Part shown: piece by piece, positions 1 through 64,000 of the stretch
Position numbering within the stretch: the stretch's first letter is position 1
Layout of the letters: each line of letters begins with the position of its first letter
From: Sipunculus nudus
Lineage: Eukaryota; Annelida; Sipuncula; Golfingiida; Sipunculidae
Assembly (NCBI GenBank): GCA_026874595.1
Contig: CM049307.1
Location: forward strand, 46,373,678-46,437,677
Direction of reading: 5' to 3'
Length of the DNA: 64,000 nucleotides
Translations under genes and position numbers: made by a program
The notes under the pieces: generated by a model
The model's database searches: none
What the model saw: only the letters and a program-made list of their open reading frames with translations
What the model was told of the DNA's origin: nothing

Positions 1-119
1 CATAAAGTAAACAACACCTCAGCATCGTGATGCAAGTTGTTTTTAATACAATATCACAGACTTCTTATAAAATTAGGTAGTTTTCAAGGCATTCACCATA
101 TGACTAAGAACACAGATTA

Positions 120-1735
120 TGCTACGTTTACACTATGTTCCCCGCGACCACAGCAGCCCCGTTTCAGGCCACCGTGGACAAAACGGGATGGACGTGAGAC
201 AACGTGGGGGGACGGAATGGGCAAACGTGACTAGCCATGATTGCCGTGGTTACCGTGCGAGATTTTTAAACTGTCAAAAAATTTGCCACGGCAGTCACGG
301 TATGGATGAGAAACCTAGTAGGCCTTAGTAAAACGGGATGAACAAAAGTAAACGTAACAGTACGTAACAGACCGTAACGAAACTTGGAGATTGTCCGTAG
401 TACGAAGGGAAGCAGGGTAATATCATGGTCACAAGTTGTGTCATGTTCTCCCACGTTAAGTATGCGTTTTGTAACGACTTTGTGGACTGTGGACAAAGCA
501 GGCGAGGCAGATAAATTGTACACCATATGAAATCAAGACGTGGTACGAGACACCCACAAAGCTCAGCAAACTAAAGAAAGCTGTCACCAAGTCAGGGCAA
601 TCTGCAGACATCACCATCCACTGCCCAATACTGGAAACCAGCCACAGCTGATGTCGTCAGCTCAGCCGCTGATGGCATTGCCTCCCGTCTAGTGCTCCCA
701 CCGCATGAGGCACATTCCACTTGTCTTCAAACTCCTGGGCAAGGGCCCTTCACTCATCAGGAGTCACAGGAACAGCAAACACTTCATCCTTGTAGGCTTC
801 AACAATGGCCTTGCACTCTTGTTGTACCATATGGCAGATGGCTGCTTTGCTGCACTGGCACACAAAGGAGAGTGATGAGTAAATGTCCCCAGTGGCTAGA
901 TGTCTCAGAGTCACTGACAGCTTCAGTCCTGGTGGTAGGGCAGAGCGGAACTTCGTGCCTTGTCTCTCGATGACTGGTGTTATCCTTAGCAGGATCTCAT
1001 CAGAGAGCTTTGAGCGCATCCTAAGATAGTTCTGAAAGATGTTGACATCTTCATTTGACATGTTGAATAGTGACCCAGCTGCTGCCCCCCATTTTTTCAG
1101 ATAACCATTTATGAACCCAAATAGATCTTGGCCTTCTCATCCTCCTTCGCCTTCTTGCTGCCTGCTGTACTCTGGTATTCTCTCTCTGCAACAGCTGCTT
1201 GCCTTCTTCTTTCTGATACAAAGCCTAGTGTATGCACCAAGCAAAAAGGCAAAGAAAAAATCTTGATCATCCTGGTATTTCATGATGTTGTCTCATTGAA
1301 GTCTCAGAATACAATGATTGCTTTTGCTTGAGAGGTGTTGTTTTTCTATACCGTGGGCACAAACGTGCCCCAAAGCTGCCCGGCATCTATGTTTTGTCCG
1401 TAGAAAGCCTTGACAGAACATGGAAGACGTGCAAGACCTTGATTAGAACGTGAGAAACGTGAGGAACCCTATAAGAACTTAGAGGGCCAGGAGAAAACGT
1501 ACTGGCATTCATGGCAGACCGTGGGCTTAACCGTGGTTCGCCTTTGAACCTCTGGAACTCGACTGTCTCCTTCCCCACGGCCAGTCACGGTGACACCTTG
1601 ACAGACCGTGAGAAAACTTAGCAAGACCTAACTAAACTTGAATACGGAGGAAAAAATGGTCAAAATCCTACGGCGCACTACATTCTGGGCAAACGGGGTT
1701 GCCGTGGTCGCTGGGAACATAGTGTAAACGTAGCA
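120..1735 (-). mobile_element. PIF/Harbinger DNA transposon, inactive copy
   Basis: A 1616-bp element with about 45-bp terminal inverted repeats (120-164 and 1691-1735, beginning TGCTACGTTTACACTATG, about three mismatches). It is flanked by the 3-bp duplication TTA at 117-119 and 1736-1738. The uninterrupted paralogous site at 9131-9150 holds a single TTA (9140-9142), which confirms the duplication directly. TTA/TAA targets are the hallmark of PIF/Harbinger, and a broken Harbinger-type transposase lies inside on the minus strand. Much of the rest (165-680 and 1165-1690) is GT/AC-rich sequence without recognisable coding content. The second, Myb-like protein of autonomous Harbinger elements was not found, so the copy is internally deleted. 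Confidence 0.9.
684..1160 (-). pseudogene. Harbinger (HARBI1-like) transposase fragment
   Basis: Read on the minus strand, an arginine-rich stretch followed by [14 protein letters not shown] leads into the longest open piece (1061-750), which contains YLRM, IPPGL-like [18 protein letters not shown], and SLSF. These are typical of the N-terminal half of HARBI1-type nucleases. Three lesions are visible. A one-base shift lies at the C6 run 1085-1090. A tryptophan codon expected after PVTPDE is TGA (750-752). After the GALDG motif, which carries the first catalytic aspartate (about 684-695), homology stops, so the other catalytic residues are missing. It cannot encode an active transposase. Family assignment is by motif recognition, not by search. 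Confidence 0.82.
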
Positions 1736-3421
1736 TTATATATCCAGGTAGAAAAGAAAACGTGAAAAAACAGTTTCAGGGCCAGTCTCACGAAAAGTGA
1801 TCCAATGCTAAAATACATTCCACGGCATATATAATCTATCAGGTTACGAACATGTTACCAGAAAGGCCAGATTGAGAAAGCCCATAGGAAGACCTTCCTG
1901 GGGATATATGGTTTTACCCATGTATTATCCGTAATAAAAGTACTGTGAAGAAAAGAGAGGCCAAAAAAATAAAAAAATGGCTTTCCACACGCCTTGATTT
2001 TTAAATGTGTTTCACTTTTTAAAATAATAGTGGTTTTGTCCTTTATAATTTTTGTTTCTGTGGACATGTCCTTATGGGACGATATATTTACAAAAAAAAT
2101 AGACTTTACAGATTTCACAAGCTTTCAAAAACACCTCTGACATTTTGTGTCAATTTTCAAATATTATACGAGATGGAACAATATTAAGCTAAAAATTTGT
2201 TTTAATTTGTTTGAAACCTGTATATTATGAACCTATTTTAATCTTACCAGATGCATATCTTTGATACAGATAAAAAAATGGATTATTCATGACACAGTCC
2301 TTCATCACAATTAAATAAAAATGAATTTCTTAAAATGTTACTTTAAATCATGTACTACGAGAAGCTTTCCAATTATTGATATTGTAAAAGGAGCAGTATT
2401 TACACACAGTTAATCATATTTGAGAGTCTGAATACACATTGTTGCCACAGCCTACCATGAAAAACTTCATATAACTCAATTTGCCTAAAATACTGAGCCA
2501 AAATAAGATATTTTTGATGTACTACGAGAGTGTCATCTACGAGATGGAGAAACAAATAAGTAGAAAGCGCCATCTATCAGATATGTGGAGTACAAATCTA
2601 GTTGAAACGTCAGACTGCAAGTCACGTGAGTTGTCAAGGTCATGGAAGTAAGACGCCAGTGTGTCCTGATAAGGTGAGTAGAGCCATAGTTTTAAGTCAG
2701 ATCATGTTAGAAAATAACTTCACGTAACAGTGTGATGTAGAAACAGACTGAAACACTGCAATAAGCTTTACTGTCAAGAGTTTATACTATGTTCGTGTAA
2801 GTAGCCGTGGTCTGAATTCCGTGAATATGAAATAGGATTACTGTTGCCTAGTGTTGCTTTCTCACATGGGTTCATCGTGTGGCTTCTCGTAGTGCACAAA
2901 TCAAACGGGATTACCAAGACTACAGTAAGGGGTCTGCATTATATATGTAAGTTGTGTAGCATGCATACATTTCAACGAAAAATATAAATTATATGGGAGA
3001 GCCGAGGGTCTAATTTTGCCTAAAGTAACAGAAGTTTGTTACGTGTACAACAAGTGGGATGCTGCTGTCACATTAATGATCTCGTAGGATACATGCATTT
3101 CTCTAGAATTGGTTCTCTGTCAGCTTATCGGGAAAGTATCCCTAATACCCTGAGGATATTTCGTACCTTTCAAGATGACAATGGTATTCCTTTAAACTTT
3201 GGATAAAAACTCACGGAACTTCATTCCTTGATTTCCATCCGTACAGTAAATGTACATCTCATAATATACATAGAAATCTCGTATTATACTGTCTTCTGGT
3301 ACTCAAAGATAAAAATCCTCTGGCTTACAAATAATGATATTTCCGTAATGGCGGGTCCCGTGTAGTCAAAATTAAAATTATGAATAATATATTTCTTTTT
3401 TATTTCAATATTTCATTGACA

Positions 3422-6400
3422 ATGGCACGTCCAAAGTCTGCAAGAATAAGACGACCATTGACTGAATCACAGAGGGTTTCCCATGCACTTGCATGCCGAA
3501 GATGGCGGGAAAAACAAAAATTAAAGGACAAACAGACATGGTTGAAAAACGAAGCTGCACGTGTGGCCACTTACTACGTCCGTCGGCAAGACATGCCTGA
3601 AACAAACTGAAACATGCCAGGGAATACAGTGCAAGAAAACAAGCCGAATATCGCAGGTCAACACAGGTCAAACAGGGAAAAGTGCTGACAGCTCCAGGTA
3701 CACACATGCACATACACCATCACATGCACCCTCGCACAAACACGCACAGTTTTTTATATTTATTTTAAAGAAATATATATATATATATACTTAATTTAAG
3801 TGTTAAAATCCTACTAAAAATACCGATTTAATAATATATAGATATTTCGTTAGCTATTGGAACAAGTTATATCTCACAACTGTGCGTGTGTTTTCTAGTC
3901 AAGGCATTATCCATCAGATTTGCTTAAACCAACAAATTACTAGTATATTGTTTTAAGTGTAAAACATCATTCACTTATCTTCTCATGTGACGTCATGTCA
4001 CTATTTTAGGCTGTGCTGCTGGAAGTGAGAGGACACAGGCTGAGAGCGTATGTCTACGGCAGTCTCTACGACTGAATAAATCATTTGATCAACGGGACGA
4101 AAATGCTTCAGAGCGAATTTCTGTACTCTCATTTCCCTTACAAACAGGCGGGCTGTCTGATTCGATGGGCGACATCTTACCTAGTACTTCAGATACACCT
4201 TCAGCGGATACATCTGTCGCAGACGTTGACAACAAGTATGCTTTAAATAGTATTAATAAAGTAAGCTTAACTCAATAAATGCCAATGCACTATAATTGCA
4301 GTCTCATTCGATGGATGACAGCTAACTTATCAGGTATTTCAGATGCAGAGACACCTGTCACAAATGTTGACAATAAGTATAAATAGTGTCAATAAAGTAA
4401 GCTTAAATCAATAAATACCAAAGCACTGTAATTCTACAACTAGTTCTTGTTACTTACCATGTTACACAGATGATTTTTTTCACCTAATGAATATGACATG
4501 CTTGATAAATCTAGACTGTATATTACAAAATATTATATACACATATTGTATGTGTTTCTCCATCTTGACTGATCCGGAAAAATGAATAAATTTACTAATC
4601 ATTTGTTCCAGCTCTCCTCTTATTGTCAAGATGGCTTTCAATAAGTCCAGCAAACGAAGAAACTACGCTCTGAGGAATATGCGGCGTAAGGCAGCTCTGG
4701 CTGAGGCAAAAGCCGCAAAGCTTCAGGCAAAACTCTGGCGCCTGCAAAAGCAGTTAACTCGTGAAAAAAAGAAAGCTGAGTCTCTGAAATCCAAAACAAG
4801 ATTGAGGTATGAGCCATCGCCTGTCAAGAAGGCGAGTGAATTGATAAGAACAGAAGGACTTAGCCCATCAAAAACTCCCAAAATTAAAAAAGCACTTGTA
4901 CTTGGGAGTGTCCTTGTTTCAGAACTGCAGGCCTTACCAAAGAGGGAAAGGCAGCGCGTCCTCGATGGGCGCCATATTGTGAAGTCAAAATGTGGGCGTA
5001 CACTTGCTCGCAAGCTCAATCTTGACAGGCGCAAATTTAACTTGGATAAACAGAAAAGTCACCGCAAATTTAACTTGGATCAACAACAAAGTCACTGCAT
5101 CTTTGCTAAAATCAAGTGTTGTTTCGTTCCTGAAATGGGAAGACAACAGTACATGTCTCCCTGGTAAGAAAGATCCCATCCGAGTAACAAAAAAGCAAAA
5201 GGTGCAACTATGTATTGAATGATTATTTGAGAAATTTGCACACTAAATACCTCTCAGAGCACCCTTCCAAGGTAATAAGCTTTGCAGCTTTTCCCAAAGC
5301 CCGGCCGAAGTATGTAAAACTTGTCAGATACAACGATCGCCGTACATGCTTATGTACAAAGCATCAAAATATGTCTCTTAAACTGAGGGCACTGAAACAA
5401 CATGGCGTTGTGCAAAATCCAGACACATTTTGTCAAGAATTTGATGATTCTGCGGTAGCAGAAAAACTGAAACTCCTTGATAATGAAGTCGTGACGTTTG
5501 AAGTATGGAAGCGCATTTCCGTACTGAAAGAAGGCAAGAAATTCACCAGGCTCAGACTTGTGAATCAGGACGTCTCAAAGAAGGAATTCCAAAATCTATT
5601 CCTAGCCGAGCTAAAAGTTTTCAGGAAACACATGCACACGGAAACAACGCAGTACCAAGAAATAAAGCGTTTAAAATCACGCATGCAGTATGAGGAGGCA
5701 ACAATCCAGATGGATTTCGCCGAAAATTATACATGCTCTCACAAAGAAGAGATACAGTCAGCCTATTACAACAAAACTCAGGTCACACTACACCCAATGG
5801 TAGTACACTTTTATGGAAAGAATGAGCGAGTTCTCACCCATAAAAGTTACATTGTTGTCTCTGATGAACGCAGTCATTCGGCATCAACAGTTTATGCTTT
5901 TCTCAAGGCAGTTCTGCCAAAGATCAGGAAGGACTTGCCCCATATTGGCACAGTGCATTATTTGACGGATTCCCCATCTTCCCAATATAGGAACCGCTAT
6001 ATTGCTCACATGATCAAAGAACACCATGAGCTCTTTGGCTTACATGCCACATGGCAGTTCTTTGAATCGGGTCATGGCAAGGGGCCATGTGATGGAGTGG
6101 GAGGCAGCTCCAAACGGATGGCTGATGAGGCGGTCAAAAGGGGAGAAACAATATCAGATGCTGAGGAATACTTCCGGTGGGCATCAGGCAGAACTGCAAC
6201 TGCGGTGAACTACGTTTATGTACCTAGCGAACACATGCAGAAAGCTCGCCAAACCATGGACAACTGGAATGTAATACCTGTAAAAGGTATCCTCCATGCC
6301 CATAGCATGATTCCCCATCAGAATGGCAGTATATCCGTCAGGAACACATCATGTTTTAAGGACTGTTGCTATGACAGTGGAATATTCAGACTGACATGTA

Positions 6401-6696
6401 GTGGTTGGAACTGTGTAGCCCTTCGGTCAGAGCCGATGAACCAGACTACGTTATCCGACACTGCAGCTGGACCAGACCAACCGACGGAGGAAGCTACGCA
6501 TGCGCATGACCAGCAAATCGTGCAGCAGGTCAACAGTTCACGCACTTTCCAATGTGGAGAGTTTGTATGTGCTGTGTACCAAGAGCAATGGTATATTGGA
6601 CAAATAGAAAATGTAGATGACGATGACGACACACTATTTGTCCGGTTTATGCAGAAAACGTCATCAAAATTGCCCCGCTTCAAGTGGCCTAAGTAG
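3422..6696 (+). pseudogene. Transposase-like gene of the 7.8 kb element, three exons, frameshifted
   Basis: Three exons join in register: exon 1 3422-3697 (MARPKSARIRRPLT, very basic, donor GT at 3698), exon 2 4010-4235 (acceptor TTTTAG, donor GTATG), exon 3 4612-6696 (acceptor TTCCAG). Exon 3 starts with a lysine/arginine-rich coiled-coil-like region. A catalytic-type domain follows with DFAENY (around 5713), LTDSPSSQYRN (around 5962) and a late GHGKGPCDGVGG block (around 6071), candidate acidic residues of a DDE/D nuclease. Breaks: one-base shift near 3601-3608; shift after the duplicated 33-bp unit (5030-5110), where LPGKKD reads in another frame; and another near 5205, after which NDYLRNLH continues to 6696. 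There is no ATG at the start of the last open frame. Homologous unnamed proteins are common in animal genomes. This copy appears dead or carries sequencing errors. Confidence 0.78.
5030..5095 (+). repeat. 33-bp tandem duplication inside the transposase exon
   Basis: Two adjacent 33-bp units (5030-5062 and 5063-5095) each encode RKFNLD followed by K/Q-rich residues and SH. They differ at a few bases. The reading frame of the family switches just after the second unit, so duplication and frameshift may be one event. Confidence 0.85.
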
Positions 6697-7756
6697 GAGG
6701 ACACGCTTTGGTTGTAGAAAACCCAGATCATAACAGTTATCAGCCCACCACAGGCTATGGGAGGCCGGGGACAATATGGGCTAACGCCAGAAGACGATGC
6801 AACAATTAGGCGGCTTACATCGTTTAGCTCTGCTTAAGATATGTTCACTGGCTGATTAAGTGAGGCACACTACGAGATGCACCAGCTTAAAGCAAATATA
6901 ATTAAGCGTTGGTATAGTCGTTCGTAAAATCTTCTGGTAGAAACAGTTATTTAAGTATTTATGGGGGGCGAGGGTTGTTGACAGAATTGGACCCAACTGC
7001 CACCTGGTCACGATAGATATAAGATTTTTATACTACAGCTGCTTATTAAAGTTTAAGGTGGTTTTCTGTTTATGTGCCCTTTCAGGTTTCTTTGCACCAG
7101 TTGAAACACCAGTTAAAACTGCATTGTTTTTCAATAAACAATGATGTCTAAAGACTATAATAAATGGATCTTTGAGTTGTGTTAAGACCGACGCCTATTG
7201 TGTGTATCATACGAGATGAATTCTACGAGATGTGCCTGATAATTCCAGTTGCTTTAAATGTCTTAGTGATTCTACAAGTGATTTATTAAAAATGATTTTT
7301 ACTCTATTCAGTAGTCTTTAAATGGACCTTATTTAATATATTTATTCTATCCAAGACAATTTATAGCTGATATCACACAAATTCTGATAAAATGCACTGG
7401 CTGTATACTTTAAACTAGCTCAATATTGTTATACCGGTCAAACTAGGAACCACGTATTTCTCTCAGCTTCTCCATTGACAGAAATTAATCCAATTGTTCT
7501 GCTATTGAATATGCGAATAAGATACACGCATGAGCACTTTCTTCAAAGTTACATAAATAGCTTGTGTACTACGAGATGCAAACTAATATTCAAAACTTTT
7601 GGGTCAATACCCTCAACCAGTCGTGGAGTTCAAGATCAGCATTAAGGGACTGTCTCTGGGGAGATTTTTACATCCTTTGGACAGCCATTGTTTCCAGCAA
7701 GACACAAGCCACACAGATAATTATCAACAATCTTGGGTGAATTAATTTTTGTTCAT

Positions 7757-9205
7757 TATAGTCCGTTCCACCAACCGTGACACTAGGTTTTTTCGCGATA
7801 TTTTGAATCAGACATAAAACTGAACAAAGATTTTTGGTAAGTAGTTAAATTAGAACGCGACCTAATTTTCTGACAGGAAAAATGCCACATACCCGAAATG
7901 AATCGCCTGTAATGAGCAAAAATCAAAATCCAGGATAAACTCTGCAGGCGTTTACGACATTTTGTGCCTGGTCAACTGATTTGAGTCTGCCTCGCACGCG
8001 CGTGACGTCATAAGCGATGTTCCATTTTGCAGGTGGGAGGTTCCCGCTGTTTGGCGATGTGGAGTAGTCAAACAATAATAACATGCTGAAGTACATCACT
8101 GTCATAAGCCCCCCCCCCCCCCCCATTTTAGATATAGATAAGGGTGCTATCCTTTTGAATGGTCATAAGCGGTGCCTTAATAATAATAATAATGATAAAA
8201 CAGCTAAAACTTGCACGCCGTGCAAGTGTGCCCTAGATTTCCCCCAGGCACGTGTACCGGGCCTGCAGCACCACAAAAACCATTTACAATGTATCACCGG
8301 TGCATCTCTGAGCGGGGGTCACGCAGTCCATTTGTGTCAAAGCTCAGGCATTTTTTCAGTGAACTCTATTTGCCCATAAACACAATTCCTCACCACAGGC
8401 GCTTGAATCGCTATTTGTGTTGATCTTGGTTTAAATAGTGTTCAATTTACCTTAACAACAATCCCCTACCGTTTTATGAGCTTTAAACCATGTTATATCT
8501 TTTGCCAGTACTTGTTTATATAATATCTATTATATAAACAAGTACCGGGATTAATGAGCTTTAAACCATGTTATATCGTTTGCCAGTACTTGTTTATATA
8601 ATATCTATTATATAAACAAGTACCGGCCCGACAGGAGTACTGACAGGAATTAAAATTCGCTTTTTTTTAAACAAATGTGAATAGATTCGCACCGGCTTTA
8701 TCTAGAAAACTTGTATTCCAAAACGCTGACGGGCCTCACAAAGCGATTTGTCACGCATATACCAGCAGTTACATGAATGAAGCTTCGGGCATAGCCATGA
8801 CTTGGGCTCTGTACATGTACCGTACAATATTTAAAAATCGGCCATATACAGTATTATAAAATAGAAGAGCTTAACTTTGGCTGCTTACCACGGTGCCACC
8901 TGCTGGCCTCTTCATAACGTGCATTCAGGAAATTTCACGCGACGACCGTGACATCACGGTTACGTCATTCCATTATGACGGCAAAGTTTTCACATACAGC
9001 GCTGAGTTGGCCATGCCGTTCTCACATAAAGAAAAACAACAACTCGGCGTCGTGATGTTACTGTTTTTCATAAATTTTCGCTAACTTCATACAAATTAGG
9101 TCGTTTTCTCAGCATTCGCCGTAACGCTATGAACACACATTAGAAATCCAGGGAGAGAAGAAAACCCGAAAAAACCAAGTGTCACGGTTGGTGGAACGGA
9201 CTATA
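7757..9205 (+). mobile_element. Family A copy 2, non-autonomous TA-type element nested in the 7.8 kb transposon
   Basis: Inverted ends of about 39 bp, TATAGTCCGTTCCACCAACC at 7757 and its reverse complement ending at 9205, match with one or two differences. The palindromic TA at each edge fits a TA target site, though the exact border is ambiguous. The element holds a C17 run near 8109, an AAT repeat and two tandem 38-bp palindromes, but no recognisable protein. Its right part contains the intact version of the site into which the Harbinger element jumped in copy 1. It is therefore the empty-site reference for the nest. Confidence 0.85.
8508..8623. repeat. Two tandem copies of a perfect AT-rich palindrome
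   Basis: 8508-8545 and 8586-8623 are the same 38-bp palindrome: 18-bp arms starting GTACTTGTTTATATAATA around a TC spacer. They sit in direct repeats of 78 bp that also share the preceding GAGCTTTAAACCATG stretch. A single strand would fold into two near-perfect hairpins. Confidence 0.92.
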
Positions 9206-9618
9206 GATGTCAGAAAAATATATGCATACCATAAACAAACAGACAAAAGGACTCAATAACTTTTAATCATCTGGAGTCCAGAACATCATGAATAACATAT
9301 CATCATAAAACTAAAGTATGTCCTGTATTACGCTACACCCAGCTAATTATGCTTATAAAGGATATGCGTCTCGTAGTACATGCCAAAAAAATTATCAAAT
9401 TTTCGATGGGAGGTCACATCAACAAACCTAAGTCAATATATTGTACACAAATGAGATGGTAAACTCCAGGTTGTACCCTATTAAAAAATCACAGTTAAAA
9501 TGTATAGAGAGAAATTAAATTTTGGCCCATGTCAACACCCACTGGTGCATCTTTCGTGAGACTGACCCTTCACGGTTGGCGGAACGGACTATAGAGGTTA
9601 GCACAACCGGTTTCTTAC

Positions 9619-9783
9619 CTGTTGGCATCTGCTTAATAAACTGTATTGCTGTCGCCTAGAGTTTTGGACATTGTGCAGACATTGTACAGCTACAACTCCG
9701 GACGTTTTCGTAAACGCCTGACGGTAGGCAGCGTTTCTTGCACAAGTTTGGAGCACACGGAGTTGTCTCAGCATGGTAGCCAT
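9619..9783 (-). CDS. ATPAF2: First coding exon of a mitochondrial protein, candidate ATPAF2
   Basis: On the minus strand an ATG at 9783 opens 55 codons ending exactly at a strong splice donor (CAG then GTAAGAAA, 9619/9618), phase 0. The peptide begins MATMLRQLRVLQTCARNAAY and is rich in R, Q, A and S, with almost no acidic residues. This is a typical mitochondrial presequence. The body of the protein is not in the window. In human, ATPAF2 (assembly factor of the mitochondrial F1 ATPase) lies head-to-head with GID4. Here a minus-strand mitochondrial gene faces plus-strand GID4, so ATPAF2 is the favoured identity. That name rests on synteny, because presequences carry no family signal. Twenty-three bases into the intron the transposon nest begins. 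A TCAAGGTCG (9794-9802 region), close to an ERR-type half-site, lies just upstream of the start. Confidence 0.5.
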
Positions 9784-9893
9784 ACTTGCCTTGCGACCTT
9801 GAGTTGCCTTATGGGACCGTACCGTGAAAATATTCGCGGTCGTTGGCTGAAATACAAATATATTCGGATCATTGGACCAATATAAGATAAATA

Positions 9894-11275
9894 CGTACTG
9901 ATTCTCTCTGATAATATTCCCACTTTTTAAATAACAATGAAAATAGCGTTTACTGCAAATTCACAATGCCACTGCCAATTTTAATATTATTTATTGCTCT
10001 GTTGCATGTGGAAACGCTCGCCCGGATCTGTGCCTACTACCGCCACTTGTGCAGACTGCAAGTTTTTCACACGATGCTCTTCGATCATAATTAATATCAT
10101 TGTCGATCAACGTGTAAAACAATAATGTTACATTAGACCATGGAGTATAGTTATTCGTATAAATTCACGGTTTAAGCGCTCTTACTTATGTACATAGTCT
10201 GATTTATTATTGTTGTTGTTTGAATTGTTATAAGGTAATACTTAATATTTTTTTGGTGTTTGTTTATAATTATTTAATATCCAGTTGAACTCACACCATT
10301 GCTTATACAATAAGCTTAAAATTTATGATTACATGTAGTTAATAATATTCGTATGAAGATATGAGGTGAAATCGCCCTTTATATACATTTTTGTTTTGCT
10401 TAACTCCAATAGATGTTCTATAATGTGCGCTGTTGTTTGTGTATGACGTTTGACCAGAGAGAAAGGATGTCAATCCGGTTACACCGTCGATAATTTATAA
10501 ATGACAGCAGCACATGCACAGTATTGAACAAATGAAGTTATAAATTGTAGACTGTAGACATTTTAGATTGTTTGCATATATACTATAACAGAGTGTATGA
10601 CTATTTTGCTCTACCAGAATTACTAAAGTGACCTTCAATTAACTGTGAACAACGATTTTCTTACACCTGATATCTCAGATCTGAGATGTGACCATACAAA
10701 GGGACCATATATATGCTTTTTTGCACCTGTTACAAATTATTTAACTCTTTATTTTCATCATGAAAAAAACCATGCTTATCTTGATTCTTAAAAAAAATAA
10801 CCATTTTTTAAAATTAATTCTAAACTGTTATTAAGATAATGAAGTAACATTAAAACAACCCTGTTAATAAAATAAGATGGATACTACTGCAAGTTGGGAT
10901 AACTAACATGTTATCCAATTCTTTTTTTTTCTTTAAATGCAATCATTTCATTTTAATAATGGCAAATATAAAGGTCCTTGCCACAGAATAAAAATAAAAT
11001 TCGGTGATAATTAGTATATTACGAATCTTTGCAACATAGAAAAGGATAATTTTACAATTAATTCAGTTCATAGGAAAATTAGATTTTCTGTTGCTCCTGC
11101 ATGGGGTAAATCAGACTTCTCATCTCTCCCTGGAAAATATAGGAATTGAGAGATTTTATTAATCTATTCCTTTTTTCTCTGGGATGATTCTGGATCTTTT
11201 CAGATTCTCATTCTTCCTACATAACTACAGATGCACCATAATTTCAGATATATTATTGACTGATTATATGGTCCT
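9894..11275. other. Intergenic, AT-rich, no gene seen
   Basis: Between the minus-strand exon and the first repeat array. It presumably includes the promoter side of the minus-strand gene. No coding exon, RNA gene or element end was recognised. A 16-bp palindrome ATCTCAGATCTGAGAT lies near 10673. Confidence 0.5.
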
Positions 11276-12910
11276 TTTCATTGTTAGTTCACTCTGTGAA
11301 CTTATGCCATGGCGCAGCGTCCGCCGTCCACTGTCAACTGTCCACCGTCCACCGTCTGTTACCAAATATCTCAACAGCCACAGCAGCTACCTTCATGAAA
11401 CTTTGCAGAATTAATGATCATGGGATGGACATGCAAAAATAAGCTTTTGTTGGCGCCACCTATGTTGACCTACTTTCTGCGGGATGAAATGGTCTTTTCC
11501 ACTTCTTCCAAGATAAGTCATAAAGTATTAATATTTTGGCCTTCATATCATAGTCAACAGTTCCTTAGAAGAAGAGGAATAATTTGTGTGTAAATTCAGT
11601 CAGGTCATTTTCAAGATGGCGTCTCTACGGAACTTCAAATCGTGTCGATCGCAAAATATGACAACTTGATGTGTTTCCATACAGGACATATTGTCTGTTA
11701 GTAAATATCTTAGGAACTGCTGCAGCCTTCAGTTTCAAATTTCACAGGAATATCGATCATGTGACTGCTGAATGATTTTGACCTGCAGGTGGTGCCACCT
11801 GTGTTGACCTACTTTCTACAGGCTGTAATGGTCTTTTCCACTTCTTCCGAAATAAAGTCATAAAGTATTAATATTTTGGTCTTCATATCATAGTCAGCAG
11901 TTCCTTAGAGTAAGGGGAATAATTTGAGTATAAATTCAATCAAGTCTTTTTCAAGATGGCGTCTCTACAGAACTTTCAATTCTGTCGAATGCAAAATATG
12001 ACAACTTGATGTGTTTCTATACATGATGTATTGTCTGTTACCAAATATCTGAGGAACTGCTGCAGCCTTCAGTTTCAAATTTCACAGGAATATCGATCAT
12101 GTGACTGCTGAATGATTTTGACCTGAAGGTGGTGCTATCTGTGTTGACCTACTTTCTACAGGCTGTAATGGTCTTTTCTGTTTTTTCCAAGATATGTCAT
12201 AAAGTATAAATACTTTGGCTTTCACATCATAGTCAACAGTTACTAGGAGGAAGGGAAATAATAATTTTAGTATAAATTCAGTCAAGTCATTTTCAAGATG
12301 GCATATCTACGGAACTTCAAATTGTGACAATTGCAAAATTTGACAACTTGATGGTTTCCATGCAGGATGTATTGTCTGTTACCAAATATCTTAGGAACTG
12401 CTGCAGCCTTCAGTTTCAAATTTCACAGGAATATTGATCATGTGACTGCTCAATGATTTTGACCTCCAGGTGGCGCCACCTTTGTTGACCTACTTTTTGC
12501 GGGACGAAATGGTCTTTTCCACTTCTTACTAGATAAGTCACAAAGCATCAATATTTTGGCCTTCATATCATAGTCAACAGTTCCTTAGAGGAAGGGGTAT
12601 AATTTGAGTAAAAATTTAGTCAAGTCATTCTCAAGATGGCGTCTCTACGGAACTTCAAATTTTGTTGATCGTAAAATTTAGCAACTTGATGTGTTTCCAT
12701 ACATGATGTATTGTCTGTTACCAAATATCTTAGGAACTGCTGCAGCCTTCAGTTTCAAATTTCACAGGAATATTGATCATGTGACTGCTTAATGATTTTG
12801 ACCTGCAGGTAGCGCTACCTGCTTTTAGCTACTTTATCCATAATATGTCATTAAGTATTTATTTGTTATAATCTGCCAAAACAGAGTCTCCTCTGAGACT
12901 CTTGGACTGA
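11276..12910 (+). mobile_element. Rolling-circle-like element with a ~340-bp tandem array
   Basis: It starts with a hairpin-forming GTTCACTCTGTGAAC (from 11286) and a GTCCACCGTC-type simple stretch, as in the elements at 22861 and 31636. Four to five units of about 340 bp follow. Each has CTGCTGCAGCCTTCAG, a TTTCACAGGAATAT block and a GGTGGCGCCACC-like palindrome (about 11449, 11791, 12131, 12470 and 12808), mostly degenerate. The 3' end is uncertain. A hairpin GAGTCTC/GAGACTC near 12890 could be it. No open reading frame is shared between units, so the array is non-coding. Confidence 0.62.
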
Positions 12911-14389
12911 TCTTTCTGAAACATTTTTTTAATCACCTGCCAAAATGCCCAGTAATCACAGAGTGAACATTAAACCCCTGGGTCTCTTGTTTTCTGTTAA
13001 ACTGAGCAGTTGTATGCATGAGAACAGAGTAGTAGCTGTATATAAAATATTTATAAGGAAAGAAAGCACACACATATTTCACCAAAGGCAAAAAGGAGTC
13101 TTTTTGAAAGTTTAATTTATCATGCATGCACAATTGGACAAGTGACTAAATTAATACCTGTCCCTTATTCATATTTATCCAAGATAATATTACTTATAAA
13201 TCGTACATAGGCTTTGGATCGTTTGAATTTGAGGTAGCCGCTGACGGCAACAATTAAGTTTCAGGTTTCTGTTGCGTCGCCGGCCCATCAAATGGCTAAC
13301 TGGGGTTATAGCATATACGATCTGTTACTCCTAGAAAGGAAACTGAATAAAAATATTTCTTATGGTTTTAACATACCAATGTTCACTTTATGTTGTATGT
13401 CGAAATGCCTTTAACAAAAAAATACCCATTCTGGAAAGCACGAAACACCTGTAACATCAACAACTGATTTTCTTCTCCAGAGGTAATTGAAGCACTAACA
13501 GCCCGGCAGACATCTTGCATGCATTTGGGGGCAGTCCTGTAAAATGCTTTATAGGCCTGTGTATTATTATGTTCATATTTTCATTTCCTTGGTGCAAAGT
13601 AGTGCTGAGAGTAAAACAGTGTTTTTCAGCAGTTAAAAAATTAACAATATACAATACACATAGATGTACTGAACATTAATCAATGGATATACATGTATGT
13701 TAATTCTCACAGTTGTGAATGCATGGAATGTTATAATAACAGTTAACTGCAGGGGCAATCTATGGACTCCACATTGCGTCAGTTACTAAAAATCAATTGA
13801 AGAGTCCATTCTTATTGGCTTAGTTTGAGGATGCATAAGCGCTTGAAGGGGGAAGGTTGTGGGTGCATGGGGTCTGGGAAAAAATTAAAACATAAAACTA
13901 AAAATATGCATTTTAATAAGTGCAATATTTTGATCATTTCCCAATTTTTAATCACATGCTGCACCGCAAAAAAAAATCCAATACTAAATTCACAGAATCG
14001 TGTGTCAAAAATTGATAATGTATATACATTAAAATAGTCTTCTTCACATCTTAATAAAACCTTACATCAATTACTTCGTTATTAATTTTGCTCAAAACCA
14101 CAGGCGCGCTGAGTCTGAGAACGAAACAAAAATTCTGAGAGGAAAAAAAAAAAATCTGGCCCCCAACCTTGGGCCAATAAGTGGGCCCCCGGCTCCAAAG
14201 CCTATATGTTATATATTAATACAAATATGTGGCGATTTATTAGAAAATGAAAGACTGGTTTATTTATGGGAAATGGATGTTCTTGGAGGTAACCGCCTCC
14301 ATTTTTTTTTAATGCCGGCTTAACTAAGTATATATGTTCATCTGCAAATTCCATTCCGGATTCGGACTATACTTGACAGGGCAGTATCA
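12911..14389. other. Intergenic, nothing recognised
   Basis: No supported gene. The sequence is AT-rich with scattered homopolymers. The short open frames in it have no coding signature, splice sites or recognisable motifs. Confidence 0.5.
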
Positions 14390-14709
14390 CATGTACACGC
14401 TTCCTCTCATTTTATATCCTGGTGTTAACCATGCGTGGTGACTACTGCACCGGCAGGTTCTGTGTGTGTAATCGTCCCAATTACTAGGCCATAAACACCG
14501 AGGAACCCCCGAAAGGCGCACGTACTCGTTTGTGGGCGAAACACGGCGGTTGGCAGCGCATGACCTTAAGTTCCCATTAACCTGCAGAGCGCTCGCCCTG
14601 GGTAGGGACCGACCGTGAAAAATCTCACCGCCCCGGCTGAGATTCGAACTCACGATCTCCCGGCTTTGAGATCTGGGCTCTACTATATATACTAAGCCAC
14701 AGAAACCGC
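14390..14709 (-). mobile_element. tRNA-derived SINE upstream of GID4
   Basis: On the minus strand, 14709-14628 reads as a tRNA-like head. An A-box-like TGGCTTAGTATATATAG is followed by a B box GAGTTCGAATCTC (plus-strand 14639-14651). A roughly 240-bp non-tRNA body then runs to about 14390. The acceptor stem is not paired well enough for a working tRNA. It ends about 320 bp before the GID4 start codon. The 3' border and target duplication could not be fixed by eye. Confidence 0.72.
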
Positions 14710-15032
14710 GGTCAGCAATGCAGATTTTTTGTTTTAAACAATACAGATTTTAGGATTAGGGAATGCCATATATATATATAGTTATTGAAAGAAAATTTAA
14801 TCTTTTTTTCTACTTTTTTTTACATTTTTTATTTTTATTTATATAAAGATAGTGATCGAGGATATCTTTTGGGAAGGCGAAGGCAGTGGTTCGATGGTTT
14901 AGACTGCGCATAGAAAATGAATATAATTTCTGGTCCCTCAAGGACGCACACAGCGCCCTCTAGGTGTAGGATGAGAAACAACAGTCATCTCCCGGACAGC
15001 TTGGAGTTGACAGGCCAACAAGGGGAAGAAAA

Positions 15033-15191
15033 ATGCCGGTAAAAACATACAATGTCGTGGAGATGGACCCACCGCCGCCGGCAAATGCGTGTCAGCCTGG
15101 TATCTTGTCCACTCTCCTGTACAGTGGTTCCAGGTTTCAGGGTCATCAAAAGAGCAAAGGCAACTGTTACGATGTGGAAGTTGTTTTGCAG
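15033..15191 (+). CDS. GID4: GID4 exon 1
   Basis: Residues 1-53, phase 0 at the end, donor GTGCGT. Contains a short proline run (residues 13-16) and the GHQKSKGN block that begins the conserved beta-barrel. Confidence 0.95.
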
Positions 15192-16080
15192 GTGCGTGAT
15201 TAGATACCGAGATCATTGAATAATTATGACATAAACTTATTTTTAAAAAGCTGATGGCAACTTTTCCGTAGTGTAACAGAGAAAATCAGAATTAAGAACA
15301 AGGTGGATTATGTATTCTTTCAAACAGATATCAAAATTAGACCTGTTAATTGCCATGAAAAAAAGGTTATAAATTTGAAACCATTTTTCATGGTTTTACC
15401 TGAACGATAATAGGTGAATTTGCTAATTTTAATGACTGTTTCATTGTAACAAAGACATGATGCGCAGTTATTTCTTTTAGACGTTAATAGTATAATGCAT
15501 ACATTTGGCAGTCTTTTGTTTATACAATTAAATTTCCCCAAGGATGATGTGTCAGAATACTGAACAATCGGACAATTAGTTGATTCCTTGATTAATTAAT
15601 AAAGATATGAAAAAATTTTAAAGGCTTTAGAAAGGAGTCAAAAAATACAATTGATGAAGCATTATCAAAACTCCAAGTCAAAAACTAGTTAGTCCAGAGT
15701 TTTCATTCCATATTTATCTTGTTGTATATATTTCAACTGACTAAAATAAGATGAAAATTGAAAAATTAAAATGGATTTTTTTCTCAAATTTGACCAATGT
15801 AGTATTTTATGCTTTATATAGGTGATCAGGAGCGTCAATATAGGGGGAGATAGGGGGGTATATATACCCCCCACTTTTTGGCAAGGGGGGATGGCCAATG
15901 TAATCATCCCCCCCACTTTTCAGAGAATAATATAATAATATTGCAAATGAAATATTTTAATAAACAGAATTAAAAACTTTGAATCCATTTACTAAAACAT
16001 GTTATATCTAAACCTTATTTGAATTCACAAAATAACTTATTTTTTATTATAATATTATAATTATTTGAAATATAATTAAG

Positions 16081-16141
<61 letters not shown>

Positions 16142-16322
16142 TAAAACTTCGTTGTGTCGAACTCGCTTAAGTCGAATACCCCGCTTATGTCGAAGTTACA
16201 AACTCTATATTCTGGACAACTCTGGTTAAATTTTTACCAAATAAAACCCGCTTGTGTTGAATCTCGGATGTGTCGAAGCTTCTGAGGGTCCCTTCGACTT
16301 CGACACAACGAGGTTTTACTGT

Positions 16323-16353
<31 letters not shown>

Positions 16354-16397
16354 TGAATATGTCACTCAGAGACGCTGAAAAAGGTATATATTATATG

Positions 16398-16480
<83 letters not shown>

Positions 16481-19070
16481 ATCCCCCCCCCCCCCCCCCC
16501 CCAGTCTGGAAGAAAAATTGACGCCACTGTAGGTAATGCATGTTTGGGTCTTTTATAGTTGTTTCGTTTCAACATTGTTCTTATAGCTATTTATTTATAA
16601 TCCCTATGTAACTGTTTTCTGTTCACCCCTGTTACTACTATTGCTATTATTTTTATATTGATGGAATAAAACCATATCATGAGACAGGAATTTATGTCAT
16701 ATATATTTAATGTTTGCAAAATATAATAAAATGATATGTCAGTCATGTCAGTCCAGAAGAGTCCAGGACACTTGCTGCTGTGGCAATTGCAGTCACCTGT
16801 TTAAGTAGCAGTGGGATGGGTATGGTGGTTAGCTTCTTATATAATTGATTCTTGTGCTGCACAGTCTGTTGATGTAATTAGCACCACAGAATAGTCCTCC
16901 AGGCTAATGCCTACTGAACTGTTACATAACCAATCAAATGATTACCATACATATAGCTCAGTTCATGCATTACATCTGATGTTCACTGAGCAGTATTAAT
17001 TAATCACATATGAAAGTACAGGAAGTCCTACTTGTCACCTATTACTACTGCATCTGCTAACTTGCATTGGAGATATATTATTAAATTGTAAAAAAAAATA
17101 CTGTGGTTGCCTTTTTGTTCATGAGGGTTTTAATTTCGCGATATTCGCGAATGGGAAATAATCGCGAAAATCCAACCCTCGGGAATAATCGGCCAATTGA
17201 GAATGTCCTTCTTATTTAGTGTAATCAATACTTGTATGGTAATAGTTTAGAACAGAGAGAATTTTTTTAATAAATTACATCCTTGCAGGTATAGGGAAAT
17301 ATAAGCCTTAAATTTGAACTAAACCACCTATGCTGTGTGTGCGGGCCCATCATTATATAAGAAAATGTCACAAACTCATGACTTATTCTCATTTTATAAT
17401 ACACACAGGTATATGGCTTTGCCAAAGATTTGATATAGGTTCTTGTGAGATCGCGAAAATAAAACCCTCGCAAAACATTAAAAATGGAAAAATCACGAAA
17501 TTTCAGCCTCGCGAATATGAAGCCAACCACAGTGTTGTTTGCACTTATAATTTTACATTCAGTTTAAACATGATCTGTCATGTGTTCAAGTTTCTGTCTT
17601 GTTATTGGACTAGTTTGCAAACCAGCTGTTTTATCTATATAATATATCTAGGATCATTACTCTTATACTCTGGCAGTAATTTAGAAGTAAACCAATGTTA
17701 CACCTTGCAAAGATTTTGGAGAGAGATAGAAAGTAAAAGATAAATAACTAATACATAGTGATATCTACTGATTATGAAAAATATATTGAAATATGAATTT
17801 GCGTGACTTTCAGCATGTGGACATGGAGAATTCCTATCTCTGTGGTTATCTAAAGATTCACGGTCTGACAGAAGAGTTTCCAATGCTAACCACATTTTTT
17901 GATGGGGAAATTATCAGCCAGAAGCACCGTTTCCTAACGAGGAAATGGGATGCTGATGAAGACGTGGACAGGAAACACTGGGTGCGTGTGACCATACAAA
18001 AAAAAACTAAATGTTTTTTGGGTACATTGCTCATATTTTTTTGTGGATCCAAATTTTTATATTACAGATCTAGACTATAGGTCCTTGGTAATATTGCTAA
18101 TTTGGGCTATAGCACCAAATCCTTAAAAGAATTCTTAAAGGTATGAAAAATTGACAAAATTTTATGTTTAGTAAATATACCCAATTTCTATATTTGAAAC
18201 AAATTATTGTATTTTCTTTGCAAGCTCGTAAACTTCCACTTTCTGTGGAATTCCCCATTTGCATGTTGATTTTTGTTCCCTGAGTCTTTAGAAAAATAAT
18301 TATTTTAGTGTTAGCCATTTAGAGACTACTGAATGCCACCAGCTGTTCCATGGAGAGTGCCTAGCATTCAGTATCATACTTGTTTGCATAATCAATGTAA
18401 TATAAATAAAAAGTTAATTTTAAATGTTTATTTTATTGCCCATTCTGGTTTCTAATAGTACCACCAGATGGCACCCTGTGTAAGATATGCAAGGTTGAGT
18501 TTGCTGACATCTTGCATGATGCCTAGTTTCTTTCCATCATACTCACAGCAAAACCCTATAATATTAATGTTCATGTTATTGTATATTTTGGGATTTTGTT
18601 AGAAGTGCCTTATTATAAATTGTTTTGTTGGATTAAATTTAAGAAAACAAATTAACGCACTGATTCAGACATATGGCCTCTAACCATGAAAAGTTTGCAA
18701 TAAACACAGAGTTCTTGAGACTTATATAAGGTTTCAAAAGACATATTTTTTATGTCTGGGTTATTTTTTATTTGACGAGATCTTTTTTTTTAAGTATTGA
18801 TCCTAAAATTATGAATCCAACACAAATCTGTTCATTGTATGAAGTCATTGAATTTTGGTTGCTTTCAAGTTTTTTGTGTGTGTTGCTAAATGTTTATAGA
18901 TGAGCTGTTGGCCCTCATGGCTTGTTTTTAATTAAAAGTAATTTTTTCTTGCAGGGAAAATTTACCTCTTTTGACAGTTTTGCAAAATCATTCAACTCTG
19001 ATAACTTTGACTATGAAGGACTGAAAGACACAGACTTCGTCTTCATGAGATGGAAGGTATGTAGTCAAAT

Positions 19071-19113
<43 letters not shown>

Positions 19114-20757
19114 AGGGAGAGAGAGAGAGAGAGAGAGTGGTGGATGGGAATACTATTTGCAGATGGGGGGCATCTAAAATGTTGACTAAACTACACAGAT
19201 CTTTTGCAGTAATGTGACTTGAAGTCATAGAGGCATGTTTGTATCACTATGGTAGCCATTATGATGTCACAGTTGTCAGAATGTATAAAGTCCTTCTCCT
19301 GTAATAATGTTATATATTACAACATAACTAAGGTCACTGATAAAAAAATTGTAAATTTTCAATGATTCAGACCATGTTAAATAGCTGCATGATTTCTGTA
19401 GGTATATGAAACAGCAGAAGTCTTCTGTAAAACATGATATGTTGCTCCAGGAAGTATAAGTTAATATTCTCCCTGTCCTTGACATTGGTGTAAAATATGC
19501 TGAACCCTTAAATTTGACTAATACTGGCACTAAATACCTGCCCAAAGTCCCATAAACCTGTCTGAATGCAAGAATGAGTAGTGTGCTAGCAGTTTTTACA
19601 GAATACTTGTATTGCTATCTTTTTACAGGAACACTTCTTGGTGCCAGATCACACTATCAAAGACATTGTTGGAGCATCGTTTGCAGGCTTTTATTACATC
19701 TGCTTCCAGAAGTCTACAGCTTCCATTGAAGGTTACTACTATCACAGGAGTTCAGAATGGTAAGGGCTGCCTCTAAATAATTGTATGAAGCTGGTGCAAT
19801 ATAATATATACCATGGGTATTCTTATTCACAGCCACTGACTTACTTGTAGTGACAGTGTTGTATACTCGTGTCAGCGGACTTCTGCAGACTGTGGTGTAG
19901 CTACTTCTTGCTGTCCATTATTTTGCAGTATATTTGAACTCAAATTGAGTAACCTCAAATGGAAATGGAGTAAATCAGAATTTAGATATAATAAATTACC
20001 AACTTGTAAATTTTCAAGACCTTGAGGAACCGATGGACAGAACTCCATATGGATAAACTTCTACCTGGACAAAATCCATACATAAAAAAAATACAACAAT
20101 AAGTGTAGAGGACAAAGTTCCATTTTCATTATTGGATGTATTACATTAAAGGGGCCCGTTTTGATATCTGATGTCTATTAACTAAAGATAATCCCTTGAA
20201 CTTTTTTATTAAAAAAAAGGCCAGATAAAACCTTAATTCCATGGTACACAGGTTCATTTTGTTCATATCTACATGTTTATTACGCCAAAAAATATCAAAC
20301 ACATTCAAGTCAAATGAATCAGAATTTTGAAAAGGCCATTTTGCTACTAGTGACATATTAACTTCCACACATTTGCAACCAAATGCTGTAGACTAAATGG
20401 TTTGTTTGTTTGTCAACATTGGCACTTGTACTATGTTTACCAACATCTCAAACATTCATCATAGAGGTGTTATTAAAACTTTTCTAACAGGAATTATGTA
20501 CAGTTGGTTATTATGTATGCAGAATGATCCAGAAATCATGCAAATTCTACAGAAAAGGTAGGTGAATAGATGTCTTTAAATATAAGTAGAATTTGAACTC
20601 ATAGTTAGCAATAATTAGCTTAAATATGTTTTGTTGGTGGAAATTGAGATATGTATCTCATATCACTTACTAGATCACTATCTTCCATTCCAGGTACCAG
20701 TCTTTAAACTTGACACATGTTCCTGAGAGAAGCGCACCCATCTACGAATTCAGGTGA
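15033..20757 (+). CDS. GID4: GID4, substrate receptor of the GID/CTLH E3 ubiquitin ligase
   Basis: Five exons, 15033-15191, 17814-17981, 18955-19056, 19629-19759 and 20694-20757, all with GT-AG introns, join to a 207-aa protein without breaks. GID4 (Vid24) recognises proteins with N-terminal proline or similar degrons and recruits them to the CTLH ubiquitin ligase. Recognisable blocks are [94 protein letters not shown] and the C-terminal APIYEFR. Residues equivalent to human pocket positions E237, L240, Y258 and Y273 appear as E144, L147, Y165 and Y180 (mapping from memory of the human protein). The start MPVK matches the human internal MPVR. An in-frame TAG at 14967 excludes an upstream extension, so the long human N-terminus is absent. 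Confidence 0.96.
16081..16475. repeat. (TA)n microsatellites around the Tigger-type MITE
   Basis: TA runs at 16081-16137, 16322-16348 and 16396-16475. The last is followed by AAAGTCAT and a C21 run. The insertion split or seeded these tracts. Confidence 0.95.
16139..16321. mobile_element. 183-bp Tigger/pogo-type MITE
   Basis: The inverted ends CAGTAAAACTTCGTTGTGTC (16139) and the complement of CAGTAAAACCTCGTTGTGTC (ending 16321) differ at one position. It is flanked by TA on both sides within a (TA)n tract. CAGTRAAACCTCG ends are characteristic of pogo/Tigger families, which target TA. Confidence 0.85.
17101..17532. mobile_element. MITE with GTGGTTG ends in GID4 intron 1
   Basis: CTGTGGTTGCCTTTTTGTTC at 17101 pairs with the reverse complement of the sequence ending CCAACCACAG at 17532. 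Inside both ends are AGGGTTTTAATTTCGCGA-type blocks containing TCGCGA palindromes. The element is about 430 bp and non-coding, and ends 280 bp before GID4 exon 2. Confidence 0.75.
17814..17981 (+). CDS. GID4: GID4 exon 2
   Basis: Residues 54-109, acceptor ACTTTCAG, donor GTGCGT, phase 0 on both sides. Carries [10 protein letters not shown] and the [13 protein letters not shown] signature. Confidence 0.96.
18955..19056 (+). CDS. GID4: GID4 exon 3
   Basis: Residues 110-143, acceptor TTCTTGCAG, donor GTATGT, phase 0. A TA/GA microsatellite begins 23 bp after the donor. Confidence 0.96.
19079..19138. repeat. (TA)n(GA)n compound microsatellite
   Basis: In GID4 intron 3, close to the donor site. 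Confidence 0.95.
19629..19759 (+). CDS. GID4: GID4 exon 4
   Basis: Residues 144-187 with a split tryptophan codon at the end, acceptor TTTTACAG, donor GTAAGG. Holds most of the putative degron-pocket residues. Confidence 0.96.
20694..20757 (+). CDS. GID4: GID4 exon 5 (terminal)
   Basis: Completes the split tryptophan codon and encodes [20 protein letters not shown] before TGA, the usual C-terminus of the family. Acceptor CATTCCAG. Confidence 0.96.
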
Positions 20758-22860
20758 CAGCCTCAATGGTAGACATTCAGTGTACATACACTCATCCACA
20801 CCCAAATGTGATATACAGCTATAGTCAGCATAGTTCAGAGGGCTTGTTTGTATAGCTGTCATAACTTATGAAAGCTGATGTATTTCTAGATAGAGCAGAA
20901 AATGTACTGAGTCCTTAATATTGTCTGTATAGAATTCGCAGTGAACCTGTGCATGATGTCACCAAGTGAAATATCACCAACTGTATGAAAAAATTTCACC
21001 TCAATTAGGTATCATTTTCAACTTGCCAAGTGTAACAGAAAAGAATTTTTCCTAGACATTTTCTTACAGTGTGACCGACATCTAAGCAGACAGTAATAAT
21101 ATCACTTATACAACTGACAAAACTTATTTGGCCAAAGTTGGTAAGTGAACAGTTCAAAATTGTTATCATACATGTCTGAATGCAGGTTTTCAGCCATGTC
21201 TTTACCAGTTCTGATTTGATCAGTTCTGTTGGTCTGATTGTTTAACAAAACATCACCATATACACACAGTATTTAGGTGAGGGTAAATGATAGAGATTTT
21301 AAATTGACTTGGGATATCACATTCCAGGGTCAACTTTTCCCAAGGACCTATGCATTCTGGAAATTAAAAGTAATGACAACTATCCCATCACTGAGTAAAA
21401 CTGCAAACAACCTTTCAAAGTATTTTGATCAGTGATACAAAAATTTGCCTGATTGCCATGGAATACTGAAACAATTTTCAGAGTTTAATATGTGTGTTCT
21501 TTAAAATTATTTGTCAGTAGTCCTACCAAGTATTGTGTTAATCTGCCATTTACTTTTCGCATAATCTTGCTCTACACCAGAAAACTAACTAATAGATTAA
21601 AATGGATGGTCAGTTCTTCATCTAGGTTATACTTATAGCTGCATATGTTTATGTTAGGGAGCTACAGGTCAAACTTATCAGCATTGTTACTTTGAAAAAA
21701 TCAGCTGTATATATGATTGACAAGGTCAAGGATTTTCTGCCTAATTTTTATTTTGCCAGAAAAAAACTGCCACATGTGATGACAGAACCAAAAATTCAGC
21801 CAGTTTCCTTTCAAAATTCATGACACAAAGAGTAATCCAACTGACTGTACCGGAAGGATCAGAATGGGTGAAAAAATCTGGTGCTGTGCCCGAAAATTAA
21901 TGGTGGTGTGGCAACGTGCCAGCATACGTGCAGATGGTAGACCGGCTCTAGTTCAGTTTTGGAAGAATGGTAGTCTTTTCCGTTCATGTACAGTTGGTGA
22001 CATTTTGGTTGGTGACTCAAATTAGTCAGCATACCAGGTTCATATGTAATATATATCAGGGGCTAAGATGTACTGCTATAAATGGGCTGAATAGCAAGCT
22101 TTTATCAACTTGTATGGTAAGTGTTTATCAGATATATTAAGCTGAGCTATAAATTCATCAGCACACCACATTTATTCTCATGATGTACAGATGGCATGTT
22201 TAATCTTGGCATATATCACTGTGTATTATAATCATTATCTGAAGGTGTTTTTCATGAAGTTTTGTTATGAATAGTCAGGAGGTTTAAATAATGATACAAG
22301 GTTAAGTATTCTGTCTGTTATGTGTATGACTAATATAAGTGAGTTACTGTATTTATTTCAGTTATGTGATCCCTCTAATAATTCAACCACTAATGTTTTC
22401 AGGGGGCAGTTATATTCAGAGATCCTTAAATATTATGTTAATTGAATTGTCTGTGCACATACTTCAGTAGTTATTGACTAAGGATACTATTTCTTAGCCT
22501 GACAACTGAATATCAGTCAGATTAATGCTGACTGTAATTTATTCTGGCACTGTTTTCTTCACTTGGTTATTTTGATGGTTGTATGGTTCTTGAGCTCTTC
22601 ATGACGGTTATCTGTAAATGAAGGAACTTTGCCCGAGTGTTTCATTTTCCATGTAAAATAATAATACATATGTCATGGGAATTGCCAGATGTGAATGTTT
22701 GTATTCAAACTATTTGATAACATGTTTTGATGGGCATTTACGTACTTTATTCAATATCCTTTCAATGTAAAATTTGTTAATTTGTACTCTAAAGCTAAGA
22801 GATGTCCTAAAAATATTGAGGATTCAGTTTCCCCCAGAATCTGCTTTATGTTATTGGTAC
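20758..22860. other. GID4 3' flank, probable 3' UTR and intergenic sequence
   Basis: AT-rich, no coding exon recognised. The 3' UTR of GID4 must begin here, but I could not choose a polyadenylation site with confidence. Confidence 0.45.
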
Positions 22861-25050
22861 TTTTTAGCGAACCTGTGAGCTTATGCGATGGTGCGGAGTC
22901 GTCTGTCGTACGTCTTGTGTCATGCGTCGTACGTTGTGCGTTGTGTATCGTCTGTACGTTAACCATAGCTATCTCAAAAACGGCAGGAGCTAGCATCACC
23001 AAAGTTTTTGCAAATAATCAGTCATCCAAAAAACTATGTCGGATTTTGTTTATATTTTTTCTCACTGCATTTTCTTAGATTTTATAGGGAAAAAGCTAAA
23101 AAAGCTTTAAAAATCTTCTCCGACGAAACTGTCCAGCCAAATTGTCCTGTATTTCACAGAAATGATCCCTAGATCAATCTCTCTCAAATTTGTTCGAATG
23201 GTTCCAGTTTGAAGATTTTTGGCCGAGTTACAGGAGGTTGAACTTAGTCATCTGTCCAAAAAAGCACACTAAAATTAAAATATCAGAAACAGCTAGAGCA
23301 ATAAACACCAAATTTTATACCAATGTTTGTCACATATGTCATATCTGATTTTGAGGTATTGGTGGCGCCACCTACATTGATGTGTTTTTTACAAGCGAAA
23401 ATGTACTTTTAAACTCTTCCAGCTCATACACTGATTTATGATGAAACTGTTAAGCTGATTGGTTTAAACTTTAAAAGAATTATTCTATGGTAGGGTTCTG
23501 ACAGTTTTATAAGAAAAGATTGGGTAAATACAGTTTTAAAAAAGCATTGTAGCCAATTGAAAAAGGCTTTCTGTATTTGAAAACAGACTGAGTTTCAGAA
23601 GCCAAGTCAAAAGGTCACTCAGTACAGACAGGTGGGGTCCAGACATCACCATGGCAACTGACCTGGCTCTGGGGGGTGTCTAGACAATGTGTCTAGGCGT
23701 CTAGACACAGCGTCTAGAAGTCTAGACAATGTTTAGATGCAGAATTCCCAGCTTATTGGAACTATATCTTTCAACTGTTTGAAAAGACTTGGTTTGCATT
23801 TTAAGCGAATCGGGTTCATCATCAAGTCACATGTGAACTGCAACACCCTCATTTTTGGTTGACCTCTGACCTTTCCTCACTGCCCAGCATCCATTTGTGC
23901 GTCTGTTTCCACACATAAACCCGCATATCTTGGGAACCGTTTGACCGATCAGGCTAAAAATTTTGCACAAATGTAGCCCTTTGAAAGCTTTATAACATAC
24001 ACTAAAAATGGTGGCACCACCTTCAACCATTTTTACACAGCGTCCATCTGTTCATCTGCCTTGGGATAATATCACTCATATCTCAGCAGTGGTTAGACTT
24101 ATCCACCTGAAATTTTGCAGGTTTATACATCCTGGACACATTTCTCGATTTTATGACAGGTGGCGCCACGTACATTCACATTTACTCTGCAGACATCCAA
24201 GCTCATATCTCGGGAACCGTTTGACCCATTGGGCCAAAATTTTGCATGTGTATAGATTTCACATAGCTCTTCATCATTGGCAAAACTGGTGGCGCCACCT
24301 GCAACCACTTATGCACAGCGTCCATCTGTTAATCTGCCTTGGGATAATATCACTCATATTTCAGAAGTGGTTTGACTTATCCACCTGAAATTTTGCAGGT
24401 TTATACATCCTGGACAGCTTTCTTGATTTTATGACAGGTGGCGCCACCTACATTCACGTTTACTTTGCAGACATCCAAGCTGATATCTTGGGAACCGTTT
24501 GACTGATTGGGCCAAAATTTTGCTTGTGTAACGATCACGCAAAGCTCTTCATCATAAGCAAAACTGGTGGCGCCACCTGCAACCACTTTTGAACACCGTC
24601 CATCTGTTCATCTGTCTTGGGGTAAAATCACTCATATCTCAGCAGTGGTTTGACTTATCCACCTGAAATTTCGCAGGTTTGTACATCCTGGACAATTTTC
24701 TCAATTTTATGACAGGTGGCACCACCTACATTCATGTGTATGCTGCAGACATCCATGCTAATATGCAACACACCTCACTCTTTTCCCCTTGCCACTTAAT
24801 CCATGCCTCACTTCACCCGTCCCACTCTGATTTCTGTGGATACACATAGTCGGTTGTCGACTGCCCATATTCTAGTTTTAAAATGTCCTAGTCTGAAACT
24901 TGCAGGTCTGAAATGTCCATTTTGCTGAAATCATAAAGACTAAGGTAGATATGCAGGACTTAAAGGATCAATATTAAATTTTAAAAATAAACCTCTATTC
25001 ATACTCCCAAACTTTGCACAGGTTCGCATTAGGCCTGTAGGCCTTGTTTA
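22861..25050 (+). mobile_element. Helentron-like non-autonomous element (HINE type)
   Basis: The 5' end TTTTTAGCGAACCTGTGAGC carries GCGAACCTGTG (22867-22877). Its exact inverted copy CACAGGTTCGC lies at 25017-25027, just before a terminal hairpin AGGCCTGTAGGCCT (25031-25044) and TTGTTTA. Subterminal inverted repeats with a 3' hairpin are described for Helentrons. Inside are a CGTACGTTGTGCG-type simple stretch, one GGTGGCGCCACC-containing unit (23361) and a second, Helitron-like element (to 24875). No replicase or helicase coding sequence was seen. Confidence 0.7.
23815..24875 (+). mobile_element. Helitron-like element with tandem subrepeats, ending CTAG
   Basis: The 3' end shows hairpin AGTCG/CGACT (24848-24862), nine bases, then CTAG (24872-24875) followed by T, the classic Helitron terminus. 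The body is a dimeric repeat of about 270-280 bp with TATCTCGGGAACCGTTTGAC and GGTGGCGCCACC palindromes (24163 degenerate, then 24287, 24436, 24565 and a mutated one at 24716). It is a relative of the element at 33709-34868. The 5' end is not recognisable; 23815 marks where the homology starts. Confidence 0.68.
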
Positions 25051-27851
25051 AAAAAAAAACCTTACCTACTTCTGTATAAAATGAAATAATAAAATAGATA
25101 TTTAGACACAAGAGCTAAAAGGGGTAACATACAGGGGTAGTTCAGTGAGGTTTGTAAAAATACACTGCAGATCATATCAGATTCCAAATGTCGTATATCC
25201 CTAATTTGATTGCTTTTATTGTGTAAGAAGTCACCCATACATAAACAGAAAAGCTGTAATAAATTAAAGCACAAAAAGATTATATAAAAAAATAAAAATG
25301 GCCATAATATAATTTCTCTTTATGTATAGCTTGCTTTATAGCTATAAGATAAACCTTATATTATAGTTTGACATGTTCTTATTGTAAAGAACAAGTGATA
25401 ATGCATATTAAAATTGCTCTTGTATTAAAAATGACCACTTTTGAAACGGGCTTATTCTGAATAATGATGTATCGAAGACAGATTTGTTAAAAATGATGTA
25501 CTACAATTGTTTTTGCTTAAAAGTAGTATCTAAAATCCATATGATAATTAAATGTCCCCACAATATACAACAGCTGAGTATAGCTTTCTTGCCTTGTCAT
25601 TCCAGAAAGGACTTGAGTTTGAATTTACTTTAGCATATATGTATAAATGATATTAATATATATGATTAAATGCCTGCAGATAGAATGTCCAGTAAAAGCA
25701 CAATGAACATATGTATCTGTTTATGATAAGACTTTCATGTCAGCATTTTTGGAATTAAATACAGTGGAGGCTGCAGGTCTAAGGGGCATTTATAACTAAA
25801 AAAGGTGTAGAGTCCCTGTCCAAGTGAGCTGATCGCTTAATATTAAAATCTTATTATGTCAGCAAAGTCTTGAGTGATGAAGAACTTGTTTGATGAGAAC
25901 AGGAGAAATTTGTTCGAGGACTTTTCATTCTGTTACATTGAAGTTTGTTTATGCAGTTGGTTTTCTTAGAATTTTGCGTATTTAATGCTGTGTAATGAAT
26001 AATATGAATGTAATAGGAATGTTATATATATATATTTATATATTAATATATACTTCTCATATTCATTTAAGATTTGGGACAAATTTCGACACTTTATTTT
26101 TACATCAAAGGTTTCTGATTCAGTATTTACAGAATCGCTGTACCTTTAACACATTTTCAACAGACACTCCATAAAAGATCATGGAAATCTTTAGAACTGA
26201 AAATAAAATGTGCAATAAGATTGACCCCCAGGAAATTCTTGGGTAAATGAGGAAATTCTAAGTGTAATTCAGAAGTTGTCCTCTGAGCAGTAAAGGGTTT
26301 AAATAATAACTATAATATATATAGTCATACAAGAATAACTTTTTCTTATCAATGCCCAGAGACAATGACTGTGCAAGTCCTTATTTGATCACTTGTTACA
26401 TACTCACTATTTATGTTATTTATGTGCTTTCTGTAGGCAACTTGATTTACATTATATCTCTGATTAAATTAGGATAATATAAATGAAAATTCTGCATTCT
26501 TGGTCAAGTTATAATTCATATGGAAAGTTCTGTATTTCTGGAATCCATGGGCCAAGTTATCTGTTCTAAGATAACTGTATTGCTGGTACAGTTTCCACTA
26601 TTTTTTTATTTAGTATATATCGACTCCGCACATGCTGCACGTTTTCCACTTATCAAAAACTTTGACACTGTTCTGTGTGGCACAGAGGTTCATATTATCC
26701 CAGCTCTTGCTGAAGGTGTAGGGTGTCCTCTCAGCGAGTGTTTAATGGCTTAACTTGATGATTCTATATTGATATAATTACAGGTTTAAGTGTTGTGTCA
26801 GTTTTATCTATCATCCAGCTGAGCCTCTTGCTGTTTAATATCTCTGCATGCTAATGCACAGAATATGCACGATTCACACAGCTGTCTGTTCTATTCCTGT
26901 GATAAGGTTTGCACAGCCGATCTTGTCATTGATGCTTTTATATTGAGGTAGCTATGTACAGTTTTCTTCAATGGCACAGACATGACTTTGTGCTGAGTAA
27001 AGCAATTAGGGTGTTCTAGTTATCACAGTGAGTCGAGGTATTTGAAAATGATTTCAAATTGAGGACAATCTCACAGATCAAGCCAATGAAATATAAAATA
27101 AAGATGTTTCATAAATACAGTAAACTCCCGATAACCTGACCCTTTTTCAGACGACTACTTTTGGTCATATTGCCGGGTTTTTAGGCGCCACCGGCAAGAC
27201 GTCATATTTCCCCCATTTACAACAACAGCGTACGGTGGTCGTACTAACGGGCCATCATACATGAAATTACTGTCAGTCTCGTTTGTCATAAAATTTACCC
27301 CAAAGTTTTCCACCACGGTGAACCTTTACACATTGCACAGCACAATTTGTAAGCAGGTAAATCCTCACTATTTTTCATTTGTAGGAAGTAGTGACTAAAA
27401 GGGCTAATGATATATTCAGTGTAAGTAATTTTCAAATTTTGTACCTTTTGTCATGCAAGACAGAGCGACACCCGGTGCACTACCATATGTGCTGTACCGA
27501 CTGCATTTAGCGGATTCAAAATAAGCCCTTTTTATAAATTCAAGGAACACCACTTCTGTATGCTGGTTATGGTATGCATAAAATGGGATTGGCGTATGGT
27601 GAATGTATTTTGTTGTATATGAAATCGAGATTTATAGGCAGTGGAATCGAGATTATTAAGCAGTGTTACTGGCTCGAGATCCGCACAAATATCCGTCGCA
27701 CTGTCATCACGATCGGTATGGACAGGGGCTCAAAAGATGTCCAGTAGCTTAAACTGAAGAAAAGGGAAGGTGCAGCTCGAGCGTGTAAGTCAACGAGTCT
27801 GTCATACAAATATGTACAATGAAGGTTCTTTTGAACCGTATTTTTTTTCAA
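25051..27851. other. Intergenic, no gene seen
   Basis: AT-rich sequence without supported exons. A lone CAGTAAACTCCCGATAACC near 27119 looks like one end of a Tigger-type repeat with no partner found. Confidence 0.45.
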
Positions 27852-28133
27852 ACTAGATATTCCATTTATTTATACAACTTTGAAGAAAATGGTTCTGAAG
27901 TAGCTCAATATATTGAAATATATTTTCTCTATCATTGCACAAGTATTTTATTTTATTACTATAATACAAACTAATGACTAAACGCAGTGGATACTAGATA
28001 TTCCATGTTATTTATACAACTTTGAAGAAAATGGTTCTGAAGTAGCTCAATATATTGAAATATATTTTCTCTATCATTGCACAAGTATTTTATTTTATTA
28101 CTATAATACAAACTAATGACTAAACGCAGTGGC
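27852..28133. repeat. Recent 141-bp tandem duplication
   Basis: 27852-27992 and 27993-28133 are almost identical, from ACTAGATATTCCAT to CTAAACGCAGTGG. They differ essentially at one short spot (TTTATTT against GTTATTT). The near-identity implies a recent event or an assembly duplication. Confidence 0.93.
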
Positions 28134-29419
28134 AAGTCCTTGAAGTTGGGGAAAATTAATCCAAAAACATCTTGGAAAGGTGCCTGTATGTCGTATTGCA
28201 AGACCAGGGACCGTTTATTGAACACGCAACTAAAAAAGACGTTAGTTACAGACACACATTCAGGCAGTCTCTTCTGTCCTGTCTGTGTTGTTATTTGTGG
28301 AAACTTGTTAAATGTTATTGATGTTGTATGTTGTGTTTGTATATGGGTGCATCTTAATGACAAGTAGAAATTTTCTTTTAATGTTTAGTATGATACCATC
28401 AGGCGGAATTATTGGACACAAAGAAGTAATATTTTCACTTATTCCTTCACAGCACAGATAGATTATTCGTGTTGCGACACCGAAACCGTGTTCCTTTAAA
28501 AAGGACAGAAAACTGAATACAAAGCTGTTTGTTGTCATGCAGAATGATATAATGAAAGCATAAATGGTATTTACAATTATGTTTTATGATTTTTCCAGAC
28601 GTGTAGCCTTGTCCGATAGGTAAGTGATCATTAAATAGTGTTCAATCAGGTAACAGTACACGATGTTAGAGCATCTGTCATTCCCCACCAGAGGGCGCTC
28701 TGCTACACAGCAGAAACAAGTTTGAAGCGTAACGGAGAATCCTCCAGTGGACTTGGATGTGATTACAGTCGATTTTCCGACAGACAAGAAATGGGTTAAA
28801 GGTACATTAATTGGCTATTAGAAAAATAAAAGGAATGGTTAGAAAAAAAAACAAATGGTTAGAAAAAACAATGTACATTTACAATATTTTCTTACATTTT
28901 CAACGGTAAAAATTGCCTGGTCGAGTAATATTATTAAAATCCAGAGTATAGCGAACGAAGGCCTGTTTGTGTTCGGTGAGTGATGGATAGTCTTGTATTG
29001 TCTACGTTTTCTTCTGGTATTATTTTGCATTTTCTATCTAATTTTCTGATGGCTTGAATCAAGTCTCCTGTCTTGATATCGTTATGAATAACTTTGCTTT
29101 CGATATATTGTAATTGAATATGTATAAATACCAATGTTGTATATAATGTTTCAATATTAAACATTTACCTCGAATTATTTGCTGTTACTTTTCATTATAG
29201 GGCACGCGATTTCGACTGTTAACTCGTGCAACAGTAGGTTGCTTCGTTGAAATATTTCAAAGAAACAAGCGTTCAATTTGTTGAGAAAATGAAAAAGGCC
29301 GTCCACAGGTGTACTGATAATACTTGCCCCTTTTTCCTCGTGCAAATAAAATAGCACCCCCACTGTGGATAAGAGTAACAGACTCTTAGTGACTGATTCA
29401 TGCATGGTTCTGTTCAAAT
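28134..29419. other. Intergenic, nothing recognised
   Basis: No supported gene or element. Open frames here lack splice context and family motifs. Confidence 0.4.
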
Positions 29420-30262
29420 ATGACAAACACAAATGACATAACATGCTGTTCATATCACTGAAAGCGAAAGAAAGGGAAGAAGGATGATGACCAAGAGACG
29501 AGTTGGTACAACATTCTTGTGTACTCTTTCCCTCACGTGGCTTGTGACGTCATGCATTATTACTGAATGTCTTCTTGACGACCGCACCAGAACTGTCTAC
29601 AGGTGTGAATGTTGGCTTGATGTAAGCCTATTCTCGAAACGTAAACTCCGTATTTAACAACAATTCTATAAGTGAAATTATTAAATCTGTTTATAGATGG
29701 GACACAAAAAAATAAAGGTAAGCGAGTAATTGTACCTGTTGTTACATTTATATGACAATAATGACACGAAAAGTGCAGATCTATAAGACCACCCCTCCCC
29801 ATCCCAACTCCGATTATGGTAGTTTTGTATCTTTCCACTATTTAATATTGCCAAACCATGATTGTCACTAATCTTACATGCGACTTTATGTTTACAGTTG
29901 ATTTAAATCGTGTTCACTTCCACACGAACTGTTGTATGGTTTTGTTTTAAACTGGTGTTGAAGTAAAATTATGACTCAAGTCGCTGTCCTCAAGATTGAA
30001 ATCATAGAGGAGTAACCTACGAAGCTTGTGCACTCTTTTCCTCACGTAACTGGTGACGTCATGGATTATTGTTGAATCCCTCCATGGTAACCACAAAAAA
30101 ATCCGACGTGTGGATGTTATTTCCAATAAGTCAGATATGAGCGGAGTTAAAACCCTAAATAAAAAAAAACTCAACCAAACACAATATTTTTCTTCGAATT
30201 TGGACAAAAAGTGAAGTGAATTAAAAATATATGTGCCAATTGCAGCAGAGGTATAAGTAGAT
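29420..30262 (+). promoter_or_regulatory. CRE-bearing promoter/first-exon-like segment, copy A
   Basis: Two related subunits. Subunit 1 has CCTCACGTGGCTTGTGACGTCATG, written here as a CRE TGACGTCA at 29545-29552, and ends at a donor-like AAAG/GTAAGCGAG (29717/29718). Subunit 2 has the CRE at 30054-30061 and a donor-like GAG/GTATAAGT (30250/30251). The whole segment aligns with 35100-36050. No coding frame is conserved between copies, but the CREs and donors are, which suits promoters with untranslated first exons. The dependent gene is unknown; the CAP gene downstream on the same strand is a possibility. Confidence 0.4.
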
Positions 30263-30913
30263 TTTGCCTCTTTTTTTTCTCCTTTTTCTGCTCTTGCTAT
30301 ATACATTTGTGTACCAAATCAACCGGGACAAAGAGCGGTCGGATACTATAGTATATTATATCTCCATTAAGGCGATACCCGATACTTATTGACGATACAC
30401 TTCATTTCTGTGTGTATCATTTCGTAAACAAATCAAAAAGATTATAATTAATATAATAGTAGTAATAATATAATAATATTAGTCTATCATTGTCACTGAA
30501 GCACTGGAACTGTACATACATTCCTAATCCAGTCGATCATACGACAATACGTGCTGTTTTAAGTCTTAAAAGGTCGATATAAGGAATAAAAAGATCAATA
30601 TATAAGCTTTATAAATAACTCAGATTATAGTTTAGGTTGACGTATGATTTGTATCTATATTTGTCAGTACTTTTTGTTTTTTACCGACGATACAGCGTGT
30701 ATAGTGTATAAATCGGTAACCGCATCGATGTGGCGTATCAATATGACGTATCGATATATCGGTATATTAACTGGTACAGCCCCACTGCTTCAGGTTAGGA
30801 TGGTTCATATAGCATATGTATACCGAACCAGATATTTAACCGAAATATTTATGTTACAATAAAGATATGATGAGCCTGTAACCATTCGAAATTACTGCAT
30901 CCGTCACCTACAG
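30263..30913. other. Intergenic, nothing recognised
   Basis: AT-rich with TATCGATATATCGGTATA-like stretches around 30735-30770. No gene. Confidence 0.4.
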
Positions 30914-31120
30914 AAGCGGATCCGGGGGGGGGGGGGGGGGGTCCAAGGGGTCCACACCCCCTTTTTTATCCGAAGCAACCTTTTTAAGGGTCTCAGACAA
31001 AATTTTTGGCCTGTTCCCCCCCCCCCCCCCCCCTTTTCTGGACCTTGGGACTTTTTTTAGGTTTTTCATTAGTCCTTCTGGGTTGGAACCCCCTTTTATT
31101 AAATCCTGGATCCGCCCCTA
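30914..31120. mobile_element. Small MITE with GCGGATCC ends and long G/C runs
   Basis: GCGGATCC (30916-30923) and GGATCCGC (31108-31115) are inverted ends of a 0.2-kb element. It contains a G run of about 18 (30923-30941), a C run of about 18 (31016-31033) and an internal AAGGGGTCC/GGACCTTGG pairing. Non-coding. Confidence 0.65.
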
Positions 31121-31522
31121 ACCTTGAGATGCACCAATATGTTAGGAATTCGTGAAAATACATTTAGTTCAGCATTACTGCTCATTGTAGTTTTTTTTAC
31201 ACTTTTATAATATATAAAAAATTGAGTCCATTTGAGTCGTATAAACAGGCACGGGGCCGAGGGCCATTTACAAACGATTTTCTGGGGATGGTAGATTAAT
31301 GCGATGTAGTTTACATGGGCTGATTAGGGTTGCATGGGACCCTTTCATCAAATTGATCACGTGTAAACAAGTTAACCAGATATTCTGTTAAATCGAATTG
31401 TAATTTTATTGACTTTCGTCCACATTATAACAGAGCATTAATTTAAATAAATGTTAATGTCTGCATCCATGGTCGGTATATATCAGGCTTATATATTCTT
31501 CTGAAAATACAAAGAGAGATGG

Positions 31523-31603
<81 letters not shown>

Positions 31604-31635
31604 GCTATAGACATGCTTTTTATTCAATGTTTTCA
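31121..31635. other. Intergenic with a (TA)n tract
   Basis: No gene. A pure TA microsatellite occupies 31530-31600. Confidence 0.7.
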
Positions 31636-31739
31636 GTTTTTTAGCTCAGCTGACTGAAAGTCATCTGAGCTATAGCGATCACTCTTTGTCCGTCGTCCGT
31701 CTGTCCGTCTGTCCGTCTGTCCGTCCGTTAACCAGGCAC

Positions 31740-33708
31740 AAATCGTAACCGCTGGACCTAGAACCTTGTAACTTGGGATTCTGAGAGGTCCATAAAAAAT
31801 CTCTTTGGAAACCAGAAATTAGGTCTCTGTTACCCATATCCTTCGAGCTATGTGGCCCCAAAGTACCCCCCAGAAAAGTCAAAAATTTCATACAAAAACT
31901 TCAATATCTCATTAACTACTTGACTGATGGTCATGATTTTTGGCATACATATTGATCATGAGATGTTACATCACTTCCTGCAGACTGGTGGCGCCACCTG
32001 TATTTTTCGATTTTTTACGAATTTTTTTCTCTATTTTTGAGACCTTTAAAAATGTGAACATCTGTTAACAAGGCACAAATCATAAAGACTGGACTTAGAA
32101 TCTTAATTCTTGACACACTGAGAGGTCCATGAAAAATCTCCTTGGAAACCAGAAATTAGGTCTCTGTTACCCATATCCTTTGAGCTATGGGGCCCCAAAG
32201 TACCCCCCAGAATAGTAAAAAAATCATACAAAAACTTCAATATCTCAATAACTACATCACTGATGGTCTTCATTTTTGGCATACATATTGATCATGAGAT
32301 GTTCGATCAGTTCCTGCAGACTGGTGGCGCCACCTGTACTGTTTGATTTTTTACGATTTTTTCCTCTATTTTTGAGACCTTTGAGGATGCTGTCATCTGT
32401 TAGCGTGGCACAAATCATAACGACTGGACCTAGAATCTTCATTTTCGACACACTGAGAGACCTATGAAAAGTCTCCATGGAAACCAGAAATTAGGTCTCT
32501 GTTACCCATATCCTTCGAGCTATGGGGCCCAAAATTACCACCCAGAATAGTCAAAAATTTCATACAAAAACTTCAATATCTCATTAACTACATCACTGAT
32601 GGTCATGATTTTCAACATACATATTGATCATGAGATGTTTCATCAGTTTGTGCAGACTGGTGGCGCCACCTGTATTTTTCAATGTTCAGGAATTGTTTTC
32701 TCCATTTTTGAGACCTTTAAGATGTAGTTATCTGTCAACAGGGTACAAATCGTAACGACTGGACCTAGAATCTTCGTTCTTGACACACAGGGAGACCCAT
32801 GATAAGTCTCCATGGAAACCTGAAATTTGGTCTCTGTTACCCATATCCTTTGAGCTATGGCACTCCAAAGTACAGCTCAGAATAATGGAAAATTTGATAC
32901 AAAAGCTAAAGTATCTGAACAACTAATGCAGAGATAACCATAATTGTTTGCATGGATATTGATCATGGAGTGTTTCATAAGTTTCTGCAGACTGGTTGCA
33001 CCACCTGTATTTGTTCGTTTTTTTTTTACGAAATTTTTCTGTATTTTTGAGACCTTTAAAGATATGAACATCTGTTAACAGGGCACAAATCATAAAAACT
33101 GGACCAAGAATCTTCATTCTTGACACACAGGGAGACCCATGAAAAGTCTCCATGGAAACTTGAAATTAGGTCTCTGTTACCCATATTCTTTAAGCTGTAT
33201 GGGTCCAAAATACCCCCCCCCCCCCCCAGAATAATGGAAAATTTGATACAAAAACTGCAGTATTTCAATAACTACAACACTGATGGTCATGATTTTCGGC
33301 ATACATATTGATCATGAGCTGTTCCATCAGTTTCTGCAGACTGGGTGTGCCACCTCTATTTTTTTTTCAAATTTTTACGAATTTTTTTCTTTTTTTTTGA
33401 GACCTTTAAAGATGTGGTTATCTGTCAACAGGGTACAAATCGCAACAACTGGACCTAGAATCTTCATTCTTGTCATGCAAGGAGGCCCATGAAAGGTGCC
33501 TGTGGAAACTTGAAATTAGGTCTCTGTTACCCATATCCTTCAAGCTATAGGACTCCGAAGTATCCCTCAGAATAATGGACAATTTGATACAAAAACTGAA
33601 GTATCTGAACAACTAATGCAGAGATCACCATGATTTTTTGCATGGATATTGACCATTAAGTGTTTTTATTAGTTTCTGCAGACTGGTGGAGCCACCTGTA
33701 TTTTTGTA
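31740..33708. repeat. Tandem array, ~337-bp unit, about six copies
   Basis: Each unit reads GGACCTAGAATCTTCATT, TCCATGGAAAC, AGGTCTCTGTTACCCATATCC, a CCCCAAAGTACC block, CTTCAATATCTCA, ATTGATCATGAGATGTT and GACTGGTGGCGCCACCTGT, each quoted in short pieces. The palindrome is intact at about 31987, 32324 and 32660 and mutated at 32996, 33345 and 33686. Older, more diverged units lie to the right. Not protein-coding. Confidence 0.9.
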
Positions 33709-34868
33709 TCCGCCAAAACGAAGTTTTGCGGATACTATGTTTTTGACCGAGTTCCTCCGCCGCGGCGGCGTTCGTTTCCAGAGAGCTCCTCGGAGACTAA
33801 TGGACCGATTTTTCCCAAACTTACACCTATTATCGGGTCACATGTGAACTGGTGCCTAACCAATTTGCATTGACCTCTGACCTTTCCTCTCTATCCAGTG
33901 TCCATTTGTGGGTCTGTTTCCACTCATAAACCCTCATATCTCGGGAACCGTTTGATCGATCAGGAAATAAAATTGATACAAATGTACCCCTTGGATTGCT
34001 TTATAACATACACAAAAAATGGTGGCGCCACCTGTAACCATGTTTGCACAGTGTCCATCTGTTCATCTGCCTTGGGTTAAAATCACTCATATCTCTGCAG
34101 TGAATTGACTAATTCACCTTAAATTCGTCATGTGTATACATCCAGGATAGCTTTCTTGATTTTATGACAGGTGGCGCCACCTACGTTCACGTTCACGCTG
34201 ATGACATCCAAGCTTATATCTCGGGAACCGTTTGACCGATCAGGAAATAAAATTTATACAAATGTAGCCCTTTGATAGCTCTGTAACATACACAAAAAAT
34301 GGTGGCGCCACCTGTAACAATGTTTGCACAGCGTCTGTCTGTTAGTCTGCCGTGGCCTAAAATTACTCATTTCTCTGTAGTGGTTCGACATAACTGCCTA
34401 AAATTTTGCAGGTTTATACATCGTGGACAGCTTTCTTGATTTTATGACAGGTGGCGCCACCTACATTCTAGTTAACGCTGGACACATCCAAGCTCATATC
34501 TCAGGAACCATTTGACCGATTGGGCCAAAATTGTGCATGTGTTTAGATCTCACATAGGTCTTTATCATACACAAAACTGGTGGCGCCACCTGCAAAGATT
34601 TTTGCACAGTGTTTGTCTGCCATGGGCAAAAATCGCTCATATACATGTAGTGGTTTGACTTTTCTGCCTAAAATTTTGCAGGTGTATACAACTTGGACAG
34701 CTTTCTGGATCTGTGGTAGGTGGCACAACCTACATACACATTTAGGCTGCAGACATCCATGCTAATATGCAACATACCTCACTCTATTTCCCCTTGCCAC
34801 TCAATCCATGCCTCACTATCCAATTTTGGCAGATACATGTAGTCACTTGTCGGTTACCCGTATTCTAG
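33709..34868 (+). mobile_element. Helitron-like element inserted in the array
   Basis: It starts TCCGCCAAAACGAAGTTTTG (a 5' hairpin) directly after A, and ends ATTCTAG (34862-34868) before T. This gives the A/T insertion site and the TC...CTAG ends of Helitrons. A CCGCCGCGGCGGCG stretch follows the 5' end. The body has dimeric subrepeats with TATCTCGGGAACCGTTTGAC and intact GGTGGCGCCACC palindromes at about 34020, 34169, 34302, 34449 and 34578. It is non-autonomous, and the 3' hairpin is degenerate. It shares a body with 23815-24875. Confidence 0.72.
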
Positions 34869-35099
34869 TTTTAAAAGTTTACACATTTTTCTCTATTTTT
34901 GAGATATATAAATACAGACTAAATCTTGGCCTGTTGGTTAATCTGTTTGATGCTTCAGTTGAATGGGTATATACTACCATTCTGATGATAAAATTTCCTT
35001 TTGCGAATCTCTTCCCAGTCAGCTGAGCGTCATGACCCATGGGTCACTTGTTTAATTGAATCGGCGGTTTGTTTAATGGTTTATGACCATCATAAATGA

Positions 35100-36050
35100 G
35101 AACAATGCAAATGACATGAGAAATAACGTGCAGAAATATTTATTTCTCTGATGAAAATTATACCTGTGGTTTCGGAAGGGGGGGGGGGGGAGACTTAAGG
35201 AATGAAAGAAGGATGATTACCTAGAGACGTGGCGGTACAAAATATTGGTGCATTCTTGTCGTTGCGCGACGTGTGACGTCATGCAGTATTATTGAATCAT
35301 GTCAAGGAGTGCATGTCTCCTTGACTACCGCATGCACCGGAGCCGTCTGCATTTGTTAATTTCATGCAGATCTCCTGGTACGCCAACTTAAGGTAGGTCT
35401 ATTCTCGATAAGATTATATATTTCCCTTCAAAATTTAAAAACAGTCCTCAGTGAAACTATTAACCAGTTTTCAGAAGGACCCAAAGGTGCACAGGTAAGC
35501 GAGCAGGTTTCACTTAAGTCAACATTTTCTTTACATTTGTATTACTGACAACGATAAGACAGAAAGTTGCTTATAGCCCATAGGCCTAGGCTGAGAAACC
35601 CTCCTCTGATATAGTCAGGCCTATTCTTATATATATACGCACAACTCTGATTTTAGCCTTGGTATAAAATCATATATTTACTTCCACACAAGCAAAATTG
35701 GTGTTTGGTTCTTTTTTGTAAGTGATTATGAAGCAAGAGTGACTTGCCGTCGCCACCCTTGCTCTTGGGGAGAGGCGGTACCTTAAAAGCTCTTACCTTA
35801 CCTAATTCTTTTTCTCACGTAATTGATGACGTCACGGATCATTGTTGAATTCTTCCATGGCAACCACAGAGAAACTATACTGTCATCTGCAACACGTCGT
35901 ATATACCAGCAAGTTAAAACCGTATGCACTGATCCAGTTCACCAGTAAGCTTTTTCTTCGAGATTGGTAAAAAAAATTAATTGATTTGCTAATTTGCAGA
36001 TATTGTGACCACAAAGACCATGTGCCATTAGCATTAGAGGTAAGTTGATT
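35100..36050 (+). promoter_or_regulatory. CRE-bearing promoter/first-exon-like segment, copy B
   Basis: Paralogue of 29420-30262 in the same orientation. CRE palindromes lie at 35274-35281 and 35827-35834. Donor-like sites are ACAG/GTAAGCGAG (35494/35495) and GAG/GTAAGTTG (36039/36040). Conserved words include TATTCTCGA, TCATGCA and CCATGGCAACCACA. Divergence elsewhere is substantial, so the duplication is not recent. Confidence 0.4.
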
Positions 36051-39000
36051 ACATTTTTTTCACACAACACTCGCATACAAATACAGTCCGAGCAAGTATC
36101 GGCCAGATGGCATGACATAGTAATTTTCTTCTGAACTACATTACCGCGTGTGCCTTACGGGTCGTTCTGTTTCCCACGAGGTTGTTTTGTAATCTCTGTT
36201 ATATAAATATATTGAACATGAGGAAAATGTTTTATGCATAGAAATAATCCAGAAACACCCAATTCTCAGTTCTACTGGCCAGTTTGTTTAGCGTGCATTG
36301 GTTCACTTAAAACTCTTTTTATCCATGGTAGAAATTTCTAAATTCTTATAAGTTTACCTTATATATAAATTTATATTCACACGCGAAACACTAAGAAATA
36401 AACCGAACCTGTTTGCACATGCATGGTCTGTTAAATTACTGCTACTTTAAATGAGTACATAAATAACATTAACTGCTAAAAGTGTGGTGTTGTATAGGAA
36501 GCTCTTTCCCCTTCTCCCCTTTGGTTGCCTTCCAGAGTTTCATGCATCTAAAGCAACGGGTAATATAGTTCTTCAAGAGTGGTCTTTCCATACTGAGGAT
36601 TCATGAGCCATGGACTTTGCTGATATTATACCTGAAGATTGTTTAAGAGCATCACGCGTGCAAGAGACAACATTTTACAAAACTTGTTTAGTCTTGCAAT
36701 AACTATAATTTTAAAGCCTCCACCATAACCTCCTCCCCGGTATAGGTCGGGGAGGCTTATATGGATTTATGCATGAGTTTCTATATTAATATTTGCATGG
36801 GTAAACATTTTTTTGTGTGTTTACTCACTTAGCGTGAAACCATCGATTAAAATTTGTTTTTCTTCCCGCATTTTCTGTTTGTGTTAGATCTCTAATACGA
36901 CTGGTTTTCAAAAGCTGAAATTAAGGCACAATATTAGTCCTGTGTCTCAGATTTGCACTTGATATTTATTTTTGAGCTTTCCCCTTTCCCAAGGTCGTAC
37001 ACATCATAGTTGACTCCCCATTATCGCTCAGTTAGCTATAATTTACAATTTGTTTCTATACGGATAGATCCTGTATATTCCTGCCAGATGATTTAAATTC
37101 CGGGATACATCCTATTGATGCGATAAACAACATAATGCACAATCATTTATTAATGCAATAAAGAGAATATAACTCAACAAAGCAGGTTTACAATATACTT
37201 ATGATCGGGCATGTTTCAATTTAATTTTAGTTTGAATCTATAGACATAAGCCAATACTGTATAATGACGTACAATTGCATGTTTTCATTCATTTTCAAGA
37301 ATATATTCATTTATGTTTCTGAATAATAGGGACACATACATTCAGCAGAGTACCAAAATTGTAAATTGATCATTAATTATTAAATTCTAATATGAGGGTG
37401 ATTTCTTATTCTATAAAGACTGCGACTTTTTTGCACAGGTTTGAAAGCGTTCGTTGATAGAAACTGCGCATAGCTCACTTTATACAGAGAAGTTTTTTTT
37501 AAGTTCACTGTTTAATTGTTGTCCTGGCTATGAAGATATATGTTCCTTACCCCCCTCCCCCCCCCCCCCAGGCCCATACACACACAGACCATCACACACA
37601 CCATCACACACAACACACACCATCACACATGACAAAACCCTGTTTTAATTTGTACAAAACTATGTGGCAGGTTAAGTTGCAAGTGGTTTAATGGATCTAC
37701 AGGGCAGTTTAAACCACGGAGTCTCCATATTTATGGTTACAATGATTATAGAATTCTTGTAAAGTGTCGTTATTATTAAAGTACAAGGCTACTGCATAGT
37801 CCGCGGGGTCAGCCAGTCTCCTTAAATTAAGGTAAATGTATTCGTCATGATCTGATGTTTATAATCTGATGGGGGGGGGGGGGGGGGGGAGGGGTTGCAC
37901 CAAGAACAGAAACTGGGCCCTTATACGTGATTGGCTCAAACAAGAGGGAAGCAGTGGGCTCCTAGAACAGAAACTAAGACCTGATATGACTGTTTTTTTT
38001 TTTTTTTTTTGCAAACGGGACGTTAAGGCCTGAATTTAGAAATTATCTATCAGCCATCCCTGAAAAGTTGTACGTCCCCGAGGTAGCGGAAATCATGCGC
38101 GTCTAAAGAAGCTACTGATTTTTACTGCTGCCTGGAATGACCAATTATGATAGACTTAGACACAAGGTGGCGGGTCGGTGTCTGCTGAAAAAAAGCATCG
38201 TGCGTATGATGTGACTAGCAGCGAATCAATTGCCAGTTAACAAACACTAGACAGGCAACATGGCTGCGCTTCAAGCGCCGCTTGATGACACATTTATGGT
38301 ATGTATCAAAACTGTGCATTCGTGGCTTTCTTGGCCATTATTAATTGGCAAACATCATAGGTCATCTGGATCACTAATGATTATGTCTTACACTGAATCT
38401 TACTGAAGAAAATGTCAACTTTTCATGTCTGAATTGAAACGAGCTTGAGACTTGGAAAAATATATGTACATCATTGGACAAACAAAAATTGAATAAGAAA
38501 GAGCACATCCCCCAGTGTATACCATTATAATCCCTAGACATATAACTACAGTCTTTACAGGAGCTCACATCCGTCCGTGAGTCCCCTTATGAAGGAGCAC
38601 ATTGGTTTATTTATCAACAGCACGCCATGTGCGACAGACAGTTGTGCTGACGCAGGCTTGACGGGGTTAAATGATATGCAGCACTGTACGGACTGACAGT
38701 AGATCTGCCGCGAGCCCTCCGTTTACTGTTGATGACGGCCACAAGTGGTTATCATGAAGGGAAGCCTGAGTACCCCCACATTTCCCCACTGGCTATGTTT
38801 AACCCTCCCTTGCTGTGGCTGTACTGGTGGCTGCTCAGTTAGGGCACGCATGGGTCCACTTATTCATCAGTGGCCCTAGTTCCGGCTTTACAGCAGCAGC
38901 AGCGTGCAGCAGGGCTGCGTCATTCAGCATCTGGCACAGACTGTCAGTCTCTCTACAGATCCTGTTGGACTTGCCCGTCTCTCCTTAGATTTATCTTTCC

Positions 39001-39292
39001 CTGACGTCGTGAGTGTCAACTAGCTGAGAAGTTTTTGTAAGTTCTTTTGTGAGTCAAGGGATTAAGTAGCACTTGTAGAGGAGGACGGACAAACAGGAAA
39101 ATGTGACATTAATGGAGGAAAAACAAGTATGAATAATAAGATAACGAAGTGAGGCCACTTTAGCTGAGTAACAACTGAAGAAGATAAGCGTCATACCGGT
39201 TTTTTTATACAGAGAGGAATTTAACGTGGATAACTGCCGTGAAAAGTTTTGGGATTACTACATCAGCGTGAACTTTACTCAGAGTAGTGATT
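36051..39292. other. Region upstream of the CAP gene
   Basis: No gene supported. It holds a C-rich run followed by CACA-type repeats (37549-37630), a G20 run (37872-37890), a T run (37987-38010) and a repeat fragment (38060-38290). The 5' UTR of the CAP gene should lie at the right edge. A pyrimidine tract with TTTTTTTATACAG at about 39213 could be a 5'-UTR splice acceptor. Confidence 0.45.
38060..38290 (+). repeat. Dispersed repeat, inverted partner at 53830-54060
   Basis: Shares CGTGCGTATGATGTGAC, CTAAAGAAGC, AGCGGAAATC and GCTGCGCTTCAAGCGCCGCTT with the reverse complement of 53830-54060. About 200 bp is alignable with small gaps. Confidence 0.8.
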
Positions 39293-39556
39293 ATGGCCAT
39301 CGTGAAGTCCTGTTTACTCGCTTTTATTAGTTTACTCTCAGCCTCTGTTGCCAAACGGACAGTACCAACTGGAATATCAGATTATGTGGCTGCTCCTACT
39401 GTTAGACCACCGCCAAACAGGACTGACAAATCGTCCATGACAACTACAGTAAAAGTGACACCGCGCCATGTCTTGGCACCTGAGCTGCTCGATCTGGTGG
39501 TATCTATGCATAACAGAATCCGTCGGGATGAAAAGGCGTCAAATATGATACAGATG
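39293..39556 (+). CDS. CAP protein exon 1 (signal peptide and domain start)
   Basis: Eighty-eight codons ending at ATG/GTAAGA, phase 0. Cleavage is expected near SVA/KR. The linker (about residues 25-60) is rich in T, P and V. Confidence 0.85.
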
Positions 39557-41201
39557 GTAAGAGAATATAAATTGACTAATTAATTACATATTTTTACTTT
39601 CGAGTGCGTTAATTCGGTGCAAACTCGATAATTTCAACTGGACCGTGAAAATAGCCCATACTTTCCAATATACAAGTTTGCATGATGCAATGTGTATAAT
39701 GGGTAAAACTTGCAGTGAATGAGCAGTACATTGTGTAAAATTGATGATGAAAGTTTGTGAAGTACGTATGGTATTAAAATAAGCAATATCTTTTTAATAA
39801 ATGATGAAAGGGTTTCACATTTTGTCAAATTCTTAGTATAAGCAGTGTTCTTTTAATGTCCGATGAAGAGGGACTGAAGTTTCTTTTAATGAATAAGAAT
39901 GTCTTATTGTTTTAATAGGTGATGCGAATTTCCTGAATTTGGTTAGACCGTTAAGGTCAGCATTGTTCTTGTCATGGGCGTTGAGATCGTCCTGAAGTTT
40001 GTTTTAATGTTACAACCAGTATTAATCAGTATTTGTTATATTCATTATGAAAAGTACAAATTGCAATTTTGTCATTGTATTTTCGTAGGTATACTGTGTT
40101 AAGCTTTTACGGTTCCTATATAATCGCCAAATTTTTCAATGTGCATCAACTAAACATTCCTTCTACACAATCATGATGGAGTGATATAAAGTTTAGTCTC
40201 ATATCCTGCTATATATACAAACTCCATTAAATGATTTACGACCTGCATAACCTACAGTTGAATGTTAAACATTCCACAAATATCGCATGTCCGTGGCCAG
40301 TAAACCCATTAACTCATGGGCGGAGAGGGTACACCGCTGTGGTTATACTCTCACGGAAGTGCATGGTTTTGAGGAAAACCGGTGACCTTAACATGGCAAG
40401 TCCCATATAAACACAGATTTCAGAGAACCTGTAGTGCTGCCAGAGTTGTCTGGAATCGCCCATGCATAGTTTACATGATATAAGTACATGCAGAAAAACA
40501 TTTATTTCTATGGTCGAATCCGACTTCACAGTGTTTTTGTCAGTCAATGGTCCCATAGGGTGAACTTCAAAATAATGTGTCCGGCGTGCTTTTCATATTT
40601 TTAATAATAACAATACTTATATGATTTAACAGCGTTACATTCAGGGCCGATTATTCGGGGTTCTTTCGACATTCGCTCCTACAAAATCCGATGGGCGTCG
40701 GAAGCTATGACTAATTCAATATGCAATGTATGGTAGACGTTTGATGGCGACGGTGTTGGCAAGTTAATGGAATCGCAGGATCAATGATTTAAGCTCATAT
40801 CCTCGTTTTATTACCCTTCTTTGTGGGCAATTTCCCTTTGTTTAATTATTTAAACTATACTATTGTGCGAGTGTTAATCTCCATGTGGTCACGGAGTGCT
40901 AGACTACTGCGCAAACGTATCTTAAGGAGAATAATGTGACTAATATTAGAAGTAACTCCTTGACTTCTTGGAAGTGGAAGATTCGGACTAGACTTGCATG
41001 CAGCCACAAGGTCACGTGTCTTGTTCAGTCCCCGCCTGGCAGAGCTGTTACAAGGAGAACTCCTATAGAAAAAAATGTATACTAGTATCTACTCTATATC
41101 CCGTAACTTAAGTAAGTGTATTTATCTGTGAGCCTCTTCCACTTTGATATATTCAAAATATTAAATGAAACGGAAATTATATGAATATATATGAATATAT
41201 A

Positions 41202-41288
<87 letters not shown>

Positions 41289-44200
41289 ATACAGAGATGA
41301 CGAAAATCATTTACGTAAAACTCTCTTGAGTAGGCATTAGCTCGGTGGTAAATGGGTAAACTGATGCCGCAAATAAGGAAAACTTTCAACTTAAATCCAG
41401 AGATCAAAACGGAAATGCTTTGATTTGTTTACTCTTCCTATATAACTTTATAGGGCTTGATAAACTTATATAACAGAGATAAACACCCTTGTTATTTTAT
41501 GATTATCATCATCCCGATTCAATAGATAGTGCTGATTACAGTACATATATGCTTGCAATAACCTTTCAAAACTGTTGATTTACCCGCCGGTTCATCTCCA
41601 TACTATAATTTATATTATATCAGGTCAGTGGCAGCTACCAGTTACGCTTTCACAGAACTTGATTCAGCGAGCAGCTCTGGCGTAAAATTTATGAAAAATG
41701 GAGTTGAAGCAATCAGATGGCCCGCGTCCAGTTAACTGTTTTACGCTGACGTCTAGCGCGATATTTAGGAACGTTAAGAATTTCCGGGAAGGCATCAAGA
41801 ATCTGACCAATCAAATAAAGCCATACAAGCCTGTCCAGTTCCTGGTGTCAGGTGTTCTTGTCCAGACGGCGTGTGAACAGTGTATTGTTTATATTTTGTT
41901 TCATTGGATTTTATTGGCAGTTGTCATTTTGGCCCGAACACTTGCAGGCGTGTCCATTATTCACGAAATAGACGCTAGAGCGGCTCACTGAATCAAGGTC
42001 TGTGCAGCGTAGCTAAGGACCTGGTAGTATGAAGGTGCGCCGCTTCCCCGGTAAATACATACTGCTGAAAAGGAAAATCATGCATTAATGAGTCTGCTGT
42101 AATTTGAAGAGCTGTAAAGTTGCAGAACAGAATTTTGCACTATAAGTTCATAGCCGTATAGCGTGAAAACAGTGACTGACTCAAATAATCATTGTATCCC
42201 CAGACAAAGTCGGGGGATACTATGTTTTCATACCGGTCCCGCCGCCGCCGCCGCCGCCGCCGCCACCGCCCCCGCCGCCGCATATAAATCTTGTTGGCGC
42301 GATAACCCAAAAAATATTTCACGGAACTTTACCAAACTTGGTATATGTATAGATATGGGTAAGAGGACGACGCCTATTTAAAATGAGGTCATGACCTTTA
42401 CTAGGAGAGTGTCCTTGACCTTGAATAGGTCCAATTTTGGGGAAAATCACACAAATTCTTTAATATCTCAAGAAATCTTGCATAGGTTTATCCTAAAATC
42501 AAGTTGATGGAAGATCATGGATAGGGTTGTCATGTTCCAGAAACTGGTGGCGCCACCTATTATTTTTTACTTGTTTTCATGCCGTTTAATACTCCCAAAA
42601 TTGCCACCTTACAGTACTGTGAGCATTTTAAGTCAAAAACTAAAGGACAGATTTCTTTTATATTATGCATATACATAGGTATGGGTTATGGGATGATGGT
42701 TATTTAAATTGGGGTCATGACCTTTCCTATGTTAGTGGCCTTGACCTTGAATATTGCCATATATGGTGAAAATCACACTCCTCTTATGATATCTCCAGTG
42801 TTGATAGCCATATAGATTTCAAACATGACTTATGTATGGCCCACCACTAAAGTAAGAACCCTATAGGTTCTAGGGTCATGAGGTCAAAGGTCAAGGTCAC
42901 TGGACTGGCATTTTAAAATATACTGTGGATGCATTTTAAGCCAAACTTTCATCCTAGGTCTTCCATCTTGAATATATAGCTCACTTGCCAATAGTGGATG
43001 ATCCATAGAAATCTTGGGGTCACAAGGTCGAAGGTCAAGGCCACAGGAGCTATCTGTCCAAAAATTAGTTTCTGGATGATAATTCCTTCTTTTATTGATG
43101 TATGGATTTCAAACTTGACTTGTATTTGACCCATTGGAAAAGCAAGACCTGAATTGATTTTGGGGTCATGAGGTCAAAGGTCAAGGTCACAGGAAACCTC
43201 TTTAAAAAGGTTGTGGATGCAATTTCAGCCAAAAAACACATCTGAGATCTTTCATCTTGCACATATAGTTCACCTGCCAAGAGTGGAAGACCCCTATCAA
43301 TTGTGAGGTCACCAGGTCAAAGGTGAAGGTCACAGGAGCCATCTGTCCAAAAATTAGTTTCTGGATGATAATTCCTTCTTTTATTGATGTATGGATTTCA
43401 AAATTGACTTGTATTTGACCCATTGGAAAAGCAAGACCCGAATTGATTTTGGGGTCATGAGGTCAAAGGTCAAGGTCACAGGAAACCTCTTTATAAAGGT
43501 TGTGGATGCAATTTCAGCCAAAAAATTCATCTCAGATCTTTCATCTTGCACATATAGTTCTCCTGCCAAGAGAGGAAGAACACTATCAATTGTGAGGTCA
43601 CAAGGTGAAGGGGGAAGGTCACAGGAGCCACCTGTAAAAAAAAATTAGTTTCTGGATGATAATTCCTGCTTTATTGATGTATAGATTTCAAACTTGACTT
43701 GCATATGTCCCATTGGAAAAGCAAGACCCAAATTGATTTTGGGGTCATGAGGTCAAAGGTCAAGGTCACAGGACACATCTTTAAAACAATCAAGGTCACA
43801 GGACCAACATCTTCAACAAGATTGTGGATTGTTAGATGGAAGAAACAATAAATATGCCAAGTGTCAGTATATGCTGCCAAAATTGGGAGTCTGTTCTTAA
43901 AGGGGGGGGGGGGGCTACTATGTCTGGGGATACTCTGGCACCTGCGGTGCCAAGAAATGTCTAGTTATTAAATGGATGTACAAATGATACAGATATTGAA
44001 ATAGTTAAAATATTGGATCTACAATTTGATTGGCCTCCACTGTGTGAGCACAGTCAATCTCCGTATACAGAGATTATATCGTGATATAAAAACGTTTTGT
44101 TTCAGTTAGTTTATCTGTACAATTTCCATCTAAATAGCGTTTCATGAGTTTTCAAATTTTACGTTTTACTGGGAATTATCATGAATAATACAACTATTCG

Positions 44201-46022
44201 GAGGGATATTGGATGTATGTAGAACCTGCATAAATATGTGTATGTGTTTTTGACATGTGCAGTCATGTGAAACCAATATATACAAATTCTCTGCATGGTC
44301 ATCACTTTTTCTTGTTGTATATAACATGGCAACATATATTTCCATAAAACGGAAGTACACCCATCCACCTCAGCTTCACTATACTAACTATGCTTCGGCT
44401 ATTTAATGACTCGGCGCTTTGACAATAACAGGCCTGTTATATATAGTTTGCAATGAGTCGTTCTTCTGATTCACACAACGTATGCGCCCGGCATCAAGCA
44501 GTTAGCGGTATAGTGCCATTGTTGTACCAGGTAGTTTCTCACTGGCATGCATCTATATTTTCATGCAATTTATCTAATCACAGAGGCAGTCAGCTTACTC
44601 CGGAATTGGGGATTGGTTTAGCCGTCAAGAGTGAGGCATCATTTGTTTTGGAAGTTGAAGTGCTATACATCTGAAGAGTGTAGCATCTTTATCAGGCAGC
44701 ATTGAAAAGAATTATAGAATAGGGAAAATGTCTGAGCTTATCACCTTTCTATATACACACTGACCTCTCCGCGCGCCCAAAATCATTAATGTGTTTGAAC
44801 TTTATGCGGCCAAACCATAGTTGTTTGTGTCGTTTACGTGGATTTTATATGTGTGAGAAAACCAAAACCTTGCAGTGGATCAGGTCATACCTGTGCAATC
44901 GAAGTCAGTGTATTAGTGTAATAGGTCGTAAGTCTTCTCCAACTGAGATCAGCTACGGTGTTCCACAAGGTTCTGTGCTGGGGCCTCTGTTTTTTTTTTT
45001 AAATTTACACATTACCACTTGGTGAATTAGTACGACAGCATGGAATGGATTATCATTTTTATGCTGATGACAGTCAAATTTATGTATGAATCAAAGGTTC
45101 CTATATCTACCATTGAAACATGCTGACATAGGTGTTTGGGTGTGTAAGAATCTGCTTAAACTCAATTCTGATAAAACCTAGGTTCTGATTATCGGTACAA
45201 ACCAGCAGAGGTCAAAAATTCAGTTGAAAACTCTTAACATATTTTTTAACTCTGTAGTTTTGCCAACAAACAGTGCTAGAAACCTGGAGGTAGTGTTTGA
45301 CCAAGGGCTTTGTCTTGACAAGCATGTAAATAATATTTGTAGTTTGGTTTTTTACCACCTGCGTAATATAGCAAGGATATAGGGTTTCCTACCTCTAGAT
45401 TCACTAATAACATTAATTCATGCGTTCATCAGTTCAAGGATTGACTGTTCCAACTCTTTGCTATGTGGTCTTCCTATAGCAAGTTACTGGACCGGCTACA
45501 GAGAGTGCAGAATGCAGCTGCTATTGGCTTGTAACTGGTGCCAAGAAGCGCGACCACATTACACCAATACTTAAAGAACTCCATTGGCTCCCGGTGCGAC
45601 AGCGCATTGATTTTAAAATTTTATTATTAGTATACAAAGCCATAAATGGTCAATCGCCTATTTACATTAGGAACCTCTCAACTTTTTATGTCAGGCAGCT
45701 TAGGTCATCTGACCAAGGGCTTTTAGTGATTCCTATATAAAGCACGAAGTGAGATGCATGTGTCGTTCGAGAGCTTTCTCAACTGTGGCACTAAAGTTGT
45801 GGAATGAACTTCCGCACTCAATCAGAGCTTCACCATCTTTAGCTTCTTTTAAAAGAAATCTTAAAGCTTTTGGTAGTTTTAAGAAATTAGGGTTTTCTTT
45901 TAGGAATCTTTGCTTTAGTAGGAATCTACATTTTAAGTTTTTGTAAAACTGTGCTTTGTGTCTTGTAAAGCGCTTTTGATAACTGTTTTGTTGAATTAGC
46001 GCTATATAAATTAAATATATTA

Positions 46023-46083
<61 letters not shown>

Positions 46084-49000
46084 AAGGAAACAATATCTAG
46101 AGGATAAACTGATTACATGATAGCGCTATATATACCTTTGATAGTGTATACTCTCGTGCAACAATACACACATGCATGGGCTTCAAGTACATATATTAAA
46201 GCGGTCCATTCTAGCTGTATGTTACAAAGTCGTATGTGTACTTTCCAGCTAATATTGATATACACTTTATTTAGAAAAAGAAAAAAAAAGGAAGAAAGGA
46301 ATGGCTTATATACTTTTTCAAAGGATCGGTCTCGTCCGGTATCAATTGAGTTGCACAGGCTACTGAATGACTACGAAAACCTTATGAAAAGTATACCAGT
46401 CCTTCACCAGATTTCAGGTTTATATTAACATGATTCGGAATATCCCAGGGTTCATTACCTGCATGTACTTCAGATATTAGAGAGAAAACTACAGGGCTCC
46501 CAACCAGATTTCACCATCCAGATTTCGCCAGCTCCTGTGTTATCCTTATTTTTAATCATTTTCTTCTCGGTAACATTTTCATATTCGTTGCAAAGGACCA
46601 GTTTTAATTATCTTTCTGCATGCGTGGAGAGCAAACGCAAAATGTTTTACTCCGATTTGTGACACTGTATATATAGAGACTCCAACATGGTGAATACATG
46701 CATGGATTGGGGGGGGGGGGGGGGGTTCGATTAAGGGTCCACTCGAAAATTCGAAACTGGTTTCGGTTCCGGGAACACTGGTTCAATATGGTTTCGTCTT
46801 GTATTTATAATTATACGGTTTCGGTTTCAATGGACAATTCTGATAACATCGTAAAATATTTAATATAATTAAATGAATATTTTCAAAAGTTAGAGGTCCC
46901 TGCCATTTTTTTAGACCAAGTGAGAGCATTTTTAATTGTGACTGGCCAATTTATATTGCATTTACGATGAAAATAGACTATCGTTCTGTGTCCTATAGCT
47001 CTGCAGGGTGAAAGTATAAGTAACACTTAATTCTAAACACTTCCGAAAGAATGTTAATATCTCAGTCTTTGGTTATTTAACTCTAAAAGGCATCAACAGT
47101 ATCAATAAATACAATAATTAACAAAATAGCACTATACTTTGGCCCTCCGCCGCACTGATGCAAGTATAATTATCATGTGGACGGTTTGGGCGAAACGTAA
47201 ACCGAAACCATCTCCAGAGATGGTTTCGTATTTGCCAAAACCAGTTTCGGTTTCTCTATAATTAAGTGAACTGTTTCCAGAAGTGGCCGAAATCGAAACC
47301 AGTTTCGAATTTTCGAGTGGAGCCCTAAACGCTAATCAGATGCGCTGAGAAGTTCTGTCGGAGTATTTCTGTAAATATATGAAACTGAACATCACTATGA
47401 AGGCATATGATTACTCAAAGGTGATTACGTCCTCGCTCTGTCGGGCATGCAAGCGCTTCGTCCGTAAGCTAAACAACTGGTTCAGAAGTAATATATGTTA
47501 TGCCCCGAAACAAATCCGTCATATCTCTTGGTAACTAATATTATATATAGTGCAATCGTTTGTACTCTCCGAACCCAAATAAAAATCCCCGGCCAGTCGG
47601 TAGTGTTGGTGTAAAATGTAGGGAATGGCGACAAAAACGTACTGTTGTCTGTATACCCGTTCTCATTGCACGTGCAGATGGACTGACGGGTATTACGAAA
47701 CCATAGCGAAACCCTGAGTCACAGATACGATCGTGGATCATCCCTGCTGTAAACATTATTCCCAGACGGGTATATCTATGACCACCAGTGACGAAGCAGT
47801 GTAACGTACCGCAAGCGTGTGCGTTCTGCGCTGTAACTACTATATAGGCTACAGCAATTACAACACGTTTAGCACGGCAGCCAGACCCAGAAAAATGGAC
47901 GATCGTAAAATTCAGACGGGCACATTCCTGCCATGTAACTTTGACAGGTACATACGATCTGTATATGTAATAAAGATGCATGGAAGAACTGTTGGTGCAC
48001 GTGTCAGCTTTCTGGAAAATATGAAGAGATTAAATGACAACCAAGGTTGATTTGGCAAAATGCTAATGTGTAAAAAACATGGACGGACTGGGACGCCCAT
48101 AGTGGTTAAAGTCTTTGGCCCATGAGCTGCGCTCCATTGTGACCAAAATTCACGCCTACACAATGAATGGCTGTTTTACTTTTTACAAGTGTCAGTCAAA
48201 GTATACATATACAGTGGATCCTCGAGTATATTAATTAATACCATGGTACAATTGTTCGTATCATTGATCCTTTGGAAATCGAGTGTCAGATTACTCATAC
48301 ACGGAATATTAAAATAAATATGATTTTCATTTCGGCAAAAAAAAAAAGAATTTAAGAAAATAGGTGTTCGGATAGCTACAACGCATTCAAGAAATGCCCG
48401 GGTCTTTACATTCATGATCGGAAAAATGTTGTCCAGAAGATCCATGAGAACGTTCAGACTGTCTATCTGTCTTACTCTTTTTCTCTCTCTCATATAAATG
48501 TGAGTCCGTTGGTATTTTAACTGTCGCACGTTTTCGTTTGAGCTTTTACCTTATTCTTTGTTTGAAATATCAGGTATACATCTAGCTTAAATATCTATAT
48601 ATACGCAAAACACGTGGTATATGTTTGTCAAAGCAAATTTATTTCAAGACCTCTAGACTTTGTTTAATTTTTTTTGCACCCCATATTGAAATCAGAGTCC
48701 ACCATCACATCTTACTTATCCCAATACCACACATCTGAACTATTTTTGGTGATTATCAGTGGGAAACAATTATTCAGCCGGAACGTCGCACTATGAATCG
48801 GGCTGACAAGAGGTGTTGACACCCCTAATTAGTGACAGGCAGGAGACAGGGAACACACAAGAAGGAAGCTGCAGAAATCGCCCCCATGACAAAACTGCAC
48901 TCAGTTCGCATTTGTCTTATTAAGCAGACACCTGTCAACACTCAGTCCATGCGTCTATATACGTATATAATAAGTGCGTGCGCAGCTGAAAATGACATCC

Positions 49001-52000
49001 CCACCACCGTCACTCTTGCGAGCGTTGCAGACCTCCATTCCATTTCTATTCAGTATGACATCACAGAATTGTTTCTCAGATCAACTTTTCAGTAAAATGG
49101 CAAGTGATATTTTTTGGGATTGCCTCGCCTGATTAGACTGCGCCACGTATCGACGATTTTCTTTTTTTTAAACAAATGTTTAAAGTTTCACTAGAATTGC
49201 TCATGTGCAACACAATATGTTAAAATCTTGTTCTACATGCCAAGAATAACTCCTGTTTCTCTTCGCTGGATTTTGTGTTGAACGCTCTTAATAGATTTTC
49301 TTATTCATTAACATGTACATATTTCGGAATTTAGATTGCCAAATTGTAGATTTTATTTGTAGCAAAATCAACGATGTGACATTTATGAAGATCGACATGG
49401 TACCATTCTGTTTGCATGGTAATATATATAGTCTTAATTGAAGAATTAAAATGGGGCAATTATTTTATTGACCAACGGAAAGTAGGTCAGGCACTTAGAA
49501 CAATACAAGAAGAGCACCCGGCTTTCAGGGTGCAAACAATCAAAGATTGCGTTGAAGCTCACAGAATAAAGGTAATGATGACAAATTTCAGGTAGCTAAA
49601 GTGATTTCCCTGGATATTCAGTTCGAAGGTTCCAGTCCCAATAGTTATAGGATGAATGCCCTGTACACGGCCGGACAGAAGGACGGACGGACAAAGACGA
49701 AATACAGTCAGCTGGGCTATATTTTCCTACAAAAACTATATGTTAACGGCTATAGTTCTTCCATTGTTTAAGAAGAGGTAATTACATTTTAAGAAGAGGT
49801 GATTTTAGTCTAATATGGTTTTCAACAAATCAGAAACAAGTGTTCATTTCTGAGGATCCATTAACATTACTGGATGCGGAACTAATGTGATTTTCAATTT
49901 TCTGGCGGTGACATGATATACGGTGTAATCCCGTCTCGGTTGTGTAAAATGCTTAAAGCATAATTTTCATACAGGCCTAAACTGTCTGATAGGTTGAACG
50001 TTTGAACGATTTCCTGAGCAAAGTAATTTCTTATTTTCATTTTCACCGTGAAGCTATCCTCATGGGTTTCTTGTAAATATAAAGATATTTTCATGTAAAC
50101 CATAGTTTGTTTATCGCGCCCCGGTTAAATTTTTGTGGTTGACGGAGGAATGTGCTTTCTGAATGTGCCCTCTTTCTATTATATATATTTGGCATAGTCT
50201 TCCTGTTTAGCATATATACGTTTCTTTTAGTCCGAAGGGGTATGTATGTTGTTATATTGTGCTGCATATACATGAAACGTGACAAAAAGACATCTGCATA
50301 GTTTCATTAATTTGTACATTAATTGCTCTGGTTAAATTTTGAGTGGACTTTGTTGTAGCAACATGGGTTGGCGAAGGAATGTGCTCTTTAAATGCTTTCT
50401 ATTTTATTTGTCTGCTCTTTATGGTTCTTATACTAGCTGTATCCATTGAGTACCTGAGTATAGCAAGACTGTTGAACGGGATTTAATATATTATGACATG
50501 CATGGAATAACTCTCAACCCGGGATGAATTTTTACTAAATGATTAAGCCTTCTTTATCATGCCCACGCAGATATTCGGCGGAAATATACATGACTGTCTT
50601 GTTTACCGGTCCTGGTTTATGACGGCGCCTTGGCAGCGATTAACCCAGAACAACTGAGTGATGGGTCATATATTTTTAACAAACCTGCATGCACATGCAC
50701 TCATTAGAGAGCACGGATACCCATGTCAGCCTTGTTGGGTTTAGTATATAGCTCGTTAATTAGATAAGATGTCTTCTTTGGACGAGCAAAACTGCCTCTG
50801 ATTGTGACAGAAACTAGTCTGTTTTTTTTATGTGACAGAGGGTTGTTTATTCTCCGGGCTCTTTATCTTTTCACAGCTTCACAGTCTTTTTCAGTTTCCA
50901 TGGCCTGTGTATATAATATCACTTCATTTGGGAGGACTAGGTCGGTCTCTTTGGACTTTCTTTTTCGAACGAGTATAATATATTTTTTTATCTTTTGCAT
51001 ATAGTTTTCCTGTTTAGCATATACGCTTCTTATAATCCATATTAGTGCATGTGTATATATGACATATTATGCTGCATACACGTACATGAAATATGACGAA
51101 AAAATATGCGTTTTTTTTTTTCATTCGTATATATTCCAATGGTTGGCTGGAAAATAGGCCCCAGTGTCTGCACTGACAAATCACAGCCCTTATGATAAAT
51201 GAATATACTAACATTTTTCGCGGGTGGTTTTGCGTAATAACACACAGAGTGCACCCTGACGGTCGTACAACAACTCTTCTGGACCACAGCCAACACGGCT
51301 GTCTCAGGCCTTGCTCTTTTACCAGCCTCTTCAGCAACTATCACTGACTTCATAGGACTGTCGTCACCTCCGTTAACGATACGGGGAAAAGTTTGATAAT
51401 CACTGTCTGTCTGTTTGTTTGTCCGTAAGGCAGAACAATTTACCATGATGGATATCCATGAAATTTCGTGAAGCTGTCGGATTGTAATGTGAAAAGGGTT
51501 AAATATATCGAGCTCCAGCTGCATTAAAAGCTAGATGCACAGTTACATTTGTCTGTTTGTCAGTTACACTTTGTCAGTTACATTTGTCTGTTTAGACACT
51601 ATTAAGAATGAGATCAAACTTATTTTTACATCTGGCGGGGACGTACTTGCTGTTTGTGAGAATATGAGATATCATTGAAGAAGAGCCCTTCAAATTTTAG
51701 GGGTGATCCATAAGTAAGGCAAATGTTTGCGTTTTCTTAGCGTAGCAACATTAAACAGCATGTAGTTCCTGTCAGTTCTAGGGATGTGTTGCAATGAAGT
51801 GCCTAAGTCATCTGGGCGACTTAAGTCATCGGACATCTGTGTGTCACTATATAGTAACCATTATGACATCACAATTGTGATTATGGAAATAAGACCTGCT
51901 TCTGGGCTTAAGTCTTGTATAATGTTAAAACTAGATGGATCAGCATGCAGCATGAGGGGAGGTATGTTTTCCTGTGTAAAACCCGTCGACGTTGATAAAG

Positions 52001-52600
52001 AGCTTCACACCCATGCTGATGATATGAATCACTGCTCCAAATGATAGTTACACTAGATAACACTTCCGTTTCCCCTCCCCCATGCAGACGAAGGGTATTC
52101 ATACCATATTTATGTACGGTGTGACTTTGCGACTGGTTCTGTGAATTATGGCCAGAACTGAAATGATGGCACTACTTTTGTTTCACTTTTGGTTCCCTTA
52201 AGTTTTGCAACTGATACCTTAAATATGATATTAAAATAAATTGAAATAATTCCTTTCTCAAAGAGCAAATATGACAAACCCATAGAGGTTTTGCCGGTTT
52301 GGTGGACTGCCCTTTAATTTTATGGAACATAATAGAAAAGGGCCTGACTATAATTATAAAACACTGTGCTAAATAAACGGAAACCTTTTTTCCGTTTGTA
52401 AGCTGTATAAGTAACTGGTCCAGCCCAACAAAGAGTGGGTACATTTTCTAGTTGTATCATTTCACTGGGACAGAATGTTAAGATTTAAAAAAAAAAATTA
52501 TATTTGGGGTACCAAGCTAGAATTTTATTCACCTGTACCTGAACTTATAATATCCGCAAAATGTATATTTTAGATCCGACTAAACATCAATAATATGTTT

Positions 52601-52663
<63 letters not shown>

Positions 52664-54323
52664 TACTCAATTTGTGTATATCTGACCAGGACATTCTAGC
52701 CAAAGACGCAGTCTCCATGCATGGATATGTTGTTGGCCTACATGCACACCCATGCATGCAGACCAAGATTGTCAAAGGATGACATCATGAAAAAAACCCA
52801 CACCAATTCTGCTGCCACATCACATAACCTCTCCTTATCTTTGAGTGCTTGTTTTGTCAGCTTAATTTTTTGGGTGTGCTTGGTGTCTTTCCGGTGTTAC
52901 CCACGAGTGCCGTCTGGTTTATCCCGGGGACGACCCAAAGTGCTTGATCCACAGACTGTCAGTCTATGCGGAGACCTCCACATGACACGCCAGCTCACGT
53001 CCCTTGTTGTCTGTCCGATATAAAAGACACTAGTTTTATCAGTTACTGATAACTGGTGGTGCCACCTGTATTTTTTTCTATTTTAATTTTTAACGGGTTT
53101 TTCCCTCTGTTTTTGAGACTGTCAATTTACATCAATGCTGTCTGTTTGCAACTGTGGTTAAATCTAGTGATATCATCCGATGAGTGAACTTTTAAAAGTG
53201 TTAATATTTTGTTAATTCACATTGAAATAGCCTAAATTTCTGACCAGTTTTTGGATATCATTCACGTCCTCTGTTAATAGTCTGATATAGTCTGAACATA
53301 TACAGTGGATTCTGTCTGAAAGACCACCTCTCTAATAAGACCCACCTGTCTATACGCTCTTTACACAGCGCTTTACCTATAGGGCTACTACCTATATCGT
53401 AAGGCGCTGTTTGTTATGACCTCGTATCCTGAATTGCAACACCAGAGGGGAGCACTGTATTTTTGTCCAATCAGATGAGACCTTGTGCTGGAAGACAAAG
53501 CCAAGCGAGGAATACACAGAGCCAATCATATTAATTTCTTTTTGAGTGACAGCTCATCCCCCAGCGTAACCGTCTGAACAGGCCACAGGCTCAGAGAGAA
53601 TTGCCCCTGACGTGGTTTGCTTAGGGCCTTGGGCACATAGGATGCTCGGCCGGTGAGCTGTAATTCAAACGAAACGTAACAACAAAGGCTGCGTGCACAC
53701 CTCGCTTGCTGGTTTCAGTTCTGCAGACAACAGATACATGGCTACGCTAACACAGTCATAATGTCATAATCGAATCGGTCGATGATGCGAGAATGCAGAG
53801 GACGCAATTTAAATTCGACCGGAAACTCAATAAGCGGCGCTTGAAGCGCAGCAATGGGCGGAGCCAGGATACCTGTCAGTGTTTGTTTATTGGCATCTGA
53901 TTGGCTGCTTGTCACATCATACGCACGTTTATTTCAGTGGAAAACGAACCGCGATCTGGTGTCTAAATATATCATAAACGGTCAAAGCTGGCAGCGTGAA
54001 AATCAGTTGCTTCTTTAGAAGCGCTTCTTTAGAAGCGCAAGATTTCCGCTGCCTTGGGAGCGTTACCTGTCTAATAAGATCACCCTTGAGTGAACCAAAA
54101 ACATAAAAACATATACATACGTTATAACCTGACCTGTCCGATTAGACTTCCTGTGAACTAAGACCGAACGTGGTCAGTAGCACGGGTTTCACTGTACATT
54201 ATAACATCCATGGATCCAATGCTTTCTCATCGGAACATGCAAAGATTTTGAGACTACAAATTGTTCATATGTAACTGGAAATTCCATTACGTCCATTTAT
54301 AATGTATAATAATATTTATAACA

Positions 54324-54371
<48 letters not shown>

Positions 54372-57300
54372 CCTTATATAAATATAATCCTTCGAAAGCC
54401 GGATTCAGTCATGATATACCGAGTTTTATATACGCACAGTATTTCATGTTTCAGTAGATTGACTGAAACCACACATACCGTGTTGGAAGGATCCCGGTAT
54501 AATAAATCGACCTGACTCAGAGGCTGACATGCTAGGGGTCTATTTTAGTTTCAGATGTCTACTGTTCAAAATGAAATAAAGATGTAATGTATTCGGGTGT
54601 AGGCCTATAACGCATCTTTGTACTTCAGAAAAAAATACACGGCAGATGAGAACTCACGCGTTCCTTTGATTTTTTTTTTTTTACAAAACTTATATATTTT
54701 ATTATTTATCCAGCATACTGAACATAGTTTACTATGTACTTATACTTTAGTCAATAGTGCATGCGCACCAATACCAAGTTGCCAGCCAAAAGTGTGTTCC
54801 TCCGAGGTGAAAGAGGGATAGGTACCTTATAATATACTAATTATGATCATTGATATCAAACGGCTGGGGAGAAACTCTCAAAAGCTAAAGGGAATGATGT
54901 GTTTAACACTGTTCCCCTGGTCTGCCAGGCCTAATCTTTCGGGATAGGAAATAAATATGCGCCAGCTTGGCAGACGATGTTATAGGTAACTGAATGAACA
55001 GCAGAGAGTGACGTGTTGGAATGTGCATTCCATCACTATGGTAGCTTTCCGATGCATGGAATTATTGCCATGTCAACGTGTTTGAGCGCGTGGTTGCCAT
55101 GGCAGGTACGTGCCACCACAGCGGTTTCTTTCATGTTGGACGCTTACCTTGGTATGCTTTGGAAGCTTCTCATTACAGGCCAAGTACGTGGATATGATGA
55201 ATTAAGGTAGGCGAAACTAAAGAAATAAGAAATATAACAGATGAACCGAGCATGGGGTCGTTGTAATTAAATGAATGTACACAAATGAATAAAATGAAAG
55301 TATATAATTAATTATGTAAATTCATGTTTTTGATAATAAATATGGAAAGCCGACAAAATGGTCAAATTTATAATCAAATGTAATATACATGTAACACGCA
55401 TCGGGAATTTGACTATAAATGTTATCAAAATACCATTAATCTTCCGATAATTTAATGGGTTGTTATAAATATATATAAAAATGATAGCATTGCATGTATA
55501 TAAAAATCATAATTCCCATATATTTAACTTTGTAAGTTTTTACTGTGTAAAATTCTCAAAATTTCCATGAGGAGAGAAATTAGAAATCCTCCTCATATTG
55601 AAAACACCGTTCATTCTCGTCTATAGTGCATGAGCCGGTTGTGCCAGTTTTAAGTATATAGTGCATGAGCCAGTTGTGCCAGTTTTAAGTAGTTAATTGC
55701 CTGCGCCATTGAGGTTATGTGTTCATCCTTATATATGTCTGTTTTTATAGAACCTGTTAGTTCGTTTGTTAGCAGGTTAACGTAAAAAGAGCTGATTCGA
55801 TTTTCACAAATTTGTGTTTAGGTCGGGACATGCATGGGCCATGCAGGGAAGATCCACTAAATGTTAATGCAGATTCAGATAGAGAGGAGGATCCAGTAAG
55901 ATTATTTTGCCTTGTCGGAGGTGTGCGCATGCTGTATGGGCAGTTAGTTACTCGATCACTTACTTTACTTACTTATTCAAGTTATTGGTTCCGCCAGGAG
56001 GGCGTGCGTTCATTCCCATTCGTGTGTACACGTGTGTGTGTGTTTTTGTTCACAACATAACTCACGAATTCATGAATGGAATCTAATGAAATGTTCAGGG
56101 CACTTCGGGAATTGGGCCATGAAGATTTGGGTGAGGATCCGGAACGTGATCCGGATAATGGACTCTCATGAATGAATACTCACAAATGTGCAGTGACTCG
56201 TGCACGAACTGACATGGCATTATGGGTCGAATAAGTGAATGGCGGAGGCTTACATTCATTAGAATGCAGATTTCTAGTTTTCTCTTTTTATATAGTTACT
56301 ATGCGCGTCTTGTTGAAAGGTCGTATAGATTTACTGTAGATTAAATATACGTGACGGCAAGCAGATAGCGATGGTATTATCGAAGCTATAAAGCAAGGGT
56401 TGTATTATATAAACATTTTCCTTTGTTTGTCTGAATAAAACTGTGGTCAAAAGATGAATATCGCGGCTTGTGATATTATGGTTGCAGTATTAATCTCCCA
56501 AACGATCTGTCAACAGTTGCATCATGTCCACAATATCCGCCATTCAGTGTCACATATCGCGGTCTTCGTAAATTCCATGGTCAGCACACGCATCTGCTTA
56601 AACTATGTATATAAATGAGGGGTTAAAGGACCCATAAACAGACATATCCTGTTTTGCCATGATTGAGGACAACGATTTGGGGGCTTGATATATTTATAGA
56701 ATGCCCAAGGTGGAAACGGACTACAGGACCTATATACCCTTATCATGTTTTAATATATATTACCAGGAATTATAAACATTTTACGGACATTAAAACATGA
56801 TCTTGAGAACTATATTCTGAGATTGTTTGGATGGTCAAAGATATTTATCTGTCACGCGGACGTTACATGGCTACGATGTTTATTTATATCATTATCATTA
56901 GCAGCATTATTTTATGCCACACACAACATGCACATATGAATACTTACTGACATCATTACCCTATACTGCGTACATCTGAACTCTTGCATGACGACTCGAA
57001 ATCACTCGGTGGTTACATGCAAGGCTGATAATCTCAATAGGAGTAGTACTAACAGGCAGTTACAGATATTTATTGACTCCAATGTGAACAAAGCTGTTTT
57101 TTACAGACCTACTAAAAATACATGTTCTATGTAAAAAGGACCAGTCATATTGTGCGTGCTTATCGCTCGATATCTTCATTATACATAACAATTATACAGA
57201 AAATATACGTGAACACAGACGCCAGTCATTAATATCTGCATGCGTTGATATATGCTGTGTGAAATATACCCCCCCCCTCCCCTCCAGGGGGGGGGGGGGA

Positions 57301-58665
57301 CATGTTGTTTTTCAGTGCCATCATCTGTCGTTGTCTTGAGTCGTCATTCGTTGTCGTCTCTAGGATATTTTGTGAACGCAATACCTTTTGAAGGGCTGCA
57401 TATATTCCTCCAAATTTTTAAACACTCATTGTCTCTACCACAGTCTCGGACAAGTTGGAAATCCGGTGATCTTGACCTTCATCTACAAGGTCAAATCTGC
57501 CGAAATATAAAATTCTTGTGAACCCCATAACTTTTGAAGGGCTTCACAATTATGTTCTAAAATTTGGTACACAAATTTTTCCTACCAAGTTCTTGGCCTA
57601 GTTCGAAAACCGGTGACCTTGACCAGGACGTTCAAGGTCAAATCAGCCAAGTATTAGGTATTGTGTCGTGAAAATGATAACTTTTGAAGGGCTGCATATG
57701 TTCCTCCATAATTAAAAACTCATTTTTCCTACCAAAAACTCTGATGAGTTCGAAATCCGTTGATTTAACCTTCATCTTCAAGGTCAAATCTGCCGAAATG
57801 TAAAATTCTTGGGAACCCCATAACTTTTGAACCGCCTCACGTTTCTCACCATGTCTTAATTGGGGTGGGGGGGGGGGGGGGGGGGGGGAGGGGGAAGACA
57901 TCTGTTTTTGCAAGTGCGATAACAAACCATTCTAGTTTTAATCCTTCACGGTTGTGGAAAATATTTACAGTTGAAACCATCCTGAGGTAAGACCCGTACA
58001 GACGAGTTGATATAAAAAATTGTCCTGAAATAAGTGTATTTCGAAAGACTACAAATAAAACTTCTTGGTCGTCATAGGAAACTTTTTAATGATACACATA
58101 AAAATAAGGTTACAATGCATTATTGAAACTCCCATGTTTTTTTTTGTCACCATCAAGCAAGTATGACTGATACCCGATATAATAACAAGACGTAGATGTA
58201 CAGGGCTCATTCAATGTATTTATAATCAGCACCATGCATGCGGTTTTTTATAAGTGGCAGACAGGTTGGTATCCTTGGACGTATAGGGACATGGAGGAGA
58301 TACAGCAGCAGTACAGCTCCAAACACAGCCACAGGAGGCACCAGATGTGATAGCAACAAGTGAACGTCTCGCAGCCCGGGCGTGTCACTGTCTATGTGTT
58401 TTTTTGTCCGGCATTTCCTTGTTTGTAAATTCTTGCACACCGACGGAATTTTGACCCCTATGCGTGCGGCTGTACACGAAGATGATGTACCACCGGAACG
58501 CAGGGGCTTCATTTCACGTATTCATCGTCAGATTACATTGACATGTCAGATTGTTTCCCACACGGGCCTCATATAGAGGCAATCTGTTAATCGTCCACGT
58601 TATGTTTGTCGTGAGTGAATACAGGAAACGGGGGCGTACAGACGTAATCGTTATAATAATAATCC

Positions 58666-58761
<96 letters not shown>

Positions 58762-61700
58762 GTTGTATTGTTACAAGGACGAGAGTCAAGCACGCATATG
58801 TGGAACGGAATTCTATAAGAGCCAAGAAACATTACCTCTTGTAGCGGTTCATCGGAGAATTCGGAAAAATAAAATTATTTTTTATCTCCCTAGATCTGCT
58901 TAATAAGGGAGCTGTCAGCGTGCAGGTTTGTTTGTTTCACTGGTATCAAACAAATTCTTATCATTATTCATTAATCATGTCATAGATAGTTCTCAAAACG
59001 GTAACCGCCCATTGTTTCCTTTGTCAATCATAAATGAACTTAAATCGTCACTTGACCTTTGACCCGAGATTTGACCAATAAGAACAAATGTTAAAATGGT
59101 CGTTGAGGACTTCGTCTGAAATATTTTATGAATTCTTTTGCAAAAAAAGACACTTTCCATGTTGATTCTCCGGCTGATTAGATTATAAGGTAGAGGAAGG
59201 TGGTGTCAGAGAGAAATTTAAAGCTTCATCAGTAGACTCGTCATAACGTTTTCAAAAATATGTAAAATTTATATTGATAGCAGATTTTTGCGAACTAAAA
59301 TTTAAAGTTTAACAAGGCGAGGGCCATACTATACATATATAACAATGTCTGGGTCTATCATTTTTATCCAGAGATATATTTGGCAAATAATGTTTACTTT
59401 TCCAAATTCCAACAAGTATTAATTTCTTTATCCCTTGGAAAATAAATTTTCCTATCGCCTGAAGGATCAAGCATAATGCTTACTATCGGCCAGAACAATC
59501 GCTTAAAAAAGCATAAATGACCCTCCCTCTATATACTGTTTTTGTTGCAGAAACTCCAAGGTATATTTGCACACCTGGATTGCAACATGATATACTGACA
59601 CCCTGCACGGTCGTTGGTCTCCTTATTACGTGACTTGTATTAGTAGCTTGTACAAAGCCCGGGATCTTCACCTCATGGAAAACATTTCTTGTTTTTCACC
59701 CCCTTTGGGTTACTAGACTGCGCGGAAGTAGCACGCTGAACATTATACAAGTTAAACTGTTATATCGGCCTATTCGTGTTGTATAATATATCTTCTCTCT
59801 TTAATCTTGTGTATGTTTTTTGCACAAGCTCACAGCTGTATAAAGGATATAGGCGTGGGTAGTTTTTACATCAATAATTCAAGAGACAAACACTTTGGAT
59901 AATACATGCTATAACTTCACAGGAGCGGCTCCATAGCAGCACGTGCCAGTTGCCAGGCTTCGTTAATGTCAATGACTTGTTTCACCCACGGCTGTTACGA
60001 AATAGTCATATGATTCATTCAGGTTTCCTGGGCTTGAGATATAAAATCGTTCTTTTGGATGTAGAGTACATGCTTTTCTTTATATAATGCATCCAGGTAT
60101 CATTTACTTATCTAAACAATATCTGGATACCGCTTCACATGGTATATATTCCCCATGACGTCAAAGTCCGTGCGTTTAATCCAGGATGGGTATATAATGA
60201 GAACATGGTGATATAGGTCAATTTTACGGTGGCTCGTACAGGACACCGTGCAATTTGGCAGTATAGAACAAAAATAATGTTTAACTAAGTCAGTTTGATA
60301 GCAGTCCGACCTAAATGATAAACCGGGATCTAAAAACATATATTTTTTACGTTAACATGTCACATGTAAGAACTAATCACTCGTTTGATTTGCAGTTTTT
60401 TAAGCATACAACTCACAGTGCATGGGATGAATCTATATACTTGGTGTGGCATGTTATATTTTGAGGTATCCGCTTGAGGGCGAGAGCATGATAAGCTTGA
60501 GGGCGAGAGAGTGATATTCTTCCATATTTTAATAATTGCTCAGCTTTCATTCGGTGGACTACTTATCCGTTAACAAGATTTTGACGTGATAAAACCTGTC
60601 GAGTTAATATGAGACATGATGTTTACCCTGTCGTGAGACGGAATCGACGTCGGTCAATTCTTTGCCATATCGACAACTTTTGGACAGCATCGTATACGAC
60701 CAATCGGCGTCGGCATGGTATAGGAACTACCGCAATTTCGGACCTCTGACAAAACGCATTCTTGAAGGAGATGGGTCATGTCCTGTCACCTTTAACTATT
60801 GCGGGGTTTCACCCCTCTGACACAAGTCTCTCGACCTGTCAGATTGGCGCGTTTCGTAATGTCGAGAACCGCACTGAAAAGGCTCGATGACCATGCAAAT
60901 ACTTTTGTCATTTTGACGCCTCACGGCCTATACAGATCAGCTGTCACTTAAACCAGACCAATCTTTGGATATGTTTGGCTATACCTTCTAACAACACCTA
61001 CAATTTATTTCGTTGGTAAATTCCTGCAGCATGCTTGTTGAATTTTTGACCGCATGGATATAACTATGTCCCTTAAGGGTTACTTGGCCATAGCCAAACA
61101 TGTATACGCCACACATGAAATGACTTGTTACCATATATATAGATGGATTTAGCACTTTGGTTTGTGAGTTCACATGTATTTTGCAGGGTATCGATATAGT
61201 ACGATGAATGGCCGTTGCAGTGCATTTCTCCGTATGAATTTTGTTATGACTCGAGTAGGCTTGCCAGTCCAAAGTAAACGCCTACTGAGTACTGTGTTCA
61301 TGGCTTAATATGAACTCGGGAGGGATGCTTGCCGGCATTATCTGAGCATTTTGTATTCCTCTTAATGTCACCTAGTATATATAGCTGCATGCGTTTGGTC
61401 CGGTGATCGTGCATCAAAGAATACAGATAACTGAATAGATCACCCGACTCGTGCACGGACGCCATGTCCCAATTTATATGTTCCGATGTTGCTAAACATC
61501 ACACGGCAGACATCGCGTATGACTTTATGATGTGCGCCCGTGCAACAAATCGGCTTGTAGCATGAACACGGGAAAAAAGATAAATCGGATATATCGGTCA
61601 TCTCGCTGTCTTTTTTTCAGTCATTAGATCCCTCAAAATGGCGAGAGAGTTACCCATCCATGGACGTAAACATATGTTTTACATTTAACTACGCGATGGT

Positions 61701-62011
61701 ATGATGAATCCTCATTTTTACTTTCTCTTTTGCAGAGCTGGAATCCAACGCTAGCAGCACTGGCTCAGGGCTGGGTAGAACAATGTCAAGGTCGTCTCGT
61801 GCCTTTGGACTCCTACAATGTCAGTCTCCCTTTCCCGCTCTCCTCGGTGGGAATGACGGGATACATGAACTACGGTATCAGTGATAAAAATATCTCTGAG
61901 AGACTTATAGCTGATTCCATGGATTACTGGCGACAAAAGAAGGACCACTATGAGATCAACACTGGCAGATGTCTTCATAGTAACCCAAGTGTCTGCTTAC
62001 AGTTTGTCAAG
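39293..62011 (+). CDS. Secreted CAP-superfamily protein, 5' part of gene
   Basis: Two phase-0 exons, 39293-39556 and 61736-62011, join to 180 residues; the gene continues outside the window. Residues 1-20 form a signal peptide (MAIVKSCLLAFISLLSASVA). A threonine/proline-rich linker follows. The CAP domain starts with LVVSMHNRIRRDEKASNMIQM and runs across the splice into SWNPTLAALAQGWVEQC, the usual helix-1/helix-2 motif. INTGRCLHSNPSVCLQFVK precedes the missing strand. The canonical C-x-F-x-H after the second helix reads CQGRLVP here, so one putative tetrad histidine is absent. CAP proteins include CRISPs and PI16; their functions vary and none is assigned. The ATG at 39293 is preferred for its immediate signal peptide. 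The intron is 22,179 bp. Confidence 0.85.
39557..42196. other. CAP intron, first part
   Basis: No exon supported. A 97-codon open frame at 41698-41991 has a hydrophobic stretch but no recognisable family. A (TA)n(GA)n microsatellite lies at 41181-41282. ATTCGGACTAGACTTGC near 40985 resembles the sequence near 14360 beside the SINE, and may be a SINE tail. Confidence 0.45.
42197..43964 (+). mobile_element. Helitron-like element with ~289-bp dimeric array in the CAP intron
   Basis: The 5' end TCCCCAGACAAAGTCGGGGG follows A at 42196. The 3' end has a perfect hairpin TGGCACC/GGTGCCA (43936-43952), eight bases, then CTAG (43961-43964) followed by T. These are textbook Helitron boundaries. A CCG run (42238-42283) follows the 5' end. 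One unit has GGTGGCGCCACC (42545). From about 42870 an array of roughly 144-bp half-units carries GGGGTCATGAGGTCAAAGGT and related words. A G11 run precedes a partial inverted copy of the 5' end (TACTATGTCTGGGGATAC, 43916). No Rep/helicase gene, so non-autonomous. Confidence 0.82.
42870..43800. repeat. Array of AGGTCA direct repeats, ~289-bp dimer
   Basis: AGGTCAAAGGTCAAGGTCAC occurs at about 42880, 43170, 43459 and 43748, with variants (GGTCGAAGGTCAAGGCCAC, GGTCAAAGGTGAAGGTCAC) in the alternating half-units. Unit identity is high between 43160-43450 and 43450-43740. Confidence 0.9.
43965..44839. other. CAP intron, nothing recognised
   Basis: No exon or element end supported in this stretch. 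Confidence 0.4.
44840..46081 (+). mobile_element. 5'-truncated, decayed LINE (CR1/L2/Jockey-like) with (ATT)n tail
   Basis: Conceptual translation gives TLQWIRSYLCNRSQCISV, the reverse-transcriptase motif YGVPQGSVLGPL, then, after a frameshift at the T run 44990-45000, FYADDSQIYV with the catalytic ADD. Toward the 3' end come RLQRVQNAA and a C-terminal segment AFSTVALKLWNELPHSIRAS (45773-45832 region). Stops and shifts occur throughout. The 3' end AGCGCTATATAAATTAAATA runs into (ATT)n at 46020-46081, usual for this LINE group. The endonuclease and the start of the RT are missing. Confidence 0.88.
46082..46733. other. CAP intron, nothing recognised
   Basis: No gene. A G17 run lies at 46709-46725 at the edge of the next element. 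Confidence 0.4.
46734..47326. mobile_element. MITE with AGGGTCCACTCG ends
   Basis: AGGGTCCACTCGAAAATTCG at 46734 pairs with the complement of AGGGCTCCACTCGAAAATTC ending at 47326. The match continues through GAAACTGGTTTCG to about 40 bp. GGTTTCGGTTTC-type words recur inside. Non-coding, about 590 bp. The superfamily is not clear; the target duplication could not be fixed. Confidence 0.85.
50115..51115. repeat. Diverged local duplications
   Basis: The segment 50200-50300 (CTTCCTGTTTAGCATATA ... GTGCTGCATA) recurs at 51005-51115. The segment 50115-50170 (GGAATGTGCT) recurs at 50325-50400. Copies are gapped and old. Confidence 0.6.
52604..52661. repeat. (CA)n(TA)n microsatellite
   Basis: ACACAC tract followed by a pure TA tract. 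Confidence 0.95.
53041..53130 (+). repeat. Solitary fragment of the Helentron-like array unit
   Basis: ACTGGTGGTGCCACCTGTAT and the following TTTTTGAGAC match the unit of 31740-33708. No borders seen. Confidence 0.6.
53303..54194. mobile_element. TA-flanked MITE, Tc1/mariner- or Tigger-like
   Basis: CAGTGGATTCTGTCTGAAAG at 53303 and the complement of CAGTGAAACCCGTGCTACTG ending at 54194 are imperfect inverted ends. Both share a GACCAC block, and each is flanked by TA. The interior has the inverted partner (53830-54060) of the repeat at 38060-38290 but no coding sequence. Confidence 0.6.
54195..55749. other. CAP intron, nothing recognised
   Basis: A TA microsatellite lies at 54325-54371. A 35-bp tandem duplication (TATAGTGCATGAGCC...) occupies 55622-55691. 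No exon supported. Confidence 0.5.
55750..56277 (+). mobile_element. Helitron-like 3' end, element start uncertain
   Basis: Hairpin CATTC/GAATG (56253-56266), seven bases, then CTAG (56274-56277) followed by T: a Helitron-type terminus. The upstream 500 bp has the character of the array-bearing elements (AATGGAATCTAATGAAATG), but no second unit or 5' TC end was fixed. Confidence 0.5.
56278..57249. other. CAP intron, nothing recognised
   Basis: No exon or element boundary supported. Confidence 0.4.
57250..57935 (+). mobile_element. Helitron-like element with ~147-bp units, ending CTAG
   Basis: About three to four units with AACTTTTGAAGGGCTGCATA (near 57384, 57530, 57680 and 57823) and AAGGTCAAATCTGCCGAAAT. 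The unit order, the C/G runs near both ends (57269-57299 and 57863-57895) and the terminal CATTCTAG/T (57928-57935) match the other Helitron-like elements. The 3' hairpin is not clear. Confidence 0.6.
58207..58512 (-). CDS. Possible small single-pass membrane protein, hypothetical
   Basis: A 101-codon minus-strand frame beginning MKPLRSGGTSSSC. A basic, cysteine-containing N-terminal half is followed by a hydrophobic segment of about 20 residues (VPPVAVFGAVLLLYLLHVPI, about residues 59-78), then a basic tail. Positive residues lie on both sides of the segment. No family is recognised. No promoter or splice evidence was seen, and it sits inside the intron of the CAP gene on the opposite strand. 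It could be chance; composition is the only support. Confidence 0.2.
   Translation of the reverse strand: MKPLRSGGTSSSCTAARIGVKIPSVCKNLQTRKCRTKKHIDSDTPGLRDVHLLLSHLVPPVAVFGAVLLLYLLHVPIRPRIPTCLPLIKNRMHGADYKYIE
58671..58760. repeat. (GA)n microsatellite
   Basis: About 90 bp of GA with one AAGG interruption. Serine/leucine open frames over it are artefacts. Confidence 0.97.
61736..62011 (+). CDS. CAP protein exon 2
   Basis: Ninety-two codons, acceptor CTCTTTTGCAG, donor AAG/GTGGGTG, phase 0. Contains two N-glycosylation sequons (NVS, NIS) and cysteines in WVEQC, GRC and VCL that could pair in the fold. Confidence 0.87.
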
Positions 62012-64000
62012 GTGGGTGATTTGCTCAAGGAATTTTCTTGTTTTCTGTATTATTTCACACGTGGATATTTTAATAAGTTCACATGATTTCATTCTGCTAC
62101 ATTAATTTTTATATTCCTGCACGCGGTTAATGGAAAAAATGGCCCTTGCCATATTGGAATATTCGATCATTCGATCAGTTTCCCAGAACCTTTGGTTACA
62201 CACAAACAGATAAGACAGCGGCATGAAAAAGGTGTGCGACAACAACACTCAATATTAACCGGATTACAGAGACACGGACACGGATAAGTACACTGTCAAA
62301 ATGTATATGTCGAGCTAGCTGAGGTATATCCCCGTGCATGGCTGGATCTGCCGTCACCAGCGGCATTACCCCGACCGGCATCATGCGTGGCTATACGGCA
62401 TACGTTGTTATAACTGTTACCTCATCACGATTAATGTGACCGTATCGGGACTTTGCATCGGCGGCTATTTGTGCACTGTAGCATCTTGCGTCACTGACTA
62501 AAAGAGTTATTATCAGAGGTGGTAACTCCCAAAGCATGAGTTACCATCAGAATATTTTCCTACAGAATCTTGTTACGATTCAATTTCAGAATTACCGAGG
62601 CAAGAAAAGATTTATTTTCTCCTAAAGCATGAATCGAGTCTCAGACACCAAAGGACCCAGTATGATTAACGTAAAGGGTCTTTTGGGGTCCATTCCAGCA
62701 CGTGATCCCATCTTTGTAGTAAACTAGTGTATAAACTGAAAGCATGACACTTCTATATTGCGTCCGCTGGGGTCATCATTACGCAAGTAAACAATCTTTC
62801 TTTGGCATATCGGCACCCTTTTCTGCATGAAACCTCCGTACTTGGCTGGTTTAATTATAATGGCAGTGTACTCAAACAACTCCGTTTTTGGTTTTGAACT
62901 GCCAGGAACCAAGCCAAGGGAGGTCATTTCCAATATTTTCACTTGAATACAGAGAAATTTGACATCATTTCTCCAAGCAGATTTCGCAGCGCCATCTATC
63001 AGAAATAACATGAACTACACAAGAACGGGTAACATGCTTGTTTGAGCAAATTGCAGTTGCGTATTCGTAATTCGTTAATATATCAATAACAAAAAAAATG
63101 TTTGGCTTTCGTTTTTTTTTTGCTCCGATTTTAGCTTCACCGTAAGTATATGTATACATCAGTGTTACGACAAGCCGAAGCCGTAAAGAGCTGAGGCGTA
63201 AATGAATGCAGCTGTGCGGTAACATAAATGGGGACAGCTGTTTTTAATGTTCATTGTATGAGAATACATGGTGCTCCTCCCGGCCCGCTAAATGATATCT
63301 GACCTGCCCGAAATCCAGGCATCTAGGTTAATAGTAGACAATACCCTAGAAGTTATATCGCGAGTATAAATTTTAACCACCATCCCCCCCCCCCCCCCGC
63401 TCCGCCTGGCTGTGTGAAACGATATAGAAAGTGATATTTACGAAAGATGGCACAAAAGCTACAATAACTCAGTCTTTCGGTATATGGCCTATCATATGGT
63501 GCAATGATAGTTAAAATCAGTCTTACCCACAGGCGCTCGTTATCAATAGTCATTTACATGTATAATAATATAATACTATGTGTACATGGTTACGCCCCCC
63601 CCCCCCTTTATATCACCCATGGTTTACATGTAAATGACTTAACGTAGATAGTGCAGTGTAATGTAACCCCATTTAGGCGAATTTTAATGTTACGCATGCT
63701 ACACGTGTGTTCTTGAGTTACCTGCCATGGGACACATCGGTGGAGGCTGCATCACAGTGCCCTCTACCAGAATAATGATTTTAATTCTGATTTGGCGTTG
63801 GTTCCCGTCAGACCTCTCTGCCATAGTAATTAGTACAATGATCACACATGCCAATGCCGTCAGCGTGCAAGCTTCATAACATGGAGCGGACAAGAAACTA
63901 ACGGAGGAGGCATGAGGAGCTCCCAGCGGTGTATGGTGGCTGGTATTTATTAAGAATAGCTATTTGGAAATGGTTATGAGTTTTAATATAATGGAAATAT
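62012..64000. other. Next CAP intron, nothing recognised
   Basis: The following CAP exon was not found in this stretch. C-rich runs lie at 63385-63399 and 63595-63606. Confidence 0.45.
63549..63638. repeat. Short inverted repeat, 14-bp perfect arms
   Basis: GTCATTTACATGTA (63549-63562) and TACATGTAAATGAC (63625-63638) flank 62 bp with a C run. It could be a tiny MITE or a hairpin remnant. Confidence 0.7.

Follow-up and report, generated by a model that had tools for sequence, protein, structure and literature searches.

A recurrent 12-bp palindrome held in fixed phase within tandem arrays of HINE-like mobile elements of Sipunculus nudus

Introduction

The closest described counterparts of the elements studied here are the HINE or Cg_HINE elements of Crassostrea gigas, which are non-autonomous Helentrons (PMC7492417, PMC4067079). 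Another well-described group is that of the Pearl family and the BIV160/Cg170 satellites, in which monomers of ~160-170 bp with two conserved motifs are found in Helitron-type carriers (PMC5139131, PMC6934838, PMC7348941). In the phBglII400 satellite of the clam Ruditapes, 13 of the 16 array junctions are located at a 12-bp palindrome (PMC5139131).

Here we analyzed a 64-kb stretch of the Sipunculus nudus genome (contig CM049307.1, positions 46,373,678 to 46,437,677), hereafter the window, in which an earlier note had pointed to one palindrome, GGTGGCGCCACC, recurring across different mobile-element arrays. Like the Cg_HINE elements, the elements of this locus present subterminal inverted repeats, a 5' inverted repeat, a microsatellite, a central tandem array and, in F, a 3' stem-loop (PMC7492417, PMC4067079); also as described there, related arrays are carried by elements with different ends, and otherwise dissimilar units have two conserved segments in common. 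The difference is that no shared GGTGGCGCCACC is reported in the text consulted. The A and C units of the window are about twice as long as the BIV160/Cg170 monomers (~160-170 bp). As in phBglII400, the unit contains a 12-bp palindrome; there the palindrome marks junctions, and the likeness concerns the presence of a palindrome of this length (PMC5139131). Lastly, retrotransposons have dispersed CTCF sites in mammals (PMC3368268), and the present elements would be alike, as mobile elements spreading a binding site, if the CTCF lead discussed below is right; they would nonetheless differ in being of rolling-circle type, with the candidate site palindromic and arrayed.

Identity with BIV160 was considered and found no support from the published primers, whose best matches in the window (18/25 and 16/21) were not close; a BIV160-like monomer gave no profile match there either. 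Rfam returned no match to the window at gathering scores. No description of GGTGGCGCCACC was found in the literature consulted; the exact 12-mer turned up in one paper, on an endochitinase.

Results

The palindrome occurs 14 times without mismatch in the window, against a mean of 0 in dinucleotide-shuffled sequence, and 24 times with up to two mismatches (shuffle mean 0.56, maximum 3); TA runs aside, it is the most frequent palindromic 12-mer of the window, the runner-up having only two copies. In the whole genome (1.43 Gb) there are 111,729 exact copies, compared with 14 of the reversed control, CCACCGCGGTGG. All 14 exact sites listed in the earlier note were recovered, each within one base of where it had been placed, and the degenerate copies that it claimed at 11449-12131 and 53051 were located at 11449, 11788, 12128 and 53055. 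Its description of the palindrome as occurring once per unit, exact or degenerate, applies to arrays A and C (340 and 336 bp) and to the half-units of arrays B and D (149 and 129-131 bp), but not to 23361, 42546 and 53055, each of which is a lone site. The flanks that it proposed (ACTG or ACA before, TGT or TAC after) held in part, in that T follows the palindrome in 14 of 14 window copies. In a wider sample, T followed exact GGTGGCGCCACC at 61 of 62 sites, and the preceding base at the 62 sites was T in 38 and A in 24. It is to be noted that some sites too near the end of a locus were excluded from the counts made on sampled DNA, namely those of flanks, degenerate slots, compensating pairs and ATATCTC offsets.

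The features of the window are collected in Table 1. Perfect 13-bp subterminal inverted repeats, within the 12-15 bp of HINE elements, were found in A, C and F, i.e., in three of the five element regions (A, C, D, E/B and F); the E/B region had one of 8 bp only, and in D no exact inverted pair reached that length. When the A, D, E/B and F regions were examined for 3' stems, F had a stem-loop (43936-43952, z -3.50), the A 3' region had stems of 6 bp only, and D and E/B had none of 6 bp or longer. As in HINE elements, a microsatellite precedes the array, of the CGTCCAC type before A, GTCC before C and CCG before F, and T-rich insertion was seen in one case, where D sits in a run of T inside a C unit and its CTAG end is followed by TTTT. 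Since A, C and F all have HINE-type ends, the bridge between Helentron and Helitron elements that had been attributed to the palindrome is weaker than claimed. At least 143 matches to Helitron_like_N are present in the genome, 7 of them in open frames of more than 2,200 amino acids.

Table 1. Positions of the elements, arrays and palindrome slots in the 64-kb window.
Feature	Position	Strand	Remarks
Element A, 5' subterminal inverted repeat, 13 bp	11287..11299	+	within 5' hairpin 11286-11302
Array A, 340-bp units	11451..12835	+	slots 11449, 11788, 12128, 12469 (exact), 12808
Element A, 3' subterminal inverted repeat	12956..12968	-	
Unit E, exact palindrome	23361..23372	+	module match significant only with E in the training set
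Array B, alternating 149/129-bp half-units	24004..24764	+	slots 24010, 24159, 24288, 24437, 24566, 24715
Element C, 5' subterminal inverted repeat, 13 bp	31644..31656	+	
Array C, ~336-bp units	31727..33705	+	slots 31987, 32323, 32659, 32994, 33343, 33685
Array C, predicted second half-unit slots TAGGTCTCTGTTACCC	32492, 33517		weak profile scores 4.7, 2.4
Element D, inside an array C unit	33706..34868	+	5' hairpin 33706-33735; CTAG end at 34868
Leader unit of D, predicted slot CATTGACCTCTGACCT, without palindrome	33868..33883	+	weak score 3.8
Array D	33936..34768	+	slots 34021, 34170, 34301, 34450, 34579, 34719
Element C, 3' subterminal inverted repeat	35016..35028	-	past nested element D
Element F, 5' subterminal inverted repeat, 13 bp	42194..42206	+	within 5' hairpin 42194-42220
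F unit, predicted slot GAGGTCATGACC	42385..42396	+	profile score 9.2
Unit F1, exact palindrome	42546..42557	+	ATATCTC 83 bp upstream
F unit, predicted slot GGGGTCATGACC	42711..42722	+	profile score 4.1
Remainder of array F, predicted GGGTCATGAGGTCAAAGGTCA-type slots	42873..43786	+	weak scores -0.2 to 2.3
Element F, 3' end	43921..43952	+	subterminal inverted repeat 43921-43933, hairpin 43936-43952
Relic with degenerate palindrome GGTGGTGCCACC	53055..53066	+	C-like sequence downstream (by eye)
Array Q57, without palindrome	57370..57831	+	predicted slots CGGTGATCTTGACC (57464), CGGTGACCTTGACC (57611); weak scores 2.6, 3.6

The palindrome closes a module of ~95 bp, consisting in order of ATATCTC, a AAATTTTGCA-like stretch and GGTGGCGCCACC, which starts 81-85 bp downstream of the start of ATATCTC; this module forms the tandem units of several mobile-element families. 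Genome-wide, 64,415 pairs of ATATCTC and GGTGGCGCCACC (32,454+31,961) were in this phase, against 206 (120+86) off phase in a gap range of equal width; in sampled DNA, ATATCTC was found 35 times at offsets -87..-79 and 3 times across the remaining offsets of -150..-1. With the palindrome masked and each family in turn left out of training, the module profile recovered A (best E 1e-9), BD1 (3.8e-8) and BD2 (3.4e-8), gave a weak match to C (E 0.013), and had no significant match in E (1.1) or F (0.92). Common descent of the module, palindrome left out, is thus well supported by these profiles for A, BD1 and BD2, three of the six families, and C is probably homologous to them as well. In 200 kb that had not been picked for the palindrome, a module profile without the palindrome detected 31 units at E<=1e-4, of which 27 had a slot within three mismatches of it (best of 11 offsets) and 14 an exact one. 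At the level of overall alignment, the global gapped identity between clusters (0.598) was barely over that of shuffled sequence (0.561, sd 0.034), the ungapped identity of BD2 to the other families (0.26-0.32) was at chance level, and the leader units of B and D scored 13, 10 and 13 against the B/D units, not above the shuffle maxima of 17, 14 and 16. The motif does span several element families, as had been claimed, but the arrays are not wholly different in the rest of their sequence, having the ~95-bp module with ATATCTC at fixed phase in common; with such a common module, convergence is unnecessary as an explanation.

Conservation was then compared between the palindrome and its surroundings, with the 53055 relic omitted from the family profiles and family alignments. 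Between families, identity was 0.914 in the palindrome, against 0.454 in the upstream module and 0.434 in the other flank, a figure that is partly an ascertainment effect, because the families came to notice through the motif that they have in common, and each aligned piece had been excised at a set distance from that motif. The best other 12-column window reached 0.694, and none of 20,000 column permutations matched the value of the palindrome. Inside array A the palindrome was no better conserved than the unit (0.80 vs 0.806), and inside array C there was a slight excess (0.85 vs 0.806). The proposed conservation above unit background is therefore borne out between families, and the simpler picture, in which the units are homologous over their full length with no excess conservation, was not what was found: a module is shared, and the palindrome exceeds it. 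Inheritance through the shared module can account for the presence of the palindrome, while its excess conservation needs another cause; on these alignments, it is both inherited and unusually conserved. Among 59 degenerate slots, 40 of 93 changes fell on the two central positions, i.e., the central CpG; every family nonetheless retains this most often changed dinucleotide, a point in favor of selection at the level of the element.

Some related units without the palindrome appear, on weak profile matches, to hold GGTCA/TGACC sites in the predicted slot. Such predicted slots coincide with GGT.. sites in some units of C, F and Q57, at scores ranging from -0.2 to 9.2, where 20 shuffles reach up to 6.1. 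A GGTCA/TGACC half-site was present in four of five slot groups, two of the four being from element F, and with 42872 and 23864 placed by eye rather than by profile; the background of such half-sites is 3.9% in the window and 17-32% in the slot-bearing arrays. None was found in the C half-units, and in 7 of 18 new profile matches, including the top scorer (22970, 10.5), the predicted slot had no such site. The arrangements of the candidate nuclear-receptor half-sites in the alternative slots would be of the types named DR1 and IR0. Other short sites at the same slot in sister units are what would be expected of a protein-binding position.

Outside this genome, TGGTGGCGCCACCT was found in at least 120 stretches of viral contigs, with one match each in the 80 listed, and none of 122 collected loci gave a BLAST alignment with the window at 1e-4. 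The combination of ATATCTC, gap and palindrome was found in three viral and five prokaryotic places, with no array seen around the three viral places (321-351 bp) or the Saprospiraceae place (400 bp), and BLAST of the window against 128 collected loci returned nothing at 1e-2. GAGGTCAAAGGTCAAGGTCA was found in one viral contig, of 61% GC and without tandem repeats.

Discussion

We propose, with about an even chance of being right, that the palindrome is a putative duplex protein-binding site that was retained while the elements were active. A sequence-specific protein would bind it as double-stranded DNA; such binding may have aided the amplification or expression of the element, so that the palindrome was kept during element activity, and the arrays would raise local binding in the manner of iterons or enhancer arrays. 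Other short sites, often nuclear-receptor-like GGTCA/TGACC half-sites, seem to occupy this slot in some of the sister units. The poor folding of the palindrome as single-stranded DNA, where it forms a weak hairpin, was counted in favor of duplex binding. The contrary proposal, that it acts as a single-strand hairpin in the termination or pausing of rolling-circle replication, could draw on its location inside rolling-circle elements, F among them having a genuine 3' hairpin, and on one of three sites, the fold of which surpasses that of the great majority of shuffles (z -2.30, 6/200). Nevertheless, the three sites fold at -3.4, -3.8 and -5.2 kcal/mol (z -1.15, -2.30 and -1.43), against -7.4 (z -3.50) for the F 3' hairpin, symmetric compensating changes were seen in 3 of 48 pairs with no excess over the null of 4.2, and the bases flanking the palindrome are asymmetric; a hairpin role is poorly supported, and we consider it highly improbable.

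A stronger competitor, although still somewhat unlikely in our estimate, is that the palindrome is an inherited passenger that marks the point of recombination or tandemization of the units, array turnover keeping it uniform without any binding protein. Homology of the module in A, BD1 and BD2 at the least, with C probable as well, agrees with this, as do the phBglII400 junctions (PMC5139131), the carriage of related arrays by elements with different termini, and the end of array A ~16 bp past its last palindrome. Arrays B and D, on the other hand, appear by eye to end on the 3' side near the ATATCTC block and away from the palindrome, and homogenization within arrays cannot explain identity between families in which more than half of the module positions differ. 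If a duplex-binding protein is accepted, one candidate is a CTCF-like zinc-finger protein. Mammalian SINEs disperse CTCF sites, and at 61 of 62 exact sites AGGTGGCGC, the CTCF core on one strand of the palindrome, is read from the strand opposite to that of the unit, so that the elements might disperse candidate sites for an architectural protein of the CTCF type. An oligonucleotide with a AGGTGGCGC core has served as the wild-type CTCF site (PMC6925871). There are, however, many known factors, and a chance match to one of them is likely. Moreover, the second half of the palindrome (CACC) is conserved to about the same degree as the first, contrary to what the CTCF motif would lead one to expect, and the upstream part of that motif looks poor in most families (by eye); we regard a CTCF-type site as very unlikely.

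The putative duplex-binding site can be extended, in a version that we judge quite unlikely, to units that serve as carriers of a protein-binding slot, fixed in phase at 83 bp after ATATCTC, the occupant of which, either GGTGGCGCCACC or a nuclear-receptor-like site, would be exchanged between families. More than 100,000 identical sites would then have been seeded, perhaps to be bound by an architectural protein resembling CTCF, and may shape chromatin in the way of the CTCF sites borne by mammalian retrotransposons. Whichever protein might be involved, a 12-bp site has been kept in fixed phase, in more than 100,000 exact copies, across families in which most other similarity is lost. The palindrome thus provides a concrete handle on the role of internal HINE arrays, with respect to a binding protein, to amplification and to an effect on chromatin. 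Should it be bound by a host protein, this genome would owe a large stock of candidate regulatory sites to these elements.

Abundance of the palindrome in the window and the genome

The palindrome GGTGGCGCCACC occurred 14 times exactly in the window (shuffle mean 0) and 24 times with up to two mismatches (shuffle mean 0.56); other palindromic 12-mers, TA runs excepted, had at most two copies each. The sites listed in the earlier note proved correct to within one base, save 53051, which becomes 53055. The window is C2:46373678-46437677 of the S. nudus assembly (1.43 Gb, 153 contigs), in which the exact palindrome was found 111,729 times and the control, the same pattern read backwards, 14 times; GGTNNNNNNACC as a whole gave 416,956 versus 274,049 for the control. 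A sample of twenty 10-kb stretches (200 kb) from round-number positions on contigs 1-10, picked without regard to the motif, contained 20 palindromes in 7 of the 20 stretches, with 15.7 expected from the genome count, and the runner-up non-simple palindromic 12-mer there had four copies. The regular spacings of palindrome-bearing units on contigs C1 and C5 suggest that these elements may form part of larger tandem repeats.

Features of the arrays and elements (window coordinates unless a contig is named; TRF, tandem-repeat units; SFP, slot-free profile; slot, the fixed place of the palindrome in a unit)
Feature	Position	Unit or sequence	Basis or remark
Array A		340 bp	TRF
Array B		278 bp (149+129)	TRF
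Array C		335 bp	TRF
Array D		280 bp	TRF
Single palindrome site, E	23361
Single palindrome site, F	42546
Single palindrome site	53055
C units, second half (two)		predicted slot TAGGTCTCTGTTACCC	SFP
Element F		predicted slots GAGGTCATGACC, GGGGTCATGACC	SFP
Element F (three)		predicted slot GGGGTCATGAGGTCAA	SFP
57-kb array	57370-57831	147 bp; predicted slots CGGTGACCTTGACC, CGGTGATCTTGACC	SFP; no palindrome; TTGACCTTCATCTTCAAGGTCA-like inverted half-sites at predicted slot
Leader of D		predicted slot CATTGACCTCTGACCT	SFP
Array F units	42873-43786	GAGGTCAAAGGTCAAGGTCACAGG	run of nuclear-receptor-like half-sites
Array A unit, other half	11600-11640 and later A units	CAAGATGGCGTCTC	resembles a YY1 site
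Changed palindrome	12808	GGTAGCGCTACC	doubly changed, still perfect; overall no excess of symmetric changes
Short tandem array adjoining unit E	23678-23732	21 bp, GTCTAGACAATGTGTCTAGAA
Open stretch, + strand	5188-6693	502 codons	adjoins a 193-codon one at 4586; no Pfam match at E≤0.01
Near-identical F units	C1:1405070-1418890	six, ~2.6-2.9 kb apart
Palindrome-bearing units	C1:3700497-3752385	every 10.2-10.4 kb, six places
Palindrome-bearing units	C5:91242045-91252704	every 3,553 bp, four places

A module with a phased upstream block

The palindrome ends a module of about 95 bp with an ATATCTC-like block upstream. The block begins 83 bp upstream of the palindrome in every one of the five A units, four of six C units, E, F and three of six units of BD1, 85 bp before it in the remaining three BD1 units, and 81 bp before it in five of six units of BD2 (BD1 and BD2 being the half-unit families of B and D); units C4, C6 and D2c had no clear block of this kind upstream. 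The exact pattern ATATCTC-N(66-86)-palindrome occurred nine times in the window and 32,454 + 31,961 times in the genome, versus 0 for the reversed control and 120 + 86 for a control gap of 30-50, and a perfect in-phase ATATCTC accompanies up to 58% of all genomic palindromes. At sites outside the window, the block matched at six or more of seven positions in 37 of 54, versus 271 of 2,000 random places.

Leave-one-family-out profiles of the module, with the palindrome masked, recovered A (best E 1e-9), BD1 (3.8e-8) and BD2 (3.4e-8), and C weakly (E 0.013); the matches to E (1.1) and F (0.92) were not significant, though placed correctly. Ungapped module identity between families averaged 0.361 versus 0.265 for the null (maximum over 300, 0.310), BD2 being near chance against the other families, and global gapped identity between clusters was hardly higher than shuffled (0.598 versus 0.561). 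It follows that the common ancestry is old and resides in a few blocks; for E and F its main basis is the phase. The claim that the arrays differ in their other sequence is partly wrong: the units are related, as seen from the phased ATATCTC and from the recovery of A, BD1 and BD2 by masked profiles.

Conservation of the palindrome within the module

Comparison of the palindrome with its unit background, as proposed in the earlier note, indeed revealed an excess between families: in an alignment of 25 modules, identity was 0.914 in the palindrome versus 0.454 upstream and 0.434 downstream, with the caution that the families were noticed through the palindrome itself and that its position set where the aligned pieces were cut, a choice that favors its alignment. 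The best other 12-column window, ATATCTCATTAA, reached 0.694; none of 20,000 column permutations attained the observed conservation (largest 0.844), and omission of any single family changed it little (0.897-0.941). Within arrays, the palindrome was kept clearly better than the unit in BD1 (0.972 versus 0.735), less so in BD2 (0.90 versus 0.809), slightly better in C (0.85 versus 0.806), and no better in A (0.80 versus 0.806).

A search with the upstream profile only, which is less exposed to the bias of families found through the motif, retrieved 31 units from the 200-kb sample at E≤1e-4; their slots (best of 11 offsets) were exact in 14, had 1-3 mismatches in 13, and five or more in 4. All sampled DNA, i.e., the motif-chosen C1 loci, the 200 kb, and the window including its training units, yielded 124 units (57 exact, 56 with 1-3 mismatches, 11 with four or more). 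A module match at E≤1 accompanied 62 of 68 exact palindromes and was absent at the other 6. Degenerate slots (59) held 93 changes, 40 of them in the central dinucleotide and mostly C6>T (17) or G7>A (15), the signature of CpG deamination.

Slot contents in units lacking the palindrome

The slot-free profile found 18 further matches in the window arrays, one being the 53055 relic. In 10 of them, all lacking the palindrome, the predicted slot begins at, or at most 2-3 bases from, a GGT../TGACC-type site, with low profile scores (-0.2 to 9.2; 20 shuffles reach 6.1); in 7, including the best-scoring (22970), it holds no such site. In element F, AGGGTCATGAGG at 42872 follows ATATCTC at a distance of exactly 83 bp. 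Genome-wide, ATATCTC-N(70-80)-GGGTCATGA numbered 1,116 + 1,116 versus 3 + 1; since the 19 matches listed with sequence look like one family, F, this count reflects copy number and offers no independent evidence. GGTCA/TGACC was present in four of five slot groups, two of the four coming from element F and two positions having been placed by eye; its background is 3.9% of window 22-mers and 17-32% in those arrays. Hypothetically, the slot occupant may have been exchanged between families.

Host elements and possible working of the palindrome

Perfect 13-bp subterminal inverted repeats were found in A, C and F, a 5' hairpin in A, D and F, a 3' hairpin in F, and a microsatellite before the array in A, C and F; these match features that are among the marks of HINEs, the non-autonomous Helentron-type rolling-circle elements, in PMC4067079 and PMC7492417. 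Element D is nested within a unit of C, and C-like sequence resumes past its CTAG end. At least 143 Helitron_like_N matches in the genome, 7 of them within open frames exceeding 2,200 aa, show that potentially autonomous rolling-circle elements exist. The F elements on C1 appear to be tandemly duplicated.

The S. nudus module, with its ATATCTC block and palindrome, resembles oyster HINE arrays, in which otherwise different units share two conserved segments (PMC7492417). Two-segment HINE units are therefore known; in line with the earlier note, the literature searched described neither this palindrome nor its phasing with ATATCTC, its presence in several families or its number of copies.

The base 3' of the exact palindrome was T in 61 of 62 sites and the 5' base was T (38) or A (24). 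This gives the site an orientation, and the strand opposite almost always begins with AGGTGGCGC, the CTCF core. CTCF itself would nevertheless be an unlikely binder, because its site is not palindromic. Overall, the palindrome is best read as duplex DNA that would be bound by a protein, because the CpG is retained, the hairpin is weak, its changes showed no excess of symmetric compensation, and the phase to the second block is fixed. Once inserted, copies appear to decay; constraint on the palindrome would act on the lineages that are active.
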